Source: Paludibacter sp.
Lineage (GTDB): Bacteria > Bacteroidota > Bacteroidia > Bacteroidales > Paludibacteraceae
Reading direction: 5' to 3'
Length of the DNA stretch: 57,041 nt
Assembly (NCBI GenBank): GCA_017882285.1
Contig: JADGPS010000010.1
Coordinates: forward strand, 1-57,041
Under the pieces are notes generated by a model. It worked only from the letters and a program-made list of their open reading frames with translations. It did no database searches and was not told where the DNA came from. Shown here piece after piece: positions 1-57,041 of the stretch (position 1 is its first letter; every line of letters starts with the position of its first letter). A program made the translations under genes and the position numbers.

Positions 1-110
1 GGGCAAGTTCCGCTTGCACAACCGACAAAATGATAATAGGCAAATCCGGCAATTCCGCCAACGATTATTCCTATTATTTTGAGAAAGTGTTTTTTGATAA
101 ATTCGTTCAT
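1..110 (-). CDS. DUF6132 family small membrane protein (3' end outside window)
   Basis: The reverse strand reads ATG at 108-110 and stays open to the window edge, giving MNEFIKKHF followed by a glycine-rich membrane segment and then GCASGTC. A short N-terminal helix, one transmembrane segment and a GCxxGTC cysteine pair are what I know of the DUF6132 family, whose function is not established. The C-terminal part lies outside the window. It is downstream of, and on the same strand as, the ArsR-type regulator. Its promoter region holds an inverted repeat similar to the one in front of that regulator, so I infer co-regulation by it. The paired cysteines suggest a redox or sulfur-related role, but this is speculation. 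Confidence 0.7.
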   Translation of the reverse strand, partial: MNEFIKKHFLKIIGIIVGGIAGFAYYHFVGCASGTC

Positions 111-142
111 CTTTAGTTCTTTTAATTGAAAATTGTAATATG

Positions 143-175
143 GATATATAAACATGTATTCATGTTTTGAACAAA
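143..175 (-). promoter_or_regulatory. Promoter of the DUF6132 gene with ArsR-type inverted repeat in the spacer
   Basis: On the minus strand TTTG (172-175) and a degenerate -7 TATATATC (143-150) are 21 nt apart. The perfect 7-bp inverted repeat AAACATG-TATT-CATGTTT (150-167) fills most of the spacer. Its core TAAACATGTATTCA differs by one base from the TGAA-N6-TTCA core typical of ArsR/SmtB operators. The placement predicts steric repression. Confidence 0.5.
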
Positions 176-180
176 AAAAA

Positions 181-477
181 TTAAATGCAATTACAAGCTC
201 TGATACAATCTATGATTTGTACTATTTGTTTGTTTTTCAGCGAATAATAGCAGTTTTTGCCTTCTCTTCGAAAATTCAAAATACCTTTGGCGCGCATATC
301 AGTAAGGTGATGTGACAACAACGATTGTTCACAATTCAGCTGCTCCACAAGTTGACTCACATTCAATTCTTCTTGTTCGGAAAGCAATGAAATGACGCAT
401 AAGCGGGTTCCCTGCGAAATGGCTTTAAGCGTGTAAGCCGCTTGTTCCATTACTTCACTGTTCAGATTTTGATTCAT
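181..477 (-). CDS. ArsR/SmtB-family winged-helix repressor
   Basis: 98 aa when started at the ATG at 475-477. The reading frame stays open upstream to 597, but that extension would run through the promoter and operator, so I reject it. The core is a winged-helix domain: LKAISQGTRLCVISLL, a recognition-helix segment LNCEQSLLSHHL (residues 47-58), then the wing MRAKGILNFRREGKNCYYSL. The usual ELCVC metal motif is absent. Cysteines lie at residues 27, 49, 76, 91, 95 and 97, with a Cys-rich tail (DCIRACNCI), so thiol, persulfide or soft-metal sensing is plausible. The family represses its own operon and releases DNA on ligand binding. The downstream gene is the DUF6132 membrane protein. Confidence 0.85.
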   Translation of the reverse strand: MNQNLNSEVMEQAAYTLKAISQGTRLCVISLLSEQEELNVSQLVEQLNCEQSLLSHHLTDMRAKGILNFRREGKNCYYSLKNKQIVQIIDCIRACNCI

Positions 478-492
478 ATTTCTAATTTTCTG

Positions 493-525
493 CAAATATA
501 TGAACATATATTCATATGTTCCAAA
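493..525 (-). promoter_or_regulatory. arsR-type gene promoter with operator filling the spacer
   Basis: On the minus strand TTTG (522-525), a 21-nt spacer and TATATTTG (493-500) make a canonical Bacteroidetes promoter. The spacer is almost entirely a perfect 8-bp inverted repeat, GAACATAT-ATTC-ATATGTTC (502-521), containing TGAACATATATTCA (501-514). That core matches the ArsR/SmtB TGAA-N6-TTCA pattern. Autorepression is the natural inference. Confidence 0.75.
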
Positions 526-598
526 TATATTAAGATTATTTAATATAAATCGTACCAAAAAGGAAATGAAGATAAAAATCAAATAGTTTCCAATCATT

Positions 599-633
599 TT
601 TGACTGCTAATTTTAAAGAATAAAGTATCTTTG
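599..633 (+). promoter_or_regulatory. Promoter upstream of aroB
   Basis: The -7 box TATCTTTG (626-633) is perfect. The nearest TTTG (599-602) is 23 nt upstream, slightly longer than the usual 19-21. The start codon of aroB follows 18 nt after the -7 box. Confidence 0.6.
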
Positions 634-651
634 CGTGCTAAATTATAAACG

Positions 652-1704
652 ATGAGTCAATCGATTACAAAGATATGTGAGGATTTTATTTCTGAGTTGG
701 ATCAGGCAATTGGAAAACAAAGCAGCGAAAGCATTTTTATACTGACCGACGAAAACACAAAGAAATTGTGTTTGCCCATAGCCCTGCAGTCCGAAATATT
801 AAAAGGGTGTCATGTAATTTGCATTCAGAGTGGAGATGAGAATAAAAATCTGGATTCGGCTGTTGCCATCTGGAAATACCTGAGCGAAAACGGTGCTACG
901 CGTAAATCGCTTATGATCAATCTTGGTGGCGGAATGATTACTGATATAGGTGGGTTTACGGCCTCGACTTTTAAGCGGGGAATTCGTTATATCAATGTTT
1001 CTACTACTTTACTCGGAGCTGTGGATGCGGCTACCGGAGGAAAAACAGGAATCAACTTTTCAGGTTTGAAAAACGAAATTGGCGTTTTTGCTCCGGCCGA
1101 AACAGTTTTGATTAATATTGATTTTTTCAAAACGCTTGATGATGCCAATCTACGTTCCGGTTATGCCGAAATGCTGAAACATGCGCTGATTGAGACACAG
1201 GAAGAATGGGAAAAAGTGTTGAAATACGACTTGGAAAGACTTGATTTGTCAGAATTGAAAGTCTTGCTTGCTAAAAGTATACAAATTAAAGAACGAATAG
1301 TTGAGTTAGATCCTTTAGAAATAAATATTCGCAAAGCGTTAAATTTGGGACATACTTTTGGTCATGCATTCGAAAGTTGGTCATACAGTGCAAATAAACC
1401 TGTTTTACATGGTTATGCAGTCATGTGGGGATTGCTTTGCGAGCTATATTTGTCATTGATAAAACTGAATTTTCCAAAAGAGGAATTATTGCGGCTAAAA
1501 TATCTCTCAAAGGAATACTATGGAACATTTGAATTTAGTTGCAAAGAGTATGAAGAGATTTTTGAATTGATGACGCATGACAAAAAGAACAATTCGAAAG
1601 ATATAAATTTTACTCTACTCGCCAACGTGGGCGATATCCGGATAAATCAGACAGCAACTAAAGAAGAAATTTTTGAGTGTTTTGATTGGTTTAGGGAAGG
1701 ATGA
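652..1704 (+). CDS. aroB: 3-dehydroquinate synthase
   Basis: 350 aa, close to the usual 350-368. It converts DAHP to 3-dehydroquinate, the second step of the shikimate pathway, using NAD and a divalent metal in the cytosol. Visible family features are the NAD-binding stretch LGGGMITDIGGF (about residues 90-102), the conserved DAATGGKTGIN segment (about 124-134), and the metal-binding NLGHTFGHAFE (about 226-236) with two of the ligand histidines. The metal ligand glutamate is expected in SGYAEMLKHALIE. It starts the plus-strand run that continues with a CoA-binding protein, dapB and lepB. No defect is visible. Confidence 0.96.
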   Translation: MSQSITKICEDFISELDQAIGKQSSESIFILTDENTKKLCLPIALQSEILKGCHVICIQSGDENKNLDSAVAIWKYLSENGATRKSLMINLGGGMITDIGGFTASTFKRGIRYINVSTTLLGAVDAATGGKTGINFSGLKNEIGVFAPAETVLINIDFFKTLDDANLRSGYAEMLKHALIETQEEWEKVLKYDLERLDLSELKVLLAKSIQIKERIVELDPLEINIRKALNLGHTFGHAFESWSYSANKPVLHGYAVMWGLLCELYLSLIKLNFPKEELLRLKYLSKEYYGTFEFSCKEYEEIFELMTHDKKNNSKDINFTLLANVGDIRINQTATKEEIFECFDWFREG

Positions 1705-1731
1705 TAATATTTACTTTTTTCAATTGAAGAT

Positions 1732-2091
1732 ATGGAAAAAACTTTAATTATTGGAGCAAGCAGTAACCCGGAACGCTATTCATATAAGGCGGCTAAGCGT
1801 TTATTGGCTCATGGATTTGAGATTGAATTGATCGGGAGATGTCCTGATGTTATTTTTGACAGGACAATCGATACTGAAAAAAAAGATTTTGAAGATATTG
1901 ATACGGTTACATTGTATATTTCCGAAAAGTATCAATCAGAATATTATGAATACATAATCTCGCTAAATCCAAGAAGGGTGATTTTTAATCCGGGTACTGA
2001 AAATCCTGAATTTGAAGAATTACTAATTCAGAGAGATATACATGTAGAAGAAGCCTGTACACTGGTACTACTGGGAAGCGGACAATACTAG
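1732..2091 (+). CDS. CoA-binding domain protein (YccU-like)
   Basis: 119 aa single-domain Rossmann-like protein. The N-terminal MEKTLIIGASSNPERYSYKA carries the nucleotide-binding GASSNPER loop of the CoA_binding_2 family, and the later segments RRVIFNPGTENPEF and EEACTLVLL match the conserved second half. The family is widespread and binds CoA or a related ligand, but its cellular role is not settled. It lies 27 nt after aroB and 79 nt before dapB on the same strand, so it is probably co-transcribed, without an obvious pathway link. Confidence 0.85.
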   Translation: MEKTLIIGASSNPERYSYKAAKRLLAHGFEIELIGRCPDVIFDRTIDTEKKDFEDIDTVTLYISEKYQSEYYEYIISLNPRRVIFNPGTENPEFEELLIQRDIHVEEACTLVLLGSGQY

Positions 2092-2170
2092 TTTGATAAT
2101 CATTTGTTTAGTTAGATAAGTTAATTAAGTAGAATTCAAGACTGTAGACCTACATCTTGAAACAAAAAAA

Positions 2171-2887
2171 ATGAAAATAGCTTTAATAGGATATGGCAAA
2201 ATGGGTAAAACCATTGAACGAATTGCCTTGGTACGTGGACATGAAATTGTGTCGGTAATAGACGTCGATAATTTGGATGATTTTGACTCTGAGAAATTTA
2301 AAAGTGCCGATGTTGCCATAGAATTTACTGCCCCACAAGTAGCACCAAGCAATTATCGTCGTGCATTTGCTTCAGGAGTTGCTGTGGTTTCGGGCACAAC
2401 AGGTTGGACTAAAGAATTGCCTCAATTGAAAAAAGAAATTGAAGATGGTGGAAAAACCTTGTTTTGGTCATCAAATTTTAGTTTGGGAGTAAATATTTTT
2501 ATGGCTTTGAATAAATATTTAGCTGGAATTATGAATCAGTTTCCGAATTACAACGTGGAAATGACCGAAGTTCATCATACTCAGAAACTTGATGCGCCAA
2601 GCGGAACGGCTATCACGTTGGCTGAAGGAATTTTGGAAAAACTTGACAGAAAAAGCGTTTGGGTAAAAGAAACTGAAACCAAACCGCACGAAATAGCCAT
2701 TAAATCCATTCGCGAAGGGCTGGTTCCGGGCATTCACACCATTCGGTACGAATCGGAAGTTGATTCAATTGAAATTACTCACGATACCAAGAATCGCGAA
2801 GGTCTTGCGCTTGGAGCTGTGGTTGCAGCAGAATTTACTGTCGGCAAAAAAGGATTTTTGGGAATGGAAGATCTATTAAAATTTTAA
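2171..2887 (+). CDS. dapB: 4-hydroxy-tetrahydrodipicolinate reductase
   Basis: 238 aa. It reduces the product of DapA with NAD(P)H in the lysine/meso-diaminopimelate pathway, which supplies the amino acid added by MurE in this same window. The N-terminal GYGKMGKTIE is the dinucleotide-binding loop. VSGTTGW is the conserved substrate/cofactor loop, and EVHHTQKLDAPSGTA (about residues 137-151) contains the catalytic His and Lys and the substrate-binding SGT. LGAVVAAEF near the C terminus is also conserved. It is followed after 22 nt by lepB. Intact and of ordinary bacterial length, in the shorter size range common in Bacteroidetes. Confidence 0.96.
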   Translation: MKIALIGYGKMGKTIERIALVRGHEIVSVIDVDNLDDFDSEKFKSADVAIEFTAPQVAPSNYRRAFASGVAVVSGTTGWTKELPQLKKEIEDGGKTLFWSSNFSLGVNIFMALNKYLAGIMNQFPNYNVEMTEVHHTQKLDAPSGTAITLAEGILEKLDRKSVWVKETETKPHEIAIKSIREGLVPGIHTIRYESEVDSIEITHDTKNREGLALGAVVAAEFTVGKKGFLGMEDLLKF

Positions 2888-2909
2888 TTCATAATTTACA
2901 ATTAAAAAT

Positions 2910-4307
2910 ATGGGTACAGAAAATCAAACATCGCGTTTCAAACAACCGCTTAAACAATGGATAAAAGCCGGCATTTGGAGCCTAATTTACATTTTATTTA
3001 TCGTTTGGGTTGGTAATTTCTGGTGGTTAATAGGATTGCCGGTTGTTTTTGATGCATTTGTAACCCATTATATTCCATGGACTTGGTGGAAAAATTCAAA
3101 AAGCAAATCGGTTTTGGCTATTATGGGTTGGGTTGATGCCATTGTGTTTGCTTTGGTAGCAGTGTATTTTATTAATACTTTTCTGTTTCAAAATTATCAG
3201 ATTCCAACTTCATCTCTCGAGAAAAGTTTGTTGGTTGGTGATTTTTTGTTTGTAAGCAAAGCAAGTTATGGTCCACGCATACCCAATACCCCACTTTCAT
3301 TTCCGTTAGTGCAACATACCTTTCCTTTGTTGAATTGTAAATCGTATATTGAACATCCTCAATGGGAATATAAACGTTTGAAAGGTTTTGATCCATTGAA
3401 ACGAAATGATATTGTGGTATTTAACTTTCCGACAGGCGATACAGTGGCTGTTAAACAACAAAATCCGGATTATTATACCTGGTGTTATTATCGTGGAAGA
3501 GATGCTGTGAGAAACAATAAAGATGAGTTTGGTGACATTGTTTATCGTCCAGTTGACAGACGTGAAAATTACGTGAAACGATGTGTGGCTATAGCCGGTG
3601 ACTGGATGGAAGTAAAAGATAATCAAGTATATGTTAATGGTCAAAAACAAGATAAATTCCCTGGAATTCAGTTTAATTATTTTGTTCAAACAGATGGAAC
3701 TCGTTTAACAAATGATTTATTGGATAAACTTGCAATCAGTAATGAAGATCGAATGCTTATTGATAATACTCAATATTCTGATGGTATAAAATCATTGGGA
3801 CTTGATGCCAATTTGCCTGTTTATCACTTTCCTATGAATGAAGATACCTACAAAAAAATGAAAGAAATCACCGGGGTTACCAAAATAAAAATTGAACCAT
3901 CGGACAGAAAAGATGTTTTTCCATTGGGAGGTCATAAAAAATGGACACGCGATAATTTTGGTCCGATTTGGGTTCCCAAAAAAGGAAACCAACTCCTGCT
4001 GAATTCTTATAATTTACCTGTCTATGAACGAATTATACGCGTTTATGAGCATAATAAACTAGATGTGAAAGGCAATGGTTTTTATATCAATGGTAAGCTA
4101 ACTAAAATCTATACTTTTAAAATGGATTATTACTGGATGATGGGCGATAACCGCCATAATTCAGCCGATTCACGTTATTGGGGATTTGTTCCGGAAGATC
4201 ATATTGTTGGACGGCCGGTAATGGTTTGGTTGTCGTTGGATAAGGATAAAGGCTGGTTTAACGGAAAAATTCGATGGAACAGGTTCTTTAAAAATGCGGA
4301 AAAGTAA
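2910..4307 (+). CDS. lepB: Signal peptidase I (long Bacteroidetes type)
   Basis: 465 aa membrane serine protease (S26) that cleaves signal peptides on the outer face of the inner membrane. Hydrophobic segments lie at about residues 20-50 and 68-93. The active-site region IPTSSLEKSL (98-107) aligns with the canonical PSxSM box, so Ser102 is the expected nucleophile, with Leu in place of the usual Met. The general-base Lys is in NYVKRCVAIAGD. The C-terminal box MMGDNRHNSADSRYWGFVP is complete. The roughly 200-residue insertion between the Lys box and this GDN box explains the length and is common in this phylum. The stop codon is followed within 5 nt by a paired palindromic repeat. Confidence 0.94.
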   Translation: MGTENQTSRFKQPLKQWIKAGIWSLIYILFIVWVGNFWWLIGLPVVFDAFVTHYIPWTWWKNSKSKSVLAIMGWVDAIVFALVAVYFINTFLFQNYQIPTSSLEKSLLVGDFLFVSKASYGPRIPNTPLSFPLVQHTFPLLNCKSYIEHPQWEYKRLKGFDPLKRNDIVVFNFPTGDTVAVKQQNPDYYTWCYYRGRDAVRNNKDEFGDIVYRPVDRRENYVKRCVAIAGDWMEVKDNQVYVNGQKQDKFPGIQFNYFVQTDGTRLTNDLLDKLAISNEDRMLIDNTQYSDGIKSLGLDANLPVYHFPMNEDTYKKMKEITGVTKIKIEPSDRKDVFPLGGHKKWTRDNFGPIWVPKKGNQLLLNSYNLPVYERIIRVYEHNKLDVKGNGFYINGKLTKIYTFKMDYYWMMGDNRHNSADSRYWGFVPEDHIVGRPVMVWLSLDKDKGWFNGKIRWNRFFKNAEK

Positions 4308-4311
4308 CATG

Positions 4312-4424
4312 GCCCCCCAACCCCCTAAAGGGGACTTTAAGAGTGGAGCAAAGATGTTTATGTCCAATTATTAAGTTACTTATAATGTTGCAACATCAAA
4401 AGCCCCCTTTAGGGGGTTGGGGGC
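4312..4424. repeat. Paired palindromic element 1 (CCCCTAAAGGGG family)
   Basis: Left arm at 4312-4343 and right arm at 4402-4424 are inverted copies, each holding an internal CCCCTAAAGGGG-like hairpin plus an outer CCCC tract. The spacer of about 58 nt is AT-rich and not shared with other copies. It lies between lepB and the WbqC-family gene and extends into the latter's reading frame. Confidence 0.85.
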
Positions 4425-5032
4425 AGGTTTGTTTGACTTTGGCCTATTTAGCTCCAGTGGAATATTATTCAGCGATAGCAAAAGCTGAAACTGTTTTTCT
4501 GGAATATTGCGAATATTACGTCAAGCAAACGTACCGAAATCGATGTCATATTGCGGCGGCAAACGGTCCAATGGCTCTAAGTATTCCGGTGGAAAAGACT
4601 GGTGGAGAGAGGATTTTGATCCGCGATGTGCGAATCTCAAAACATAAAGACTGGCAACAGCATCATTGGCGTTCCATCGAATCGGCTTATAACTCAACAC
4701 CATTTTTTGAATATTACAAAGATGATTTTCATCCGTTTTATGAAAAAAAATGGACTTTTCTGTGGGATTTTAATTTAGAAATTCAGGCAAAAGTACTCGA
4801 ATTACTGGATGTAGAACCCAACATTCAATTGACGACTGAATTTAAAACAACGTTGATAGAAAATATACTGGATTTGCGCGATAGCATTCATCCAAAAAAG
4901 GAAAATCAACCAGAAAACTGTAAACCGTATTATCAGGTTTTTGAACAACGATTTGGGTTTCAACCGAATTTAAGTATTATCGATTTGCTTTTTAATATGG
5001 GAAACGAAGCTAAATTAATCATAAGCCCCTAA
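4385..5032 (+). CDS. WbqC-family protein with repeat-derived N terminus
   Basis: 215 aa from the only nearby in-frame ATG (4385). The family-like part starts at LAYLAPVEYYSAIAKAE and continues through YVKQTYRNRCHIAAANGP, HHWRSIESAYNSTPFFEYY and FYEKKWTFLWDFN, all WbqC-like. WbqC proteins occur near surface-polysaccharide genes; their enzymatic role is uncertain. From the ATG, residues 6-14 (KPPLGGWGQ) are simply translation of the right arm of the paired palindrome, which homologues should not have. A TTG at 4433 would give MTLAYLAP, closer to a normal family N terminus (199 aa), so the start is uncertain. The stop codon TAA (5030-5032) lies inside the left arm of the next element. Confidence 0.8.
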   Translation: MLQHQKPPLGGWGQVCLTLAYLAPVEYYSAIAKAETVFLEYCEYYVKQTYRNRCHIAAANGPMALSIPVEKTGGERILIRDVRISKHKDWQQHHWRSIESAYNSTPFFEYYKDDFHPFYEKKWTFLWDFNLEIQAKVLELLDVEPNIQLTTEFKTTLIENILDLRDSIHPKKENQPENCKPYYQVFEQRFGFQPNLSIIDLLFNMGNEAKLIISP

Positions 5033-5135
5033 ATCCCCTAAAGGGGACTTTAAGAGGTTGCATATAAAAAAGATATAAAGTTAGAAATTAATTATAGATA
5101 TATTTAAAGTCCCCCTTTAGGGGGATTAAGGGGGC
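5025..5135. repeat. Paired palindromic element 2
   Basis: Left arm 5025-5057 and right arm 5103-5135 are inverted relative to each other, each with a CCCCTAAAGGGG-type core and a TTTAAAGTCC-like inner flank. The left arm supplies the TAA stop of the WbqC-family gene. The right arm ends 5 nt before the ilvE ATG. Confidence 0.85.
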
Positions 5136-5140
5136 AAATA

Positions 5141-6160
5141 ATGAAAAATATAGATTGGGGAAATTTAGGATTCGGTTATATGAAGACCGATTTCAATATC
5201 CGTTGCGAATTTAACAATAGTACTTGGGGAGAGCTAGAAGTTCATGAAAGTGAGTATTTGAATTTACACATGGCCGCCACGAGTCTTCATTATGGTCAGG
5301 AATCGTTTGAAGGATTGAAAGCTTTTCGTGGAAAAGATGGGAAAATCCGTATTTTTCGAATGAAGGACAATGCGTTGCGCATGCAGGATTCGAGCGAAGG
5401 GACGATGATGGCAAAGGTTCCTGTTGAGATTTTTGAAGAAGCTGTGCTCAAAGCTGTAAAACTCAACGAACGTTTCGTTCCGCCTTACGAATCTGGTGCT
5501 TCGTTGTATATTCGTCCGCTTTTAATTGGTAGCGGTCCGCAAGTTGGAGTAAAACCTGCAACAGAATATTTGTTTGTAGTTTTCGTTACTCCGGTTGGTC
5601 CGTATTTCAAAGGCGGTTTCCAAACCACACCGTTTGTGATAATGCGTGAATACGACCGCTCAGCACCGCTCGGCATGGGAAAATATAAAGTTGGTGGAAA
5701 TTATGCAGCCAGTTTGGTTGCAGGCCAAAAAGCACACGAATTGGGCTATTCTGCTGTGTTTTATCTTGATGCCAAAGAAAAAAAATATATTGATGAATGT
5801 GGTGCCGCAAACTTTTTCGGAATAAAAGATAATACCTATATCACACCAAAATCATCGTCCATTTTGCCATCAATTACCAACAAAAGTCTGATGGTTCTGG
5901 CAGAAGAACTGGGACTTAAAGTTGAACGACGTGCTATACCGGTGGAAGAACTTGCTACATTTGAAGAAGCAGGAGCTTGCGGAACTGCTGCAGTTATAAG
6001 CCCGATAGAACGTATTGACGATTACGATGAAAAGAAATCTTACATATTCTCTAACGATGGAAAACCAGGTCCCTTTTGTGATAAATTATATCATAAACTA
6101 CGTGGAATCCAATACGGTGATGAACCTGATACACACGGTTGGGTAACTGTAATTGAGTGA
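5141..6160 (+). CDS. ilvE: Branched-chain amino acid aminotransferase
   Basis: 339 aa fold-type IV PLP enzyme transferring amino groups between glutamate and the keto acids of Leu, Ile and Val. LHYGQESFEGLKAFRG near residues 45-60 is the conserved substrate-side segment. GKYKVGGNYAASL (about 178-190) contains the PLP-binding lysine. DECGAANFFGI and EEAGACGTAAVISPI are conserved phosphate- and substrate-binding loops. The length and C terminus match the longer class (about 340-360 aa), as in Bacteroidetes. It is flanked on both sides by paired palindromic elements. Confidence 0.95.
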   Translation: MKNIDWGNLGFGYMKTDFNIRCEFNNSTWGELEVHESEYLNLHMAATSLHYGQESFEGLKAFRGKDGKIRIFRMKDNALRMQDSSEGTMMAKVPVEIFEEAVLKAVKLNERFVPPYESGASLYIRPLLIGSGPQVGVKPATEYLFVVFVTPVGPYFKGGFQTTPFVIMREYDRSAPLGMGKYKVGGNYAASLVAGQKAHELGYSAVFYLDAKEKKYIDECGAANFFGIKDNTYITPKSSSILPSITNKSLMVLAEELGLKVERRAIPVEELATFEEAGACGTAAVISPIERIDDYDEKKSYIFSNDGKPGPFCDKLYHKLRGIQYGDEPDTHGWVTVIE

Positions 6161-6254
6161 GGCCCCTAACCCTGCCTGCCGCAGGCAAGCCCTAAAGGGG
6201 AATTTTTCTGAATAGTATAACAAACAACAAGTCCCCTTTAGGGGATTTAGGGGC
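6161..6254. repeat. Paired palindromic element 3 with nested second palindrome
   Basis: The left arm (6161-6206) begins immediately after the ilvE stop; the right arm is 6231-6254. The left arm is interrupted by a 19-bp sequence, CCTGCCTGCCGCAGGCAAG (6171-6189), which is itself nearly palindromic and recurs exactly at 28692-28710. Without it the arm would be the ordinary CCCCTAACCCCTAAAGGGG type. The rimM ATG follows 8 nt later. Confidence 0.8.
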
Positions 6255-6262
6255 ACTACAAT

Positions 6263-6781
6263 ATGATTTCAAAAACCGATGTTTTTCCTATTGGACAAAT
6301 TGTCAAGCCACACGGTATAAATGGTGAAATGTCATTTTCGTTTACTACCGATATTTTCGATAGGGAAGAGGTGCCGTATTTTATTTTTGAAATGCAAGGA
6401 ATTTTAGTACCGTTTTTTTTGGAAGAATATCGCTTCAAAGGCAATAACACTGGGCTTTTGAAGTTGGATGGTGTAATAAATGATGAACAAACTCGTGAAT
6501 TTGCTGGATTGACTATTTATCTGCCTAAAACGTATCTGGAAAAAGTGGAAGATGCTGAAATTGAGCTGGATTATTTTGCCGGTTTTAGTCTTGTAGATGC
6601 AGAAAAAGGCTTTTTAGGGATAATTTCGGAAGTGGATCAAACGACTGACAATGTACTTTTTGTAATTCCAACCAAAAATGATGAATTACTGATTCCGGCA
6701 GGTGAAGAATATATCGAAGAAATTGACCACGAAAAGAAAATTATTTATGTAAGATTGCCGGAAGGGTTGTTGGATTTATAG
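6263..6781 (+). CDS. rimM: Ribosome maturation factor RimM
   Basis: 172 aa, the normal size. RimM binds ribosomal protein S19 and assists assembly of the 30S subunit head. The N-terminal part shows the RimM domain signature VFPIGQIVKPHGINGEMSFS (residues 6-25). The second half, with LLIPAGEEYIEEIDHEKKIIYVRLPEGLLDL, is the PRC-barrel-like domain with the characteristic IP(A/F)xxxxI-x-x-ID pattern and terminal LPEGLLDL. The usual trmD/rplS neighbours are not present here. Confidence 0.94.
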   Translation: MISKTDVFPIGQIVKPHGINGEMSFSFTTDIFDREEVPYFIFEMQGILVPFFLEEYRFKGNNTGLLKLDGVINDEQTREFAGLTIYLPKTYLEKVEDAEIELDYFAGFSLVDAEKGFLGIISEVDQTTDNVLFVIPTKNDELLIPAGEEYIEEIDHEKKIIYVRLPEGLLDL

Positions 6782-6814
6782 GTTGTTTTATTAACAATTT
6801 ACTATCAATTGCTT

Positions 6815-7261
6815 TCATCCCCAATCCTCTAGCGGTTTATAAAATTCCCTGTAAGTCAAGTCGTTTGAGTAAAAGTTGAGGCGATCGAGCATATCGGCTG
6901 AGGTTTTGAAACCGTAAGCTAAAATAGCTGTTACGCCTGTTTCGCGACAAATTCTTTCAAATTCGTAGTATAGTTTAACACCGATAGTTTTGTTTTGAAA
7001 TTCCTTTTTTACTGCGCAAAACCAAATCATAATAGCCCCACTCACCATTTTTTCACCACTAATAAACCCTTTTATCTGTCCTTCGGTTTCGTACACCAAA
7101 GTCAGACAGCGTTTGTTCAGCACCAGTTGTTCTATCCACGAACGGTCATACGGAACTTCATCGTTGTATTTGAAGGGTTCCATGTCCAGGATGTTGTGAA
7201 TTGCATCAATATCTTCTGCTAGTGCTTTTCTGACGGGTTGTAAAGATTTATTGTCGCTCAT
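6815..7261 (-). CDS. GNAT-family acetyltransferase
   Basis: 148 aa single GNAT domain. RKALAEDIDAIHNIL at the N terminus, the central beta-strand pair TLVYETEGQIKGFISGEKM, and the acetyl-CoA-binding stretch KKEFQNKTIGVKLYYEFE (a degenerate form of the Q/RxxGxG/A loop) support the family. The later segment TAILAYGFKTSADMLDRLNFY fits the usual strand-helix ending. The substrate cannot be read from sequence. It lies 12 nt downstream of the acyltransferase gene on the same strand and is probably co-transcribed with it. Confidence 0.8.
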   Translation of the reverse strand: MSDNKSLQPVRKALAEDIDAIHNILDMEPFKYNDEVPYDRSWIEQLVLNKRCLTLVYETEGQIKGFISGEKMVSGAIMIWFCAVKKEFQNKTIGVKLYYEFERICRETGVTAILAYGFKTSADMLDRLNFYSNDLTYREFYKPLEDWG

Positions 7262-7273
7262 TTTATTGATTGA

Positions 7274-8092
7274 TTATTCCATCGAATATACGATATCTTT
7301 TACCCATTCCGCCCATTCAAGTGGTGTTTTCGATTTATCGAAAGTTTCCCATGGAATAGGTTTACCAATGCGTATAGTGAAATGTTTTCCTCTTTGTTTG
7401 TATAATTCATCTACCAGATACATCATTTCGATATTGAATTTTATTTTAAAAAACTTGCGAAGATTAGCCAAATTATAAAAGAAATTTGAGTTCCGACCTT
7501 CGAAATAAATAGGGACAATATCGCGTTGAAATTCAATAGATTTAGAAATAAAATTCTTTTTCCATTCCAAATCGAATATCTCCCCTTTTATTTTTCTCGA
7601 ACATATTCCTGCCGGATAAGTAAGTAGATGATTATCGGATTCATATAGTTTCTGCATCATTTTAGCATGTCCTTTGCTTTGCGAGCCCACTTTATTAACC
7701 GGAATAAACATTTCGCGTAACGGTTCAAGATTCATTAATATATCATTTGAAAAAAAACGAATTTTTCCATCGTATTCATTTCCAAGCAAATAACCCGTTG
7801 CAATACCATCTAATCCACCCAACGGATGATTACCTGCAAAAATATATTTCCCGTCTTTTGGAGGTAAATTTTCTTTTCCTTCAATATCGATAGTGACCTG
7901 AAAGTATTTAAGACCAGCTTCAATAAATTCCAGATTTTTCTTCCCGGGATTTTGGATAAAAAAATCATTTAAGTCTTTTTCATGAACAATTTTACGTAAG
8001 TAATTGACAATAAACCCCGGGACCTTTGTGTTCGGTGCTTTACTTTTCAATACGTTTGCAATATCAATCCTGAATGTTTTGTCTTTACTCAT
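7274..8092 (-). CDS. Lysophospholipid-type acyltransferase
   Basis: 272 aa from the ATG at 8090-8092; an upstream TTG at 8117-8119 is rejected because it sits in a good -7 box. The acyltransferase signature NHPLGGLDGI (NHx4D) lies about a third of the way in. It is followed by RFFSNDIL, FIPVNKVGSQSKG and a YPAGICSRKIKG segment that resembles the FPEG motif region of PlsC-like enzymes. The IVPIYFEGRNSNFFYNLANLRKFF segment is typical of Bacteroidetes hemolysin-type acyltransferases, which may act in ornithine- or glycine-lipid synthesis. Substrate not determined. Confidence 0.8.
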   Translation of the reverse strand: MSKDKTFRIDIANVLKSKAPNTKVPGFIVNYLRKIVHEKDLNDFFIQNPGKKNLEFIEAGLKYFQVTIDIEGKENLPPKDGKYIFAGNHPLGGLDGIATGYLLGNEYDGKIRFFSNDILMNLEPLREMFIPVNKVGSQSKGHAKMMQKLYESDNHLLTYPAGICSRKIKGEIFDLEWKKNFISKSIEFQRDIVPIYFEGRNSNFFYNLANLRKFFKIKFNIEMMYLVDELYKQRGKHFTIRIGKPIPWETFDKSKTPLEWAEWVKDIVYSME

Positions 8093-8116
8093 GCTCTTAT
8101 GTTTTTCTGTCTTGTG

Positions 8117-8124
8117 CAAATGTA
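8117..8124 (-). promoter_or_regulatory. -7 box of the acyltransferase/GNAT unit
   Basis: Minus-strand TACATTTG matches TAnnTTTG. No well-spaced TTTG was found upstream. Transcription would begin near 8110, which supports the ATG at 8092. Confidence 0.5.
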
Positions 8125-8313
8125 CGAAAAAGGTTTAAATTCCTAATGCCAAACCAATAAATATGAATTTTAATCGATTATTTCGGTTTAGAATATTTCG
8201 ATAACTTCGTAATATATTCCCCACTTTTCTTATTATTTTAATTTTTTTTATTTAGTAAAATTTTAAATAACTTTATATCAGCAATTTAATATAATTAGGA
8301 TGACAGAAATTGA

Positions 8314-8346
8314 TGTTGAAAACCTGTTGAAAACTTGTTTAAAATG
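8314..8346 (+). repeat. Three tandem 11-bp DnaA-box-like repeats
   Basis: TGTTGAAAACC (8314-8324), TGTTGAAAACT (8325-8335) and TGTTTAAAATG (8336-8346) are contiguous, so the boxes are about one helical turn apart. TGTTGAAAA differs at two positions from the DnaA-box complement TGTGGATAA. A further TGTTGATAA (8369-8377) differs at one. Whether DnaA binds here is unknown. Confidence 0.6.
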
Positions 8347-8384
8347 ATTGTTTTTAATGGCAATAAATTGTTGATAAATTTTTT

Positions 8385-8404
8385 GTGGGGAATAGTGGGG
8401 AATA
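8385..8404 (+). promoter_or_regulatory. MraZ-box-like operator upstream of mraZ
   Basis: Two tandem copies of GTGGGGAATA give TGGGG-N5-TGGGG (8386-8390 and 8396-8400), the spacing described for MraZ operators (TGGGN repeats separated by 5 nt). A weak -7 TACTTTTA lies at 8419-8426, so the repeats would overlap the -33 region and allow autorepression. The same 10-mer occurs inverted at 8215-8224. Confidence 0.7.
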
Positions 8405-8453
8405 TAAAATTAATTTCATACTTTTACCGTGTCAAAATTGAACTCAATTTATT

Positions 8454-8909
8454 ATGTCAACATTTATAGGTAAATACGAAGCAAAAACTGATATAAAGGG
8501 AAGAATTTTTATTCCTTCCGCTTATCGTAAATTGTTGTCTGAAGCTGAAAGAGAAAGAGTTGTTATGCGAAAGGATGCTGAAAATGATTGTTTGATTATT
8601 TTCCCGGAGCATGTTTGGAATGAAAAAGTGGAAGATTTTAAATCGAAATTGGACGAATGGAATCCAACAGACCAACTTTTGTTAATGCAATTTGTTTCGG
8701 ATGCCGAATGGTTGGATATTGATTCTCAGGGTCGTGTATTGATTTCGAAGAAAAATCTGCAGACAATTAACGTTGAAAATGCTGAAGTTTTATTTGTGGG
8801 AATGCTTGATCGGTTTGCGGTATGGAGCAAAACCCATTATGAACAAGCAAAGTTATCGACAGCTGATTTTGCAGCTTTATTGAAAGAGCGGATGATTAAG
8901 AAACAGTGA
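8454..8909 (+). CDS. mraZ: Transcriptional regulator MraZ
   Basis: 151 aa, the usual size, with two SpoVT/AbrB-like domains. The first, MSTFIGKYEAKTDIKGRIFIPSAYRK in the opening 30 residues, and the second, EWLDIDSQGRVLISKKNL (about residues 83-100), each show the family D-x-(K/Q)GR-(I/V) turn. MraZ forms a ring-shaped oligomer and represses the dcw operon that it heads. Here it is first in the cluster and preceded by TGGGG repeats. Its TGA stop lies within a CAGTGAACAGTTATCAG intergenic repeat (8904-8920) that recurs upstream of the MscS gene. Confidence 0.95.
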   Translation: MSTFIGKYEAKTDIKGRIFIPSAYRKLLSEAERERVVMRKDAENDCLIIFPEHVWNEKVEDFKSKLDEWNPTDQLLLMQFVSDAEWLDIDSQGRVLISKKNLQTINVENAEVLFVGMLDRFAVWSKTHYEQAKLSTADFAALLKERMIKKQ

Positions 8910-8937
8910 ACAGTTATCAGTTTAAAAATATAAATAA

Positions 8938-9852
8938 ATGACTGAACGAATTTACCATATTCCTGCATTATTAAATGAAACCATTGACGGATTGAATATT
9001 AAATCGGATGGCGTTTACGTGGATGTGACTTTTGGTGGTGGCGGTCATTCAAGGGAAATTTTGAAAAGATTAGGTAAGAATGGGAAGTTGTTTGGATTTG
9101 ATCAGGATGAAGATGCGCTTAAAAATGTAATTGATGATGAACGATTTATATTTGTAAGAAGCAATTTCAAGTATTTAAAAAATTTTCTTCGTTACCATAA
9201 TATAGAAAAAGTAGATGGCATTTTGGCTGATTTAGGCGTTTCGTCTCACCATTTTGATGAAGCTGAGCGTGGTTTCTCCTTTCGGTTTGACGGAGAATTG
9301 GATATGCGAATGAACACACAATCCCCTCTAACAGCAGCAGTTTTACTAAACAACTATTCCGAAGAAAAACTGGCTGATGTGTTTTATTTATACGGAGAAT
9401 TGCATAACTCCCGAAAAATTGCCAAAACAATTGTAAATGCCCGAGGGAAAGAGCCGTTTAAAAGAATTTTACCATTTATTGAAATACTGAAACCCTTTTT
9501 TGGACGCGAAAAGGAAAAGAAAGATATGGCCAGAGTTTTTCAGGCATTGCGGATTGAAGTAAATAAGGAAATGGATGTATTGAAATCGCTGCTGGAGCAA
9601 AGTCTGGAAGTATTGAACCCTGAAGGACGCTTGGTAGTTTTAACTTATCATTCACTCGAAGACAGGTTGGTGAAAAATTTTGTTCGCAGCGGTAATTTTG
9701 AAGGAAAAATAGAAAAAGACTTTTATGGAAACGTTCTTTCTCCTTTGAAAGGAATTAATAATAAGGTGATTATAGCCGATGATGCTGAAATAGAACGTAA
9801 TCCACGTGCACGAAGTGCAAAATTGAGAATTGCCGAAAAAAGAGTTAGTTAA
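8938..9852 (+). CDS. rsmH: 16S rRNA (cytosine-1402-N4)-methyltransferase
   Basis: 304 aa. RsmH (MraW) methylates N4 of C1402 in the 16S rRNA P-site using S-adenosylmethionine. YHIPALLNETIDGL at the N terminus, the SAM-binding VYVDVTFGGGGHSREIL (about residues 27-43), ADLGVSSHHFDEAERGFSFR and DMRMN motif, and the C-terminal VVLTYHSLEDRLVKNF and NPRARSAKLRIAEK are family hallmarks. It follows mraZ as the second gene of the dcw cluster. Confidence 0.96.
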   Translation: MTERIYHIPALLNETIDGLNIKSDGVYVDVTFGGGGHSREILKRLGKNGKLFGFDQDEDALKNVIDDERFIFVRSNFKYLKNFLRYHNIEKVDGILADLGVSSHHFDEAERGFSFRFDGELDMRMNTQSPLTAAVLLNNYSEEKLADVFYLYGELHNSRKIAKTIVNARGKEPFKRILPFIEILKPFFGREKEKKDMARVFQALRIEVNKEMDVLKSLLEQSLEVLNPEGRLVVLTYHSLEDRLVKNFVRSGNFEGKIEKDFYGNVLSPLKGINNKVIIADDAEIERNPRARSAKLRIAEKRVS

Positions 9853-9897
9853 TTTGTTAATCGGTTGATTCGTTAAATCGATAATTGTAAATAAAAG

Positions 9898-10287
9898 ATG
9901 TCTTGGTTTAAGAAAATAACAGATGCCATTCGTGGAAGCGAAGATTTCTCGGACATTAAGTCGAGCAAACTTCGTGATGTTCTGAATGGTAATATCCTGA
10001 CTAAAAAATTTTTCCAGAAACAATACGGCCTGTTGATAATGATAGCAGTTTTGACATTTTTTTACGTGGATAACCGGTATTATTGTGAAACACAATTGGC
10101 AAAAGAAATAGAAATGGAAAAGAAAATTCAGGATGCAAAATATGAATCATTGACTATATCAGCCGAATTAATGCAAATCAGCCGGCAATCCAATGTATTT
10201 AAAATGGTGAATGATAGTGGATTAAATTTGATTGAAACAATTTCACCTCCAATTGTAATAGAAGACAGCATTCCAAAAAATAAATGA
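9898..10287 (+). CDS. ftsL: FtsL-like cell division protein
   Basis: 129 aa small bitopic membrane protein: a cytoplasmic N terminus of about 42 residues, one transmembrane segment at about 43-57, and a periplasmic coiled-coil-prone region (LAKEIEMEKKIQDAKYESLTI). The sequence itself is weakly conserved, so the call rests mainly on size, topology and position between rsmH and the division PBP. FtsL pairs with FtsB to recruit and activate the FtsW/PBP septal synthase. The last 4 nt overlap the start of the next gene (ATGA), indicating translational coupling. Confidence 0.85.
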   Translation: MSWFKKITDAIRGSEDFSDIKSSKLRDVLNGNILTKKFFQKQYGLLIMIAVLTFFYVDNRYYCETQLAKEIEMEKKIQDAKYESLTISAELMQISRQSNVFKMVNDSGLNLIETISPPIVIEDSIPKNK

Positions 10288-12419
10288 CAGACAAACGAAA
10301 AAATATTGTCCTACGGTTTGGCATAGTTTATACAATTATATGCTTATCGTTTGTTGCCGTTCTCTACAGAATTGTCAAAATACAATTTGTTGAAAGAGAC
10401 AAATGGATGGCACTTGCTGCCCATGCCATTAAAACTGATATTGTTGTAAAGCCAAATAGAGGGAATATTTATGCCTGCGATGGCAGATTAATGGCAAGTT
10501 CCATTCCGACATATTATGTATACATGGATTTGCGCATACCGGCTTTACATGAAAAGAACGGGAAACTTTTCAGTGAAAATATTGATTCGTTAGCCATTTA
10601 TTTATCAAGCTTTTTTCGCGATAAAACGGCTTATGAATACAAAACTAATCTTATAAAAGCATTTGATACCGGAATTGGAGAATTCCAATTATATCCGAAA
10701 CGAATATCTTATGCTCAACTCAAACAACTTAAAACCTTACCTCTTTTTAGGTTAGGAAGGTATAAAAGCGGACTAATTGCCAAAGAATACTTTAGAAGAG
10801 TCCGGCCATTTGGCTCATTAGCTTCGCGTACAATCGGCGATATCTATCCCGACGAAGCAAAGGGTGGTAAAAGTGGAATTGAAAAAAGTTTTAATGCCAA
10901 TTTATTAGGCACTTCGGGTATTTCTATTCGTCAAAAAGTGGCTAACACTTATATGGAAACGGTTCAGGTTGAGCCGATAGACGGAATGGATATTACCACA
11001 ACAATTGATGTAGACTTGCAAGATATTGCAGAAAAAGCATTAATTGATGGTGTTCGTGAATTTGATGCTGCCGAAGGTTGTGCTATTTTAATGGAGGTTC
11101 ATTCCGGTGAAGTGAAAGCCATCGTAAATATGCAAAGAAACAAGGATGGAAGTTATTCCGAAAACAGAAATGGAGCAGTTTCTGACATGACAGAGCCGGG
11201 TTCCACTTTCAAAGTAGTTTCCTTGATGGCGGCTTTAGACGATGGAAGAGTAAAAATCACGGATACGATAAATACGTATAATGGTCAGTATAAATTTGGC
11301 AATAGAACCATGAATGATCACAACGCAAATCATGGTGGATTTCATAAAATAACGTTGGCGCAGGCAATTTACGGTTCATCAAATATCGGAGTTTCTCGTA
11401 CAATAGTAAAAGCTTACGGACGAAACCCTGCTGAATTTGTCGATAAGTTGTATGCCATGAAATTGAATGAACGCATGAACATTGAGTTGCCAGGTGCAGC
11501 GGCTCCGTTTATTCGTCATCCGCATGATAAATCACACGAATGGTCAAATACTACATTGCCGTGGATGTCAGTTGGTTATGAAACTCAAATACCTCCAATT
11601 TACACCTTGGCATTTTATAATTCAATTGCAAATGATGGAAAACTTATTCGACCTTTTTTTGTTAAATCAATCAGCAGAAATGGACAGATTATAAAAGAGT
11701 TCAAAACCGAAGTGATAAATCCAGCTATATGTAAACCAAGTACTTTGAGAGATGTTCGTTTTACGTTGTTGGGAGTGGTAGAGGATAAAATGGGTACTGG
11801 CAAAAATGTTCGATCAAAATATGTGCGTATAGCCGGAAAATCGGGAACAGCACAAATTTCACAAGGAAAAGAAGGTTATAAAGTTGGAGGTACAAAACAT
11901 CAGGTAGCATTTTGTGGATATTTCCCTTACGAAAATCCAATGTATACCTGTATTGTTGTAATGCGCGAACCGAGTATCGGTTCTGCATCGGGAGGACACA
12001 TGAGCGGATCGGTATTTAAAAATATTGCCGAACGTGCGATGGCTTTGAATTCTAATAGAAAACCCGCTCATTTACAACCAGATTCAACAGAAATTAATAA
12101 TCTGTCACCTGAAACAAAAGTTGGATATTATAAAGCTCTGCAAACGGTAATGGCAAATTTACAATTACCATTAGCTTCAAATTCAACCGATTGGGTTAAG
12201 ACCTTTATAAATGAAAATAAAACACAAGTTCAATCGATTACCGTTTCAAAAAATGTTATTCCAAATTTAACCGGCATGGGAGCTAAAGATGCTGTTTTTA
12301 TACTTGAAAATATGGGATTAAACATTCAGGTTTTTGGTCGCGGAAAGGTAATTTCACAAGATCTGAAACCCGGAACAATTGCCAGGAAAGGAAATTCTGT
12401 TCAGATTAATCTTGAATAA
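10284..12419 (+). CDS. ftsI: Septal penicillin-binding protein with C-terminal PASTA domain
   Basis: 711 aa class B PBP, the transpeptidase cross-linking septal peptidoglycan. Order: one N-terminal membrane anchor (about residues 9-29), a non-catalytic dimerisation domain, a transpeptidase domain with PGSTFK (SxxK, about 306-310), SSN (SxN, about 364) and KSGTA (KTG-type, about 518), then a PASTA domain from about residue 652. PASTA tails are usual in Bacteroidetes and Gram-positive PBPs but absent from E. coli FtsI. It lies between ftsL and murE in the dcw cluster. Confidence 0.93.
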   Translation: MTDKRKNIVLRFGIVYTIICLSFVAVLYRIVKIQFVERDKWMALAAHAIKTDIVVKPNRGNIYACDGRLMASSIPTYYVYMDLRIPALHEKNGKLFSENIDSLAIYLSSFFRDKTAYEYKTNLIKAFDTGIGEFQLYPKRISYAQLKQLKTLPLFRLGRYKSGLIAKEYFRRVRPFGSLASRTIGDIYPDEAKGGKSGIEKSFNANLLGTSGISIRQKVANTYMETVQVEPIDGMDITTTIDVDLQDIAEKALIDGVREFDAAEGCAILMEVHSGEVKAIVNMQRNKDGSYSENRNGAVSDMTEPGSTFKVVSLMAALDDGRVKITDTINTYNGQYKFGNRTMNDHNANHGGFHKITLAQAIYGSSNIGVSRTIVKAYGRNPAEFVDKLYAMKLNERMNIELPGAAAPFIRHPHDKSHEWSNTTLPWMSVGYETQIPPIYTLAFYNSIANDGKLIRPFFVKSISRNGQIIKEFKTEVINPAICKPSTLRDVRFTLLGVVEDKMGTGKNVRSKYVRIAGKSGTAQISQGKEGYKVGGTKHQVAFCGYFPYENPMYTCIVVMREPSIGSASGGHMSGSVFKNIAERAMALNSNRKPAHLQPDSTEINNLSPETKVGYYKALQTVMANLQLPLASNSTDWVKTFINENKTQVQSITVSKNVIPNLTGMGAKDAVFILENMGLNIQVFGRGKVISQDLKPGTIARKGNSVQINLE

Positions 12420-12452
12420 ATCAATTTGTTACGAAAATATAAATTGACGAAT

Positions 12453-13898
12453 ATGATATTAGACGATATATTGCAAAATGTGATTCTTCAAAAAACAATT
12501 GGAGAAACTGAAATCGAAATAAATGGAATTCAGTTTGATTCACGTAAAGTAGAATCAAAATGTGTATTTATTGCTACGAAAGGAACAGCGTCTGATGGTC
12601 ACCAATTTATACAAATGGCTATTGAAAAAGGAGCTGTAGCAATTGTTTGTGAGGAAATTCCGGTAGAAATAAATCCGAAAATAACTTATATCAAAGTTGA
12701 AAACAGCTCGGATGCTTTAGGAAAAATGGCATCGGCATGGTTCGGTTTTCCATCTTCTCAACTAATTTTAGTCGGAGTAACAGGAACAAATGGCAAAACT
12801 ACGATAGCCACCTTGTTATATCAACTTTTCCGTCAACTTGGACATAAAGCAGGTTTGCTTTCTACAGTTTGCAATTATGTCGATGATTCAGCAGTTGAAG
12901 CAACTCATACGACACCTGACGCATTAGCATTGAACGAATTATTGAAACAAATGGTTGATGCAGGTTGTGAATATGCTTTTATGGAAGTCAGCTCGCATTC
13001 AATTGACCAACGTCGCATCGCCGGATTGGAATTCGGCGGTGGAATTTTTACGAATATTACCCGCGATCATATTGATTATCACCTTACTTTCGAAAATTAC
13101 CTGAAAGCAAAAAAACAATTTTTTGATGAACTCCCGGCTGATGCTTTTGCACTTACCAATGCTGATGACAAAAACGGTTTGGTGATGCTTCAAAACTCAA
13201 AAGCAAAAAAATATACTTATTCGCTTCGTGGAATGGCCGATTTCAAAACACGGATTCTTGAACATGGCTTTGAAGGTATGTTGCTTGATATGAATGATAA
13301 AGAAGTGAATGTATCATTTATCGGGAAATTCAATGCCAGTAATTTGTCTGCAGTATTTGGTGCTGCAGTCTTGCTTGGTCAGGATGAATTGGAGGTTTTA
13401 CGTATAATAAGTTCATTAAAATCAGTTTCGGGTCGTTTCGAAACATTCCATGCGCCTTCGGGTTACACGGCTATTGTTGATTATGCTCATACTCCGGATG
13501 CTCTGACAAATGTCATTGGAACAATCAACCAAATTTTACAAGGGAACGGACGATTGATTACAGTTGTTGGGTGTGGCGGAAATCGTGACAAAGGAAAACG
13601 CCCGATGATGGCTCGCGAAGCAGTGAACGGAAGCTGGAAAGCTATTCTGACATCCGATAATCCTCGTTTTGAAGAACCCCTGGATATTTTGAATGATATG
13701 TTGGCAGGACTTGATCCGGTTCAAAAAGCAAAAAGTCTGACCATTGTCAATCGTCATGAAGCCATAAAAACAGCTTGTGCATTGGCACAACCGGGCGACG
13801 TGGTTTTAGTTGCCGGCAAAGGGCATGAAGATTATCAAATTATTCAAGGAGTTAAACATCATTTCGATGACCGCGAAGAAGTGAAAGCTTGCTTTTAG
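12453..13898 (+). CDS. murE: UDP-MurNAc-tripeptide synthetase (meso-DAP adding)
   Basis: 481 aa from the ATG at 12453; an in-frame TTG at 12426 would add nine residues not expected in the family. It adds meso-diaminopimelate to UDP-MurNAc-L-Ala-D-Glu in the cytosol. The ATP-binding loop [13 protein letters not shown] is near residue 107. [13 protein letters not shown] and the carbamylated-lysine region follow. The DNPRFEEP motif (about 401) is the one associated with meso-DAP rather than lysine specificity, consistent with dapB in this window. C-terminal GKGHEDYQ is conserved. Confidence 0.96.
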
Positions 13899-13967
13899 AT
13901 AGTTAATTAGTTGATTAGTTAATTTGTTCGACAGAATTGTAAATTTATAAATTGTAAATAAAAAAAT

Positions 13968-15233
13968 ATGCTGTACCATTTATTCCAATATTTAGAAAAA
14001 ATAATCATTTTCCCCGGTGTTCATTTATTCAATTATATTTCTTTCAGAACCGGGTTGGCGTTTATTTTGGCATTGTTGCTTTCGACCATGTTTGGACGAA
14101 GTATCATTGATTATTTGCAAAAAAAACAAATTGGTGAAAACATTCGCGACTTGGGTCTCGAAGGACAAATGAGCAAAAAAGGCACACCAACAATGGGTGG
14201 AATTATTATCATAATTGCCATTCTGGGACCTACACTTTTGTTGGCAAATCTGACCAATATCTATGTCATTTTGATGTTGATTACGACTGTCTGGTTAGGT
14301 TTAATCGGATTTTTGGACGATTATATTAAAGTTTTTCTCAAAAATAAAGAAGGATTAAGTGGTCGCTTTAAAATTGTTGGACAAGTTGGTTTGGGACTAA
14401 TTGTTGGAATGACCATGTATTTAAGCTCTGATATTGTAATCCGAGAAAATAAAGAAGTAAAAGGTGAAACTCATCGGGTAGAAAATGTGCTTTATTCAAA
14501 ACATAATATAAAATCTACCAAAACAACTATTCCTTTTGTAAAAAATAATAATTTAAACTATGCTGATGCTTTCAAATGGGCAGGCGTAAAAGCTCAGAGA
14601 TATGGGTGGATTTTATTTGTTTTAGTTGCTATTTTTATTGTAACTGCGATTTCGAACGGTGCTAATCTGACAGATGGTTTGGATGGTTTGGCAACAGGTT
14701 CTTCGGCAATTATGGGGGTTATTCTGGGTATATTGGCTTATGTGTCGGGTAATGTCAATTATGCCGGATACCTGAATATCATGTATTTACCCGGAACCGG
14801 CGAGTTGTTGGTGTTTGCCGGAGCATTTATCGGTGCAACCATTGGATTTTTGTGGTACAATGCCTTCCCTGCTCAGGTATTTATGGGTGATACAGGAAGT
14901 TTGACGTTGGGGGGAATTATAGCCGTTTTTGCTATTGCCATCCGGAAAGAATTGTTGATTCCTATTTTATGTGGTGTTTTTATTGTCGAAAATTTGTCAG
15001 TAGTGTTACAAGTTGGTTATTTTAAATTTACCAGGAAACGTTTAGGAGAAGGTAAGCGAATTTTTAAAATGACTCCTTTGCATCACCATTATCAAAAAGC
15101 CGGTAATTCAGGCATTCAAGCTTTATTCCAACGACCAATGCAAGCTATGCCTGAATCGAAAATTGTGATTCGGTTCTGGATTGTGGGAATTATTTTGGCA
15201 GCAATTACAATTATAACATTGAAGATTAGGTAG
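13968..15233 (+). CDS. mraY: Phospho-MurNAc-pentapeptide translocase
   Basis: 421 aa polytopic inner-membrane enzyme that makes lipid I from UDP-MurNAc-pentapeptide and undecaprenyl phosphate. Visible motifs are KKGTPTMGG, the catalytic [33 protein letters not shown] and [12 protein letters not shown]. It is longer than the approximately 360 aa of E. coli because of an extra hydrophilic loop of about 55 residues ([17 protein letters not shown] onward), a form common in Bacteroidetes. It lies between murE and murD, 2 nt ahead of murD. Confidence 0.96.
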
Positions 15234-15235
15234 GA

Positions 15236-16570
15236 ATGAAAAGAATAGTAGTTTTAGGTGGAGGTGAAAGTGGTGTGGGAGCAGCTGTTTTGGCAAAAAA
15301 GCAGGGCTTTGAGGTGTTTCTTTCCGATTTGTCGGAAATAAAACCTGAATATAAACTGTTGTTGGATAAATATGAAATAGCCCGGGAAGAAAAACAACAT
15401 AGCGAGGAGTTGATTTTGAATGCTGATGAAGTAATTAAAAGTCCCGGAATCCCTGATAAAGCTCCCTTAATCAAGAAATTGCATGCACAGCGAACGCCGA
15501 TAATTTCTGAAATTGAATTTGCCGGACGATACACGAAAGCCAAGATGATTTGCATTACCGGTAGCAATGGAAAAACCACCACCACCATGTTGGTGTATCA
15601 TATTTTGAAAAATGCAGGACTGAATGTGGGCTTAGCCGGAAATGTGGGACAAAGTCTGGCATTACAGGTGGCAAATGATTCGTTCGATTATTATGTGGTA
15701 GAACTGAGTAGTTTTCAGTTAGATGGCATGACTGAATTCAAAGCGGATATTGCTATTTTATTGAATATTACACCCGATCATTTGGATCGTTATGATTATA
15801 ATTTTCAGAATTATGTAGATTCTAAATTCCGTATCACGCAAAATCAAAAGGTAGAAGACGCCTTCATTTTTTGGGAAAATGATCCGGTGATAAAGGCTGA
15901 ACTGGCAAAACGCAATATTCAATCGACCCTTTATCCGTTTGCCATTGAACGCTCTGAAAAAACAAAAGCATTTATCGAAAACGATGAATTAATTTTTCAA
16001 TCTTTAAAATCTCTATTTACTATGCCAACAAAAGAATTAGCTTTGAAAGGTATGCATAATACCTACAATTCAATGGCCGCCGGATTAGCAGCTTCTATTG
16101 TAAATGTTCGTAAAGAGAGTATCCGTCAATCTTTGCAGGATTTTCAGGGAGTTGAACACCGTTTGGAATATGTTGCAACGGTAAAAAATGTGCGTTTCAT
16201 CAATGATTCGAAAGCAACCAATGTGAATTCGTGCTGGTATGCGCTTCAAAGTATGAAAACGCCTGTAATACTTATTTTGGGTGGAACTGACAAAGGAAAT
16301 GATTATTCTGAAATAGAAGAGTTGGTTATAGCCAACGTAAAAGGACTGATTTTTATGGGTTTGGATAATTCTCCATTGCATAAATTTTTTGATGGGAAAA
16401 TAACTAATATTATCGATGTACAATCGATGGAAGATGCTGTGAAAACGGCTTACAAAATGGCGAATGAAGGTGAAACCGTTTTACTTTCGCCTTGTTGCGC
16501 CAGTTTTGATTTGTTTAAAAACTACGAAGACAGAGGAAATCAGTTTAAAAACTGCGTAAGAAACCTTTAA
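15236..16570 (+). CDS. murD: UDP-MurNAc-L-alanine:D-glutamate ligase
   Basis: 444 aa. It adds D-glutamate to UDP-MurNAc-L-Ala. The N-terminal VVLGGGESGVGAAVLAKKQG binds the UDP moiety. ITGSNGKTTTTMLVYH (about residues 106-121) is the ATP loop. LLNITPDHLDRYDYNFQNY is the conserved Mur-ligase central motif, and FINDSKATNVNSCWYAL is the C-terminal domain entry. It starts 2 nt after mraY, with strong translational linkage. Confidence 0.96.
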   Translation: MKRIVVLGGGESGVGAAVLAKKQGFEVFLSDLSEIKPEYKLLLDKYEIAREEKQHSEELILNADEVIKSPGIPDKAPLIKKLHAQRTPIISEIEFAGRYTKAKMICITGSNGKTTTTMLVYHILKNAGLNVGLAGNVGQSLALQVANDSFDYYVVELSSFQLDGMTEFKADIAILLNITPDHLDRYDYNFQNYVDSKFRITQNQKVEDAFIFWENDPVIKAELAKRNIQSTLYPFAIERSEKTKAFIENDELIFQSLKSLFTMPTKELALKGMHNTYNSMAAGLAASIVNVRKESIRQSLQDFQGVEHRLEYVATVKNVRFINDSKATNVNSCWYALQSMKTPVILILGGTDKGNDYSEIEELVIANVKGLIFMGLDNSPLHKFFDGKITNIIDVQSMEDAVKTAYKMANEGETVLLSPCCASFDLFKNYEDRGNQFKNCVRNL

Positions 16571-16631
16571 GTTGTTTTTAGTTAATGAATTTGGAATCAA
16601 TTTCGAGAATTTCAAAAACTTTTAATAACAC

Positions 16632-17858
16632 ATGGAAACATTATTCAAAAAATACCTGAAAGGTGATACAACTTTATGGGTTGTATTTATAGCACTGTGC
16701 ATTCTTTCGGTAATTGAAATGTACAGTGCATCAAGTACTTTGGCCTATAAAGCTGCAAACCACACAGCTCCGTTACTGCGTCATGTAGGGTTTTTGGCGG
16801 GAGGCGTTTTAATTGCATTTGTTATGCACATGATTCCGTATCGGTTTATTCGTATTTTTTCGTATTTAGGATTGGTAGTTTCAGCGACTTTGTTGGTTTT
16901 TGTACTTTTTAAAGGTCATAGCGAAAATGATGCGGCACGTTGGTTGGTTATTGGTGGTGTTCAGTTTCAACCCTCCGAATTGGCAAAACTCTCCGTAATT
17001 ATTGTTGCTGCCGATTTAATTTCCAGAATCAGAGATAATGCCAAGGAAGAATGGATTTATTTCCGAAATACTATCATCATGTTGATAATCATTTGCGGAT
17101 TGATTTTTCTGGAAAATTTTTCTACTGCATTTATTCTGTTTATGGTCGTTTTTATCATGATGTTTATTGGTCGTATTTCATTTAAATATCTGGGGTCATT
17201 TGCAGCTATATTAATTATAACTTTGGTAATCGGGTATGGTGCTATAAAAACAATTCCCGAAAGTTCCATGCCAAAAACATTCAAACGTACCTATACATGG
17301 GTGGCTCGTATCGAACGACATTTCGACAAAGATGCAAAAGAAAGTAAATATGTAATAAATGATAAAAATAGACAAGAAATTTACGGACAAATTGCCATTG
17401 CACGTGGAGGAGTTTTTGGAGTTTTACCCGGGAATAGCGTCGAACGGGATTTTCTTCCACAAGCATATTCCGATTTTATTTATTCCATTATTGTAGAAGA
17501 ATTGGGTTTAATCGGTGGTATTGTAGTTATAATTCTTTACCTGATTTTGCTTTTCCGAGCGGGTAGAATTGCGATGAATTGTTCATCGGTTTTTCCTGCA
17601 ATTTTGGTTATCGGGCTTTCACTAATGATTGTAATTCAGACATTTGTAAATATGTCTGTAGCCACAAGTTTAATTCCGGTTACAGGACAACCATTGCCAT
17701 TGATAAGTCGTGGTGGAACTTCGATCTTGATTACCTGTATTTATTTTGGTGTTATTTTGGGAATTACACGTCAGATAAAAAGTGAACAAGAACCGGCAGA
17801 CGAATCGTATGTATCGAATGAAGATACCCTGCCTGTAGTGGAACTGGAAAGTTTGTAA
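16632..17858 (+). CDS. ftsW: Peptidoglycan glycosyltransferase FtsW
   Basis: 408 aa SEDS-family polymerase with about ten predicted transmembrane segments; it polymerises lipid II at the septum together with the division PBP. Supporting motifs are the YSASS segment near residue 34, WLVIGGVQFQPSELAKL, YGQIAIARGGVFGVLPGNS, DFIYSIIVEELGLIGG, and VTGQPLPLISRGGTSIL, the highly conserved SEDS C-terminal signature. The hydrophilic C terminus is acidic. It stands between murD and murG as in other dcw clusters. Confidence 0.95.
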   Translation: METLFKKYLKGDTTLWVVFIALCILSVIEMYSASSTLAYKAANHTAPLLRHVGFLAGGVLIAFVMHMIPYRFIRIFSYLGLVVSATLLVFVLFKGHSENDAARWLVIGGVQFQPSELAKLSVIIVAADLISRIRDNAKEEWIYFRNTIIMLIIICGLIFLENFSTAFILFMVVFIMMFIGRISFKYLGSFAAILIITLVIGYGAIKTIPESSMPKTFKRTYTWVARIERHFDKDAKESKYVINDKNRQEIYGQIAIARGGVFGVLPGNSVERDFLPQAYSDFIYSIIVEELGLIGGIVVIILYLILLFRAGRIAMNCSSVFPAILVIGLSLMIVIQTFVNMSVATSLIPVTGQPLPLISRGGTSILITCIYFGVILGITRQIKSEQEPADESYVSNEDTLPVVELESL

Positions 17859-17949
17859 AAGCAGTCTGAAATTTTCAAAGAAGATTTTTAAATTGCTTGT
17901 CTTTAAATTTGCGTTTTTTTGTGTATTTTGCGTTCCAAATATTTTCATT

Positions 17950-19047
17950 ATGAAGCATAAATTTATAATCAGTGGTGGTGGGACAGGAGGACATATTTTT
18001 CCGGCTATAAGCATTGCCAATGCACTTAAAAAAAGGTTACCTGATGCTGAAATACTTTTTGTCGGCGCATTAGGTCGCATGGAAATGGAGCGTGTTCCTG
18101 CAGCTGGTTACCCCATTGAAGGTTTGCCAATTAGTGGTTTAGACCGTAAAAATAAGCTTCGCAACGTGAATGTTTTATGGAATTTACTACTCAGTTTGGT
18201 TTTAGCTCGCCAAATTATTCGTCGTTTTAAGCCCGATGCAGTTATCGGGGTTGGTGGGTATGCCAGTGCTCCTACATTACGTGCTGCTTCAGCATTCGGG
18301 GTGCCCACTGTTTTACAGGAACAGAATTCGTATGCCGGTGTAACCAATAAATTGCTGGCTAAGAAGGCAAAACGTATTTGTGTGGCTTATGAAGGAATGG
18401 AGAAATTTTTCCCAAAAGATAAAATTGTGCTGACAGGTAATCCGGTTCGTCAGGATTTGTTTTCGATAGCACAAAAAACAAAAGAAGCTTTTCAATTTTT
18501 CGGTTTAGATCCGAAAAAGAAAACCATTCTGGTTGTGGGTGGAAGTTTGGGAGCAAGAACAATCAATCAAAGTATTATAGGAGGATTGGAAAGTCTGGCA
18601 AAAGCCGACGTTCAGGTAATCTGGCAAACCGGAAAATTTTATATCGACAATGCGCGAAAAGCGACTGAATCTTTTGCTTCACCAAATTTGTTGGTAACCG
18701 ATTTTGTTTCACGCATGGATTTGGCATATTCCATTGCCGATTTGGTCGTTTCGCGTGCAGGAGCCAGTTCCATTTCAGAACTTTGTCTGTTGGCTAAACC
18801 GGTAATTTTAGTGCCTTCGCCCAATGTGGCTGAAGATCACCAAACTCAAAATGCATTGGCATTGGTTCGAAAGGATGCTGCCATTATGATTCGGGATTGT
18901 GATGCAAAAGAACACTTGGTAGCTAAAGCATTGGAATTAATTATTAATGACGCGGAATTGAAAAGATTGAGTGAAAATATTCTCAAATTGGCAGAAAAAA
19001 ATTCAGCGGATAGGATTGCCGATGAAATAATCAAATTATTGAATTGA
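17950..19047 (+). CDS. murG: UDP-GlcNAc:lipid I N-acetylglucosaminyltransferase
   Basis: 365 aa from the ATG at 17950; an in-frame upstream start at 17893 would prepend a hydrophobic stretch not seen in MurG. It makes lipid II on the inner face of the membrane. The first glycine-rich loop ISGGGTGGHIFPAISIA (residues 6-22) and the second VVGGSLGARTINQSI are the two GT28 loops. ALGRMEMERVPAAGYPI, VGVGGYASAPTL and the C-terminal PNVAEDHQTQNALAL and SRAGASSISEL match the family. Confidence 0.96.
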   Translation: MKHKFIISGGGTGGHIFPAISIANALKKRLPDAEILFVGALGRMEMERVPAAGYPIEGLPISGLDRKNKLRNVNVLWNLLLSLVLARQIIRRFKPDAVIGVGGYASAPTLRAASAFGVPTVLQEQNSYAGVTNKLLAKKAKRICVAYEGMEKFFPKDKIVLTGNPVRQDLFSIAQKTKEAFQFFGLDPKKKTILVVGGSLGARTINQSIIGGLESLAKADVQVIWQTGKFYIDNARKATESFASPNLLVTDFVSRMDLAYSIADLVVSRAGASSISELCLLAKPVILVPSPNVAEDHQTQNALALVRKDAAIMIRDCDAKEHLVAKALELIINDAELKRLSENILKLAEKNSADRIADEIIKLLN

Positions 19048-19055
19048 TTAATTTC

Positions 19056-19103
19056 CAATTTCCAATGAATTTATAAAAATTGGAAATTGATAATTGGAAA
19101 TTG
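19056..19103. repeat. Inverted repeat between murG and murC
   Basis: CAATTTCCAAT (19056-19066) and ATTGGAAATTG (19079-19089) form a perfect 11-bp inverted repeat with a 12-nt loop, and a further direct copy lies at 19093-19103. No T-run follows and both flanking genes are in one cluster, so termination is unlikely. It may help mRNA processing, or be neutral AT-rich intergenic repeat. Confidence 0.6.
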
Positions 19104-19115
19104 AAAATTATAAAG

Positions 19116-20513
19116 ATGAACAAGTTTACGAAATATTATTTTTTGGGAATTGGTGGAATTGGAATGAGTGCGCTAGCTCGTTATTTTCATGCTAAAGGCT
19201 TTCAGGTAGCCGGTTACGACCGTTCTGAATCGGTACTTACGGCAGAATTACTAATGGAAGGAATTAAAGTGTCATTTGATGAAAATGTGGATCAGATTCC
19301 ATTTGTTTATACTAATTCCGAAAATACTTTGGTGATTTTAACACCTGCAATACAACAAAATCATCCTCAACTTGCCTATTTTCGGGAACATAATTTTACC
19401 ATTAAAAAACGGGCTCAGGTGTTGGGCGATATTACGCGTCAAAGTAAAGGAATTTGCATAGCCGGAACACACGGTAAAACAACAACATCCACTATTACAG
19501 CGCATTTGCTTTATCAGTCGCAGGTTTCATGCAATGCATTTTTGGGTGGAATTGCCAACAATTATAATACGAATTTATTGCTTTCGACCGAGAGTAATTT
19601 GGTGGTCATTGAAGCGGATGAATATGATCGTTCGTTTCATCAACTTTCACCTTATATGGCTGTAATTACATCTGCCGATCCCGATCATCTCGATATTTAT
19701 GAAACTGCCGATGCTTATCGTGAAAGTTTTGAGTATTTTACGTCTTTGATTCGTCCCGGTGGAGCTTTGATTATGCGAAAAGGGATCAATATTGAACCTC
19801 AATTGCAAAAAGGAGTCAAACTTTACACGTATTCGATGGACGAAGGTGGTGATTTTCATGCTGATAATATCCGAACGTTGAAAGGTGAAATTCATTTCGA
19901 CTTTGTGACCCCAACCGATCGCATCAACGATGTTCGTTTGGGAGTTCCGGTTCGAATTAATGTTGAAAACAGTGTTGCAGCTATGGCATTGGCATGGTTG
20001 AATGGAGTTACAACTGACGAACTTCGTACCGGAATATCTTCTTTTTCAGGAATTTATCGCCGTTTCAATGTAGTTTATAAATCTGATAAGATCGTTTATA
20101 TGGACGATTACGCACATCATCCAAGTGAATTGAAAGCAAGTATTTCATCCATACGTAATTTGTATCCCGACAGAAAGATAACCGGCATTTTTCAACCGCA
20201 TCTGTTTTCCAGAACGCGTGATTTTGCTCCGGCTTTTGCTGAAGCTTTATCGCAATTGGATGAGCTGATATTACTGGATATTTATCCCGCGCGCGAATTG
20301 CCAATTGAAGGTGTTGATTCAGAGCTTATTTTGCGCAATGTTAAACTCAAAAACAAAACTTTGTGCACCAAGGAAAATCTATTATCTTTGCTCAAAGAAA
20401 AAGAATTAGATGTGCTTGTTACTTTTGGAGCAGGTGATATTGATAAATTGGTGCCGTTGATTAAAGAACAACTAAAGAAATTGACCATTGACAATTTACC
20501 ATTTACCATTTAA
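19116..20513 (+). CDS. murC: UDP-MurNAc:L-alanine ligase
   Basis: 465 aa from the ATG at 19116; the upstream in-frame start at 19080 lies within an intergenic inverted repeat. It attaches the first amino acid, L-Ala, to UDP-MurNAc. FLGIGGIGMSALARYF at the N terminus is the Rossmann loop. CIAGTHGKTTTSTI (about residue 115) is the ATP loop. DEYDRSFHQLSP, SADPDHLDIY, YMDDYAHHPSE and FQPHLFSRT are family motifs. The order murG-murC-ftsQ-ftsA-ftsZ matches Bacteroidetes clusters; murB, ddl and murF are not present. Confidence 0.96.
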   Translation: MNKFTKYYFLGIGGIGMSALARYFHAKGFQVAGYDRSESVLTAELLMEGIKVSFDENVDQIPFVYTNSENTLVILTPAIQQNHPQLAYFREHNFTIKKRAQVLGDITRQSKGICIAGTHGKTTTSTITAHLLYQSQVSCNAFLGGIANNYNTNLLLSTESNLVVIEADEYDRSFHQLSPYMAVITSADPDHLDIYETADAYRESFEYFTSLIRPGGALIMRKGINIEPQLQKGVKLYTYSMDEGGDFHADNIRTLKGEIHFDFVTPTDRINDVRLGVPVRINVENSVAAMALAWLNGVTTDELRTGISSFSGIYRRFNVVYKSDKIVYMDDYAHHPSELKASISSIRNLYPDRKITGIFQPHLFSRTRDFAPAFAEALSQLDELILLDIYPARELPIEGVDSELILRNVKLKNKTLCTKENLLSLLKEKELDVLVTFGAGDIDKLVPLIKEQLKKLTIDNLPFTI

Positions 20514-20515
20514 GA

Positions 20516-21322
20516 ATGAAACCTGTTTGGAAATACATATTGATTAGCTTCTTTACCCTATTAATACTGGGGTATTTTGTGTTTTCGTTAAAGAATTTTT
20601 CGGGTAAAAATCAGGAAACAGTTTGTGGAAAACTTGAAATTGTGTTTGATGAAAACGCAGGCAAACCATTGATTACAGAACAGGAAATTGCAAAAATTCT
20701 TGAAAAGAACAATCTGAATCCGATTGGAAAAACAATAAAATATATTCAAACAGAATCAATTGAAGATTTTTTGCGTAAAAATCCTTTGATTAAAGTGGCT
20801 GAATGTTACAAAACACCATCGGGAATTGTCAATATTAAAATTCTTCAGCGTTGTCCGAAATTCCGCGTGGTTGGTTTGGGAAGTTATTATATCGATACAG
20901 ATCGAAAACTAATGCCTGTATCACCAAATTATGCCGCTTATGTGCCGGTAGTTTCCGGGCGAGTTACTGTTTCGATGGTAACCGGTCAGATGTTTGATTT
21001 TGTGAGTTTTATGGAAGAAAATCCTTTTTGGAATGCGCAGATTGAACAAATTTATGTACGCGAAGACAGAAAAATTGAGCTGGTACCCCGAGTTGGAGAT
21101 GCGATAATTGTTTTGGGAACTTTAGATCATTTTCAGTCAAAGTTGGAAAAACTTCGAAAATTGTATATTAACGGATTTAATGTTATTGGATGGAATAAAT
21201 ATAAAGTAATTGATTTACAATACAAAGATCAGGTTGTTTGTGCTAAAGAAGATTTAAAAAGCTCGCAAGCAAAAGTTGTGATTGCTGAAAAAAAAGATAG
21301 TATTATTGCGCGTAAATTATGA
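20516..21322 (+). CDS. ftsQ: FtsQ-like cell division protein
   Basis: 268 aa bitopic protein: a short cytoplasmic N terminus, one transmembrane segment at about residues 5-25, then a periplasmic domain with a POTRA-like portion (LEIVFDENAGKPLITEQEIAKIL) and the conserved beta-rich second domain ending in KYKVIDLQYKDQVVCA. The sequence is divergent from proteobacterial FtsQ, so position between murC and ftsA carries weight. FtsQ links the Z-ring proteins to FtsB/FtsL. It starts 2 nt after murC and overlaps ftsA by 4 nt. Confidence 0.88.
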   Translation: MKPVWKYILISFFTLLILGYFVFSLKNFSGKNQETVCGKLEIVFDENAGKPLITEQEIAKILEKNNLNPIGKTIKYIQTESIEDFLRKNPLIKVAECYKTPSGIVNIKILQRCPKFRVVGLGSYYIDTDRKLMPVSPNYAAYVPVVSGRVTVSMVTGQMFDFVSFMEENPFWNAQIEQIYVREDRKIELVPRVGDAIIVLGTLDHFQSKLEKLRKLYINGFNVIGWNKYKVIDLQYKDQVVCAKEDLKSSQAKVVIAEKKDSIIARKL

Positions 21323-22593
21323 TTTCAAATAAACTTATAGCAATTGATTTTGGGAGTACCCATATTGCGGCTATGGCAGCCGAAGTGCAAGAAAACGGTG
21401 CTGTTAAGATTTTTTCAGAAGAATCGAAAGTTTCTGATGATGTGAAATGGGGAATTGTCGAAAAACCTTCGGGGGCTTCTTTTAAAGTAAGTGAATTGCT
21501 TAAATTGCTTAAAAACAGTGCGAAAGTTACTGATATTTCGCATGTTTCAGTTCCCGTTGGGGCTAAAAGTATGAAACAGGTTTCAGCATCTGTAAGTCGG
21601 TTTGTAGGTAAACCAAATGTGGTAACTGAAAATTTATTGTCTGAAATGTTGGAAGAATGCGAAAAAAAATTTGAACAAAGTGATACAACCGTTTTTGATG
21701 TAATTCCTGCCTCGTACCTGCTTGATGGCAAACGTATGGACGATCCGGTGGGCCAGACTGCCGTTCAGATTACTGCCAATTATCATGTTATTATTGGAAA
21801 TTCAATTATAAAATCAGAACTCGAACGTTGTTTTGACAGAACCGGATTTATGTTGGAATACTGTCCATTAGCCGCTGAAGCAATATCAACAGTAGTTCTT
21901 GAGGAGCAGGAACGTGAAGTGGGTAGCGCGTTGATTAATTTTGGAGCAACTACAACAACTCTGGCTGTTTATCACGATGGGATACTTCAAAACTTGCTGG
22001 TCGTTCCACTTGGTGCAAATAATATTACAAAAGATATTCAGGAATTGGGAATAAACGAAGCCAATGCCGAACGATTAAAATATTTAAAAGGTTCAGCGTT
22101 GGAATCGATGGTGGATGAACCTGTTTATGTCCAGATTGCTTCGGAGGATGAAAAGAATCCACCAGTAAAAATATCAACTAAATTTCTGGCAACCATTATT
22201 GAGGCTCGTCTGGAAGAAATGATGCAACCGATTTTTGATACAATTGACAGACTGCCATTTTCATTGGAAGCCGGAATTGTTATTACCGGTGGTGGTTCGA
22301 AACTGAACAATATTATTGAATTTATTGAAGAAAAAATCGGAATTTGCCCTCGATTTGGCAATCATTCCGAATGGCTTTCGGAGGATACAAATGAAAAATT
22401 TCATGATCCAAAATATGCTCAATTAGTTGGTACTATTTTGCTTACTCATGATTTCAGGAAAACACATCCTATTGAAGAAGACCTAATTGTAAATCCAAAA
22501 AAGAAACCAAAACTACCTAAAGTAAATACGATGGATAAATTGGCCGGTTTATTTACCAACTTTTTTGGAGAGGAAAATGAAAATAAGTTTTGA
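21319..22593 (+). CDS. ftsA: Cell division ATPase FtsA
   Basis: 424 aa actin-fold protein that tethers FtsZ to the membrane and recruits later divisome proteins. The phosphate-binding AIDFGSTHIAAM at the start, the SHS2-like region around SHVSVPVGAKSM, GSALINFGATTTTLAVYHDG (second phosphate loop), LEAGIVITGGGSKLNNI (adenosine motif), and a C-terminal hydrophobic KLAGLFTNFFGEE amphipathic helix for membrane attachment are all visible. It overlaps ftsQ by 4 nt and precedes ftsZ by 126 nt. Confidence 0.95.
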   Translation: MISNKLIAIDFGSTHIAAMAAEVQENGAVKIFSEESKVSDDVKWGIVEKPSGASFKVSELLKLLKNSAKVTDISHVSVPVGAKSMKQVSASVSRFVGKPNVVTENLLSEMLEECEKKFEQSDTTVFDVIPASYLLDGKRMDDPVGQTAVQITANYHVIIGNSIIKSELERCFDRTGFMLEYCPLAAEAISTVVLEEQEREVGSALINFGATTTTLAVYHDGILQNLLVVPLGANNITKDIQELGINEANAERLKYLKGSALESMVDEPVYVQIASEDEKNPPVKISTKFLATIIEARLEEMMQPIFDTIDRLPFSLEAGIVITGGGSKLNNIIEFIEEKIGICPRFGNHSEWLSEDTNEKFHDPKYAQLVGTILLTHDFRKTHPIEEDLIVNPKKKPKLPKVNTMDKLAGLFTNFFGEENENKF

Positions 22594-22719
22594 TAATTTG
22601 TCACCTGAATTTCTCAGGGGAAACTAAATAAGATGGATAGTCAATTCTAAATTGAAAACAAAAACAATTGACTTTGAAAATTTTGAATTATAAATTGTAA
22701 ATTTTGAAATCATAAATAT

Positions 22720-24033
22720 ATGGGATATTTAGACGAGAGCTTGCCATTAGATTTGCCACTGGTTGACAGTTCAATTATTAAAGTTATTGGTGTTGGTGGC
22801 GGTGGTGGAAACGCTGTAAATCACATGTATCGTCAGGGAATTACCGATGTGTCTTTTGTGGTTTGTAATACCGACAATCAGGCATTGCGCAAATCGCCTG
22901 TACCGATAAAGATTCAATTGGGAGCTGACACTACCGAAGGGTTGGGTGCAGGCGGAAATCCTGAAGTTGCACGTCGGGCAGCCGAGGAATCAATTGAAAA
23001 AATTCAGGATCTGCTGAAAGACAATACCAAAATGGTTTTCATTACTGCCGGAATGGGAGGTGGAACCGGAACCGGAGCATCGCCCGTAGTTGCTAAAGCT
23101 GCACACGATTTAGGTATTTTGACAGTCGGTATTGTTACTATTCCTTTTGCATTCGAAGGAAATATGAAAATCCGTCAGGCATTGGAAGGTGTGGCAGCTT
23201 TAAGCGAACATGTTGATGCTATATTGGTGATTAACAACGAAAAGCTAAAACAGATTTATCCCGATTTGGAACTTTCCAATGCATTTGCCAAAGCGGATGA
23301 TGTCTTAACAAACGCTGCTAAAGCAATTGCCGAAATTATTACTGTTCCGGGTTACATTAACACCGACTTTGCCGATGTGTACAGCATTATGAAAGACGGA
23401 AACGTGGCAATAATGAATACAGGTTATGCTTCGGGCGAAAACCGTATCACCAAAGCTATTGAAGACGCGTTGAATTCACCGTTGTTGAATACCAGCGATG
23501 TAAGCGGAGCCAGCAAAATTCTGTTGAGTTTGTATTGTTCCAACAGCGATCAGATTCGTATGGAGGAAGTGGAACAAATTCATGAATTTATGTCTAAAGT
23601 GGGTGAAAATGTTCAGGTTATCTGGGGTGCAAGTTTCGATGAAGAATTGAAAGAAAAAGTAAAAATCACCTTGATTGCTACCGGTTTTGAAGTAAGTGAT
23701 ATTCCCGGGATGCCTGCCAACATTGCCAAAGCGCATGTACATAAACATCCTATGAGTTCCGAGGCTTCTCGTTTCTTTGACACTTCGAAAAAAGAAAATG
23801 AACAAGAAGTAGAAATAACAGATGAGTCCGATTCAGAACCGGTTAAACCGAATATCGAAAAAACTTTTGATCAATATTATGGTAACCCGGCACAAACTGA
23901 AACAGAACACGAGATTGAACTAAATCCTGAACCCGAACTTCCAATTTTCACGTTGGACGATTTGGAAGATGAAACTACATTGAAAAAAGTAGAAAATATC
24001 CCAGCCTGGAAAAGAAGATTGTTGAATAAATAG
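22720..24033 (+). CDS. ftsZ: Cell division GTPase FtsZ
   Basis: 437 aa tubulin homologue forming the Z-ring. The N-terminal [21 protein letters not shown], the tubulin signature [16 protein letters not shown] (about residues 107-122) and the synergy loop region [17 protein letters not shown] are intact. An acidic linker of about 90 residues ([16 protein letters not shown] onward) leads to the C-terminal peptide [10 protein letters not shown], the site recognised by FtsA in Bacteroidetes. It closes the dcw cluster. The 126-nt upstream gap holds no clear promoter that I can see. Confidence 0.97.
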
Positions 24034-24160
24034 TTGGTAGTTAGTAGTCGGTAGTTGGTAGTCAGTTGTTTTTCAGAATCTAAATTAATAAACTTTCCGA
24101 TTAACTAATTAATCAATAAACAATAAACCGATAAATTAACTAATAAACAAATAACCAAAT

Positions 24161-24616
24161 ATGGACGAACTATTTGATAAAGTAAGCGGCGATATAAAAA
24201 CCGCCATGTTAGCACGTGATAAAGTGGCTTTGGAAGCTATACGCGGGATTAAAAAAGAATTTCTGGAAGCTAAAACAGCTAAGGGATCTGATGGTCATTT
24301 ACCTGATGATGTCGCCGTTAAAATTCTACAGAAAATGGTGAAACAGCGGAAGGAATCGGCTCAGATTTATGCCGAACAAAATCGCCCTGAACTTGCCGAA
24401 AATGAATTGGCAGAAGCAGCGGTAATTGAGCGTTATTTGCCTGCTCAAATGTCAGATTCCGATCTTGAATCAGCTATAGCAGCCATTATTGCTCAGGTTG
24501 GTGCAACCGGTCCGCAAGATATGGGAAAAGTGATGGGCGTTGCAAGCAAACAACTCGCCGGAAAAACTGAAGGACGACTGATTTCGGAAAAAGTAAAAGC
24601 GTTATTGGCAAAATAA
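24161..24616 (+). CDS. yqeY: GatB/YqeY domain protein
   Basis: 151 aa, the usual size of stand-alone YqeY proteins. MLARDKVALEAIRGIKKEFLEAKTAKG near the N terminus, ILQKMVKQRKESAQIYAEQNRPELAENE in the middle, and AVIERYLPAQMSDSDLESAI followed by DMGKVMGVASKQLAGKTEGRLISEKVKALL are strongly conserved in the family. It is related to the C-terminal tRNA-binding part of the GatB amidotransferase subunit; its own function is not established. It commonly follows ftsZ in this phylum. Confidence 0.93.
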   Translation: MDELFDKVSGDIKTAMLARDKVALEAIRGIKKEFLEAKTAKGSDGHLPDDVAVKILQKMVKQRKESAQIYAEQNRPELAENELAEAAVIERYLPAQMSDSDLESAIAAIIAQVGATGPQDMGKVMGVASKQLAGKTEGRLISEKVKALLAK

Positions 24617-24695
24617 GAACCTTCCCATGTTTTTTGAAATATAAGTTTATTTCCGCATTAAATTGTTTTCAAAGAACAATAAAATTCCTTTTTCA

Positions 24696-24726
24696 TTTGC
24701 TTTTCTTTTGTTATTGTTTATCTTTG
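24696..24726 (+). promoter_or_regulatory. Promoter of the Xaa-Pro aminopeptidase gene
   Basis: TTTG (24696-24699), 19-nt spacer and TATCTTTG (24719-24726) exactly match the Bacteroidetes housekeeping promoter consensus. Predicted transcription start is near 24733, so the ATG at 24756 is the first usable start. Confidence 0.8.
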
Positions 24727-24755
24727 CATTATTCAAATGTAAACTATTAAACAAT

Positions 24756-26540
24756 ATGGAACAAATAATTAATCGTCTTGCATTGCTTCGCGAGGCAATG
24801 AAACAACAAGGAATTTCGGCTTGTATTATCCCCGGAACCGATCCACATGCCGGTGAATATATAGCAGAATATTGGAAAGAACGTCAATGGATTTCGGGTT
24901 TTGATGGTTCGGCCGGTACCGCAGTAGTTACGTTGAATGGTGCCGGGTTGTGGACTGATTCGCGTTATTTTCTTCATGCAGCCGAACAACTGGAAGGAAC
25001 CGGAATTGAATTGATGAAGCAAGGGTTGCCTGAAACACTGGAGATTCTTCCCTGGCTTGCCACTCAACTTAAAGCAGGTGAAAAAGTAGGCGTAAACTCT
25101 CAAATGTTTTCATTAAATGGGTATGCTTCTATGAAAACCGAGTTGAAAATGAATGAGTTGGAATTGGTTTCCATTGATTTGCCCGCCAAAGTCTGGATCG
25201 ATCGACCCTCATTGCCATTGAATCCGTTCTTTGTTTTCGATACTCAATATGCAGGAAAATCAACAACCGAAAAGCTGACTTTGGTTCGTGCAGAAATGAA
25301 AAAAGCCCATGCTGAAGTATTTGTTGTTTCAGCGCTGGATGATATTGCCTGGTTATTCAATATACGTGGAAATGATGTAGATTATAATCCGGTGGTGATA
25401 GCTTATGCTTTGGTTGAAAATGAAAAAGCAACTCTATTTCTTGCTCCTGAAAAACTGACTCAGGAAACAAGTGTTTATCTGCAAAATCAAGGAGTGACCG
25501 TTGCTTCCTATTTAGCAATTTACGATGAATTAAAACAACTTTCACCTTCCAAATCCGTATTGGTGGATGGTGGAAAACTGAATCAGGCATTATTTGAGTC
25601 GATTCCAACCGGTTGTGCTATTCGAAATACTATGTCGCCTGTTTTCAAGCTTAAAAGCATTAAAAATGAAGTGGAAATGGACGGAATTCGTCGCGCTATG
25701 GTAAAAGATGGCGTGGCATTGACTCGCTTCTTTATCTGGCTGGAAGAAAATCTGAAAACCGATACTTTGTCCGAAATTTCTGTTTCCGATAAATTACGTG
25801 AATTTAGAAGTGAACAGGAAAACTTTGTTGGTGAAAGCTTTGGAACGATTGCAGGATATGCCGGTCACGGAGCCATAGTGCATTACAGTGCCACTCCTGA
25901 ATCGGATGTTAAGTTGAAAACAGAAAATATCTTTTTGCTTGATTCGGGCGGACAATACCTCGACGGAACAACTGATATTACCCGAACAGTAGCACTTGGA
26001 ACACCAACTGTTCAGCAAAAGGTCGATTTTACGCTTGTGCTGAAAGGTCATATTGCTTTGTCCACCGCTATTTTCCCTGTAGGTACACGTGGTTCACAAC
26101 TTGATATTCTGGCGCGTAAAGCCATGTGGGATTTGGGTTTGAATTACGGTCATGGAACCGGTCATGGTGTTGGCCATTTTCTAAATGTGCATGAAGGTCC
26201 GCAAAACATCCGTATGGACGAAAATCCCGTTGTATTGCAAGCCGGTATGTTTATGTCGAACGAACCGGGTTTGTACAGGACTAATCAATATGGAATCCGT
26301 ACGGAGAATCTGATTCATGTTGTCCCTGCACAAAAAACCGATTTTGGACAATTTCTGAAATTTGAAACGGTAACTCTTTACCCGATTGATCAGGTATTGA
26401 TAGATATTGATTTGTTGACAGATGCCGAAATAGAATGGTTGAACGATTATCATAAAAAAGTATATGACTCAATTGCTCCGAAACTGACAGGAGATGAACG
26501 AGAATGGCTAAATCGCAAATGTGCAAGGTTGCGTCGGTAA
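24756..26540 (+). CDS. Xaa-Pro aminopeptidase (M24B, three-domain type)
   Basis: 594 aa from the ATG at 24756. The frame is open back to 24663, but that hydrophobic extension overlaps the promoter. It removes N-terminal residues preceding proline. Two creatinase-like N-terminal domains precede the catalytic pita-bread domain. Metal ligands can be read in LLDSGGQYLDGTTDITRT (two Asp), GHGTGHGVGHFLNVHEGP (His), MFMSNEPGLYR (Glu) and YGIRTENLI (Glu). The length of about 600 aa matches the eukaryote-like cytosolic APP group, not the approximately 440-aa E. coli PepP. No signal peptide is visible. Confidence 0.93.
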   Translation: MEQIINRLALLREAMKQQGISACIIPGTDPHAGEYIAEYWKERQWISGFDGSAGTAVVTLNGAGLWTDSRYFLHAAEQLEGTGIELMKQGLPETLEILPWLATQLKAGEKVGVNSQMFSLNGYASMKTELKMNELELVSIDLPAKVWIDRPSLPLNPFFVFDTQYAGKSTTEKLTLVRAEMKKAHAEVFVVSALDDIAWLFNIRGNDVDYNPVVIAYALVENEKATLFLAPEKLTQETSVYLQNQGVTVASYLAIYDELKQLSPSKSVLVDGGKLNQALFESIPTGCAIRNTMSPVFKLKSIKNEVEMDGIRRAMVKDGVALTRFFIWLEENLKTDTLSEISVSDKLREFRSEQENFVGESFGTIAGYAGHGAIVHYSATPESDVKLKTENIFLLDSGGQYLDGTTDITRTVALGTPTVQQKVDFTLVLKGHIALSTAIFPVGTRGSQLDILARKAMWDLGLNYGHGTGHGVGHFLNVHEGPQNIRMDENPVVLQAGMFMSNEPGLYRTNQYGIRTENLIHVVPAQKTDFGQFLKFETVTLYPIDQVLIDIDLLTDAEIEWLNDYHKKVYDSIAPKLTGDEREWLNRKCARLRR

Positions 26541-26596
26541 TGAACCATTTACCAAGCTAATTAACTAATCAACCAATTAACCAATTAACCACACTA

Positions 26597-27490
26597 ATGG
26601 ATTTTAATCTGCAAGATTCTAAACTCGGCAAGAAAGCATCGACACCCGAAAAGTACGATGCTTCTTTGTTATTTCGGATTCCTCGATCTGAAAACCGTGA
26701 ACGTTATGGAATTGACGAAACGAATCTGCCTTTCGTGGGGTTTGATGTGTGGAACTGTTACGAAGTTTCGTTTCTGATAGATAACGGTTTGCCGGTTTCA
26801 CGTATGCTAAAACTGATTTATTCGTCTGACAGCAAGTACCTTGTTGAGTCGAAGTCATTGAAATTATATCTCAATGCTTTCAATATGGATCGATTCGGAA
26901 AAACGGTGGCTGAAGCCGAAAAGCGTGTTTTAGATATGATTTCAAAAGAGTTGGTTAGTTTGCTTGAAACAGATGTTCAGATCGTTTTATTTAATAACAA
27001 AAGCGAAGCAAAACAGGCTTTTTCTTCTATTAAAACTGATTTAAGTGATTTAATCCCGATAGAAAAACAAGAATCAATCGTTTTTTCACGCTTCAAAGAA
27101 TCGCCTGATTTGCTTCACAGTCAGCTGACTGAAACAATTTACGAATACGCTTTTCATACCGATTTATTACGTTCCAATTGCCGCGTAACCAATCAACCTG
27201 ATTGGGGCGATATTTTTGTCCGACTAACTACGAAGCATGAAATTGATTTAAGCTCCATCATGGAATACTTAGTTTCTTTCCGTAGGGAAAACCATTTTCA
27301 CGAAGAAGTGGTGGAAATGATTTACAAACGTTTTTGGGATATTTTCAGTCCCCAAAAACTGATGGTGGCAGCCATGTATACTCGTCGCGGTGGTATTGAT
27401 ATTAATCCGATGCGTGCTTCACATGCCGAATTATTGGACGAAATATTGATAAGCAATATTTATAGAGTGGAGAAGACGTTAAGACAATAA
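26597..27490 (+). CDS. queF: NADPH-dependent 7-cyano-7-deazaguanine reductase (long type)
   Basis: 297 aa. It reduces preQ0 to preQ1 in queuosine biosynthesis. The duplicated T-fold form (about 280 aa, E. coli type) is indicated by length, ESKSLKLYLNAFNMDRF (about residues 84-100, the QueF signature), the catalytic Cys195 in LRSNCRVTNQPDWG with Asp202, and VSFRRENHFHEE near the C terminus. The first half keeps the degenerate WNCYEVSFLIDNG copy. It is followed by tRNA-Leu(UAG); that tRNA is not a queuosine substrate, so the adjacency is probably incidental. Confidence 0.94.
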   Translation: MDFNLQDSKLGKKASTPEKYDASLLFRIPRSENRERYGIDETNLPFVGFDVWNCYEVSFLIDNGLPVSRMLKLIYSSDSKYLVESKSLKLYLNAFNMDRFGKTVAEAEKRVLDMISKELVSLLETDVQIVLFNNKSEAKQAFSSIKTDLSDLIPIEKQESIVFSRFKESPDLLHSQLTETIYEYAFHTDLLRSNCRVTNQPDWGDIFVRLTTKHEIDLSSIMEYLVSFRRENHFHEEVVEMIYKRFWDIFSPQKLMVAAMYTRRGGIDINPMRASHAELLDEILISNIYRVEKTLRQ

Positions 27491-27558
27491 CTTTGTTATT
27501 GTAGAACTTTTGATTTGGTGTGATTTGACTAATTTGCGTTCAAAAATCAGATTCAAAG

Positions 27559-27589
27559 GTTGTAAAAACCAAAAAAGAATGTATCTTTG
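27559..27589 (+). promoter_or_regulatory. Promoter of tRNA-Leu
   Basis: TATCTTTG (27582-27589) with GTTG (one mismatch to TTTG) 19 nt upstream at 27559-27562. Transcription would start near 27596, about 11 nt before the mature tRNA. Confidence 0.65.
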
Positions 27590-27606
27590 CACCCGCATTA
27601 CAGCAA

Positions 27607-27688
27607 GCGGCTGTGGCGTAATTGGTAGCCGCGCCAGACTTAGGATCTGGTACCGAGAGGTGTGTGGGTTCGAGTCCCTTCAGCCGCA
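27607..27688 (+). tRNA. tRNA-Leu (anticodon UAG)
   Basis: The acceptor stem GCGGCTG (27607-27613) pairs with CAGCCGC (27681-27687), followed by discriminator A. The D-arm contains AATTGGTAG. The anticodon stem CCAGA/TCTGG encloses a loop with TAG. A long variable arm (about 27651-27663) is typical of class II leucine tRNAs. The T-arm contains GGTTCGAGTCC. CCA is not encoded. Confidence 0.95.
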
Positions 27689-27690
27689 CG

Positions 27691-27727
27691 AAAAATCCCG
27701 ATAATCTAACGATTGTCGGGATTTTTA
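27691..27727 (+). terminator. Intrinsic terminator after tRNA-Leu
   Basis: AAAAATCCCGATAATC and GATTGTCGGGATTTTT form a stem with a TAAC loop, one T-G pair and a terminal T-run. It closes the tRNA transcription unit. Confidence 0.85.
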
Positions 27728-27730
27728 TTA

Positions 27731-27848
27731 TAAACAGGTCATGAAACGAAAGGCAACGATGAATTAGTGAAATATTAAATACTTTTCCCGTCGCAGGGGT
27801 GCTATGGTGAACGCAACTCCAAGTCGGGTTCATGATTATAACTTGTTA
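27731..27848. other. Unassigned non-coding stretch downstream of tRNA-Leu
   Basis: 118 bp with no credible gene. The part around 27788-27835 (CCCGTCGCAGGGGTGC onward) is richer in G and C than its surroundings and could be a decayed gene end or repeat remnant. The only reading frame here also runs antisense through the tRNA and is judged spurious. Confidence 0.4.
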
Positions 27849-28148
27849 TTATATAACCAATCCTGTCTTTAGTATTTCACTTAAAAAGCCGGTTTCATCC
27901 CGATTTTTCTCAATTAAAATTGGTTCAATTCTATTGTCAATTTCTCTTCTGAGTTTCCAAAGAAGTGGAGCATACGTAAAGAAATCCTGATCAATCGAAT
28001 TGACTACAATTGCCACATCAATATCACTCTCTTCTTTTTGAGTACCTTTTGCATAGGAACCATAAAGCACTATCTGATCAATATCAAAATATTTTGATAC
28101 AAGTAGTTTATAATTTATCAGTTTGTCTATAATTTCTCTGTTATCCAT
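27849..28148 (-). CDS. MNT-type nucleotidyltransferase (putative antitoxin)
   Basis: 99 aa minimal nucleotidyltransferase from the ATG at 28146-28148. It has the motif VLYGSYAKGTQKEESDIDVAIV (GSxxxG followed by SDxD), which provides the metal-binding aspartates. Such proteins pair with HEPN-domain partners; in characterised HEPN/MNT systems the MNT protein neutralises the HEPN RNase, in some cases by adding AMP residues. Its start overlaps the end of the HEPN gene by 22 nt, implying translational coupling. Catalytic residues look intact. Function here is inferred from family and context. Confidence 0.85.
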   Translation of the reverse strand: MDNREIIDKLINYKLLVSKYFDIDQIVLYGSYAKGTQKEESDIDVAIVVNSIDQDFFTYAPLLWKLRREIDNRIEPILIEKNRDETGFLSEILKTGLVI

Positions 28149-28513
28149 GTCTGTAGGTCTTTGGTGTTTCGCAAAATTGATTGACATCTCTCTTTGGTCA
28201 GACTTTTCATTAATCGTTCTTTATGTGAAGGATAACGTGCTTCTATATTTAATGGTTCAAGGATATCAATGAAATCTTTTAGTTCTTCCGGCAATATGTC
28301 ATAAATATTGGCTTTGTTAGCCAGATAGGTTAAACTATGAGTGAATGGTGCAGGTTCAGTATTGAAAGCATTAAAATAAGCTTTTAATATTTTCTCAATG
28401 GTTTGATGACACATAAACCCAACGTATAAATATCTGCCGGTCTGCATCATGGCTAATGCTGTATCGTAATCATATTCCGATAATTCAGCCCAATACTTTA
28501 CTTTTTCATTCAT
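28127..28513 (-). CDS. HEPN-domain protein (putative toxin)
   Basis: 128 aa from the ATG at 28511-28513; the frame is open further upstream but runs into the promoter. The all-alpha HEPN fold is supported by KYWAELSEYDYDTALAMMQTGRYLYVGFMCHQTIEKILKAYF, including the conserved QTIEKILKA helix, and by HSLTYLANKA. The catalytic RNase motif of HEPN toxins is Rx4-6H; here the nearest match is RYPSHKE (R-x3-H), so RNase activity is uncertain. The partner MNT gene follows with a 22-nt overlap, toxin first. Confidence 0.85.
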   Translation of the reverse strand: MNEKVKYWAELSEYDYDTALAMMQTGRYLYVGFMCHQTIEKILKAYFNAFNTEPAPFTHSLTYLANKANIYDILPEELKDFIDILEPLNIEARYPSHKERLMKSLTKERCQSILRNTKDLQTWITEKL

Positions 28514-28539
28514 TACGAATAGTTTACTCAATTTGAATG

Positions 28540-28574
28540 CAAATATACAACCTACTGTTGTAATTGACACCAAA
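28540..28574 (-). promoter_or_regulatory. Promoter of the HEPN/MNT pair
   Basis: Minus-strand TATATTTG (28540-28547) is a good -7. TTTG at 28571-28574 is 23 nt away, slightly long. It supports the HEPN start at 28513. Confidence 0.5.
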
Positions 28575-28691
28575 ATAGTTAGAATATTGCTTGTTAATAC
28601 CAAACAATACACAATCGGCTGAACTTCTTTACAGAAATTCAACCGATTGTTTGTTATTGAGTATAAATGTTGTTTGTTATCGGATTAAAAA

Positions 28692-28710
28692 CCTGCCTGC
28701 CGCAGGCAAG
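28692..28710. repeat. 19-bp palindrome copy (CCTGCCTGCCGCAGGCAAG)
   Basis: Identical to 6171-6189, where it sits inside a paired palindromic element. The core TGCCTGC-C-GCAGGCA is a perfect 7-bp inverted repeat around one base. Confidence 0.8.
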
Positions 28711-28725
28711 TCCTCATAGTACAAA

Positions 28726-28753
28726 TGGTGGGATTAAAAAGAAAATCCCACCA
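28726..28753. repeat. 10-bp stem overlapping the first direct repeat
   Basis: TGGTGGGATT (28726-28735) and AATCCCACCA (28744-28753) form a perfect stem with an 8-nt A-rich loop. The right half is the beginning of the 38-bp direct repeat. The second direct repeat lacks this left half. Confidence 0.7.
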
Positions 28754-28780
28754 ACCAGTGCCAAACTTTGCACTTTTAAT
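28743..28780 (+). repeat. 38-bp direct repeat, copy 1 (downstream of BRO/DinD-like gene)
   Basis: Identical over 38 bp to 29823-29860, exactly 1080 bp away. It begins AAATCCCACC, ends CTTTTAAT, and contains the imperfect palindrome AGTGCCAAACTTTGCACT. Confidence 0.9.
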
Positions 28781-28826
28781 TAAGGATATATCCGACTCGA
28801 CTGGTTGTGCGTGTATCCGACTTTGA

Positions 28827-29666
28827 CTATTTTTCTTCCTTACCTTTTTTCAGTTCTTTGTTTTTCTTTGCTTCTGATAAGTAATTATCGGTGGATACTA
28901 CTTTCTTTCCAGTCCTACTTTCCAGTTCTAGCCTTGCATTACCAGCAACGGCACCACCTTGTTTAGCTGCCTTTTTATTTTGAATAAATCCTTTGGGATT
29001 CTGTGTCTTTACAATTTCAGTTGTCGAAGCCTCTCCAAGCATTGAAAAAATTAATTCAAGGTCGGTCATGTGATCACGCAGATTCTGGCTTTTCAGTCCT
29101 TTGACTTTTTTATACTCAGAAGGTGTCAACCCGAAAGTTGCTTTTGAAATCTCTGCTGTGAGTATGGAATATTCTATTTGTTCCTTTACACCTCTGTTTT
29201 TCCATTCTTCTGTCAACTCCTCGCGAATAGCAATGCTTCGCATTCGCTTTTCAATCCAGTCGTCAGAATAGCCTTTAAGTTTATAAAGTTCTCTCGCTCT
29301 CTGAGTTGCCAATTCCGGGTTCTCAATTTCATCTAATCGGTCTGAACCCACTTGTGCCAACCAAAGTTTAAAAGGCTCAGCTTTCGGTGAGGGAATAGAC
29401 TGTATAATACGTAAAAGTCCTTTAGCACTGGCACAATTCAGCTTTTGTTTGCCACCAATAGTGTCGACTGAAAGGGGGGTGACAAATTGTCCCCACCCTT
29501 TGGAAAGTTCCTCGTCACGCTTACGCATTTTTTTGAGATAATCGCTAGGGTTAGGTGTGTCGGTTAAAACCGAAACAACATCAGCTACAACGAAATACCA
29601 TTTTCCGTCGGTTTCATTCCAAACCGTTCTGATCTGTTTGCTCTCAAATAATTTAATATTGCTCAT
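28827..29666 (-). CDS. BRO-N domain protein with DinD-like C-terminal region
   Basis: 279 aa. Residues 1 to about 110 match a BRO-N (phage antirepressor-type) domain: LFESKQIRTVWNETDGKWYF, VVADVVSVLTD, CASAKGLLRIIQSI and AEPFKLWLAQVG. The second half, with GLTPSEYKKVKGL, NLRDHMTDLELIFSMLGEAS and GGAVAGNARLELESRTG, resembles the C-terminal part of E. coli DinD, an SOS-induced protein that inhibits RecA-related steps. The tail is highly basic (KKNKELKKGKEEK). The gene stands alone, has its own promoter and is bracketed by 38-bp direct repeats, suggesting a mobile or exchangeable cassette. No LexA-type box was recognised. Function is inferred only. Confidence 0.8.
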   Translation of the reverse strand: MSNIKLFESKQIRTVWNETDGKWYFVVADVVSVLTDTPNPSDYLKKMRKRDEELSKGWGQFVTPLSVDTIGGKQKLNCASAKGLLRIIQSIPSPKAEPFKLWLAQVGSDRLDEIENPELATQRARELYKLKGYSDDWIEKRMRSIAIREELTEEWKNRGVKEQIEYSILTAEISKATFGLTPSEYKKVKGLKSQNLRDHMTDLELIFSMLGEASTTEIVKTQNPKGFIQNKKAAKQGGAVAGNARLELESRTGKKVVSTDNYLSEAKKNKELKKGKEEK

Positions 29667-29685
29667 TTTCTTTTTTCTTGAAATT

Positions 29686-29716
29686 CAAAGATACTCAATT
29701 AACCTGATTTGAGAAA
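29686..29716 (-). promoter_or_regulatory. Promoter of the BRO/DinD-like gene
   Basis: Minus-strand TATCTTTG (29686-29693) with TTTC (one mismatch to TTTG) at 29713-29716, spacer 19 nt. It lies inside the segment bounded by the two direct repeats, so gene and promoter would move together. Confidence 0.65.
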
Positions 29717-29822
29717 CTCAAAAAAAATGAGACCTCTGTATTTACAGGTTTGTAAAATACTTAACCAAACGAGATAATCAGACATCCCTTTTTCTTCCCG
29801 TTGTTTTTTTAAGTAAGATTAC

Positions 29823-29860
29823 AAATCCCACCAACCAGTGCCAAACTTTGCACTTTTAAT
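29823..29860 (+). repeat. 38-bp direct repeat, copy 2 (upstream of BRO/DinD-like gene)
   Basis: Perfect copy of 28743-28780 in the same orientation. Similarity resumes weakly after it (ATATCCG in both flanks). Confidence 0.9.
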
Positions 29861-30094
29861 AAACATATCCGCAAGGACAGGTGACTTGTGCTGTAAAGGA
29901 TTTAAGTTTGCAACTTAATAAATATCAGTTATAAACTTCTTTTATTTCCAGTCCAAGTTACGACTTCGTCTAAACTTGAACTATTCAATGTGAGCAATCA
30001 ATCTTGGACTTCAAAGAGTTGCAAACCCGCGATAGCATGGGGTTCCTGATTTTATAAATTTGGACGAAAGGGGACTTACTCAGCCAATTATTAA

Positions 30095-31504
30095 TTATTT
30101 CATCGATTGATAAATCACCTCTTGTATCTTGGTTCGTATACCCATTTTAGCCAGTTTATTTACCCCGTCATGGGGATAAGTACGATTGCTTAAGAAAACA
30201 TAGACCAACTTGTTAACCGGATCTACCCAGCAACATGTACCGGTATAGCCGGTATGTCCATAAACTGCCGACGGTGCGGAAATACAACACGGACTGTGCA
30301 ATGGATTTGTAGGAACAGGTTTGTCATAACCCAGGCCACGTCGTCCACTTGCTGAAGTGGTAGTTGTAAAGAGCCTGCATGTTTCTGCGCTAAAGTACCG
30401 TTTCCCATCCATCTCGCCATTATTGAGTAACATCTGATACACTGTTGCAACATCCCGCGCCGTAGCAAATAAACCGGCATTACCCGACACTCCACCCAAA
30501 AGGGCGGCATCCGGATCGTGCACATAACCTTGTATTACTCCGTAACGCAAGAAATCAGTTTTCAACGTAGGTGCAATATCTTCCTTTTTATGCGTTCGCA
30601 AAGGCAGATAAGCCGTATTGTTTAGTTTCAGTGGTGTATAGAATTCATTGTCCAGGAACACATCCATAGCGGTACCGCTAATCGCTTCCGCAATCTCTTT
30701 CAACAGAATAAAGTTCAGGCAACTATAAAGATAAGTCTTGCTTCCAAGGCGTGTGCCGGCTATCATCTGCATGGCTGCCTGATGAAATCGATTATGCATA
30801 TAGAAGCTGTCCGATACCTGCGATTGAAATTCAACCGAAGGAATTTTGGACACCCAGTCTTCTTTGTATTTATAGGTAGAACTACTACTACCCATTCGAA
30901 CAGTATGCGTCGTGTCTTTTGTTGAGGCTAAGAAAGACGGAGTGTTATTTTTCTCAACTGCCAGTCGGTAGAATGGAAGTCCTGCCGGTAATCCCGATTC
31001 ATGAAACAGCAGTTCCGTTATCGTTATGTTTTCTTTATCCGTGCCCCGAAGGAAAGTAAGATACGCGGATGCTTTATCGGTCAGTTTGAGTTTGCCGTTG
31101 TCGTAAAACTTCATGATAGCCAGCAATGTTCCTGTAGTCTTCGAAAGGGAAGCCAGATCATACATAGTGGTTGGTTTCACCTTTTGCACTGCCTCGTATG
31201 TGTAGTTTCCAAAACACTTATCATAAATCGGTTTACCTTCTTTCATAATCAATACCTGACATCCGGGGAAAGCCCTGGCCTCAATGCCATCCTTTACAAT
31301 AGAATCAATGTGGGCCAACCTTACAGAACTCATCCCAACATCGTTGGGTGAATAAAGAACAGGAGCAGTTGGGTTGATGGTGTCTCTTTCTGTGGTAGAG
31401 AAAGCACCATTCGCTGGGGCATGGGCAAAAAAGTTATTCCCTGCCTGATTCATCAGGATGATGGAAAATAAAAAGACGAGTAATATTGTTAGTTGTTTTT
31501 TCAT
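30095..31504 (-). CDS. Exported serine hydrolase (beta-lactamase/class C family)
   Basis: 469 aa with an N-terminal signal or anchor sequence (MKKQLTILLVFLFSIILM). The class C beta-lactamase-like domain shows the nucleophile motif SLSK (SxxK) in TMYDLASLSKTTGT at about residue 120-124, YSCLN as the Y-x-N-type motif, and GHTGYTGT (HTG) near the C terminus. LLGGVSGNAGLFATARDVA is typical of this hydrolase family in Bacteroidetes, where it can occur fused to glycoside hydrolases; here it is stand-alone. Possible roles are peptidoglycan, D-amino-peptide or ester hydrolysis in the periplasm; antibiotic resistance should not be assumed. It has its own consensus promoter. Confidence 0.85.
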   Translation of the reverse strand: MKKQLTILLVFLFSIILMNQAGNNFFAHAPANGAFSTTERDTINPTAPVLYSPNDVGMSSVRLAHIDSIVKDGIEARAFPGCQVLIMKEGKPIYDKCFGNYTYEAVQKVKPTTMYDLASLSKTTGTLLAIMKFYDNGKLKLTDKASAYLTFLRGTDKENITITELLFHESGLPAGLPFYRLAVEKNNTPSFLASTKDTTHTVRMGSSSSTYKYKEDWVSKIPSVEFQSQVSDSFYMHNRFHQAAMQMIAGTRLGSKTYLYSCLNFILLKEIAEAISGTAMDVFLDNEFYTPLKLNNTAYLPLRTHKKEDIAPTLKTDFLRYGVIQGYVHDPDAALLGGVSGNAGLFATARDVATVYQMLLNNGEMDGKRYFSAETCRLFTTTTSASGRRGLGYDKPVPTNPLHSPCCISAPSAVYGHTGYTGTCCWVDPVNKLVYVFLSNRTYPHDGVNKLAKMGIRTKIQEVIYQSMK

Positions 31505-31575
31505 GGTTAACGTTTAACCCTGGTTCAACGTAGATACTCAAATTCAAATACCGGAAAGCAGTATTAATTTCGCAC

Positions 31576-31607
31576 CAAAATTAACGAATTAAAACGACAT
31601 AAACAAA
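31576..31607 (-). promoter_or_regulatory. Promoter of the serine hydrolase gene
   Basis: Minus-strand TTTG (31604-31607), 20-nt spacer, TAATTTTG (31576-31583). Leader of about 65 nt to the ATG. Confidence 0.7.
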
Positions 31608-31685
31608 TTATAAATAAATTATGCACTGAAATAATCGGAATCATCAACATCATTCATTTTGTTATGCTTATTCAACAAAATTCAG

Positions 31686-31693
31686 TACTTTTG
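31686..31693 (+). promoter_or_regulatory. -7 box of the DUF3467 gene
   Basis: TACTTTTG matches the consensus. The nearest TTTG (31658-31661) is 24 nt upstream, so the -33 element is uncertain. Confidence 0.5.
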
Positions 31694-31749
31694 TATTCAT
31701 AATAAAATGAGCAGATAAGAGCAAAAAAATCATTTATCGAAAAATAAAA

Positions 31750-32058
31750 ATGGAAAATCAAGACAACCAATTAAACATCGAACTTTCGGCTGAGATTGCA
31801 GAAGGAATTTATTCAAATCTAGCTATTATTTCACATTCAACTTCGGAATTTGTTATAGATTTTATCCGTATTATGCCTGGAACTCCCAAAGCGAATGTAA
31901 AATCGCGTATTATTCTGACTCCCGAACACACAAAGCGTTTGCTGTTTGCACTTCAGGAAAATATAGGAAAATATGAAGCTCAGAATGGTAAAATTAAAGT
32001 TCCCGATAACGGATTTGTACCACCCGTACCTATGGCTTTTGGCGGGGGAGAAGCCTAA
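31750..32058 (+). CDS. DUF3467 family protein
   Basis: 102 aa. LNIELSAEIAEGIYSNLAIISHSTSEFVIDF followed by VKSRIILTPEHTKRLLFALQENI is the recognisable core of DUF3467, a small conserved bacterial family of unknown function. The tail (VPPVPMAFGGGEA) is also typical. Monocistronic: promoter upstream, strong bidirectional terminator downstream. The stop is followed after 5 nt by half of a CCCC-type palindromic element. No enzyme motif is visible. Confidence 0.85.
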   Translation: MENQDNQLNIELSAEIAEGIYSNLAIISHSTSEFVIDFIRIMPGTPKANVKSRIILTPEHTKRLLFALQENIGKYEAQNGKIKVPDNGFVPPVPMAFGGGEA

Positions 32059-32063
32059 ATCAA

Positions 32064-32097
32064 GCCCCCTAAATCCCCCATTGGGGGACTTAAAGAG
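32064..32097. repeat. Half palindromic element (variant core) next to a terminator
   Basis: GCCCCCTAAATCCCCC followed by ATTGGGGGACTTAAAGAG resembles the left arm of the paired elements, but with ATT in place of TAAA in the hairpin loop. No right arm follows; instead the terminator hairpin begins within its 3' end. Confidence 0.7.
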
Positions 32098-32130
32098 CGA
32101 ATTTCAGTTTTTGAAATTCGCTCTTTTGTT
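32092..32130. terminator. Bidirectional intrinsic terminator
   Basis: A perfect 15-bp stem, AAAGAGCGAATTTCA (32092-32106) with its complement (32112-32126), and a 5-nt loop, followed by T-rich sequence. It lies between convergent genes (DUF3467 and the esterase). Confidence 0.9.
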
Positions 32131-32135
32131 TGAGA

Positions 32136-33038
32136 TTATTTGGCAATCAGAAACTCAACCGGAACATTTAGCCGTTGACTCCAGGCAACTTCATTATGTT
32201 CAGCTTTGTCGTATACTTTTGACATATAATTGTTTTCAGTAAATCCTTTTCCTTTGGCAATCAGATCTACAAATGATTGTGTCATTTCAAATGTTTTATC
32301 ACTTTCTCCGGTGCCATAATCCATGTAAATTTTATGACCCATCGGTGAAGCCAGATTGTGTTTTAAGTATTCGAAAGTGGCTGTTGGAATTTCGTAGCTT
32401 GGTTCAATCTGGCTCAGCCAGGCAGTTGACATACAAGCCACTCCGCCAAAAATATCGGGATATTCTGAAATAGCATAAATCGAAATAAGTCCACCCATGC
32501 TTGAACCTATCATAAAAGTATAGTCTTTATCATTTTTGGTCGAAAAGTTTTTATCAACATAAGGCTTGAGCTCTGTAACCACAAATTTCAGATAGTTATC
32601 TCCATTTGCCAATTTGCCATTGCAGTATTTCTCCGAAAGTTTTGCTTTCGTTTTTTCATCCAACTGATTGAAAATTCTGTTGGGGAAATACTCCGAAATC
32701 CGCTCTGCCCCATTATTCCAGATACCTACAACAATACATTCTTCAATTTTCTTTTCACGAATGAGTTGTGAGAATACTTCATCCGCTTTCCATTCCTTTT
32801 TATTCCATGTTTGTGTGCTGTCGAAAAGCATTTGACCATCATGCATATAAACAACATTATATTTTTTATCCATTCTGTATCCCTCCGGCAACCAAACATC
32901 CACATTTCGGGCAACTACAAAATGTGACTTGAAATTTTCAATTCGTTTGATGCTTCCCGATGAAACTTTCGGGATGTTTTGAGCAAAAGCTAAGCTTCCA
33001 AAAAGAAAAATCAAAATAAATAATAGTTTATTTTTCAT
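32136..33038 (-). CDS. Exported esterase (esterase D/PF00756-type alpha/beta hydrolase)
   Basis: 300 aa with a clear signal peptide (MKNKLLFILIFLFGSLAFAQ). YNVVYMHDGQMLFD is the oxyanion/strand region of the family. IGSSMGGLISIYA (GxSxG) carries the nucleophile serine, and DKAEHNEVAW near the C terminus supplies the catalytic histidine. The family includes feruloyl and acetyl esterases and siderophore esterases. It is last in a three-gene operon with two GH13 amylases (12 nt after the preceding gene), so a role in trimming acylated alpha-glucans or oligosaccharides is a reasonable inference; the substrate is unproven. Confidence 0.85.
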   Translation of the reverse strand: MKNKLLFILIFLFGSLAFAQNIPKVSSGSIKRIENFKSHFVVARNVDVWLPEGYRMDKKYNVVYMHDGQMLFDSTQTWNKKEWKADEVFSQLIREKKIEECIVVGIWNNGAERISEYFPNRIFNQLDEKTKAKLSEKYCNGKLANGDNYLKFVVTELKPYVDKNFSTKNDKDYTFMIGSSMGGLISIYAISEYPDIFGGVACMSTAWLSQIEPSYEIPTATFEYLKHNLASPMGHKIYMDYGTGESDKTFEMTQSFVDLIAKGKGFTENNYMSKVYDKAEHNEVAWSQRLNVPVEFLIAK

Positions 33039-33049
33039 GTTGTCAAGAA

Positions 33050-34444
33050 TTATTTGGATACTAAAACTGAATAACCCCAGGGTTTTAATTTGTAATTATT
33101 TTCTTTGTTTAGAGTGATTTTTTCACCCAGATAATTGTTGAAATTACCTGAAATTTCATCGTTCATTTTAAATGTTTGTTCTTTTTCCGAGAAATTGAAC
33201 AAACACAACACTTTGTTTTCATCTTTTTGACGAATGAAAGTCAAAATTGATTCCGGATCTGTATTTTTCAATATCACAAAATCACCTCCATAATTCAAAT
33301 TCCAAAGTGCCTTGTTGTCTTTTTTCAATTGGTTCAATTTCGAAAGAAGCTCTTTTCTTTCAAACTTTCCAAACCCAACGGTGTCTTTATCAAAGAATTT
33401 GAGTCGTTTTTTCAACGGTTCTTCTTGCCCTGAGTAGGTCAATGGCATACCCGGAACTGTATAAATCAATACATTAAAGGCGTCGACAGCTTTTTCTCCC
33501 AATCTTTCATATTCGCTTCCATCCCAGGTATTTAAGTCATGATTAGTTATAAATTGCATTCTCAGGTCTTCCGATTTGAATTTTTTATTTTCATCAGCAA
33601 AATGCTTAACAAGCGAAGTTACATTCATTTTTCCTTTGGCAATAGCATTAATGGTATCTTTCAACGGCCAGTCATAAGTCATATCAAAAGCATTGTGAAT
33701 TATCGGCTCGCCTGCTTCGGCAAGGAAAAAGCAATTTGGTTTCAACTCATCAATCGCTTTGCGGGCATGAATCCAGAAACTTATTGGAATCATTCCGGCA
33801 ACATCACACCTAAAGCCGTCAATATCCGTGTTTTTTACCCAATAAGACATGGCGTCAATCATTGCTTTACGCAATTCAGGTTTATCATAATTCAAATCAG
33901 CCGTATCGTGCCAATCAGTTCCCGCTGGAATTATTATATTGCCCAAACTGTCTTTCGTGTACCAATCGGAATGATCTTTCATCCACACATTGTCCCACGA
34001 AGTATGATTTGCCACCCAGTCAATAATTACATGCATTCCCAGTTTATGAGCTTCACTTACCAGATTTTTAAAATCTACTTCTGTTCCAAATTCAGGATTA
34101 ATTGCCGTATAATCTTTAATTGAATAATAACTTCCGAGCGAACCTTTACGGTTTTTAACGCCAATAGGGTTAATTGGCATCATCCAGATAATATCAACGC
34201 CCATTTCTTTCAATCGTGGCAATTGTTTTTGAAAAGCTGCGAATGTGCCTTCTGGCGTATATTGACGGGTATTTACCTCGTAAATGTTGGCGCTTTTGAC
34301 CCATTCGGGCATCGATTTTTTATACGCAATAGAATCCATCAGGTTTTCCGTTTTGCCCGATTGATTTTTACAGGAACTTAATGATCCTGAAACGATAATT
34401 GCCAAAATTAAAATGGAAATAACGGGAAGAATAAGTTTTTTCAT
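33050..34444 (-). CDS. Lipoprotein alpha-amylase (GH13)
   Basis: 464 aa with a lipoprotein signal (hydrophobic run then GSLSSC, Cys at about 26), so probably membrane-anchored. GH13 regions I-IV: HVIIDWVANHTS, GFRCDVAGM (nucleophile Asp), FLAEAGE (acid/base Glu) and FITNHDLN (stabiliser Asp). The domain is a complete (beta/alpha)8 barrel followed by a beta-domain ending in LKPWGYSVLVSK. The middle gene of an operon between a neopullulanase-like enzyme and an esterase. Probable activity is hydrolysis of alpha-1,4-glucans or malto-oligosaccharides; no SusC/SusD genes are adjacent. Confidence 0.92.
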   Translation of the reverse strand: MKKLILPVISILILAIIVSGSLSSCKNQSGKTENLMDSIAYKKSMPEWVKSANIYEVNTRQYTPEGTFAAFQKQLPRLKEMGVDIIWMMPINPIGVKNRKGSLGSYYSIKDYTAINPEFGTEVDFKNLVSEAHKLGMHVIIDWVANHTSWDNVWMKDHSDWYTKDSLGNIIIPAGTDWHDTADLNYDKPELRKAMIDAMSYWVKNTDIDGFRCDVAGMIPISFWIHARKAIDELKPNCFFLAEAGEPIIHNAFDMTYDWPLKDTINAIAKGKMNVTSLVKHFADENKKFKSEDLRMQFITNHDLNTWDGSEYERLGEKAVDAFNVLIYTVPGMPLTYSGQEEPLKKRLKFFDKDTVGFGKFERKELLSKLNQLKKDNKALWNLNYGGDFVILKNTDPESILTFIRQKDENKVLCLFNFSEKEQTFKMNDEISGNFNNYLGEKITLNKENNYKLKPWGYSVLVSK

Positions 34445-34479
34445 ATTAAAAACAATTTAAGGGTTTATAAATAAGGATT

Positions 34480-36327
34480 TTAATGTGTTTCTAAAATTAA
34501 TACAGATTCTCTTGGAACAGTAAAGTTAGTTTTCAAATCGTACGTTTTTCCGGTCATTACATCCGTTCCTGACGTTTTGTTTTCCAGACTTTCTGCATAA
34601 CGATCGATTTTTAAAGTTTGATCGGTTTCATTATTATTGAGAATTACCATGATTTTTTCCGAATCGTTGTAACGGAAATAAACGTACACATCATTTTCAG
34701 GGACGTAATGAGTCAGTAATCCGTTGTGAATAACGGTTTTATTTTTACGCCAATTGAGTAATTTGGATAAGAAATTAAAATACTCATTCTGTACCGGAGT
34801 TCTCCCTTTTGACGAAAAAGCATTGATGGAATCAGTTGGCCAACCACCCGGGAAATCGCGCCGGATGTCACCGTCACCTTTGCCTTTGTTGCCGCTCATA
34901 CCAATTTCCGAACCATAATAAATTTGCGGAATACCGCGTGTGGTCATCAAAAACGACATGGCCATTTTGTATTTTGTCAAATCGTTGTTTAATAGATAAT
35001 TATAGCGTTGTGTGTCATGGTTTTCAGGAAAAATTAGCAAGTTGTTTATATCGGCATACAAATAATCGTTGGCAACTGTATTGTAAAGTCTATTCATGCC
35101 AACATCTTCCCATGGTTTTCCATGTTCATTAAAGCAACTTGAAAGTGCTTTTTGCAAAATAAAATCCATAACAGTCGGAAGGTTGGAATTGTATTTCAAG
35201 GCATTAACTGCATCTTTTTGCCAAAAAGCAATATCCTGCGAACTATAAAGCCAGGTTTCGCCCATAATATTGAAATGCGGATATTCGTCAGTAATTGCTT
35301 TCGCCCATTGTGACATGGCATCGCGGTCGTTGTAAGTATAAGTGTCCATGCGGATTCCGTTTAAATTGGCATATTCAATCCACCAAATTGAATTTTGAAT
35401 GTAATACGTCCAGAAATAGGTGTTTTGTTGGTTCATATCGGGCATTGTTTCTGAAAACCAACCATCGGTAAAAATCTTTTTATCGACGTTGGATGCATGA
35501 GTATCTTTTATTGTACATGCCTTATGATTGGTGCGAGTGAATTCAGACCATTGATGAATCCAGTCCTCAAAAGGCAAATCATTCATCCACCAAGCCCATA
35601 TTCCACAGTGGTTCGAAACCATATCCATAATCATTTTCATGCCTTTTTGATGCGAAGCTTCGACGAAATTGGCATAATCGTCGTTGCTTCCAAATCGGGG
35701 GTCAATTTTGTAATAATCACTTATTGCATAACCGTGGTAAGTTGCTCTGCTGTAATTATTTTCCTGAACCGGTGTGCACCAAATAGCAGTAGCGCCAAGT
35801 TCCTTGATATAATCCAAATGATCCTGAATTCCTTTTATATCGCCACCATGTCGTCCGTAATCAATGCTCCGGTTCATTTTTTCGGGTTGCGAATCAATGT
35901 TATCGTTTTTTTGATCGCCATTGGCAAATCGGTCAGGCATGAGCAGATAAATCACATCCGAACTGTTGAAACCTTCCCGTTGAGCTGAATTCGATCGACG
36001 ATTTTTCAGTTCATAGGTAAATGAAAGGTCTGTTTTATCAGGTTGTTTCAGCAGAATATCAAATTTCCCGGCTTTGACAGTTTTTTGATTAATTTCCAGT
36101 GTTACAAATAAATAGTTGGGACTGCAAGGTCGGTTTACTTTCAGAATTTTTACACCGGGATATTGAATTTCCACTTTACGATTGCAGATTTCAGAACCGT
36201 GTATTAATAACTGTAATTGCGGATTTTTCATCCCAACCCACCAAAAAGCAGGCTCAACGCGTTCAATTTGAGCGGAAAGATTTAAGGTTAGAAATGAAAG
36301 TAAAAGAAATAATGTATTTTTCAACAT
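34480..36327 (-). CDS. Exported neopullulanase/cyclomaltodextrinase-like GH13 enzyme
   Basis: 615 aa with a signal peptide (MLKNTLFLLLSFLTLNLSAQ). An N-terminal beta-sandwich (IERVEPAFWWVGMKNPQLQLLIHG, about residues 21-110) is the cyclomaltodextrinase N domain. The barrel then shows MKMIMDMVSNHCG, GIRMDTYTYND, IMGETWLY and FPENHDTQR as regions I-IV, and a C-terminal beta domain ends RESVLILETH. The architecture is close to SusA of Bacteroides. It heads the minus-strand operon with the lipoprotein amylase 35 nt downstream and the esterase after that. It likely acts in the periplasm on imported maltodextrins. Confidence 0.93.
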   Translation of the reverse strand: MLKNTLFLLLSFLTLNLSAQIERVEPAFWWVGMKNPQLQLLIHGSEICNRKVEIQYPGVKILKVNRPCSPNYLFVTLEINQKTVKAGKFDILLKQPDKTDLSFTYELKNRRSNSAQREGFNSSDVIYLLMPDRFANGDQKNDNIDSQPEKMNRSIDYGRHGGDIKGIQDHLDYIKELGATAIWCTPVQENNYSRATYHGYAISDYYKIDPRFGSNDDYANFVEASHQKGMKMIMDMVSNHCGIWAWWMNDLPFEDWIHQWSEFTRTNHKACTIKDTHASNVDKKIFTDGWFSETMPDMNQQNTYFWTYYIQNSIWWIEYANLNGIRMDTYTYNDRDAMSQWAKAITDEYPHFNIMGETWLYSSQDIAFWQKDAVNALKYNSNLPTVMDFILQKALSSCFNEHGKPWEDVGMNRLYNTVANDYLYADINNLLIFPENHDTQRYNYLLNNDLTKYKMAMSFLMTTRGIPQIYYGSEIGMSGNKGKGDGDIRRDFPGGWPTDSINAFSSKGRTPVQNEYFNFLSKLLNWRKNKTVIHNGLLTHYVPENDVYVYFRYNDSEKIMVILNNNETDQTLKIDRYAESLENKTSGTDVMTGKTYDLKTNFTVPRESVLILETH

Positions 36328-36382
36328 AACGGTTGGATTTTATTTTTTGAAGGTTATTTGTCGATTATTGGTTTTCCCTCTA

Positions 36383-36413
36383 CAAAATTAATGTAAAATC
36401 TCTCAAAAACAGA
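36383..36413 (-). promoter_or_regulatory. Promoter of the amylase-amylase-esterase operon
   Basis: Minus-strand TAATTTTG (36383-36390) with TCTG (one mismatch to TTTG) 19 nt upstream at 36410-36413. Leader of about 50 nt. Confidence 0.55.
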
Positions 36414-36544
36414 TTGAATAATCAACTGTTTAAATCTATTTTTTTGCAAACGATTGCAATTTGGTAATTAACGGGTCAATCTACCTTTGAATTGTTCCAT
36501 TTTCAAATTCAGAACTTAATTAACGAAAAAATTTATTCTCAATT

Positions 36545-37012
36545 TTATTGAAACTGATTCCTGTAAAATTGGAATTTGTTGATGCTTATAGGTTCGATAT
36601 TGATATTAATTTCGGAAACTGAAACTGGAATTAGACTCAGAATCTGTCTTTTATCGGGCATGGAAACAAGTTTTGTGATTTCAACCTGTGCAATTCCGGC
36701 ACGAATAAAATCAAGTTGTTTAGCAGCCGAATACGAAAGATCAATCATTAACCTGCGTTGCTGCGGACCGCGGTCTGTCACTTTTACAATTACTTCATTG
36801 CCGTTTTTTGGATTTCGGACTTTCAGAATTGTGTCGAACGGGTAAGAGCGATGGGCACAAGTCAAACTGTCCGGATGATATTTTCCACCATCTGAAGTAC
36901 GATGTCCATATAATTTTTTGCTATAAAAAGAGGCATTGCCAATTTGTTGAGCCTGAACTAAACTATTGAATATGAGAATAAAGAACAAAAGAATTCGAAG
37001 CATTATTTTCAT
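36545..37012 (-). CDS. rlpA: RlpA-like septal lytic transglycosylase domain protein
   Basis: 155 aa with a signal peptide (MKIMLRILLFFILIFNSLVQAQ). The double-psi beta-barrel is recognisable from GNASFYSKKLYGHRTSDGG, LTCAHRSYPFDTILKVRNP, VIVKVTDRGPQQRRLMIDLS and AAKQLDFIRAGIAQVEI. RlpA cleaves peptidoglycan glycan strands lacking stem peptides in the periplasm. The C-terminal SPOR domain of E. coli RlpA is absent, and no lipobox cysteine is seen, so this is the short secreted form. Monocistronic; a TATATTTG -7 box lies at 37033-37040 on its strand. Confidence 0.88.
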   Translation of the reverse strand: MKIMLRILLFFILIFNSLVQAQQIGNASFYSKKLYGHRTSDGGKYHPDSLTCAHRSYPFDTILKVRNPKNGNEVIVKVTDRGPQQRRLMIDLSYSAAKQLDFIRAGIAQVEITKLVSMPDKRQILSLIPVSVSEININIEPISINKFQFYRNQFQ

Positions 37013-37167
37013 GGTAGCTTGCGTTTATATTACAAATATAGCTAAATAAACTGTATGATTTAGTTTGTTTCTTTTGTTTTAACTTTTTGAAGCAAATAAA
37101 CAAATTTAAATTTTGAATTTAGACCTAAGATACCTAAGATTCTGGATTTTAAAATAGAATTTACCGG

Positions 37168-37199
37168 ATTGCTAAATTCAACAAAAAATTGTACCTTTG
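37168..37199 (+). promoter_or_regulatory. Promoter of the DUF1599-DoxX-tpiA unit
   Basis: TACCTTTG (37192-37199) with ATTG (one mismatch) 20 nt upstream at 37168-37171. Predicted start near 37206, so the ATG at 37226 is used. Confidence 0.65.
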
Positions 37200-37225
37200 T
37201 TGTTCCAAAAAACCAGCTTATCATT

Positions 37226-37774
37226 ATGAGCCACACCGACCAACAATTTGACCAGGTTGCAGCCATTTGCCGCGATATTTTCCTCAAAAAAATGAAAGAT
37301 TACGGTGCTTCCTGGCGTATTTTGCGTCCACAATCGGTTACCGATCAGATTTTTATCAAAGCCAATCGTATCCGAAGCATCGAAACTAAAGGTGTTTCGA
37401 AAGTGGATGAAGGAATTCGTTCAGAGTTGATTGCCATTGTCAATTACGGCATTATAGGTTTAATTCAACTGGAATTGGGTTGTTCGGAAACCGACGATTT
37501 GAGTTATGAACGAGGAGTAGAACTTTACACAAAATACTTGCTCGAAGCCAAGAAATTAATGATGGATAAAAATCACGATTACGACGAGGCTTGGCGAACG
37601 ATGCGCATTGAATCATACACCGATTTAATCCTGATGAAAATTTACCGTACAAAGCAAATCGAAGATAATCAGGGAAAAACATTGATTTCGGAAGGAATTA
37701 ATGCCAATTATTTTGATATGATTAATTACGCGGTTTTTGGACTGATAAAAATGGAAGAAGCCGTTGACAATTAA
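37226..37774 (+). CDS. DUF1599 domain protein
   Basis: 182 aa from the ATG at 37226; the frame is open upstream but overlaps the promoter. Two similar halves can be seen: FLKKMKDYGASWRILRPQSVTDQIFIKANRIRSIE and MMDKNHDYDEAWRTMRIESYTDLILMKIYRTKQIE, each followed by a conserved NYG/NYA-(I/V)-x-GLI-(Q/K)-(L/M)-E helix. DUF1599 is thus an internal duplication. It is conserved in Bacteroidetes, where it is usually followed by a DoxX-type membrane protein and tpiA, as here. No function is known to me. The KxxDYxxxWR(I/T)(L/M)R pattern suggests a conserved ligand site. Confidence 0.88.
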   Translation: MSHTDQQFDQVAAICRDIFLKKMKDYGASWRILRPQSVTDQIFIKANRIRSIETKGVSKVDEGIRSELIAIVNYGIIGLIQLELGCSETDDLSYERGVELYTKYLLEAKKLMMDKNHDYDEAWRTMRIESYTDLILMKIYRTKQIEDNQGKTLISEGINANYFDMINYAVFGLIKMEEAVDN

Positions 37775-37801
37775 TATTATAATTACCAATAAAATACGAA
37801 T

Positions 37802-38929
37802 ATGAATATGAATAAAACATCCAAAACTATAGGGAATCTATCTTTACAAATCGGTCGAATTTTATTTGGTGCTGTATTTGTTTTCTCAGGCTTTGTTAAA
37901 GCGATTGATCCACTGGGTTTCACCTATAAAATTGAAGATTACCTTCGTGCTTTCGGTGGTTTTTTTGAAACGTTGGCTGATTATGCTTTTCCTCTTGCCA
38001 TTGCCCTTTCAACACTGGAACTGCTTATTGGCCTGAATATGATCTTTAAGATTCAGCTTAATCTGACACGAATTGTCGCTTTGCTTTTTATGTTGGTAAT
38101 GACGCCGTTAACTTTGTATCTCGCAATCAAAAATCCTGTGACCGATTGTGGGTGTTTTGGTGATGCGCTGATAATAAGTAATTGGGCTACATTTTTTAAA
38201 AATCTGGTATTAATTAGCATCGTTATTTTGATGATCATTTATCATAAGAAGTTTAAAGCATTTCTTTCTTCGAAAATTCAGATTTATGCTAGTTTGATAT
38301 TTATTGCAATTGGAATCTCGTTATCAGTTTATAGTTACCACCATTTGCCCATGATTGATTTCTTACCCTATAAAATTGGAGTAAATATCCCAAAAAACAT
38401 GGAAATTTCTGATAATGCACCTAAAGATGAATATAAAACCACATTTATATACGAAAAAAACGGTGAGCAAATGGAATTTACACTCGAAAATTACCCGAAG
38501 AATGATTCTAATTGGGTGTTTGTTGATCAAAAATCGGAGTTGGTAAAAAAAGGTTATCGAGCTCCAATTCATGATTTTAGTATAATGAATGCGCAATTTG
38601 ATGATATAACTCAGGAAGTTTTATCTTTTCCGGGGAATACCTATTTGTTGATAATGTATGACCTGAATCTGACATCGAAAGAAGGTGCTATAAAAGCCGA
38701 AAAAATATATCAAAAAGCCATTAAATCGGGAGATAAATTTTATGCCCTTACCGCTTCATCAGACGAAGATGTTCAAAAATTTGTTGACAATACAAACGTT
38801 ACTTATCCTTTCTGGAAAACTGACCCAACGACATTGAAAACCGTTATTCGTGGAAATCCGGGGTTAGTGTTGCTGAAAAAAGGAACGATAATAGGGAAGT
38901 GGAACTGGCGGGATTTCAAAATTGATTAA
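37802..38929 (+). CDS. DoxX/MauE-like membrane protein with C-terminal thioredoxin-like region
   Basis: 375 aa. The N-terminal half has four to five transmembrane segments with the DoxX-type RILFGAVFVFSGFVKAIDPLG (residues about 18-38) and a TDCGCFGDAL loop, the cysteine-bearing loop of MauE-type proteins. The second half (from about residue 185) is extracytoplasmic and resembles a degenerate thioredoxin-like domain, with KFYALTASSDEDVQKFVD and NPGLVLLKKGTIIGKWNWRDF. In Bacteroidetes this gene commonly precedes tpiA; the role is unproven, possibly electron or disulfide transfer. Start: ATG 37802, with an alternative ATG two codons later. Confidence 0.82.
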   Translation: MNMNKTSKTIGNLSLQIGRILFGAVFVFSGFVKAIDPLGFTYKIEDYLRAFGGFFETLADYAFPLAIALSTLELLIGLNMIFKIQLNLTRIVALLFMLVMTPLTLYLAIKNPVTDCGCFGDALIISNWATFFKNLVLISIVILMIIYHKKFKAFLSSKIQIYASLIFIAIGISLSVYSYHHLPMIDFLPYKIGVNIPKNMEISDNAPKDEYKTTFIYEKNGEQMEFTLENYPKNDSNWVFVDQKSELVKKGYRAPIHDFSIMNAQFDDITQEVLSFPGNTYLLIMYDLNLTSKEGAIKAEKIYQKAIKSGDKFYALTASSDEDVQKFVDNTNVTYPFWKTDPTTLKTVIRGNPGLVLLKKGTIIGKWNWRDFKID

Positions 38930-38958
38930 AAAACAAACTATTATAAAGATAAAAAAAG

Positions 38959-39714
38959 ATGAGAAAAAACATTGTTGCAGGAAACTGGAAAATGAACAAA
39001 ACCCTGCAGGAAGGGTTGGCACTGGCAACCGAATTAAACGTTGCATTGGCAAAAGCAAAACCAAATTGTGAAGTAGTAATCGGGACTCCGTTTATTCATT
39101 TGGCAAGTGTGGTTGCAGCTATCGACACTAAAAAGATCCATGTAGCTGCTCAAAACTGTGCAGACAACGATTCGGGTGCATATACCGGAGAAGTAAGTGC
39201 AGCCATGATAAAATCGACGGGTGCAGAATATGTAATCCTCGGACATTCCGAACGTCGCGGATATTATGGCGAAACAAGTGATATTCTGTACGATAAAGTA
39301 GCTCTTGCTCTTACTAACGGATTGACTCCGATTTTTTGCTGCGGCGAAGCGCTGGAAGTTCGTAATGCCAACGAACAAAATGCTTTCGTGAAAACTCAAC
39401 TCGAAGAAGCAGTGTTTAATTTGAGTGTAGATGATTTCAAAAAAATAGTAATTGCTTACGAACCGATCTGGGCTATCGGTACTGGTGTAACCGCTACGAC
39501 CGAACAGGCTCAAGAAATGCTTGCTTTTATCCGTAGTTTAATTGTAAGAAAATTCGGAAAAGAAATAGCTGAAAACACTTCAATTCTTTACGGTGGTAGC
39601 TGTAATGCTAAAAACGCTCCCGAATTGTTTGCTCAACCTGATATCGACGGAGGTCTTATTGGTGGTGCTTCGTTGAAAGTGGCTGACTTCAAAGCGATTA
39701 TTGATGCATTTTAA
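38959..39714 (+). CDS. tpiA: Triosephosphate isomerase
   Basis: 251 aa, standard size. It interconverts DHAP and glyceraldehyde 3-phosphate. [10 protein letters not shown] contains the catalytic Asn and Lys. [13 protein letters not shown] holds the catalytic His. [16 protein letters not shown] holds the catalytic Glu and the mobile flexible loop 6. [30 protein letters not shown] is the phosphate-binding region. Followed by an intrinsic terminator, so it ends the DUF1599-DoxX-tpiA unit. Confidence 0.97.
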
Positions 39715-39768
39715 AATTAGTTGATTAGTTAATCAGTTGATTCTGTTAACTGGTTAAAAAAATATTAG

Positions 39769-39801
39769 AATCCTGTAAAACACGTTTACAGGATTTTTTT
39801 T
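39769..39801 (+). terminator. Intrinsic terminator after tpiA
   Basis: AATCCTGTAAA (39769-39779) pairs with TTTACAGGATT (39785-39795), 5-nt loop, followed by a run of T. The -7 box of the next gene begins at 39803, immediately after. Confidence 0.92.
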
Positions 39802-39802
39802 G

Positions 39803-39810
39803 TACTTTTG
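39803..39810 (+). promoter_or_regulatory. -7 box of the Sua5/YciO-like gene
   Basis: TACTTTTG matches the consensus. The -33 region would fall in the tpiA terminator stem and has no TTTG at the right spacing. Confidence 0.5.
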
Positions 39811-39861
39811 TGTGGACAAAATATAAAGAATTACAATCAACTTATTCTCCAATCAACCAAA

Positions 39862-40467
39862 TTGTTACTCAAGTTATACGATACCAATCCAAATCCGGCA
39901 CAGATAAGGCATATTGCAGAAGTCTTGCGGAATAAGGGAATCATCATTTTCCCCACGGATGGCGTATATGCTTTTGGTTGCGATATTTTTAATGCAACAG
40001 GAGTAGAGTTTATTGCTAAACTAAAAAATCACGATTTAAGTAAATTGAATCTGTCTTTTGTTTGTTGCGAGATGAGCCAAATCAGCGAATATGCTAAAAT
40101 GGACGATGTGGATTTTAAACTGATGAAGAAAAATTTGCCTGGTCCGTTTACTTTTATTCTGAACGGTAGCAGCAAACTCCCTAAACTTTTCAAAAATAAG
40201 AAAACTGTCGGTATTCGTATGCCAAATAATCCTATCGCACTTGAAATTGTTCGTGAATTGGGAAACCCCATGATGACCAGCTCTATTTTTACTGACGAAG
40301 ATACCACAGAATACATTACCGATCCTGAACTGATTGAAGAAAAATATGGTAATCAGGTTGATTTGGTTATCGATGGCGGTTTTGGCGGAGTACTACACTC
40401 CACCATTGTGGATTGTACCGAGGACGAACCGGAAATAGTACGTGAAGGAGCCGGAGAATTACAGTGA
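39862..40467 (+). CDS. Sua5/YciO/YrdC-family protein (threonylcarbamoyl-AMP synthase-like)
   Basis: 201 aa if started at TTG 39862, giving MLLKLYDTNPNP, the expected N terminus for Bacteroidetes YciO-type proteins. No in-frame ATG exists in this region, and an earlier TTG (39808) sits within the -7 box. Conserved core: IAEVLRNKGIIIFPTDGVYAFGCDI, the KLNLSFVCCEMSQISEYA strand, LPGPFTFIL, and VGIRMPNNPIALEIV with MTSSIF. Proteins of this fold bind ATP, threonine and bicarbonate to make threonylcarbamoyl-AMP for the t6A tRNA modification; YciO paralogues may differ. The KxR motif usual in TsaC is not obvious, so the exact role is uncertain. Confidence 0.85.
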   Translation: MLLKLYDTNPNPAQIRHIAEVLRNKGIIIFPTDGVYAFGCDIFNATGVEFIAKLKNHDLSKLNLSFVCCEMSQISEYAKMDDVDFKLMKKNLPGPFTFILNGSSKLPKLFKNKKTVGIRMPNNPIALEIVRELGNPMMTSSIFTDEDTTEYITDPELIEEKYGNQVDLVIDGGFGGVLHSTIVDCTEDEPEIVREGAGELQ

Positions 40468-40538
40468 GTTGTCTGTTAAAGAAATCCCACGCTGATTTTT
40501 TTCTGCTTTTATCTGCTCAATCTGAGGAAAGTTAGCAC

Positions 40539-41594
40539 TCAATTTTCTTTCTCCAAATACACCGTTTGTGTAGGATAAGCAAATTGCAGTCCGGCTTCAT
40601 TAAATGCTCGGAGTATTTCTGTGTTTACTTGTGAGGGAGTTTCCATGACGTCTGCATTTTTTCTGATAAAATACACAAAAGTGATTATCAGCGCATAATC
40701 TGTGAAATCGGTAAATGCCACGGTTATATCTTTCGGATCAACATTACGAACTTTATCTGGCATGTTTTTTAATATTTCCATGGCCTCATTCATTTTTTCG
40801 GGCGTAGTGTTGTATGTCAAGCCCAGCTTCATAAGCACGCGGCGCATAGGTTCCTCGGAAATATTCTCCACCGAAGCTTCCACAATTTTGTAGTTTGGAA
40901 TGGTTACCAACCGTTTTTCCAAAGTACGGAGTCGGGTGCTGCGAATACCAATATCTTCTACAAATCCATCAAAATTATCTACTTTAATGCGATCACCAAT
41001 ACGGAAAGGACGATCGGTAAAAATAGTGATACCTCCGAAAATATTTTTAATGGTGTCTTGCGCAGCCAACGCAAATGCCAAACCTCCAATACCAAGTCCG
41101 GCAATAAGCGTTGCAACATTTACACCCACATTATTGAGAGCCATCACGATGCCGAGAGCCCAAATAATAGTCAGAGCAGTCTTACGGATTATGGACATTA
41201 AGTGGGTGTCAAGTCGTTTATAAGTATTCTTATCGGCTTTAGGAACAAGGTATTCTTCGATTAGAGCATTTATCAGTCGAGCTACAAACCAGGTAATATT
41301 CAAAACGGTAAGAATCTTATACGATTTAGCAATCACACTTTCAACATGAATGCCTAAGTCTAATCGACGAGCTGCAAACCATATAGCGGCAAGTGCTATT
41401 CCCAACAATACCGGTGCCTGAAGCATCTTAAAAAGAATATCGTCGAGCTTGTTTTTTGTTTTGGCAGTGAATTTTTGAATGACATGCTTGTTCAACACTA
41501 TAATTATCTTATTGAGTATCATTGCACCGACGATAATAATCAATGATATCATCCAATTGTGGAGCGTGTTTCCGTAAAATGTTTGTTCGAGCAT
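40539..41594 (-). CDS. MscS-family mechanosensitive channel
   Basis: 351 aa. N-terminal hydrophobic helices at about residues 13-33, 55-72 and 85-110, then TM-pore segment NVGVNVATLIAGLGIGGLAFALAAQDTIKNIFGG (about 152-185), the MscS pore-lining helix. It is followed by the beta domain FRIGDRIKVDNFDGFVEDIGIRSTRLRTLEKRLVTIPNY and a C-terminal alpha/beta domain. It probably gates on membrane tension to release osmolytes. Downstream of nadE in the same orientation; the 39 nt between them contain a tandem 14-bp repeat. Confidence 0.92.
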   Translation of the reverse strand: MLEQTFYGNTLHNWMISLIIIVGAMILNKIIIVLNKHVIQKFTAKTKNKLDDILFKMLQAPVLLGIALAAIWFAARRLDLGIHVESVIAKSYKILTVLNITWFVARLINALIEEYLVPKADKNTYKRLDTHLMSIIRKTALTIIWALGIVMALNNVGVNVATLIAGLGIGGLAFALAAQDTIKNIFGGITIFTDRPFRIGDRIKVDNFDGFVEDIGIRSTRLRTLEKRLVTIPNYKIVEASVENISEEPMRRVLMKLGLTYNTTPEKMNEAMEILKNMPDKVRNVDPKDITVAFTDFTDYALIITFVYFIRKNADVMETPSQVNTEILRAFNEAGLQFAYPTQTVYLEKEN

Positions 41595-41597
41595 AAA

Positions 41598-41630
41598 TTC
41601 AGTTATCAGTGAACAGTTATCAGTGAACAG
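41598..41630. repeat. Tandem 14-bp intergenic repeat (CAGTTATCAGTGAA)
   Basis: Two copies at 41600-41613 and 41614-41627. The 20-mer TTCAGTTATCAGTGAACAGT (41598-41617) recurs inverted at 45659-45678 in front of topB, and CAGTGAACAGTTATCAG recurs at the mraZ stop (8904-8920). Confidence 0.8.
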
Positions 41631-41633
41631 TTG

Positions 41634-43532
41634 TTAATCGTCAATTGAAAAAGCTATTGCATCACTCGGCATGCGCCAATCGCCACGCGGTGACAGGTTT
41701 ATTGATCCAACTTTTGGTCCGTCGGGAATGCAGGATCTTTTGAATTGTTGCGCAAAGAACCGACGCAGAAAGGTTTTCAACCATTTTTCAATTACTTCAT
41801 CTTCATAGAGTCCTGAAAATGCGCTTTTTGCTAAGAAAAGTATTTTTGTCGGGCTGAAGCCAAAACGAACCATATAATAAAGGAAGAAATCGTGCAATTC
41901 GTATGGTCCAACAATGTCTTCTGTTTTTTGGGCAATATCACCATTTTGGTCAGCAGGAAGCAATTCCGGACTAACGGGAGTTTCAAGCACATCGTGCAGA
42001 ATTTCTTCTGAAGCTGAATCTAATTGATGAGTTGCCCAATCAACTAAATACCGCACCAATGTTTTTGGAACGCCTGAGTTTACCGCGTACATCGACATGT
42101 GATCGCCATTATAAGTTGCCCAACCCAATGCCAATTCCGACAAATCTCCGGTTCCAATCACCAGTCCATTGTGTTTGTTGGCAAGGTCCATCAGAATTTG
42201 TGTACGTTCACGCGCTTGCGTATTTTCGTAAATCACATCGTGCTGGTTCGGATTGTGGTTTATGTCTTTGAAATGCTGCAAGCAAGCGTCTTTTATCGAG
42301 ATTTCGAGCATGGTAATGCCCAATGACTTCATCAGGTTTACGGCATTATTGTAGGTTCTATTAGTGGTTCCGAATCCGGGCATAGTAATGCCAATAATAC
42401 GTTTGCGGTCGAAACCCAGTTTATCAGCTGTTTTAACGCAAACTAATAAAGCAAGCGTTGAATCCAATCCGCCTGAAATTCCCACAACAACGGTTTCTGC
42501 TTGGGTATGTTTCCACCTTTTTGCCAATCCGCCCACTTGTATCGAGAAGATTTCTTCACAGCTGGCATCACGATTCTTTATTGGTGGAACAAACGGATGT
42601 TTATCAAATTTGCGTTTAAGTTCAAAATGTATGAAGTGTGCATCTTCCAGTTTTACAGTGCGATAAACACGATTCGATTTGTCGGTGATATAGTTGGTGT
42701 TTCGCAAACGGTCGGCCTGAAGTCGTTCAATATCAATGTCACTCACAATCAGTTGCGGTTCAAATGAGAAGCGTTCAGACGAAGCTAACATTTTACCATT
42801 TTCGGCAATGAGTCCGTTTCCTGCATACACCACATCAGTAGTCGATTCACCGTTACCTGCCGAAGCATACACATAACCTGCAATGCAACGAGCAGATTGT
42901 TGTTCAATGAGTTCACGTAAATATTGATGTTTGCCAATTAGTTCGTTGGTGGCCGAAAGGTTGAAAATAATATCGGCACCATGTAATACATGTTGTGAAC
43001 TGGGCGGAATGGGAACCCACAGGTCTTCGCACAATTCAATCCCGAACGAAAACTTTCCATCTCCGAAAAGCAAATCCGTGCCGAATGGAACATTTTCACC
43101 TGAAAGAATTATATTTTGTATGCTTGAATCAGTTGCCGAAGCAAACCAGCGTTTTTCATAGAATTCGTTGTTATTTGGTAAATGTGTTTTTGGAACAACA
43201 CCCAGAACATGTCCGCCTTGCAGCACAACAGCTGCATTGAAAAGTTGACTTTGAATGTGAACAGGCATTCCGACTATGATTACGGATGTAGTTGAAAAAG
43301 TCAACATTTGTAACTCATTCAGCGCTTTTTCGGAATCATCAAGGAGTTGTTGCTGAAAAAATAAATCAGCACAAGTGTAACCGGTAACCGACAATTCGGG
43401 GAAACAAATAACCTGCACCTTTTCTGCTTCACCCTGACGAACCAAATCAGCCATTTTAGAAACATTAAAAGCACAATCGGCAACCCGAAGTTCGGGAATG
43501 GCTGCAGCTACACGTACAAATCCGTTATTCAT
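41634..43532 (-). CDS. nadE: Glutamine-dependent NAD+ synthetase
   Basis: 632 aa from the ATG at 43530-43532; an in-frame TTG at 43542-43544 lies in a palindromic repeat and is rejected. The N-terminal nitrilase-type glutaminase domain shows the Glu-Lys-Cys triad in CFPELSVTGYTC, VVPKTHLPNNNEFYE and FGIELCEDLWVP. The C-terminal synthetase domain has the ATP loop VVGISGGLDSTLAL and TGDLSELALGWATYNGD. It amidates nicotinic acid adenine dinucleotide to NAD. It is probably co-transcribed with the DUF2721 gene upstream and the MscS channel downstream. Confidence 0.95.
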   Translation of the reverse strand: MNNGFVRVAAAIPELRVADCAFNVSKMADLVRQGEAEKVQVICFPELSVTGYTCADLFFQQQLLDDSEKALNELQMLTFSTTSVIIVGMPVHIQSQLFNAAVVLQGGHVLGVVPKTHLPNNNEFYEKRWFASATDSSIQNIILSGENVPFGTDLLFGDGKFSFGIELCEDLWVPIPPSSQHVLHGADIIFNLSATNELIGKHQYLRELIEQQSARCIAGYVYASAGNGESTTDVVYAGNGLIAENGKMLASSERFSFEPQLIVSDIDIERLQADRLRNTNYITDKSNRVYRTVKLEDAHFIHFELKRKFDKHPFVPPIKNRDASCEEIFSIQVGGLAKRWKHTQAETVVVGISGGLDSTLALLVCVKTADKLGFDRKRIIGITMPGFGTTNRTYNNAVNLMKSLGITMLEISIKDACLQHFKDINHNPNQHDVIYENTQARERTQILMDLANKHNGLVIGTGDLSELALGWATYNGDHMSMYAVNSGVPKTLVRYLVDWATHQLDSASEEILHDVLETPVSPELLPADQNGDIAQKTEDIVGPYELHDFFLYYMVRFGFSPTKILFLAKSAFSGLYEDEVIEKWLKTFLRRFFAQQFKRSCIPDGPKVGSINLSPRGDWRMPSDAIAFSIDD

Positions 43533-43536
43533 ATTG

Positions 43537-43622
43537 ACCCCCAACCCCTAAAGGGGAGTTAAATTAGTATTATTTTTTTTTAGTCAGAAAGATGTCTTCA
43601 AGCCCCTTTAGGGGTTTGGGGC
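43537..43622. repeat. Paired palindromic element 4
   Basis: Left arm 43537-43560 and right arm 43601-43622, inverted, each with the CCCCTAAAGGGG-type core. It lies between the DUF2721 gene and nadE. The right arm is translated as the C-terminal residues of the DUF2721 protein. Confidence 0.85.
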
Positions 43623-44026
43623 ACATTATCTTTTATTTTTTCCATATCACTCAGATAAATTTCGAGGGACTTGGCAGAAATCTGAATTTCCCAGACTGAA
43701 AGGGCAAGTGAAATGATTAATAATACCAAAGCCAGCCCAAAAATATAAGCCGAAATCACTTGTAATCCAACATAAATCAAAAACATGGTGGCTACACAAA
43801 GAAGCAAACTGCCAACGCCTAACATCTGCATGTTTTTGGTCAGATAAAGTCGTTTGCGGAGATTCATAATTTGAGCATGTGTCAACGCTGAACGGTCTTC
43901 CATATATCTATCTTTCAGTGTGCGCACCAATTGAGCATACGATAAAAACCTGTTTGTATAAGCCAGTAACAACAGCGATATGGCCGAAAACAAAAAGGTT
44001 GGCGTAATGAGTGTTAGTTCTTGCAT
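43598..44026 (-). CDS. DUF2721 family membrane protein, C terminus formed by a repeat
   Basis: 142 aa from the ATG at 44024-44026 (an upstream in-frame start would precede the family start). Three hydrophobic segments: LITPTFLFSAISLLLLAYTNRFLSY, GVGSLLLCVATMFLIYVGL and FGLALVLLIISLALSVWEI. The hydrophilic loop LVRTLKDRYMEDR and the terminal EIQISAKSLEIYLSDMEKIK are typical of DUF2721, a family of unknown function. The last residues (VPQTPKGA) and the stop codon are encoded by the arm of a paired palindromic element, so the native C terminus was probably replaced or extended. Confidence 0.85.
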   Translation of the reverse strand: MQELTLITPTFLFSAISLLLLAYTNRFLSYAQLVRTLKDRYMEDRSALTHAQIMNLRKRLYLTKNMQMLGVGSLLLCVATMFLIYVGLQVISAYIFGLALVLLIISLALSVWEIQISAKSLEIYLSDMEKIKDNVPQTPKGA

Positions 44027-44090
44027 CTTTATACGAATTAATAACGAATTATACGAATTTCTTATGACCAAATCAACAAATTAACTTTTT

Positions 44091-45308
44091 TCACACGCAA
44101 TGTGCCGGATCATCAACATGATTTTTCATCATCGTCGCAACCTGCCGTCCAAGTTCCAGACAGGCCTGATAATTGTCCTTTTTCAAACCTTGTTTTTCAT
44201 CAACCGAAATTTCAGCTGTTTCCCATTTCATTGTTTCAACAAACGTAGTCAAACGCTTTACTGCTGCGCTTGCCCATGTAAATGAGCCGAAACAACCAAA
44301 AACGCGATTTTTTACTCCACGGATTTCAATTTTACGTAGCAATGAATCAATTTCGGGGTATAATTCGTTGCAATATGTCGGACTACCAACTATTAAGCCT
44401 CTGTATTTGAATATGTCACGAATTATATAGGATGAATCTGTTTTGGAAACATTATGAACAACAATATTTTTAATTCCGCCTTCTGACAATCCCTGAGCCA
44501 CAGTTTCTGCCATTAATTCTGTATTTCCATACATCGAACCATATACAATCACAACTCCTTCTTTGCCTTGATAGCGGCTAAGTTGATCGTAAACGTCAAC
44601 CACTTCAGAAATATTTTCCTTCCAAACCGGACCGTGTGTGCTGCAAATAACCTGAAAATCGACAGACTTTAGTTTTTGTAATGCTTTTTGCACCGGAGAA
44701 CCGTATTTTCCTACTATATTGGCGTAGTATCGCACCATTTCGTCCCAATATCTGTCAATATTCATATCGGCATCCACAATGGCACCGTCCAACGTTCCAA
44801 AAGTGCCAAATGCATCACCCGAAAAGAGAATTTTTTCAGTTTGATCAAAAGTCATTATGGTTTCAGGCCAGTGAACCATGGGTGTAAAAATAAATTCCAG
44901 TTTATGATTCCCCAATTTTAATATTTCACCATCTTTTATTTCTAAGGTATTGTCGTCCAAGCCGTAAAAACCTTGTACCATGCTCAAGGTTTTACTGTTT
45001 CCAACAATTTTCATTTTTGGGAAATATTTCCGTATTAATCGAATTGAGCCGGAGTGATCAGGCTCCATGTGGTTGATAATTAGATAATCAAGAGGTTTTC
45101 CTTGTAATTGAGATTGTATTTTATCAATGAAAATATCACCAAAAGAGATGTCGACAGTATCTATAAGAGCCGTTTTTTCATCCATTATCAAATATGAATT
45201 ATACGAAACACCGTTGGGAAGCGGAAGCATATTTTCAAATTTATGTTTTTGGCGATCATTCACCCCTACATAAAAAATATCTTTTGTAATTTGTTGATTT
45301 TTAAACAT
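44091..45308 (-). CDS. A-type flavodiiron protein (FprA-like)
   Basis: 405 aa. The N-terminal metallo-beta-lactamase-like domain carries the diiron ligands in INHMEPDHSG (H-x-E-x-D-H), MVHWPETIMTFD, FSGDAFGTFG and CSTHGPVW. The C-terminal flavodoxin domain (from about residue 255) starts VVIVYGSMYGNTELMAETVA and has VGSPTYCNELYP and CFGSFTWASAAVKRL. Such proteins reduce O2 and/or NO and protect anaerobes from oxygen. It heads a probable operon with the DUF2721 gene, nadE and the MscS channel; a TATCTTTG -7 box lies at 45378-45385 on its strand. Confidence 0.94.
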   Translation of the reverse strand: MFKNQQITKDIFYVGVNDRQKHKFENMLPLPNGVSYNSYLIMDEKTALIDTVDISFGDIFIDKIQSQLQGKPLDYLIINHMEPDHSGSIRLIRKYFPKMKIVGNSKTLSMVQGFYGLDDNTLEIKDGEILKLGNHKLEFIFTPMVHWPETIMTFDQTEKILFSGDAFGTFGTLDGAIVDADMNIDRYWDEMVRYYANIVGKYGSPVQKALQKLKSVDFQVICSTHGPVWKENISEVVDVYDQLSRYQGKEGVVIVYGSMYGNTELMAETVAQGLSEGGIKNIVVHNVSKTDSSYIIRDIFKYRGLIVGSPTYCNELYPEIDSLLRKIEIRGVKNRVFGCFGSFTWASAAVKRLTTFVETMKWETAEISVDEKQGLKKDNYQACLELGRQVATMMKNHVDDPAHCV

Positions 45309-45377
45309 GTAAATAAATTATTCCGTTTTATAACTACTCTCTTTAAACGCTCAAACCTATACGTTTGTTTCTGACTG

Positions 45378-45385
45378 CAAAGATA
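45378..45385 (-). promoter_or_regulatory. -7 box of the flavodiiron protein operon
   Basis: Minus-strand TATCTTTG, a perfect TAnnTTTG. No well-spaced TTTG found. Leader of about 60 nt. Confidence 0.55.
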
Positions 45386-45506
45386 AAATAATTTTAGCAA
45401 TCCATGAAGTTTATTGTGTAATCGTTTAACTGTTTAACTGTTAAACAGTTGAAAAGTCAAACCCGAAATTTGAATTTGAAACAAAGAACCTTTGAAAGTT
45501 TTTCTT

Positions 45507-45514
45507 TACTTTTG
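45507..45514 (+). promoter_or_regulatory. -7 box upstream of topB
   Basis: TACTTTTG matches the consensus. Transcription would start near 45521, giving an unusually long leader of about 160 nt that holds the three CATAAAGTTT repeats. Confidence 0.5.
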
Positions 45515-45681
45515 CATGAAGAATTGATAGTCTTCTTAGTGCATAAAGTTTTTAAAGTACATAAAGTTTGAAAGTACATAAAGTTTAGATTCTTAACTTT
45601 ATAAATTCTCTATTTAATAGCTTTTTACTTTATAAACTTTCAAACGTTTTCACTCATTACTGTTCACTGATAACTGAAAAT

Positions 45682-47628
45682 ATGATAGTTTGCATTGCCG
45701 AAAAGCCCAGTGTGGCGCGTGATATTGCTGAAGTTTTGGGCGCTAAAACCCGGAAAGACGGCTATATCGAAGGAAACGGATATCAGGTAACCTGGACTTT
45801 CGGCCATCTTTGTGGATTGCTCGAACCACATGAATATGCGCCGGAATGGAAAGCATGGGCGTTGAGCCACCTGCCAATGATTCCAGAGCGATTTGGAATA
45901 AAAGTAATGAACGACAGCGGAATACAAAAGCAATTCCATATTATTGAAACGTTGATGGCTAATGCAGATGAAGTAGTGAATTGCGGTGATGCCGGCCAGG
46001 AAGGAGAATTGATTCAGCGTTGGGTAATGCAAAAAGCTTTGTGTAAATGTCCGGTGAAACGGTTGTGGATTTCTTCACTAACCGAAGAAGCCATACGAGA
46101 AGGATTTACAAAACTTAAAGACCAAAAAGAATTTCAATCGCTTTACGAAGCGGGACTTTCGCGCGCCATTGGCGACTGGTTGTTGGGAATGAATGCCACA
46201 CGTCTTTACACGTTGAAATACGGCAAAAACCGTCAGGTTCTTTCCATCGGACGCGTTCAAACACCAACCTTGGCATTGATTGTAAACCGTCAGTTGGAAA
46301 TTGAACACTTCAAACCGGAAGCGTATTGGGAATTGAAAACCATTTATCGCGATACTGTTTTTTCAGCTTCCAAAGGTCGTTTTTCGAGTGTGGAAGAAGG
46401 AACAAATTTTCTGGAAACGGTAAAGAATGCCGATTTCTTTGTCACCGATATTTCCACCAAAAAAGGAACGGAATCTGCGCCACGACTGTTCGATTTAACT
46501 TCACTGCAGGTGGAATGCAATAAAAAATACGGTTATTCGGCCGACGAAACACTGAAAATTATTCAAAGTCTGTACGAAAAGAAAATAACGACCTATCCAC
46601 GCGTCGATACCACGTATCTGACTGATGATTTGTATCCGAAAATTCCCGAAATTCTGAAAGGAATAAAAGATTACGAGCTACTCACTAAACCTTTGTTGGC
46701 TGGTAAATTGCCAAAAACAAAAAAAGTTTTTGATAATACGAAAGTCACCGATCATCATGCTATCATTCCTACCGGTGTGCATCCAACCGCTTTGACCGAT
46801 CCTGAAAAAAAGGTTTTTGATATGGTAGCACGTCGGTTTATTGCCAACTTTTATCCTGAATGTAAAATTTCAACGACCACGGTGTTGGGTGAAGTGGAAA
46901 AAGTGGAATTCAAGGTGAACGGGAAACAAATTCTCGATCCGGGATGGCGCATTGTTTTCGAAAAAGGAGAAGATAAAGGAACAGGCGAAGGCACAGATAA
47001 AAGCGAAGGATCAGATACTGAAGAAAGCACATTGCCGATATTCGTAAAAGGAGAAAGTGGTACACACGAACCAACTTTAGCCGAGAAATGGACTTCGCCA
47101 CCTAAACCATATACCGAAGCTACGTTACTGCGTGCGATGGAAACTGCCGGAAAACTGGTGGATGATGACGAATTGCGGGATGCGCTGAAAGAAAATGGTA
47201 TCGGACGACCATCAACCCGTGCTGCCATTATAGAAACACTTTTCAAACGCGATTATATCCGTAGAGAAAAGAAAAATCTTATTGCGATGAATACCGGTGT
47301 GGAATTGATACAGATTATTCAGGAAGATTTGTTGAAATCAGCCGAACTGACCGGCCGTTGGGAAAAAAAACTCCGACAAGTAGAACGTGGTGAATATCAG
47401 GCAAAAGATTTTTTGGATGAACTGAAAGCGATGGTGACGCAAATTGTTTTTAACGTGAAGAGCGACAATAGAAGAACCACCCCAACCCCTCTCTCTGAAG
47501 AAAGGGGAACTGAGAGTTACGTTGGAAAAATTTGTCCGGTTTGTGGAAAAGGAATCCTTTTGAAAGGCAATTCGGCTTATGGTTGCAGCGAATGGAAAAA
47601 TGGATGCAGTTACAGATTACCATTTTGA
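45682..47628 (+). CDS. topB: DNA topoisomerase III with in-frame repeat insertion
   Basis: 648 aa type IA topoisomerase. The Toprim domain begins MIVCIAEKPSVARDIAEVLGAK, with the acidic motif GDAGQEGELIQRW; Gly in place of the second Asp is common in TopB proteins. The catalytic tyrosine is in KKITTYPRVDTTYLTDDLY (about residues 306-312). ENGIGRPSTRAAIIETLFKRDY is conserved. A C-terminal single zinc-ribbon-like half (ICPVCGKGILLKGNSAYGCSEWKNGC) ends the protein. Just before it, residues about 599-612 (TTPTPLSEERGTES) are translation of a CCCC-type repeat (47478-47515) inserted in frame. It decatenates DNA and resolves recombination intermediates. Confidence 0.95.
   Translation: MIVCIAEKPSVARDIAEVLGAKTRKDGYIEGNGYQVTWTFGHLCGLLEPHEYAPEWKAWALSHLPMIPERFGIKVMNDSGIQKQFHIIETLMANADEVVNCGDAGQEGELIQRWVMQKALCKCPVKRLWISSLTEEAIREGFTKLKDQKEFQSLYEAGLSRAIGDWLLGMNATRLYTLKYGKNRQVLSIGRVQTPTLALIVNRQLEIEHFKPEAYWELKTIYRDTVFSASKGRFSSVEEGTNFLETVKNADFFVTDISTKKGTESAPRLFDLTSLQVECNKKYGYSADETLKIIQSLYEKKITTYPRVDTTYLTDDLYPKIPEILKGIKDYELLTKPLLAGKLPKTKKVFDNTKVTDHHAIIPTGVHPTALTDPEKKVFDMVARRFIANFYPECKISTTTVLGEVEKVEFKVNGKQILDPGWRIVFEKGEDKGTGEGTDKSEGSDTEESTLPIFVKGESGTHEPTLAEKWTSPPKPYTEATLLRAMETAGKLVDDDELRDALKENGIGRPSTRAAIIETLFKRDYIRREKKNLIAMNTGVELIQIIQEDLLKSAELTGRWEKKLRQVERGEYQAKDFLDELKAMVTQIVFNVKSDNRRTTPTPLSEERGTESYVGKICPVCGKGILLKGNSAYGCSEWKNGCSYRLPF
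47478..47515 (+). repeat. CCCC-type repeat relic inside topB
   Basis: CCCCAACCCCTCTCTCTGAA followed by GAAAGGGGAAC keeps the outer CCCCAACCCC and inner AGGGGAAC of the intergenic elements, with a longer loop. It is in frame and adds about 14 residues between the catalytic core and the zinc-ribbon. Confidence 0.7.
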
Positions 47629-47691
47629 TAAAAACTTATTTTTATATTTAACTGCCAATTGTCAACTATTAATTGTCAACTGAATTTTATG

Positions 47692-47699
47692 TATCTTTG
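47692..47699 (+). promoter_or_regulatory. -7 box of the M16 peptidase unit
   Basis: TATCTTTG matches the consensus; -33 element unclear. The ATG at 47728 follows a 22-nt predicted leader. Confidence 0.55.
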
Positions 47700-47727
47700 C
47701 GCTTCGTTTTTTTTTGAAAGATAACTA

Positions 47728-48948
47728 ATGACATATCAAACATATACTCTCTCCAACGGACTTCGAATCATTCATAAACCCGATCAATCGCCAGTGGCTT
47801 ATTGCGGAATGGTGATAAATACCGGTTCGCGCGATGAAGCTGAAAATGAACAGGGAATGGCGCATTTTATTGAGCACATGTTGTTTAAAGGCACCGAAAA
47901 ACGTCGTTCGGGTCATATTATCAATCGGTTAGAAAATGTGGGCGGTGAGTTGAACGCATATACTTCGAAAGAAGAAACGGTGGTGTATGCCGGCGTATTG
48001 AAGGAATATTTTGAGCGGGCAATGGAACTGGTTTCGGATATCGTTCTTCATTCCAATTTTCCACAAAAAGAGATTGAAAAGGAAGTTGTTATTATTCTTG
48101 ATGAAATTCAATCGTACAATGACAGTCCTTCGGAATTGATTTTTGATGATTTTGAAGAGTTACTTTTTGATAATCACCCGATTGGACATAATATTTTGGG
48201 GAAATCGGAATTGTTAGAGAAATACAGTACCGACGATGCCTTCCGTTTTGTAAAAAAACAGTATCGACCAGAAGAAATGGTGTTTTTCGCGTTGGGCGAT
48301 TTGGATTTCAAGCAATTGGTACGTTGGGCCGAAAAATATTTGAAAACTGAAAATAGAGAACCAAAAACAAGAATGCGAGTTTCGCCAACTTATTATCAAC
48401 CAAATAAAAAAGAGATTAATAAGAATACGCATCAGGTTCATTTTATGATGGGTAACCGAGCGTACGATTTGTACCATCCGAACCGGATGGGAATGTATTT
48501 ATTGAATAATATTCTCGGCGGGCCGGGAATGAACAGTTTGTTGAATTTATCATTGCGCGAAAAACACGGATTGGTTTACAATGTGGAATCGAGTTATCAG
48601 CCGTTTGTCGATACCGGCATGTGGAGTGTTTATTTCGGTTGTGATCCGGAGAATGTGAATCGTTGTGAGCAATTGGTTTACAATGAATTGCAAAAACTTC
48701 GCGAACAATTATTGCCTGAAAATGCATTGAAAAAATATAAATTGCAGTTGGTTGGTCAAATGGCTATTTCGTCCGAACACAAAGAAAATCTAGCGTTGAG
48801 TTTGGGAAAAAGTTTTCTCCATTACGGGAAAATTGATGATTTGGAAACTGTAAAACAAATGATTGAAGCTGTTACAGCTGAACAATTACAGCAAATTGCA
48901 AACGAAATTTTTAATCCGAAAGAACTTTCTGTATTGAAGTACGTTTAG
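47728..48948 (+). CDS. M16-family zinc peptidase (processing-peptidase type)
   Basis: 406 aa. The inverted zinc motif HFIEH is at residues 46-50 in GMAHFIEHMLFKGT, and the distal Glu is in EIEKEVVIILDEI (about 112-124). The second, non-catalytic domain includes the R/Y region around GMNSLLNLSLREKHGLVYNVESSYQPF. It is the approximately 400-aa single-unit type related to mitochondrial processing peptidase beta and PqqL-like enzymes. No signal peptide is visible, so it is probably cytoplasmic. It is followed 2 nt later by the O-methyltransferase gene, so they are co-transcribed. Confidence 0.93.
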   Translation: MTYQTYTLSNGLRIIHKPDQSPVAYCGMVINTGSRDEAENEQGMAHFIEHMLFKGTEKRRSGHIINRLENVGGELNAYTSKEETVVYAGVLKEYFERAMELVSDIVLHSNFPQKEIEKEVVIILDEIQSYNDSPSELIFDDFEELLFDNHPIGHNILGKSELLEKYSTDDAFRFVKKQYRPEEMVFFALGDLDFKQLVRWAEKYLKTENREPKTRMRVSPTYYQPNKKEINKNTHQVHFMMGNRAYDLYHPNRMGMYLLNNILGGPGMNSLLNLSLREKHGLVYNVESSYQPFVDTGMWSVYFGCDPENVNRCEQLVYNELQKLREQLLPENALKKYKLQLVGQMAISSEHKENLALSLGKSFLHYGKIDDLETVKQMIEAVTAEQLQQIANEIFNPKELSVLKYV

Positions 48949-48950
48949 AC

Positions 48951-49577
48951 ATGAATATTGAAGAATATATATTATTACATTCGGATGCAGAACCTGAATA
49001 TCTTGCAAAAGTAAACCGAGCAACGCATTTGAAGTTGATTAATCCCCGCATGTGTTCCGGTCATTTGCAAGGAAGGGTTTTGAGCATGTTTTGCCATATG
49101 ATTAAGCCAAAACGCGTGTTGGAATTGGGAACTTTAACAGGATACTCAGCGTTATGTATGGCCGAAGCTTTACCGGAAGATGCTGTTTTGCACACTATTG
49201 AATGTGATGAAGAACTGGAGGATTTTATACTTCAAAATTTTGCCGGTTCGGATCACGGATACAAAATAAAACTTCATATTGGCGATGCACTGACTGAGAT
49301 TAAAAAGTTGGATGAAATTTTCGATTTGGTTTTTATTGATGCCGATAAACGTGAATATCTGGCTTATTATGAGGCTATTTTGCCAAAGCTGATTGCGGGT
49401 GGATTTATTCTTGCCGATAACACTTTGTGGGATGGAAAAGTGCTGAAAGCGGTCGATTCAAATGATAAACAAACCATTGAAATAATGAAGTTTAATGACT
49501 TTGTGGCAAAAGATTCGCGTGTTGAAAAAGTGATGTTACCGTTGCGGGATGGATTGACGATAATCAGAAAAAGATGA
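48951..49577 (+). CDS. SAM-dependent O-methyltransferase (COMT-like)
   Basis: 208 aa. The class I Rossmann methyltransferase of the catechol-O-methyltransferase type (methyltransferase family 3) is indicated by RVLELGTLTGYSALCMAEALP (SAM motif I), LHTIECDEELEDF, the DLVFIDADKREYLAYYE metal/active-site segment, and GGFILADNTLWDGKVL. The physiological substrate is unknown. Its start is 2 nt after the M16 peptidase stop. The TGA stop (49575-49577) overlaps the first bases of a paired palindromic element. Confidence 0.92.
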   Translation: MNIEEYILLHSDAEPEYLAKVNRATHLKLINPRMCSGHLQGRVLSMFCHMIKPKRVLELGTLTGYSALCMAEALPEDAVLHTIECDEELEDFILQNFAGSDHGYKIKLHIGDALTEIKKLDEIFDLVFIDADKREYLAYYEAILPKLIAGGFILADNTLWDGKVLKAVDSNDKQTIEIMKFNDFVAKDSRVEKVMLPLRDGLTIIRKR

Positions 49578-49663
49578 CCCCTAACCCCTAAAGGGGAACT
49601 GGATTAGATTCTTTAAAAATTTTAAATAAGAGTAACTTAAACTCCCCTTTAGGGGTTGGGGGC
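49576..49663. repeat. Paired palindromic element 5
   Basis: Left arm 49576-49600 and right arm 49641-49663, inverted, with CCCCTAAAGGGG-type cores. The left arm overlaps the methyltransferase stop codon; the right arm ends 4 nt before the thioesterase ATG. Confidence 0.85.
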
Positions 49664-49667
49664 ATAT

Positions 49668-50078
49668 ATGTATATTTTCGAATTAGAATTAAAAGTACGC
49701 GATTACGAGTGTGATATACAAGGAATTGTAAATAATTCGGTGTATCAGAATTATTTGGAACATACTCGTCACGAGTTTTTGGAGGAAAACAATATCAGCT
49801 TTGCCGAATTGCACGATAGAGGTATCGATGCTATGGTTTCAAGCATTGAAATTGCGTATAAAACTCCTTTGCGTCCCGGCGATAATTTTATTTCAAAACT
49901 GTATGTTACAAAAGAAGGTGTTCGGTACATTTTTCATCAGGTAATATGTCGTAAGTCCGATAACAAACTGGTTATTAAAGCTAAAGTGCATGCAGTAGTA
50001 GTGATTAATGGAAAACTGGCGAGTTCACTTCCTGAGTTTGATGATCTTGTTATTCGCAGTCAGGCAAAATATGAATAA
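49668..50078 (+). CDS. Hotdog-fold acyl-CoA thioesterase (YbgC/4HBT-like)
   Basis: 136 aa from the ATG at 49668; an in-frame TTG at 49656 lies within the repeat arm and is rejected. LKVRDYECDIQGIVNNSVYQNYLEHTRHEFL is the 4HBT-type motif with the catalytic Asp in the CDIQGIVNN turn. The remainder (SIEIAYKTPLRPGDNFISKLYV, VVVINGKLASSLPEF) fits the hotdog strand order. The family hydrolyses acyl-CoAs; substrate not predictable. Transcribed with the SufT-like gene and lpxH. Confidence 0.88.
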   Translation: MYIFELELKVRDYECDIQGIVNNSVYQNYLEHTRHEFLEENNISFAELHDRGIDAMVSSIEIAYKTPLRPGDNFISKLYVTKEGVRYIFHQVICRKSDNKLVIKAKVHAVVVINGKLASSLPEFDDLVIRSQAKYE

Positions 50079-50139
50079 ACTATTTTACCATTTTGCTTGT
50101 TTATCAATTTTGAAACTGTTGACTGCTAACTGAAACAAC

Positions 50140-50454
50140 ATGAACGAATTTTTAGAAATAGAAGAAAAAATAGTTCGAATGCTCAAAACGGTGTTCGACC
50201 CGGAAATTCCGATAAATATATACGATTTGGGATTGATTTATAAAATCGATCTGGCTGAGGATGGTCAACTTACCTTGGATATGACGTTGACTGCCCCAAA
50301 TTGTCCTGCAGTTGATTTTATTGTGGAAGATGTCCGTATGAAAGTAGGCAGTGTTGAAGGAGTGAAAAACGTTGATGTAAACATTGTGTTTGAGCCTGCC
50401 TGGGATAAAAATATGATGAGTGAAGAAGCGCAACTGGAACTGGGTTTCCTTTAA
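50140..50454 (+). CDS. SufT/MIP18-family (DUF59) iron-sulfur assembly factor
   Basis: 104 aa. KTVFDPEIPINIYDLGLIYKID and DMTLTAPNCPAVDFIVEDV are the signature of DUF59 proteins, with the conserved cysteine in APNCP. These act in maturation of Fe-S proteins or delivery of clusters. sufE and sufS lie about 0.8 kb downstream on the opposite strand, so the region groups Fe-S genes even though they are not one operon. The C terminus FEPAWDKNMMSEEAQLELGFL is typical of the family. Confidence 0.92.
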   Translation: MNEFLEIEEKIVRMLKTVFDPEIPINIYDLGLIYKIDLAEDGQLTLDMTLTAPNCPAVDFIVEDVRMKVGSVEGVKNVDVNIVFEPAWDKNMMSEEAQLELGFL

Positions 50455-50470
50455 AAACTACCGACTTATT

Positions 50471-51205
50471 ATGATTTATTTTCTTTCCGATGCCCATTTG
50501 GGTTCACTGCTTGTAAAAGATCAACGTGCTCACGAGAAAAAGCTGGTTGATTGGCTCGACAACGTCAAAAAAGATGCAACAGCCATTTATCTGCTCGGTG
50601 ATATGTTTGACTTTTGGTTCGAGTATAAAACGGTTGTACCAAAGGGTTTTGTGCGTTTTCTCGGAAAACTGGCAGAACTGACTGATTCTGGCATTGAAAT
50701 TCATTTTTTTATTGGGAATCACGATATCTGGACGTTCGGTTACCTCGAAAATGAAATCGGTTTAATTATTCACAAAGAACCACTTACGGTTCAACTTGGA
50801 AATAAGAAATTTTTCATGGCTCACGGCGATGGTTTACATGTGGAGGAACGTGGTTTTGAATTGATTCGGAAAATCTTTCACAGTCGTACCGCACAGAAAT
50901 TATTCCGGTTGCTTCCTGCTCAGCTTGGACAAGAATTTGGTTACAACTGGTCAAAACGTAACCGTGAGAAGATACTTTCTATTGAAAACAAATACCTGGG
51001 AGAAGAAAAAGAAAAATTGGTGGTTTTTGCCAAAAAATATGTTGAAACACACGATGTCGATTTCCTGATTTTCGGTCATCGTCATCTTGCGCTCAATTTG
51101 CAATTGAAAAATCAAAAAAGATTGATTATTCTAGGCGATTTCGTCGGCATTTTCTCGTATGGAGTTTTTGATGGCGAGAATTTCAAGTTGGAATATGTGG
51201 AATAA
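50471..51205 (+). CDS. lpxH: UDP-2,3-diacylglucosamine diphosphatase
   Basis: 244 aa from the ATG at 50471; an in-frame upstream start (50420) would overlap the previous gene. LpxH hydrolyses UDP-2,3-diacylglucosamine to lipid X in lipid A synthesis at the inner membrane. The metallophosphoesterase motifs are complete: FLSDAHLGS, LLGDMFDFWFEYK, FIGNHDIW, MAHGDGLH and FGHRHLAL. Length and the interrupted helical cap (FHSRTAQKLFRLLPAQLG) fit the Bacteroidetes form. Gap of 16 nt after the SufT-like gene, so co-transcription is expected. Confidence 0.92.
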   Translation: MIYFLSDAHLGSLLVKDQRAHEKKLVDWLDNVKKDATAIYLLGDMFDFWFEYKTVVPKGFVRFLGKLAELTDSGIEIHFFIGNHDIWTFGYLENEIGLIIHKEPLTVQLGNKKFFMAHGDGLHVEERGFELIRKIFHSRTAQKLFRLLPAQLGQEFGYNWSKRNREKILSIENKYLGEEKEKLVVFAKKYVETHDVDFLIFGHRHLALNLQLKNQKRLIILGDFVGIFSYGVFDGENFKLEYVE

Positions 51206-51224
51206 TTCATAATTCAGTATTAGT

Positions 51225-51283
51225 GTTTACTGCTAACTGTTCCATGTTTATTGCTAACTGCTCCATGCTAACTGATCACTGAT
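51225..51283. repeat. Degenerate tandem 21-bp intergenic repeat
   Basis: GTTTACTGCTAACTGTTCCAT (51225-51245) is followed by GTTTATTGCTAACTGCTCCAT (51246-51266), then GCTAACTGATCACTGA. The third unit runs into the 3' end of sufE, supplying its last residues and stop. Confidence 0.7.
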
Positions 51284-51690
51284 TTATACGCCAAAGCAAA
51301 CATCTTCATTTGTTTCACCATAGCCACCAAACCGTTAGAACGGGTAGGAGAGAGATGTTCTTTTAAACCTATTTTGTCGATAAAATAAAGCTCGGTATTT
51401 AGAATTTCATCGGGTGTATGACCGGAAAGTACCCGAATCAATAACGAAACAATTCCCTTTACCAATACAGCATCGCTCTCACCCTGATAAGTGATAATTC
51501 CATCGTTTAGTTCTGCATTCAGCCACACCCGGCTCTGGCAGCCTTCAATAATATTCTGAGGATTTTTATATTTATCTTCAAGCGGTAAGAGTGAATTTCC
51601 CAAATCAATAAGCAAAGCATACTTATCCATCCAGTCATCAAACGCACTGAATTCTTCAATAATTTCGTCTTGTAATTCGTTGATAGTCAT
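51268..51690 (-). CDS. sufE: SufE-family sulfur acceptor
   Basis: 140 aa. SufE takes persulfide sulfur from the cysteine desulfurase SufS and passes it to the Fe-S scaffold. The catalytic cysteine is in IIEGCQSRVWLNAEL (about residues 47-61). LLIDLGNSLLPLEDKYKNPQNI precedes it, and the C-terminal GLKEHLSPTRSNGLVAMVKQMK is conserved. Encoded downstream of sufS on the same strand, with a paired palindromic element between them. Its last residues (SVIS) and the TAG stop lie in a degenerate intergenic repeat. Confidence 0.94.
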   Translation of the reverse strand: MTINELQDEIIEEFSAFDDWMDKYALLIDLGNSLLPLEDKYKNPQNIIEGCQSRVWLNAELNDGIITYQGESDAVLVKGIVSLLIRVLSGHTPDEILNTELYFIDKIGLKEHLSPTRSNGLVAMVKQMKMFALAYKSVIS

Positions 51691-51702
51691 ATTATATAAA
51701 TG

Positions 51703-51811
51703 TACCCCTAACCCCTAAAGGGGAAAAAGAGAAGTTAGTATTAATTGTTTATTTGTTTTAGAATATTACAGACGAATCTATTTTAATTCCCCTTTAGGGG
51801 TTAGGGGTCTA
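51703..51811. repeat. Paired palindromic element 6
   Basis: Left arm 51703-51725 and right arm 51785-51811, inverted, CCCCTAAAGGGG-type cores. The right arm overlaps the sufS TAG stop (51809-51811), and the element separates sufS from sufE. Confidence 0.85.
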
Positions 51812-53032
51812 ACTTAACATTTTCACCACTCGTTTCAAAGCATCAATAAACACATCAATTTCTTCTTTGGTATTGTAGAAAGCAAACGAAGCGCGAACTG
51901 TTCCCGGAATACCGAGCGAATCAATCAATGGTTGAGCGCAATGATGCCCTGTACGAACGGCGATTCCCAGTTTGTCAAGCAATATTCCCATGTCGTAAGG
52001 ATGAATATTCCCAACCAAAAATGAAATCACCGAACTTTTCTCTTTTGCGGTACCAATAATCCGCATATCCTTAATTTCCATCAATTTTTCGGTGCAATAA
52101 GTTAGCAACTCGTGTTCGTGTTCAGCAATTTTATCGAGTCCAATCTCCTGAACATAACGCAATGCTTCCGCCAAAGCGGTAGAACTAATATAATCGGGCG
52201 TTCCTGCTTCAAACTTGAAAGGCAATTCATTGTAAGTTGTTTTCTCAAAAGTTACGTTGGCAATCATTTCACCTCCACCCTGATACGGTGGAATGGCATT
52301 TAGCCAGTTGGATTTTCCGTAAAGAACGCCAATCCCGGTTGGCCCGTAAATTTTATGTCCTGAAAAAACATAAAAATCAGCATCGAGTTCCACCACATTT
52401 ACCGGAATATGTGGAACAGCCTGAGCGCCATCAACCAATACCGGAATAGTATGTGAATGAGCAATTTGAATAATTTCTTTTACTGGATTGATTGTACCCA
52501 ATACGTTTGAAACATGCGCTACCGAAACAATTTTAGTATGTTCGTTTAGTAAGGATTTATATGCTTCCATATCCAGTTCGCCACGTTCATTCATTGGAAT
52601 AACACGAAGTTTCATTCCTTTTCGTTCGCAGAGCATTTGCCAGGGAACAATATTGGAATGATGCTCCATAACCGAAAGGATAATCTCATCGCCTGTTTTG
52701 CAAAATGCTTCTCCGAATGAAGTTGCCACTAAATTAATCGCTTCGGTAGTTCCGCGGGTAAAAATGATTTCTTCGCGTTTAGCAGCATGCAGAAACTCTG
52801 CAACGCTGGTTCGGGCGGCTTCATGCGCTTCGGTGGCTTTCTGGCTGAGGTAATGAACCCCGCGATGAATATTGGCATTGAGGTGATAGTACCCGTTTTC
52901 AATTCTTTCAACGACACAACGTGGTTTTTGTGTCGTTGCTGCATTGTCGAAATAAATCAAATCTTTGTTGTATATTTTTTCAGTCAGAATCGGAAAATCT
53001 GCCCGAATATGTTGTAGTTGTTCTTTGTTCAT
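51809..53032 (-). CDS. sufS: Cysteine desulfurase SufS
   Basis: 407 aa type II (SufS-class) desulfurase that releases sulfur from cysteine for Fe-S cluster assembly. The PLP lysine is in FYVFSGHKIYGPTGIGVLYG (about residues 226-232 region), the catalytic cysteine in VRTGHHCAQPLI (about 365), and DGAQAVPHIPVNV is the conserved PLP-contacting segment. IYFDNAATTQKP near the N terminus is typical. It has a consensus promoter and is followed by sufE. The SufBCD scaffold genes are not in this window. Confidence 0.95.
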   Translation of the reverse strand: MNKEQLQHIRADFPILTEKIYNKDLIYFDNAATTQKPRCVVERIENGYYHLNANIHRGVHYLSQKATEAHEAARTSVAEFLHAAKREEIIFTRGTTEAINLVATSFGEAFCKTGDEIILSVMEHHSNIVPWQMLCERKGMKLRVIPMNERGELDMEAYKSLLNEHTKIVSVAHVSNVLGTINPVKEIIQIAHSHTIPVLVDGAQAVPHIPVNVVELDADFYVFSGHKIYGPTGIGVLYGKSNWLNAIPPYQGGGEMIANVTFEKTTYNELPFKFEAGTPDYISSTALAEALRYVQEIGLDKIAEHEHELLTYCTEKLMEIKDMRIIGTAKEKSSVISFLVGNIHPYDMGILLDKLGIAVRTGHHCAQPLIDSLGIPGTVRASFAFYNTKEEIDVFIDALKRVVKMLS

Positions 53033-53066
53033 GCAAATGAAACTCTTTTAAACTCTTTTTGTTCGA

Positions 53067-53098
53067 CAAAAGTACGGAATTTTTGCAAATGTGACAAA
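53067..53098 (-). promoter_or_regulatory. Promoter of sufS-sufE
   Basis: Minus-strand TTTG (53095-53098), 20-nt spacer, TACTTTTG (53067-53074), a full consensus match. Confidence 0.75.
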
Positions 53099-53208
53099 AC
53101 GAATTTCCAATTATCAATTTCTAATTTCCAATAAACCAAATAATGACTAATTTCCTGATTTCAACAATTTTTAACCGCCTTTGAGATAGCATTTGTGAAA
53201 TTTCGATG

Positions 53209-53216
53209 TACTTTTG
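53209..53216 (+). promoter_or_regulatory. -7 box of the YfhO-ftsX unit
   Basis: TACTTTTG matches the consensus; -33 element unclear. The start codon at 53262 lies 45 nt downstream, which excludes the in-frame upstream start at 53214. Confidence 0.5.
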
Positions 53217-53261
53217 TATGATTTTTCCCAAAAACGGCTTTTCGCAAATCAAGCGTACATC

Positions 53262-55775
53262 ATGAATAAAACAATTCTGGCCAAAATTACTCCGCACATT
53301 GCTGCTTTTCTGTTATTTATTTGCATTTCGTTCACGTATTTTACACCCATCATCGAGGGAAAACAATTGATAGGTCACGATACCGAAAGTTGGTTGTGCA
53401 TGGCAAAAGAAACGATGGATTACAATTCCACGCACAACGATGTGACGTTGTGGACAAACTCTATGTTTGGCGGTATGCCTACCTATCAGATTTCGATGAC
53501 GCAGCCCTTCAATCTGATTAAATATGTAGAAGATGTGATTCATATTTTCCCCGGACAGATTGGTAACTTAATGTTATATCTGATGGGATTTTATATTTTG
53601 TTGCTGGCTTTCCGCGTAAATCCATGGCTGGCAATGGTTGGTGCCATCGCTTTTTCATTTGCGTCCTATAATTTTATTATCATGGTTGCCGGACATAATT
53701 CCAAAGCTATCACAATCGCTTATATGGCACCTTTGATTGGTAGCGTGTTTCTGGCATTCAGGGATCAACGGTTGTTGGGAAGTCTGCTGACGGCATTTTT
53801 CCTGAGTTTGGCAGTTCGAGCCAACCATGTTCAGATTTTATATTATACCGTAATAATTTTAATTTTCCTGGCTTTAGTGGAATTAATTTTCAGTATCAAA
53901 GAAAAAGAAATTACTTCGTTTTTGAAGACAAGCGGGTTGTTACTTGCTGCAGCAGCAATAGCTGTTGGAATGAATGCCACTTCATTATTGACAACCAATG
54001 AATATGGTAAAGCCACCATGCGGGGCGATTCAAACGGACTGACGGTGGATTCTCAAAACTCACAACACGGACTGAATCGCGATTATATAACGCAATGGAG
54101 CTACGGCATTGGCGAAACGATGACATTGTTAATCCCGGACTTTAAGGGTGGAGCAAGTGCTTCAAATTTATCGTCTGACAGCGAAACAGGAAAAAAATTG
54201 GCTGCTCTGGGTGCACCCGATGTAGATAAAATTCTGAAAGAAAATCAATTCCCGCTTTATTGGGGAACCCAGCCGGGAACTTCTGGACCGGTGTATATTG
54301 GTGCCATTATTTGTTTTTTATTCGTTTTGGGTTTATTTTTGGTTGATAAACGCACCAAATGGTGGTTATTGCCAATGATTATACTTACAGTAATGCTTTC
54401 GTGGGGGAGAAATTTCATGTGGCTCACCGATGTTTTTATCAACTATGTACCGCTTTATAATAAATTTCGGACGGTTTCAATGATGTTGGTGGCAACCGGT
54501 TTTGGCATGACTTTAATGGCAATTCTGACATTAAAAGAAGTTTTTGCCGAAAAAATAGATAAACAAAAGTTGATTAAACCTGTAATGATTAGTGCAGCCA
54601 TCGTGGGTGGAATTGCTTTGATTTTTGCTTTGATTCCTTCGCTGGCAGGTAATTTTACTGCTGCTGCCGATGCTCAATTTCAGGGAAATAATGCCTTTTT
54701 AAAAGAAACGTTACCGTTGGATAGAGCGGATATGTTGAGGAGTGATGCCTTACGTTCGTTAGCTTTTGTGATTGCTTCTGCCGGATTAATTTGGTTATAT
54801 GCCAAGAATTTTTTGAAACTAAAACTTGCTTATGTGCTTTTTGGAATTCTTATTCTGTTCGATTTGGTACCTATTGCAAAACGTTATTTGAATAATGATA
54901 ACTTCAAACGTCCACGTCGTGTTGAAACTTTAATTGAACCAACTGCAGCCGATAATATCATTCTTCAGGATAAATCGCAATTCCGTGTATTAGATGCCAC
55001 GGTAAATATTTTTAACGATGCTTCACCGTCCTATTTCCATAAAAATATTGGTGGTTACCATGCTGCAAAACTCCGTCGTTATCAGGAATTGATTAACATG
55101 CATATTGATAAAGAAATCGGACAACTTTTTGGTGCTTTTGGCAGGGCAAAATCGCCAAATGTAATTACAAATACAATGGATTCGTTAGGCGTTTTAAATA
55201 TGCTGAATATGAAATACCTGATTTACAATAAACAAGCTGCACCGCTTGTGAATCCGTATGCCAATGGAAATGCGTGGTTTGTCAACAATATCCGGATTGC
55301 CGATAATGCCAACGAGGAAATGAATATGTTGGGGAAAATAAATACTAAAACGGAAATGGTGGTTGATAAATCATTTGCTGCTCAATTACCAACCAAATTA
55401 ACGTCGGATACTTCGGCTCATATAGCATTGACAAGTTACAAACCAAATCATTTGGTCTATAACTTCAATTCTAAAACAGATCAGGTGGCTGTTTTCTCCG
55501 AAATTTATTACGAAAATGGCTGGAATGCGTATATCAATGGGAAATTGGTGCCTTATGTTCGTGCCGATTATTTGTTGCGTGCTATGCGGTTGAAAGCCGG
55601 AACGTACGATATTGAATTTATGTTCGAACCAAAATCATATAGCATTGGTAATACCATTGCGCTGATTTCTTCCATATTATTGATATTGAGCATACTTGGT
55701 TTTGTTTTTTGGCAATTGAAAAGTCAGAAGAAAAAAGTTGATAAATTTGAAAATGATAATAATTTTATAAAATGA
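53262..55775 (+). CDS. YfhO-family polytopic membrane protein
   Basis: 837 aa from the ATG at 53262. About twelve hydrophobic segments are spread through residues 10-560 and one at the C terminus (about 797-819). The GHDTESWLCMAKE, WTNSMFGGMPTYQISM and GHNSKAITIAYMAPLIGS segments are the conserved N-terminal part of YfhO-type proteins; the C-terminal approximately 230 residues form an extracytoplasmic beta-rich domain (FSEIYYENGWNAYINGKLVPYVRADYLLRAM). YfhO proteins act in glycosylation of cell-surface polymers in Firmicutes; the Bacteroidetes role is unproven. It ends in a 4-nt overlap with ftsX. Confidence 0.88.
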   Translation: MNKTILAKITPHIAAFLLFICISFTYFTPIIEGKQLIGHDTESWLCMAKETMDYNSTHNDVTLWTNSMFGGMPTYQISMTQPFNLIKYVEDVIHIFPGQIGNLMLYLMGFYILLLAFRVNPWLAMVGAIAFSFASYNFIIMVAGHNSKAITIAYMAPLIGSVFLAFRDQRLLGSLLTAFFLSLAVRANHVQILYYTVIILIFLALVELIFSIKEKEITSFLKTSGLLLAAAAIAVGMNATSLLTTNEYGKATMRGDSNGLTVDSQNSQHGLNRDYITQWSYGIGETMTLLIPDFKGGASASNLSSDSETGKKLAALGAPDVDKILKENQFPLYWGTQPGTSGPVYIGAIICFLFVLGLFLVDKRTKWWLLPMIILTVMLSWGRNFMWLTDVFINYVPLYNKFRTVSMMLVATGFGMTLMAILTLKEVFAEKIDKQKLIKPVMISAAIVGGIALIFALIPSLAGNFTAAADAQFQGNNAFLKETLPLDRADMLRSDALRSLAFVIASAGLIWLYAKNFLKLKLAYVLFGILILFDLVPIAKRYLNNDNFKRPRRVETLIEPTAADNIILQDKSQFRVLDATVNIFNDASPSYFHKNIGGYHAAKLRRYQELINMHIDKEIGQLFGAFGRAKSPNVITNTMDSLGVLNMLNMKYLIYNKQAAPLVNPYANGNAWFVNNIRIADNANEEMNMLGKINTKTEMVVDKSFAAQLPTKLTSDTSAHIALTSYKPNHLVYNFNSKTDQVAVFSEIYYENGWNAYINGKLVPYVRADYLLRAMRLKAGTYDIEFMFEPKSYSIGNTIALISSILLILSILGFVFWQLKSQKKKVDKFENDNNFIK

Positions 55776-56653
55776 GAAAAGAAAAAATAAAACTGACTAA
55801 ACCCGGATTTTTAAATATACATTTAACTTCTACTATCAGCATGTCACTGGTATTGTTTCTGGTTGGATTGGTTTTTTTGCTCCTTTTTGTGGCTCGTGAT
55901 ATGAGCACATTTGTAAAAGAAAATATAAATCTTTCGATAATACTAGACGATCAGATTGGAAAACAAGACGAACAGCGTATTGAAAAATATCTAACCGCTT
56001 CCCCTTTTGCCAAAACGGTGGAATATATTTCGAAAGCCGATGCGTTGAAAGATCATATCAGCAGTTTGGGCGAAAATCCGCAGGAATTTTTGGGTTACAA
56101 TCCATTGAAGGCTTCTATTGAAGTTAAGCTTCATGAAGCGTATGCCAATAATGATAGTGTAAGCAAAATTCAATCAAAACTGAAATCTTTCAGCAATATA
56201 AATCGCATAGTTTATCAAAAAGATGTGGTAAGTCTGGTAAATGAAAATGTAAAAAAAGTGTCATTAATTTTACTTGGTTTAGCGGTTGTGTTGCTTTTTG
56301 TTTCAATCGCATTGATTAACAATACTATTCGTATTACTCTGTATTCCAATCGTTTCCTGATAAATACCATGAAACTGGTTGGCGCCACGCCCTGGTTTAT
56401 TCGTAAACCATATTTGGTGAGCAGTATCATCAACGGGTTAATAGCTGCAGCCCTTTCGATTGTTTTGTTGATGGGCGTGGTTTATTTTGTACAATTTGAA
56501 TTTGGCATATCGGGCGTACTGATACATTCTATCAGTTTCATAATCGTGGCATTTATTGTTATTTTGTCCGGAGCTTTATTGTCGGCAATTTCATCGTATT
56601 TTGCTGTGGGTAAGTATTTAAAAATGCATTCAAACGATATGTTTTTTATTTAG
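55772..56653 (+). CDS. ftsX: Cell division permease FtsX
   Basis: 293 aa with four predicted transmembrane segments (about residues 25-45, 165-185, 215-240, 255-275) and a large extracytoplasmic loop between the first two. KENINLSIILDDQIGKQDEQRIEKYL and FAKTVEYISKADALKDH match the FtsX extracellular domain, and KLVGATPWFIRKPYLVSSIINGLIAA is the family cytoplasmic/TM motif. With ATPase FtsE (not in this window) it activates peptidoglycan hydrolases at division. It overlaps the YfhO gene by 4 nt and precedes DUF3098 and uppP. Confidence 0.93.
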   Translation: MRKEKIKLTKPGFLNIHLTSTISMSLVLFLVGLVFLLLFVARDMSTFVKENINLSIILDDQIGKQDEQRIEKYLTASPFAKTVEYISKADALKDHISSLGENPQEFLGYNPLKASIEVKLHEAYANNDSVSKIQSKLKSFSNINRIVYQKDVVSLVNENVKKVSLILLGLAVVLLFVSIALINNTIRITLYSNRFLINTMKLVGATPWFIRKPYLVSSIINGLIAAALSIVLLMGVVYFVQFEFGISGVLIHSISFIIVAFIVILSGALLSAISSYFAVGKYLKMHSNDMFFI

Positions 56654-56728
56654 GAGACACAACTTTATGTGGTTGTGAATGATTAATATAAGTCAATTAA
56701 TTTTCATTTTATCAATTTAAATAACAAT

Positions 56729-56956
56729 ATGGAAAACGACAAACATTTTACGCTTGGTAAAATCAATATGATATTGATTGCCATTGGTTTTGTAATTATC
56801 ATTTTAGGTTTTGCTTTAATGACAGGCTCTTCAACCATTAAAGAATTCAACCCCGATATTTTCAGTTTTCGCCGTATCACTGTAGGTCCTATGATTTCAT
56901 TGTTTGGATTTTTCTTCATCATTTTTGCTATTTTATTCAAACCCAAAAATAAATAG
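56729..56956 (+). CDS. DUF3098 small membrane protein
   Basis: 75 aa with two hydrophobic segments (about residues 12-30 and 51-70). The FTLGKINMILIAIGFVIIILGFALMTG stretch and the TVGPMISLFGFFFIIFAIL stretch are characteristic of DUF3098, which in Bacteroidetes sits between ftsX and uppP, as here. Unknown function; likely linked to envelope synthesis or division by context only. The next gene (uppP) starts 2 nt after its stop. Confidence 0.88.
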   Translation: MENDKHFTLGKINMILIAIGFVIIILGFALMTGSSTIKEFNPDIFSFRRITVGPMISLFGFFFIIFAILFKPKNK

Positions 56957-56958
56957 GA

Positions 56959-57041
56959 ATGACCTTTATTCAAACGATCATTTTAGCCGTTGTGGAAGGA
57001 CTGACAGAGTTTTTGCCAATATCTTCAACCGGTCACATGGC
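56959..57041 (+). CDS. uppP: Undecaprenyl-diphosphatase (5' part only)
   Basis: The first 27 residues are visible before the window ends: MTFIQTIILAVVEGLTEFLP followed by ISSTGHM. The EGLTEFLPISSTGH motif is diagnostic of BacA/UppP, containing the catalytic-site glutamates (ExxxE). UppP recycles undecaprenyl pyrophosphate to the monophosphate carrier used by MraY. It completes the ftsX-DUF3098-uppP block, with the start codon 2 nt after DUF3098. The 3' end lies outside the window. Confidence 0.95.
   Translation, partial: MTFIQTIILAVVEGLTEFLPISSTGHM

Follow-up and report, generated by a model that had tools for sequence, protein, structure and literature searches.

Bacterial genomes commonly contain short palindromic repeats, part of which RAYTs explain. 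A preliminary description of 57,041 nucleotides from Paludibacter sp. (contig JADGPS010000010.1; this whole stretch is called the window here) drew attention to six paired palindromic elements, which raise the question of what they are and what moves them. We propose, at a probability of roughly 60% and from comparison of sequences, that they are non-autonomous, REPIN- or MITE-like derivatives of a palindromic element that encodes a DUF559 nuclease in the order arm, DUF559 gene, inverted arm. All six elements lie where they had been placed, and an inverted-repeat search recovered a pair for each (4314-4423, 5026-5132, 6190-6243, 43538-43621, 49578-49662 and 51704-51808). The supposed half copy at 32064-32097 proved to be a complete single arm. 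The features of the family are as follows.

4313..4424, unstranded: element 1, left arm C6-AA-C5-TAAA-G4-ACTTT, right arm inverted; between tandem ORFs, the upstream ORF ending at 4307.
5026..5135, unstranded: element 2, with TAAAT as foot and ACTTT as flank; one ORF ends at 5032 within the arm, coming from upstream, and the next starts at 5141.
6163..6254, unstranded: element 3, with a 17-bp palindrome (6173-6189) nested in the left arm and splitting it; the right arm has the foot TAAAT on the bottom strand.
32064..32097, plus strand: single complete arm, CCCCC-TAAAT-CCCCC-ATT-GGGGG-ACTTA.
43538..43622, unstranded: element 4, left arm with foot CAA and flank AG; right arm (bottom strand) with foot AAA and flank CT.
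49578..49663, unstranded: element 5, left arm with foot TAA and flank AA; right arm (bottom strand) with foot CAA and flank AG.
51704..51808, unstranded: element 6, both feet TAA, flank AA.
G000:C8, about 9124-9726: long form outside the window, arm, DUF559 gene and inverted arm, about 600 bp.

There are 175 exact copies of the core CCCCTAAAGGGG in the 3.18 Mb genome (88 and 87 by strand), versus 0 + 0 for the reversed control. When up to two mismatches were allowed, the window held 24 strand matches against 1.75 expected, and the largest count in 100 shuffles was 6. Inverted doublets, a mainly intergenic position and a high copy number are all true of the window family, in agreement with the REP/BIME-like or MITE-like layout first suggested for it. 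A scan of the window with Rfam at gathering thresholds returned a single match, a tRNA.

Each arm consists of an outer C-run, a foot of 2-5 nt, a hairpin (C-run, loop, G-run) and then a flank. In arms of the C4 type the stem comprises 4-5 C/G pairs, and the feet are formed by the C-run plus TAA, CAA, TAAAT, AAA, AAG, TAG and a few others. The second base of the flank is strongly predicted by the foot. From fetched stretches, rather than from all 175 cores, we assembled 113 distinct arms with the loop TAAA or TGAA, and 111 of these arms remained once those without a readable foot were left out; foot and flank were coupled within arms in 80 of 91 cases in this genome (permutation mean 34), and in 78 of 100 in other genomes (permutation mean 30), where the set comprised 160 arms at 54 loci and included array copies within a locus. 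The coupling is also present in cyanobacterial plasmids, the two from Picosynechococcus being homologous and their arms therefore non-independent. The base before the outer C-run showed no coupling to the flank (MI 0.00). Covariation is strong within each single arm; compensatory change between the two arms, which the preliminary description had named as a sign to look for, was not seen, the same foot type being shared in 9 of 36 elements versus 6.7 expected (p 0.18). Folded as DNA, single arms form weak structures, with z between -0.2 and -1.5 in four of them and 0.02 in a fifth, and two whole elements gave z of -5.2 and -7.6. The spacers, earlier described as different each time, are mostly unalike, but at least eight of 561 spacer pairs exceed the null maximum of 18, and the three most alike score 30, 24 and 24.

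In the congeners G168 and G200 the elements were absent at all 11 testable junctions, with one possible remnant, though these genomes hold 111 and 116 cores of their own, and we therefore regard the elements as mobile. Elements 1, 2, 3, 5 and 6 are absent in both congeners, the possible arm remnant being that of element 1 in G168 and an unlike palindrome occupying the element 3 junction of the same genome. Element 4 is absent in G200, the sole congener in which that junction was recovered, and by eye element 6 is also absent in G119, G120, G121, G122 and G134. A sister copy of element 6 at G000:C41:30524-30612 has a similar spacer and unlike flanks. Mobilization of the arms, as originally conjectured, is supported both by this copy and by the congener junctions; none of the 11 was occupied, and the copies fixed at identical positions that would have spoken for chance were not encountered. 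Element 6 and its sister copy, the single comparison permitting a look, showed no sign of a target-site duplication, and the congener flanks, at 72-87% identity, are too diverged for empty sites to be read at base level. A polymorphism at yjdP-phnP of E. coli was also examined for an exact empty site, and its short alleles resemble deletions or are too diverged, so we claim no target duplication from them.

Arms of the family bracket genes for DUF559 (Vsr-like) nucleases twice in this genome, at the C8 locus and, in frame, within PurL. DUF559, which we take to be a family of small Vsr-like nucleases of the PD-(D/E)XK type with kinship to an endonuclease of a mobile intron, was assigned to PF04480, with profile matches to PDB 3hrl (1.5e-30) and to the mobile intron protein PDB 3r3p (I-Bth0305I; 5.5e-6). 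Among named genomes, 52 of 71 DUF559 loci have inverted repeats (score of at least 14 within 350 bp; 71 of 80 loci had usable flanks and nine were dropped), compared with 0 of 58 displaced controls; the other 19 fall below the threshold, and direct-repeat scores are also high at 40 of the 71. Of the 32 DUF559 loci in the order set, 23 reach a score of at least 14, 17 with C-tract arms. Of five Paludibacter-type copies, four resemble the C8 element over the gene and arms only, and at L148, the copy whose neighbours were read, the neighbouring genes differ.

The class of arm beside the nuclease gene is related both to the rest of the genome and to the protein. The median number of cores is 13.5 in the 26 genomes whose DUF559 has C4 arms and 0 in the 19 with CTCTCC-type arms (p 3e-4), and the converse pattern gave 6 versus 16 (p 0.002); for this comparison 50 of 80 loci were picked by arm class as judged by eye, nine of the other 30 being short-flanked, and of the 49 searched, 26 and 19 entered the tests and four of a third class (C3) stood outside them. 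On a DUF559 tree, with classes assigned by motif at a score of at least 13.5 (C4 or CT in 60 of 90 rows), arm class changes 10 times versus 21-22 times when shuffled (0 of 500), a clustering for which taxonomy may account in part and on a tree with few branches resolved. The PurL copy is an exception in that it has C4 arms, yet by protein it falls among the CTCTCC/LeuRS copies.

Additional copies lie in frame within other genes. LeuRS carries a DUF559 insert at one site in seven genomes (L118, L124, L125, L134, L137, L141 and L274), in one of which it is decaying, and the site has no insert in L272, L273 and L275. This pattern fits recurrent insertion at a conserved site that is empty in relatives; it may also reflect one old insertion kept by descent. 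By our reading, in-frame nuclease inserts also occur in HsdM and HsdR.

If the window elements are derivatives of such a DUF559 element, the nuclease is the candidate mover of the arms. An arm would become single-stranded or extruded, and the nuclease would recognize the hairpin plus outer C-run and nick beside the foot/flank junction, after which host repair could join the excised or copied unit at a new site, leaving no obvious target duplication. Short elements would retain only the part read by the enzyme, the arms, so that the middle drifts, and insertions would survive where genes abut, or in frame within genes, since the arms allow read-through. A broader reading, which we advance tentatively and at slightly below even odds, is that DUF559 is the dedicated mobilizing enzyme of a bacteria-wide superfamily of paired hairpins, a second REP system independent of RAYTs in which the nuclease reads a foot/flank code and the autonomous form sits in frame in essential genes; at the same tentative level it would span Bacteroidota, Cyanobacteriota, Pseudomonadota including E. 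coli ycjD, Chloroflexota and others. The nuclease partner, the foot-flank coupling and the in-frame inserts in LeuRS, PurL, HsdM and HsdR would make the question of these repeats testable, and a link to repeats would suggest a role for a family that Pfam labels as of unknown function.

Several known systems share parts of this organization. As in REPINs and BIMEs with their RAYT (TnpA-REP), the elements are short paired inverted hairpins, mostly intergenic, of high copy number and non-autonomous, and a candidate enzyme gene of the same genome is flanked by the same repeats; here, however, the candidate is a PD-(D/E)XK nuclease and not a Y1 HUH transposase, its gene lies within the doublet, and the foot has no GT[AG]G but consists of a C-run followed by 2-5 nt whose identity is coupled to that of the 3' flank. 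MITEs are likewise short, with inverted ends, high copy number and a longer coding relative with the same ends, but the ends in the present family fold on themselves as hairpins, the gene in the coding relative found is that of a nuclease, and the one comparison made, that of element 6 with its sister, revealed no target duplication. Vsr-like homing endonucleases (PDB 3r3p) are related to the nuclease by profile and recall its in-frame copies at one LeuRS site, and differ in that here palindromic arms flank the gene, no intron or intein was seen, the sites are many and unlike, and short derivatives are present. CGTC-tagged REPs, with Bacteroidetes among their hosts, are reported to be hairpin dimers that are intergenic and sometimes intragenic, as here, and that lack a dedicated transposase (Di Nocera et al. 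2013, PMC3733652); compared with that account, C4 arms have no CGTC (or TGTC/CCTC) end tag, CCA tail or 8-9 bp stem. Rickettsia palindromic elements, which are cited in PMC3733652 and sit in essential genes, where they are read in frame, resemble the in-frame inserts described above, whereas the DUF559 copies bring their own reading frame. Literature searches listed no paper linking DUF559 with palindromic repeats, and a search by motif string found no bacterial repeat paper among the matches listed. Segments of L. pneumophila with a transposase and a DUF559 gene are reported as hotspots of mutation and recombination (PMC12308824).

DUF559 could instead be a cargo or repair gene within a palindromic element moved by another or host activity, such as template switching at hairpins, which we consider unlikely. 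Consistent with this, arms exist in two genomes without a DUF559 match, G037 (24 cores) and G010 (7 cores), and the copies read in G037 are contained in a larger element with inverted repeats and may be carried along with it. Host polymerases correct quasipalindromes, and equal run lengths would fit such correction. A DUF559 protein of Caulobacter is reported to be a Vsr-like nuclease and to trigger the SOS response (PMC12907096). A passive cargo is, however, at odds with DUF559 being the sole ORF of at least 90 aa wholly between the arms at C8, PurL and LeuRS, with the recurrence of DUF559-arm adjacency across phyla, and with an arm class that follows the protein tree.

Movement of REP or REPIN repeats by a genome-encoded RAYT (Y1 HUH transposase), the partner that the preliminary description proposed looking for, is improbable. 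The genome has five Y1_Tnp matches, one of them under the family cut-off, the Y1 gene at C109 has a C4 pair immediately upstream (on one side only), and paired inverted hairpins between genes are what such a system would leave. IS200/IS605 elements use guide/cleavage pairing, which the foot-flank coupling resembles. Nevertheless, a motif test found C-tract arms on both sides at 0 of 33 Y1_Tnp loci (18 of the 33 have other inverted repeats with a score of at least 14), and the hairpin has no unpaired GT[AG]G tetranucleotide, GTAG included, at its 5' foot. Across the order set, Y1_Tnp is present in 7 of 7 genomes with at least five cores versus 75 of 112 others (p 0.10), and DUF559 in 5 of 7 versus 41 of 112 (p 0.11), so genome-level co-occurrence alone is significant for neither.

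The elements adjoin gene ends, as would a functional RNA or DNA signal under selection there, such as a terminator or mRNA-stabilizing hairpin. Their earlier placement precisely between genes was right in essence, while several overlap gene ends, element 4 among them (3' end of the ORF at 43598-44071). Among 75 elements or single arms on the fetched stretches of this genome, set against simple ORF calls, 61 lie between two ORFs, three inside an ORF and 11 at a stretch edge, with median distances of 0 bp for 3' ends and 8 bp for 5' ends. Tandem ORFs are not enriched (53 of 61 elements versus 135 of 162 neighbouring ORF pairs on the same stretches), and convergent pairs flank just 3 of 61. With no T-tract behind the G-run (the flank is AA, AG, AC or CT), this placement at ORFs, and retention at 0 of 11 orthologous junctions, a terminator or RNA signal was rejected, and a selected signal of any such kind is very improbable. 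Chance palindromes can be dismissed, as no point in their favour was found and the core counts far exceed both the reversed control and the shuffles. As for a G-quadruplex, by inspection each strand of an element holds only three G-runs, and the idea was dropped.

The six paired elements of the preliminary description were recovered at 4312-4424, 5025-5135, 6161-6254, 43537-43622, 49576-49663 and 51703-51811 (elements 1 to 6), and the supposed half copy at 32064-32097 proved to be one whole arm. The core, the repeat motif shared by the arms, matches the window 24 times (up to 2 mismatches allowed) against 1.75 expected. The family is genome-wide, with 88 + 87 exact cores in the whole genome and 0 + 0 for the reversed motif used as a control. 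Fetched stretches of this genome yielded 113 distinct arms, among which are 38 neighbouring inverted pairs with hairpins 25 to 147 bp apart. The C-run of the left arm of element 3 is broken by a 17-bp palindrome, TGCCTGCCGCAGGCAAG, at 6173-6189; CCTGCCTGCCG is found at 28692 as well.

The suspected mobilisation of the arms was borne out. By its nearest DUF559 relative, the window genome probably falls close to Paludibacter (Bacteroidales). In two genomes of the same genus, G168 and G200, the core counts are 111 and 116, and none of the other 58 relatives in the family set has more than 15. Window elements are present at 0 of 11 testable orthologous junctions in these two genomes (two per element, one for element 4; flank identity 72 to 87%); in G168 an arm remnant may persist at the element 1 junction and an unlike palindrome occupies that of element 3. 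By eye, five more distant genomes lack element 6 too. This element has a sister copy in an unlike place on contig C41, with a similar spacer, likeness ending at the outer arm ends, and no target duplication visible between the two. The spacers, described as different each time, do differ in most pairs, but at least 8 of 561 pairs score above 18, the highest null value (30, 24 and 24 for the best three). The unit therefore moves, and its spacer decays.

RAYT-type transposases, whose subclasses with GT[AG]G REPs are described in PMC6006769, were the obvious candidate partner and were tested first. The genome has five matches to the RAYT-type domain Y1_Tnp, one under the cut-off. Inverted repeats scoring at least 14 were found at 18 of 33 Y1_Tnp loci with usable flanks, and by a motif test C-tract arms on both sides were found at none of the 33, so that the association raised in the preliminary description failed and RAYT was rejected as the partner gene. 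Y1_Tnp presence does not predict core number in the order set (p 0.10). One Y1_Tnp gene (contig C109, L065:2643-4100) lies among copies of another repeat, of GGAATTC type; a C4 pair is also present, about 25 bp upstream of the listed gene start. Another Y1_Tnp domain (contig C10, L063:1939-5949) lies in frame within a protein of 1336 aa whose sequence resembles a type IIG restriction-modification enzyme, with a repetitive stretch after it; it too is an in-frame mobile insert, of an enzyme class unlike DUF559.

Attention turned to DUF559 because element clusters in genomes G040 and G073 have a DUF559 gene in their midst; one in G010 has none. DUF559 is a Vsr-like PD-(D/E)XK nuclease family, and its profile matches PDB 3hrl and 3r3p, the latter a mobile intron protein. 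The window genome has four such domains:

Contig C8: DUF559 flanked by inverted C4 arms.
Contig C135: DUF559 in frame in PurL, again with inverted C4 arms on either side, which are translated along with it.
Contig C30 (L118): DUF559 in frame in leucyl-tRNA synthetase (LeuRS), with arms of a different class, CCTCACCC...CCTCTCC.
Contig C14 (L117:1456-1913): DUF559 bracketed by a 24-bp inverted repeat of a third type, GGGGACGAGCGAAGCGGAGGGGTT.

Pfam confirmed DUF559 and matched the surrounding sequence to LeuRS editing-domain and PurL-type domains. Downstream of its DUF559 insert, the C30 LeuRS seems to have a second palindromic insert, short and in frame, PPAPSEGGGE...SPSPLGRAGERF.

In a sample of the best 80 named loci of 585 candidates from a DUF559 alignment scan, inverted repeats scoring at least 14 lie within 350 bp at 52 of 71 loci with usable flanks, against 0 of 58 when the same windows are shifted outward 900 bp. 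The two flanks often resemble each other in direct orientation as well (40/71), probably because arms occur in arrays. Of 32 DUF559 loci in the order set, 23 have inverted repeats scoring at least 14, and 17 have C-tract arms. Arms of the same plan flank DUF559 on both sides in two Picosynechococcus plasmids and, by eye, two Synechocystis plasmids; DUF1156/PglX-type methyltransferase genes adjoin or lie near DUF559 in four cyanobacterial plasmids (L253, L254, L255, L256). Within the 200 bp viewed, just one flank has paired hairpins in three Azospirillum plasmids, one Sinorhizobium plasmid and two E. coli records (ycjD), where the inverted-repeat score is at most 14. A palindromic pair resembling that beside ycjD occurs between yjdP and phnP (L258, L263-L268) and varies among E. 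coli genomes, with full, shortened and absent alleles. A literature search, with most subscription journals outside its reach, found no paper tying DUF559 to palindromic repeats; PMC12907096 reports a Vsr-like DUF559 nuclease underlying the SOS response in Caulobacter, and PMC12308824 segments with transposase/DUF559 as recombination hotspots.

The arm class beside DUF559 tracks both the arms found genome-wide and the DUF559 tree. The median core number is 13.5 in genomes with C4 arms at DUF559 (n=26) and 0 in those with CTCTCC-type arms (n=19; p 3e-4), and conversely the TCTCCN4-5GGAGA pattern numbers 6 against 16 (p 0.002). In a tree built from 90 DUF559 proteins, with few branches resolved and taxonomy contributing to the signal, arm class changes 10 times against 21 to 22 when shuffled (0/500 as low); the PurL copy is an exception. 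Counting against a link between DUF559 and cores, DUF559 presence alone does not predict core number (order set, p 0.11), and G037 and G010 have cores and no DUF559 match. The G037 copies examined are nested inside a larger inverted-repeat element and may be accounted for in that way, an explanation that does not cover G010. In G013 and G040 (L102, L106, L108, L109), C4 arms are enclosed by similar elements, about 150 bp long, whose terminal inverted repeats are AGTCTAAAAAGCC plus a few further bases. Found in two families of the order, these form a nested MITE, perhaps moved horizontally.

The DUF559 gene with its arms, the putative autonomous unit, is mobile. In 4 of 5 comparisons of the C8 element with its nearest copies, nucleotide similarity covers the gene and adjoining arm, ending near the outer arm ends (about 1335 and 1942-1946 of L116), and the one copy whose neighbours were examined (L148) has genes unlike those at C8. 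By gene names read from translations, DUF559 inserts also lie within HsdM (L126) and HsdR (L144). The LeuRS insert occupies one site in seven genomes (L118, L124, L125, L134, L137, L141, L274), is absent from three others examined (L272, L273, L275), and in L274 has a degraded EVDG-H stretch. This recalls a homing cycle of insertion, decay and loss; the shared site may instead reflect one old insertion kept by descent.

Each arm runs outer C-run, foot, inner C-run, loop, G-run, flank. In 99 of 111 arms the three runs match in length (permutation mean 55, maximum 72). Flank bases 1 and 2 are predicted by the foot:

Foot TAA, flank AA: 37/42.
Foot TAAAT, flank AC: 14/15.
Foot CAA, flank AG: 14/16.
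Foot AAA or AA, flank CT or AT: 13/14.
Foot AAG, flank AT: 3/3.

Foot and flank share 1.66 bits of mutual information, and none of 2000 shuffles gives more than 0.74. Single-base coupling exceeds all shuffles at flank bases 1 to 3 and stays inside their range from base 4 onward; the base ahead of the outer run shows no coupling. Where the foot has 2-3 nt, foot base 1 is complementary to flank base 2 in 80 of 91 arms of the window genome and 78 of 100 arms from other genomes; permutations give 34 and 30 on average and 49 and 45 at most. The TAAAT foot departs from this rule, and is followed by AC in 38/38 arms at 23 loci elsewhere and in 9/9 in the Picosynechococcus plasmids, where the loops differ; the remaining feet there, counted by hand, obey the rule in 13 of 14. 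The compensatory change looked for between arms was not seen. Because the two arms of an element are independent of each other, the unit read would be the single arm, not the pair.

DUF559 would read the folded arm and nick the foot/flank junction, and host repair would put the unit in at another place; arm recognition and all later steps are inferred. IS200/IS605 elements pair a guide with the cleavage site. Foot-flank coupling works like that pairing, but the enzyme class differs, a likeness and not membership. Subterminal GTTA[GC]T occurs in 20 of the 113 arms (expected 1.4, maximum 5).
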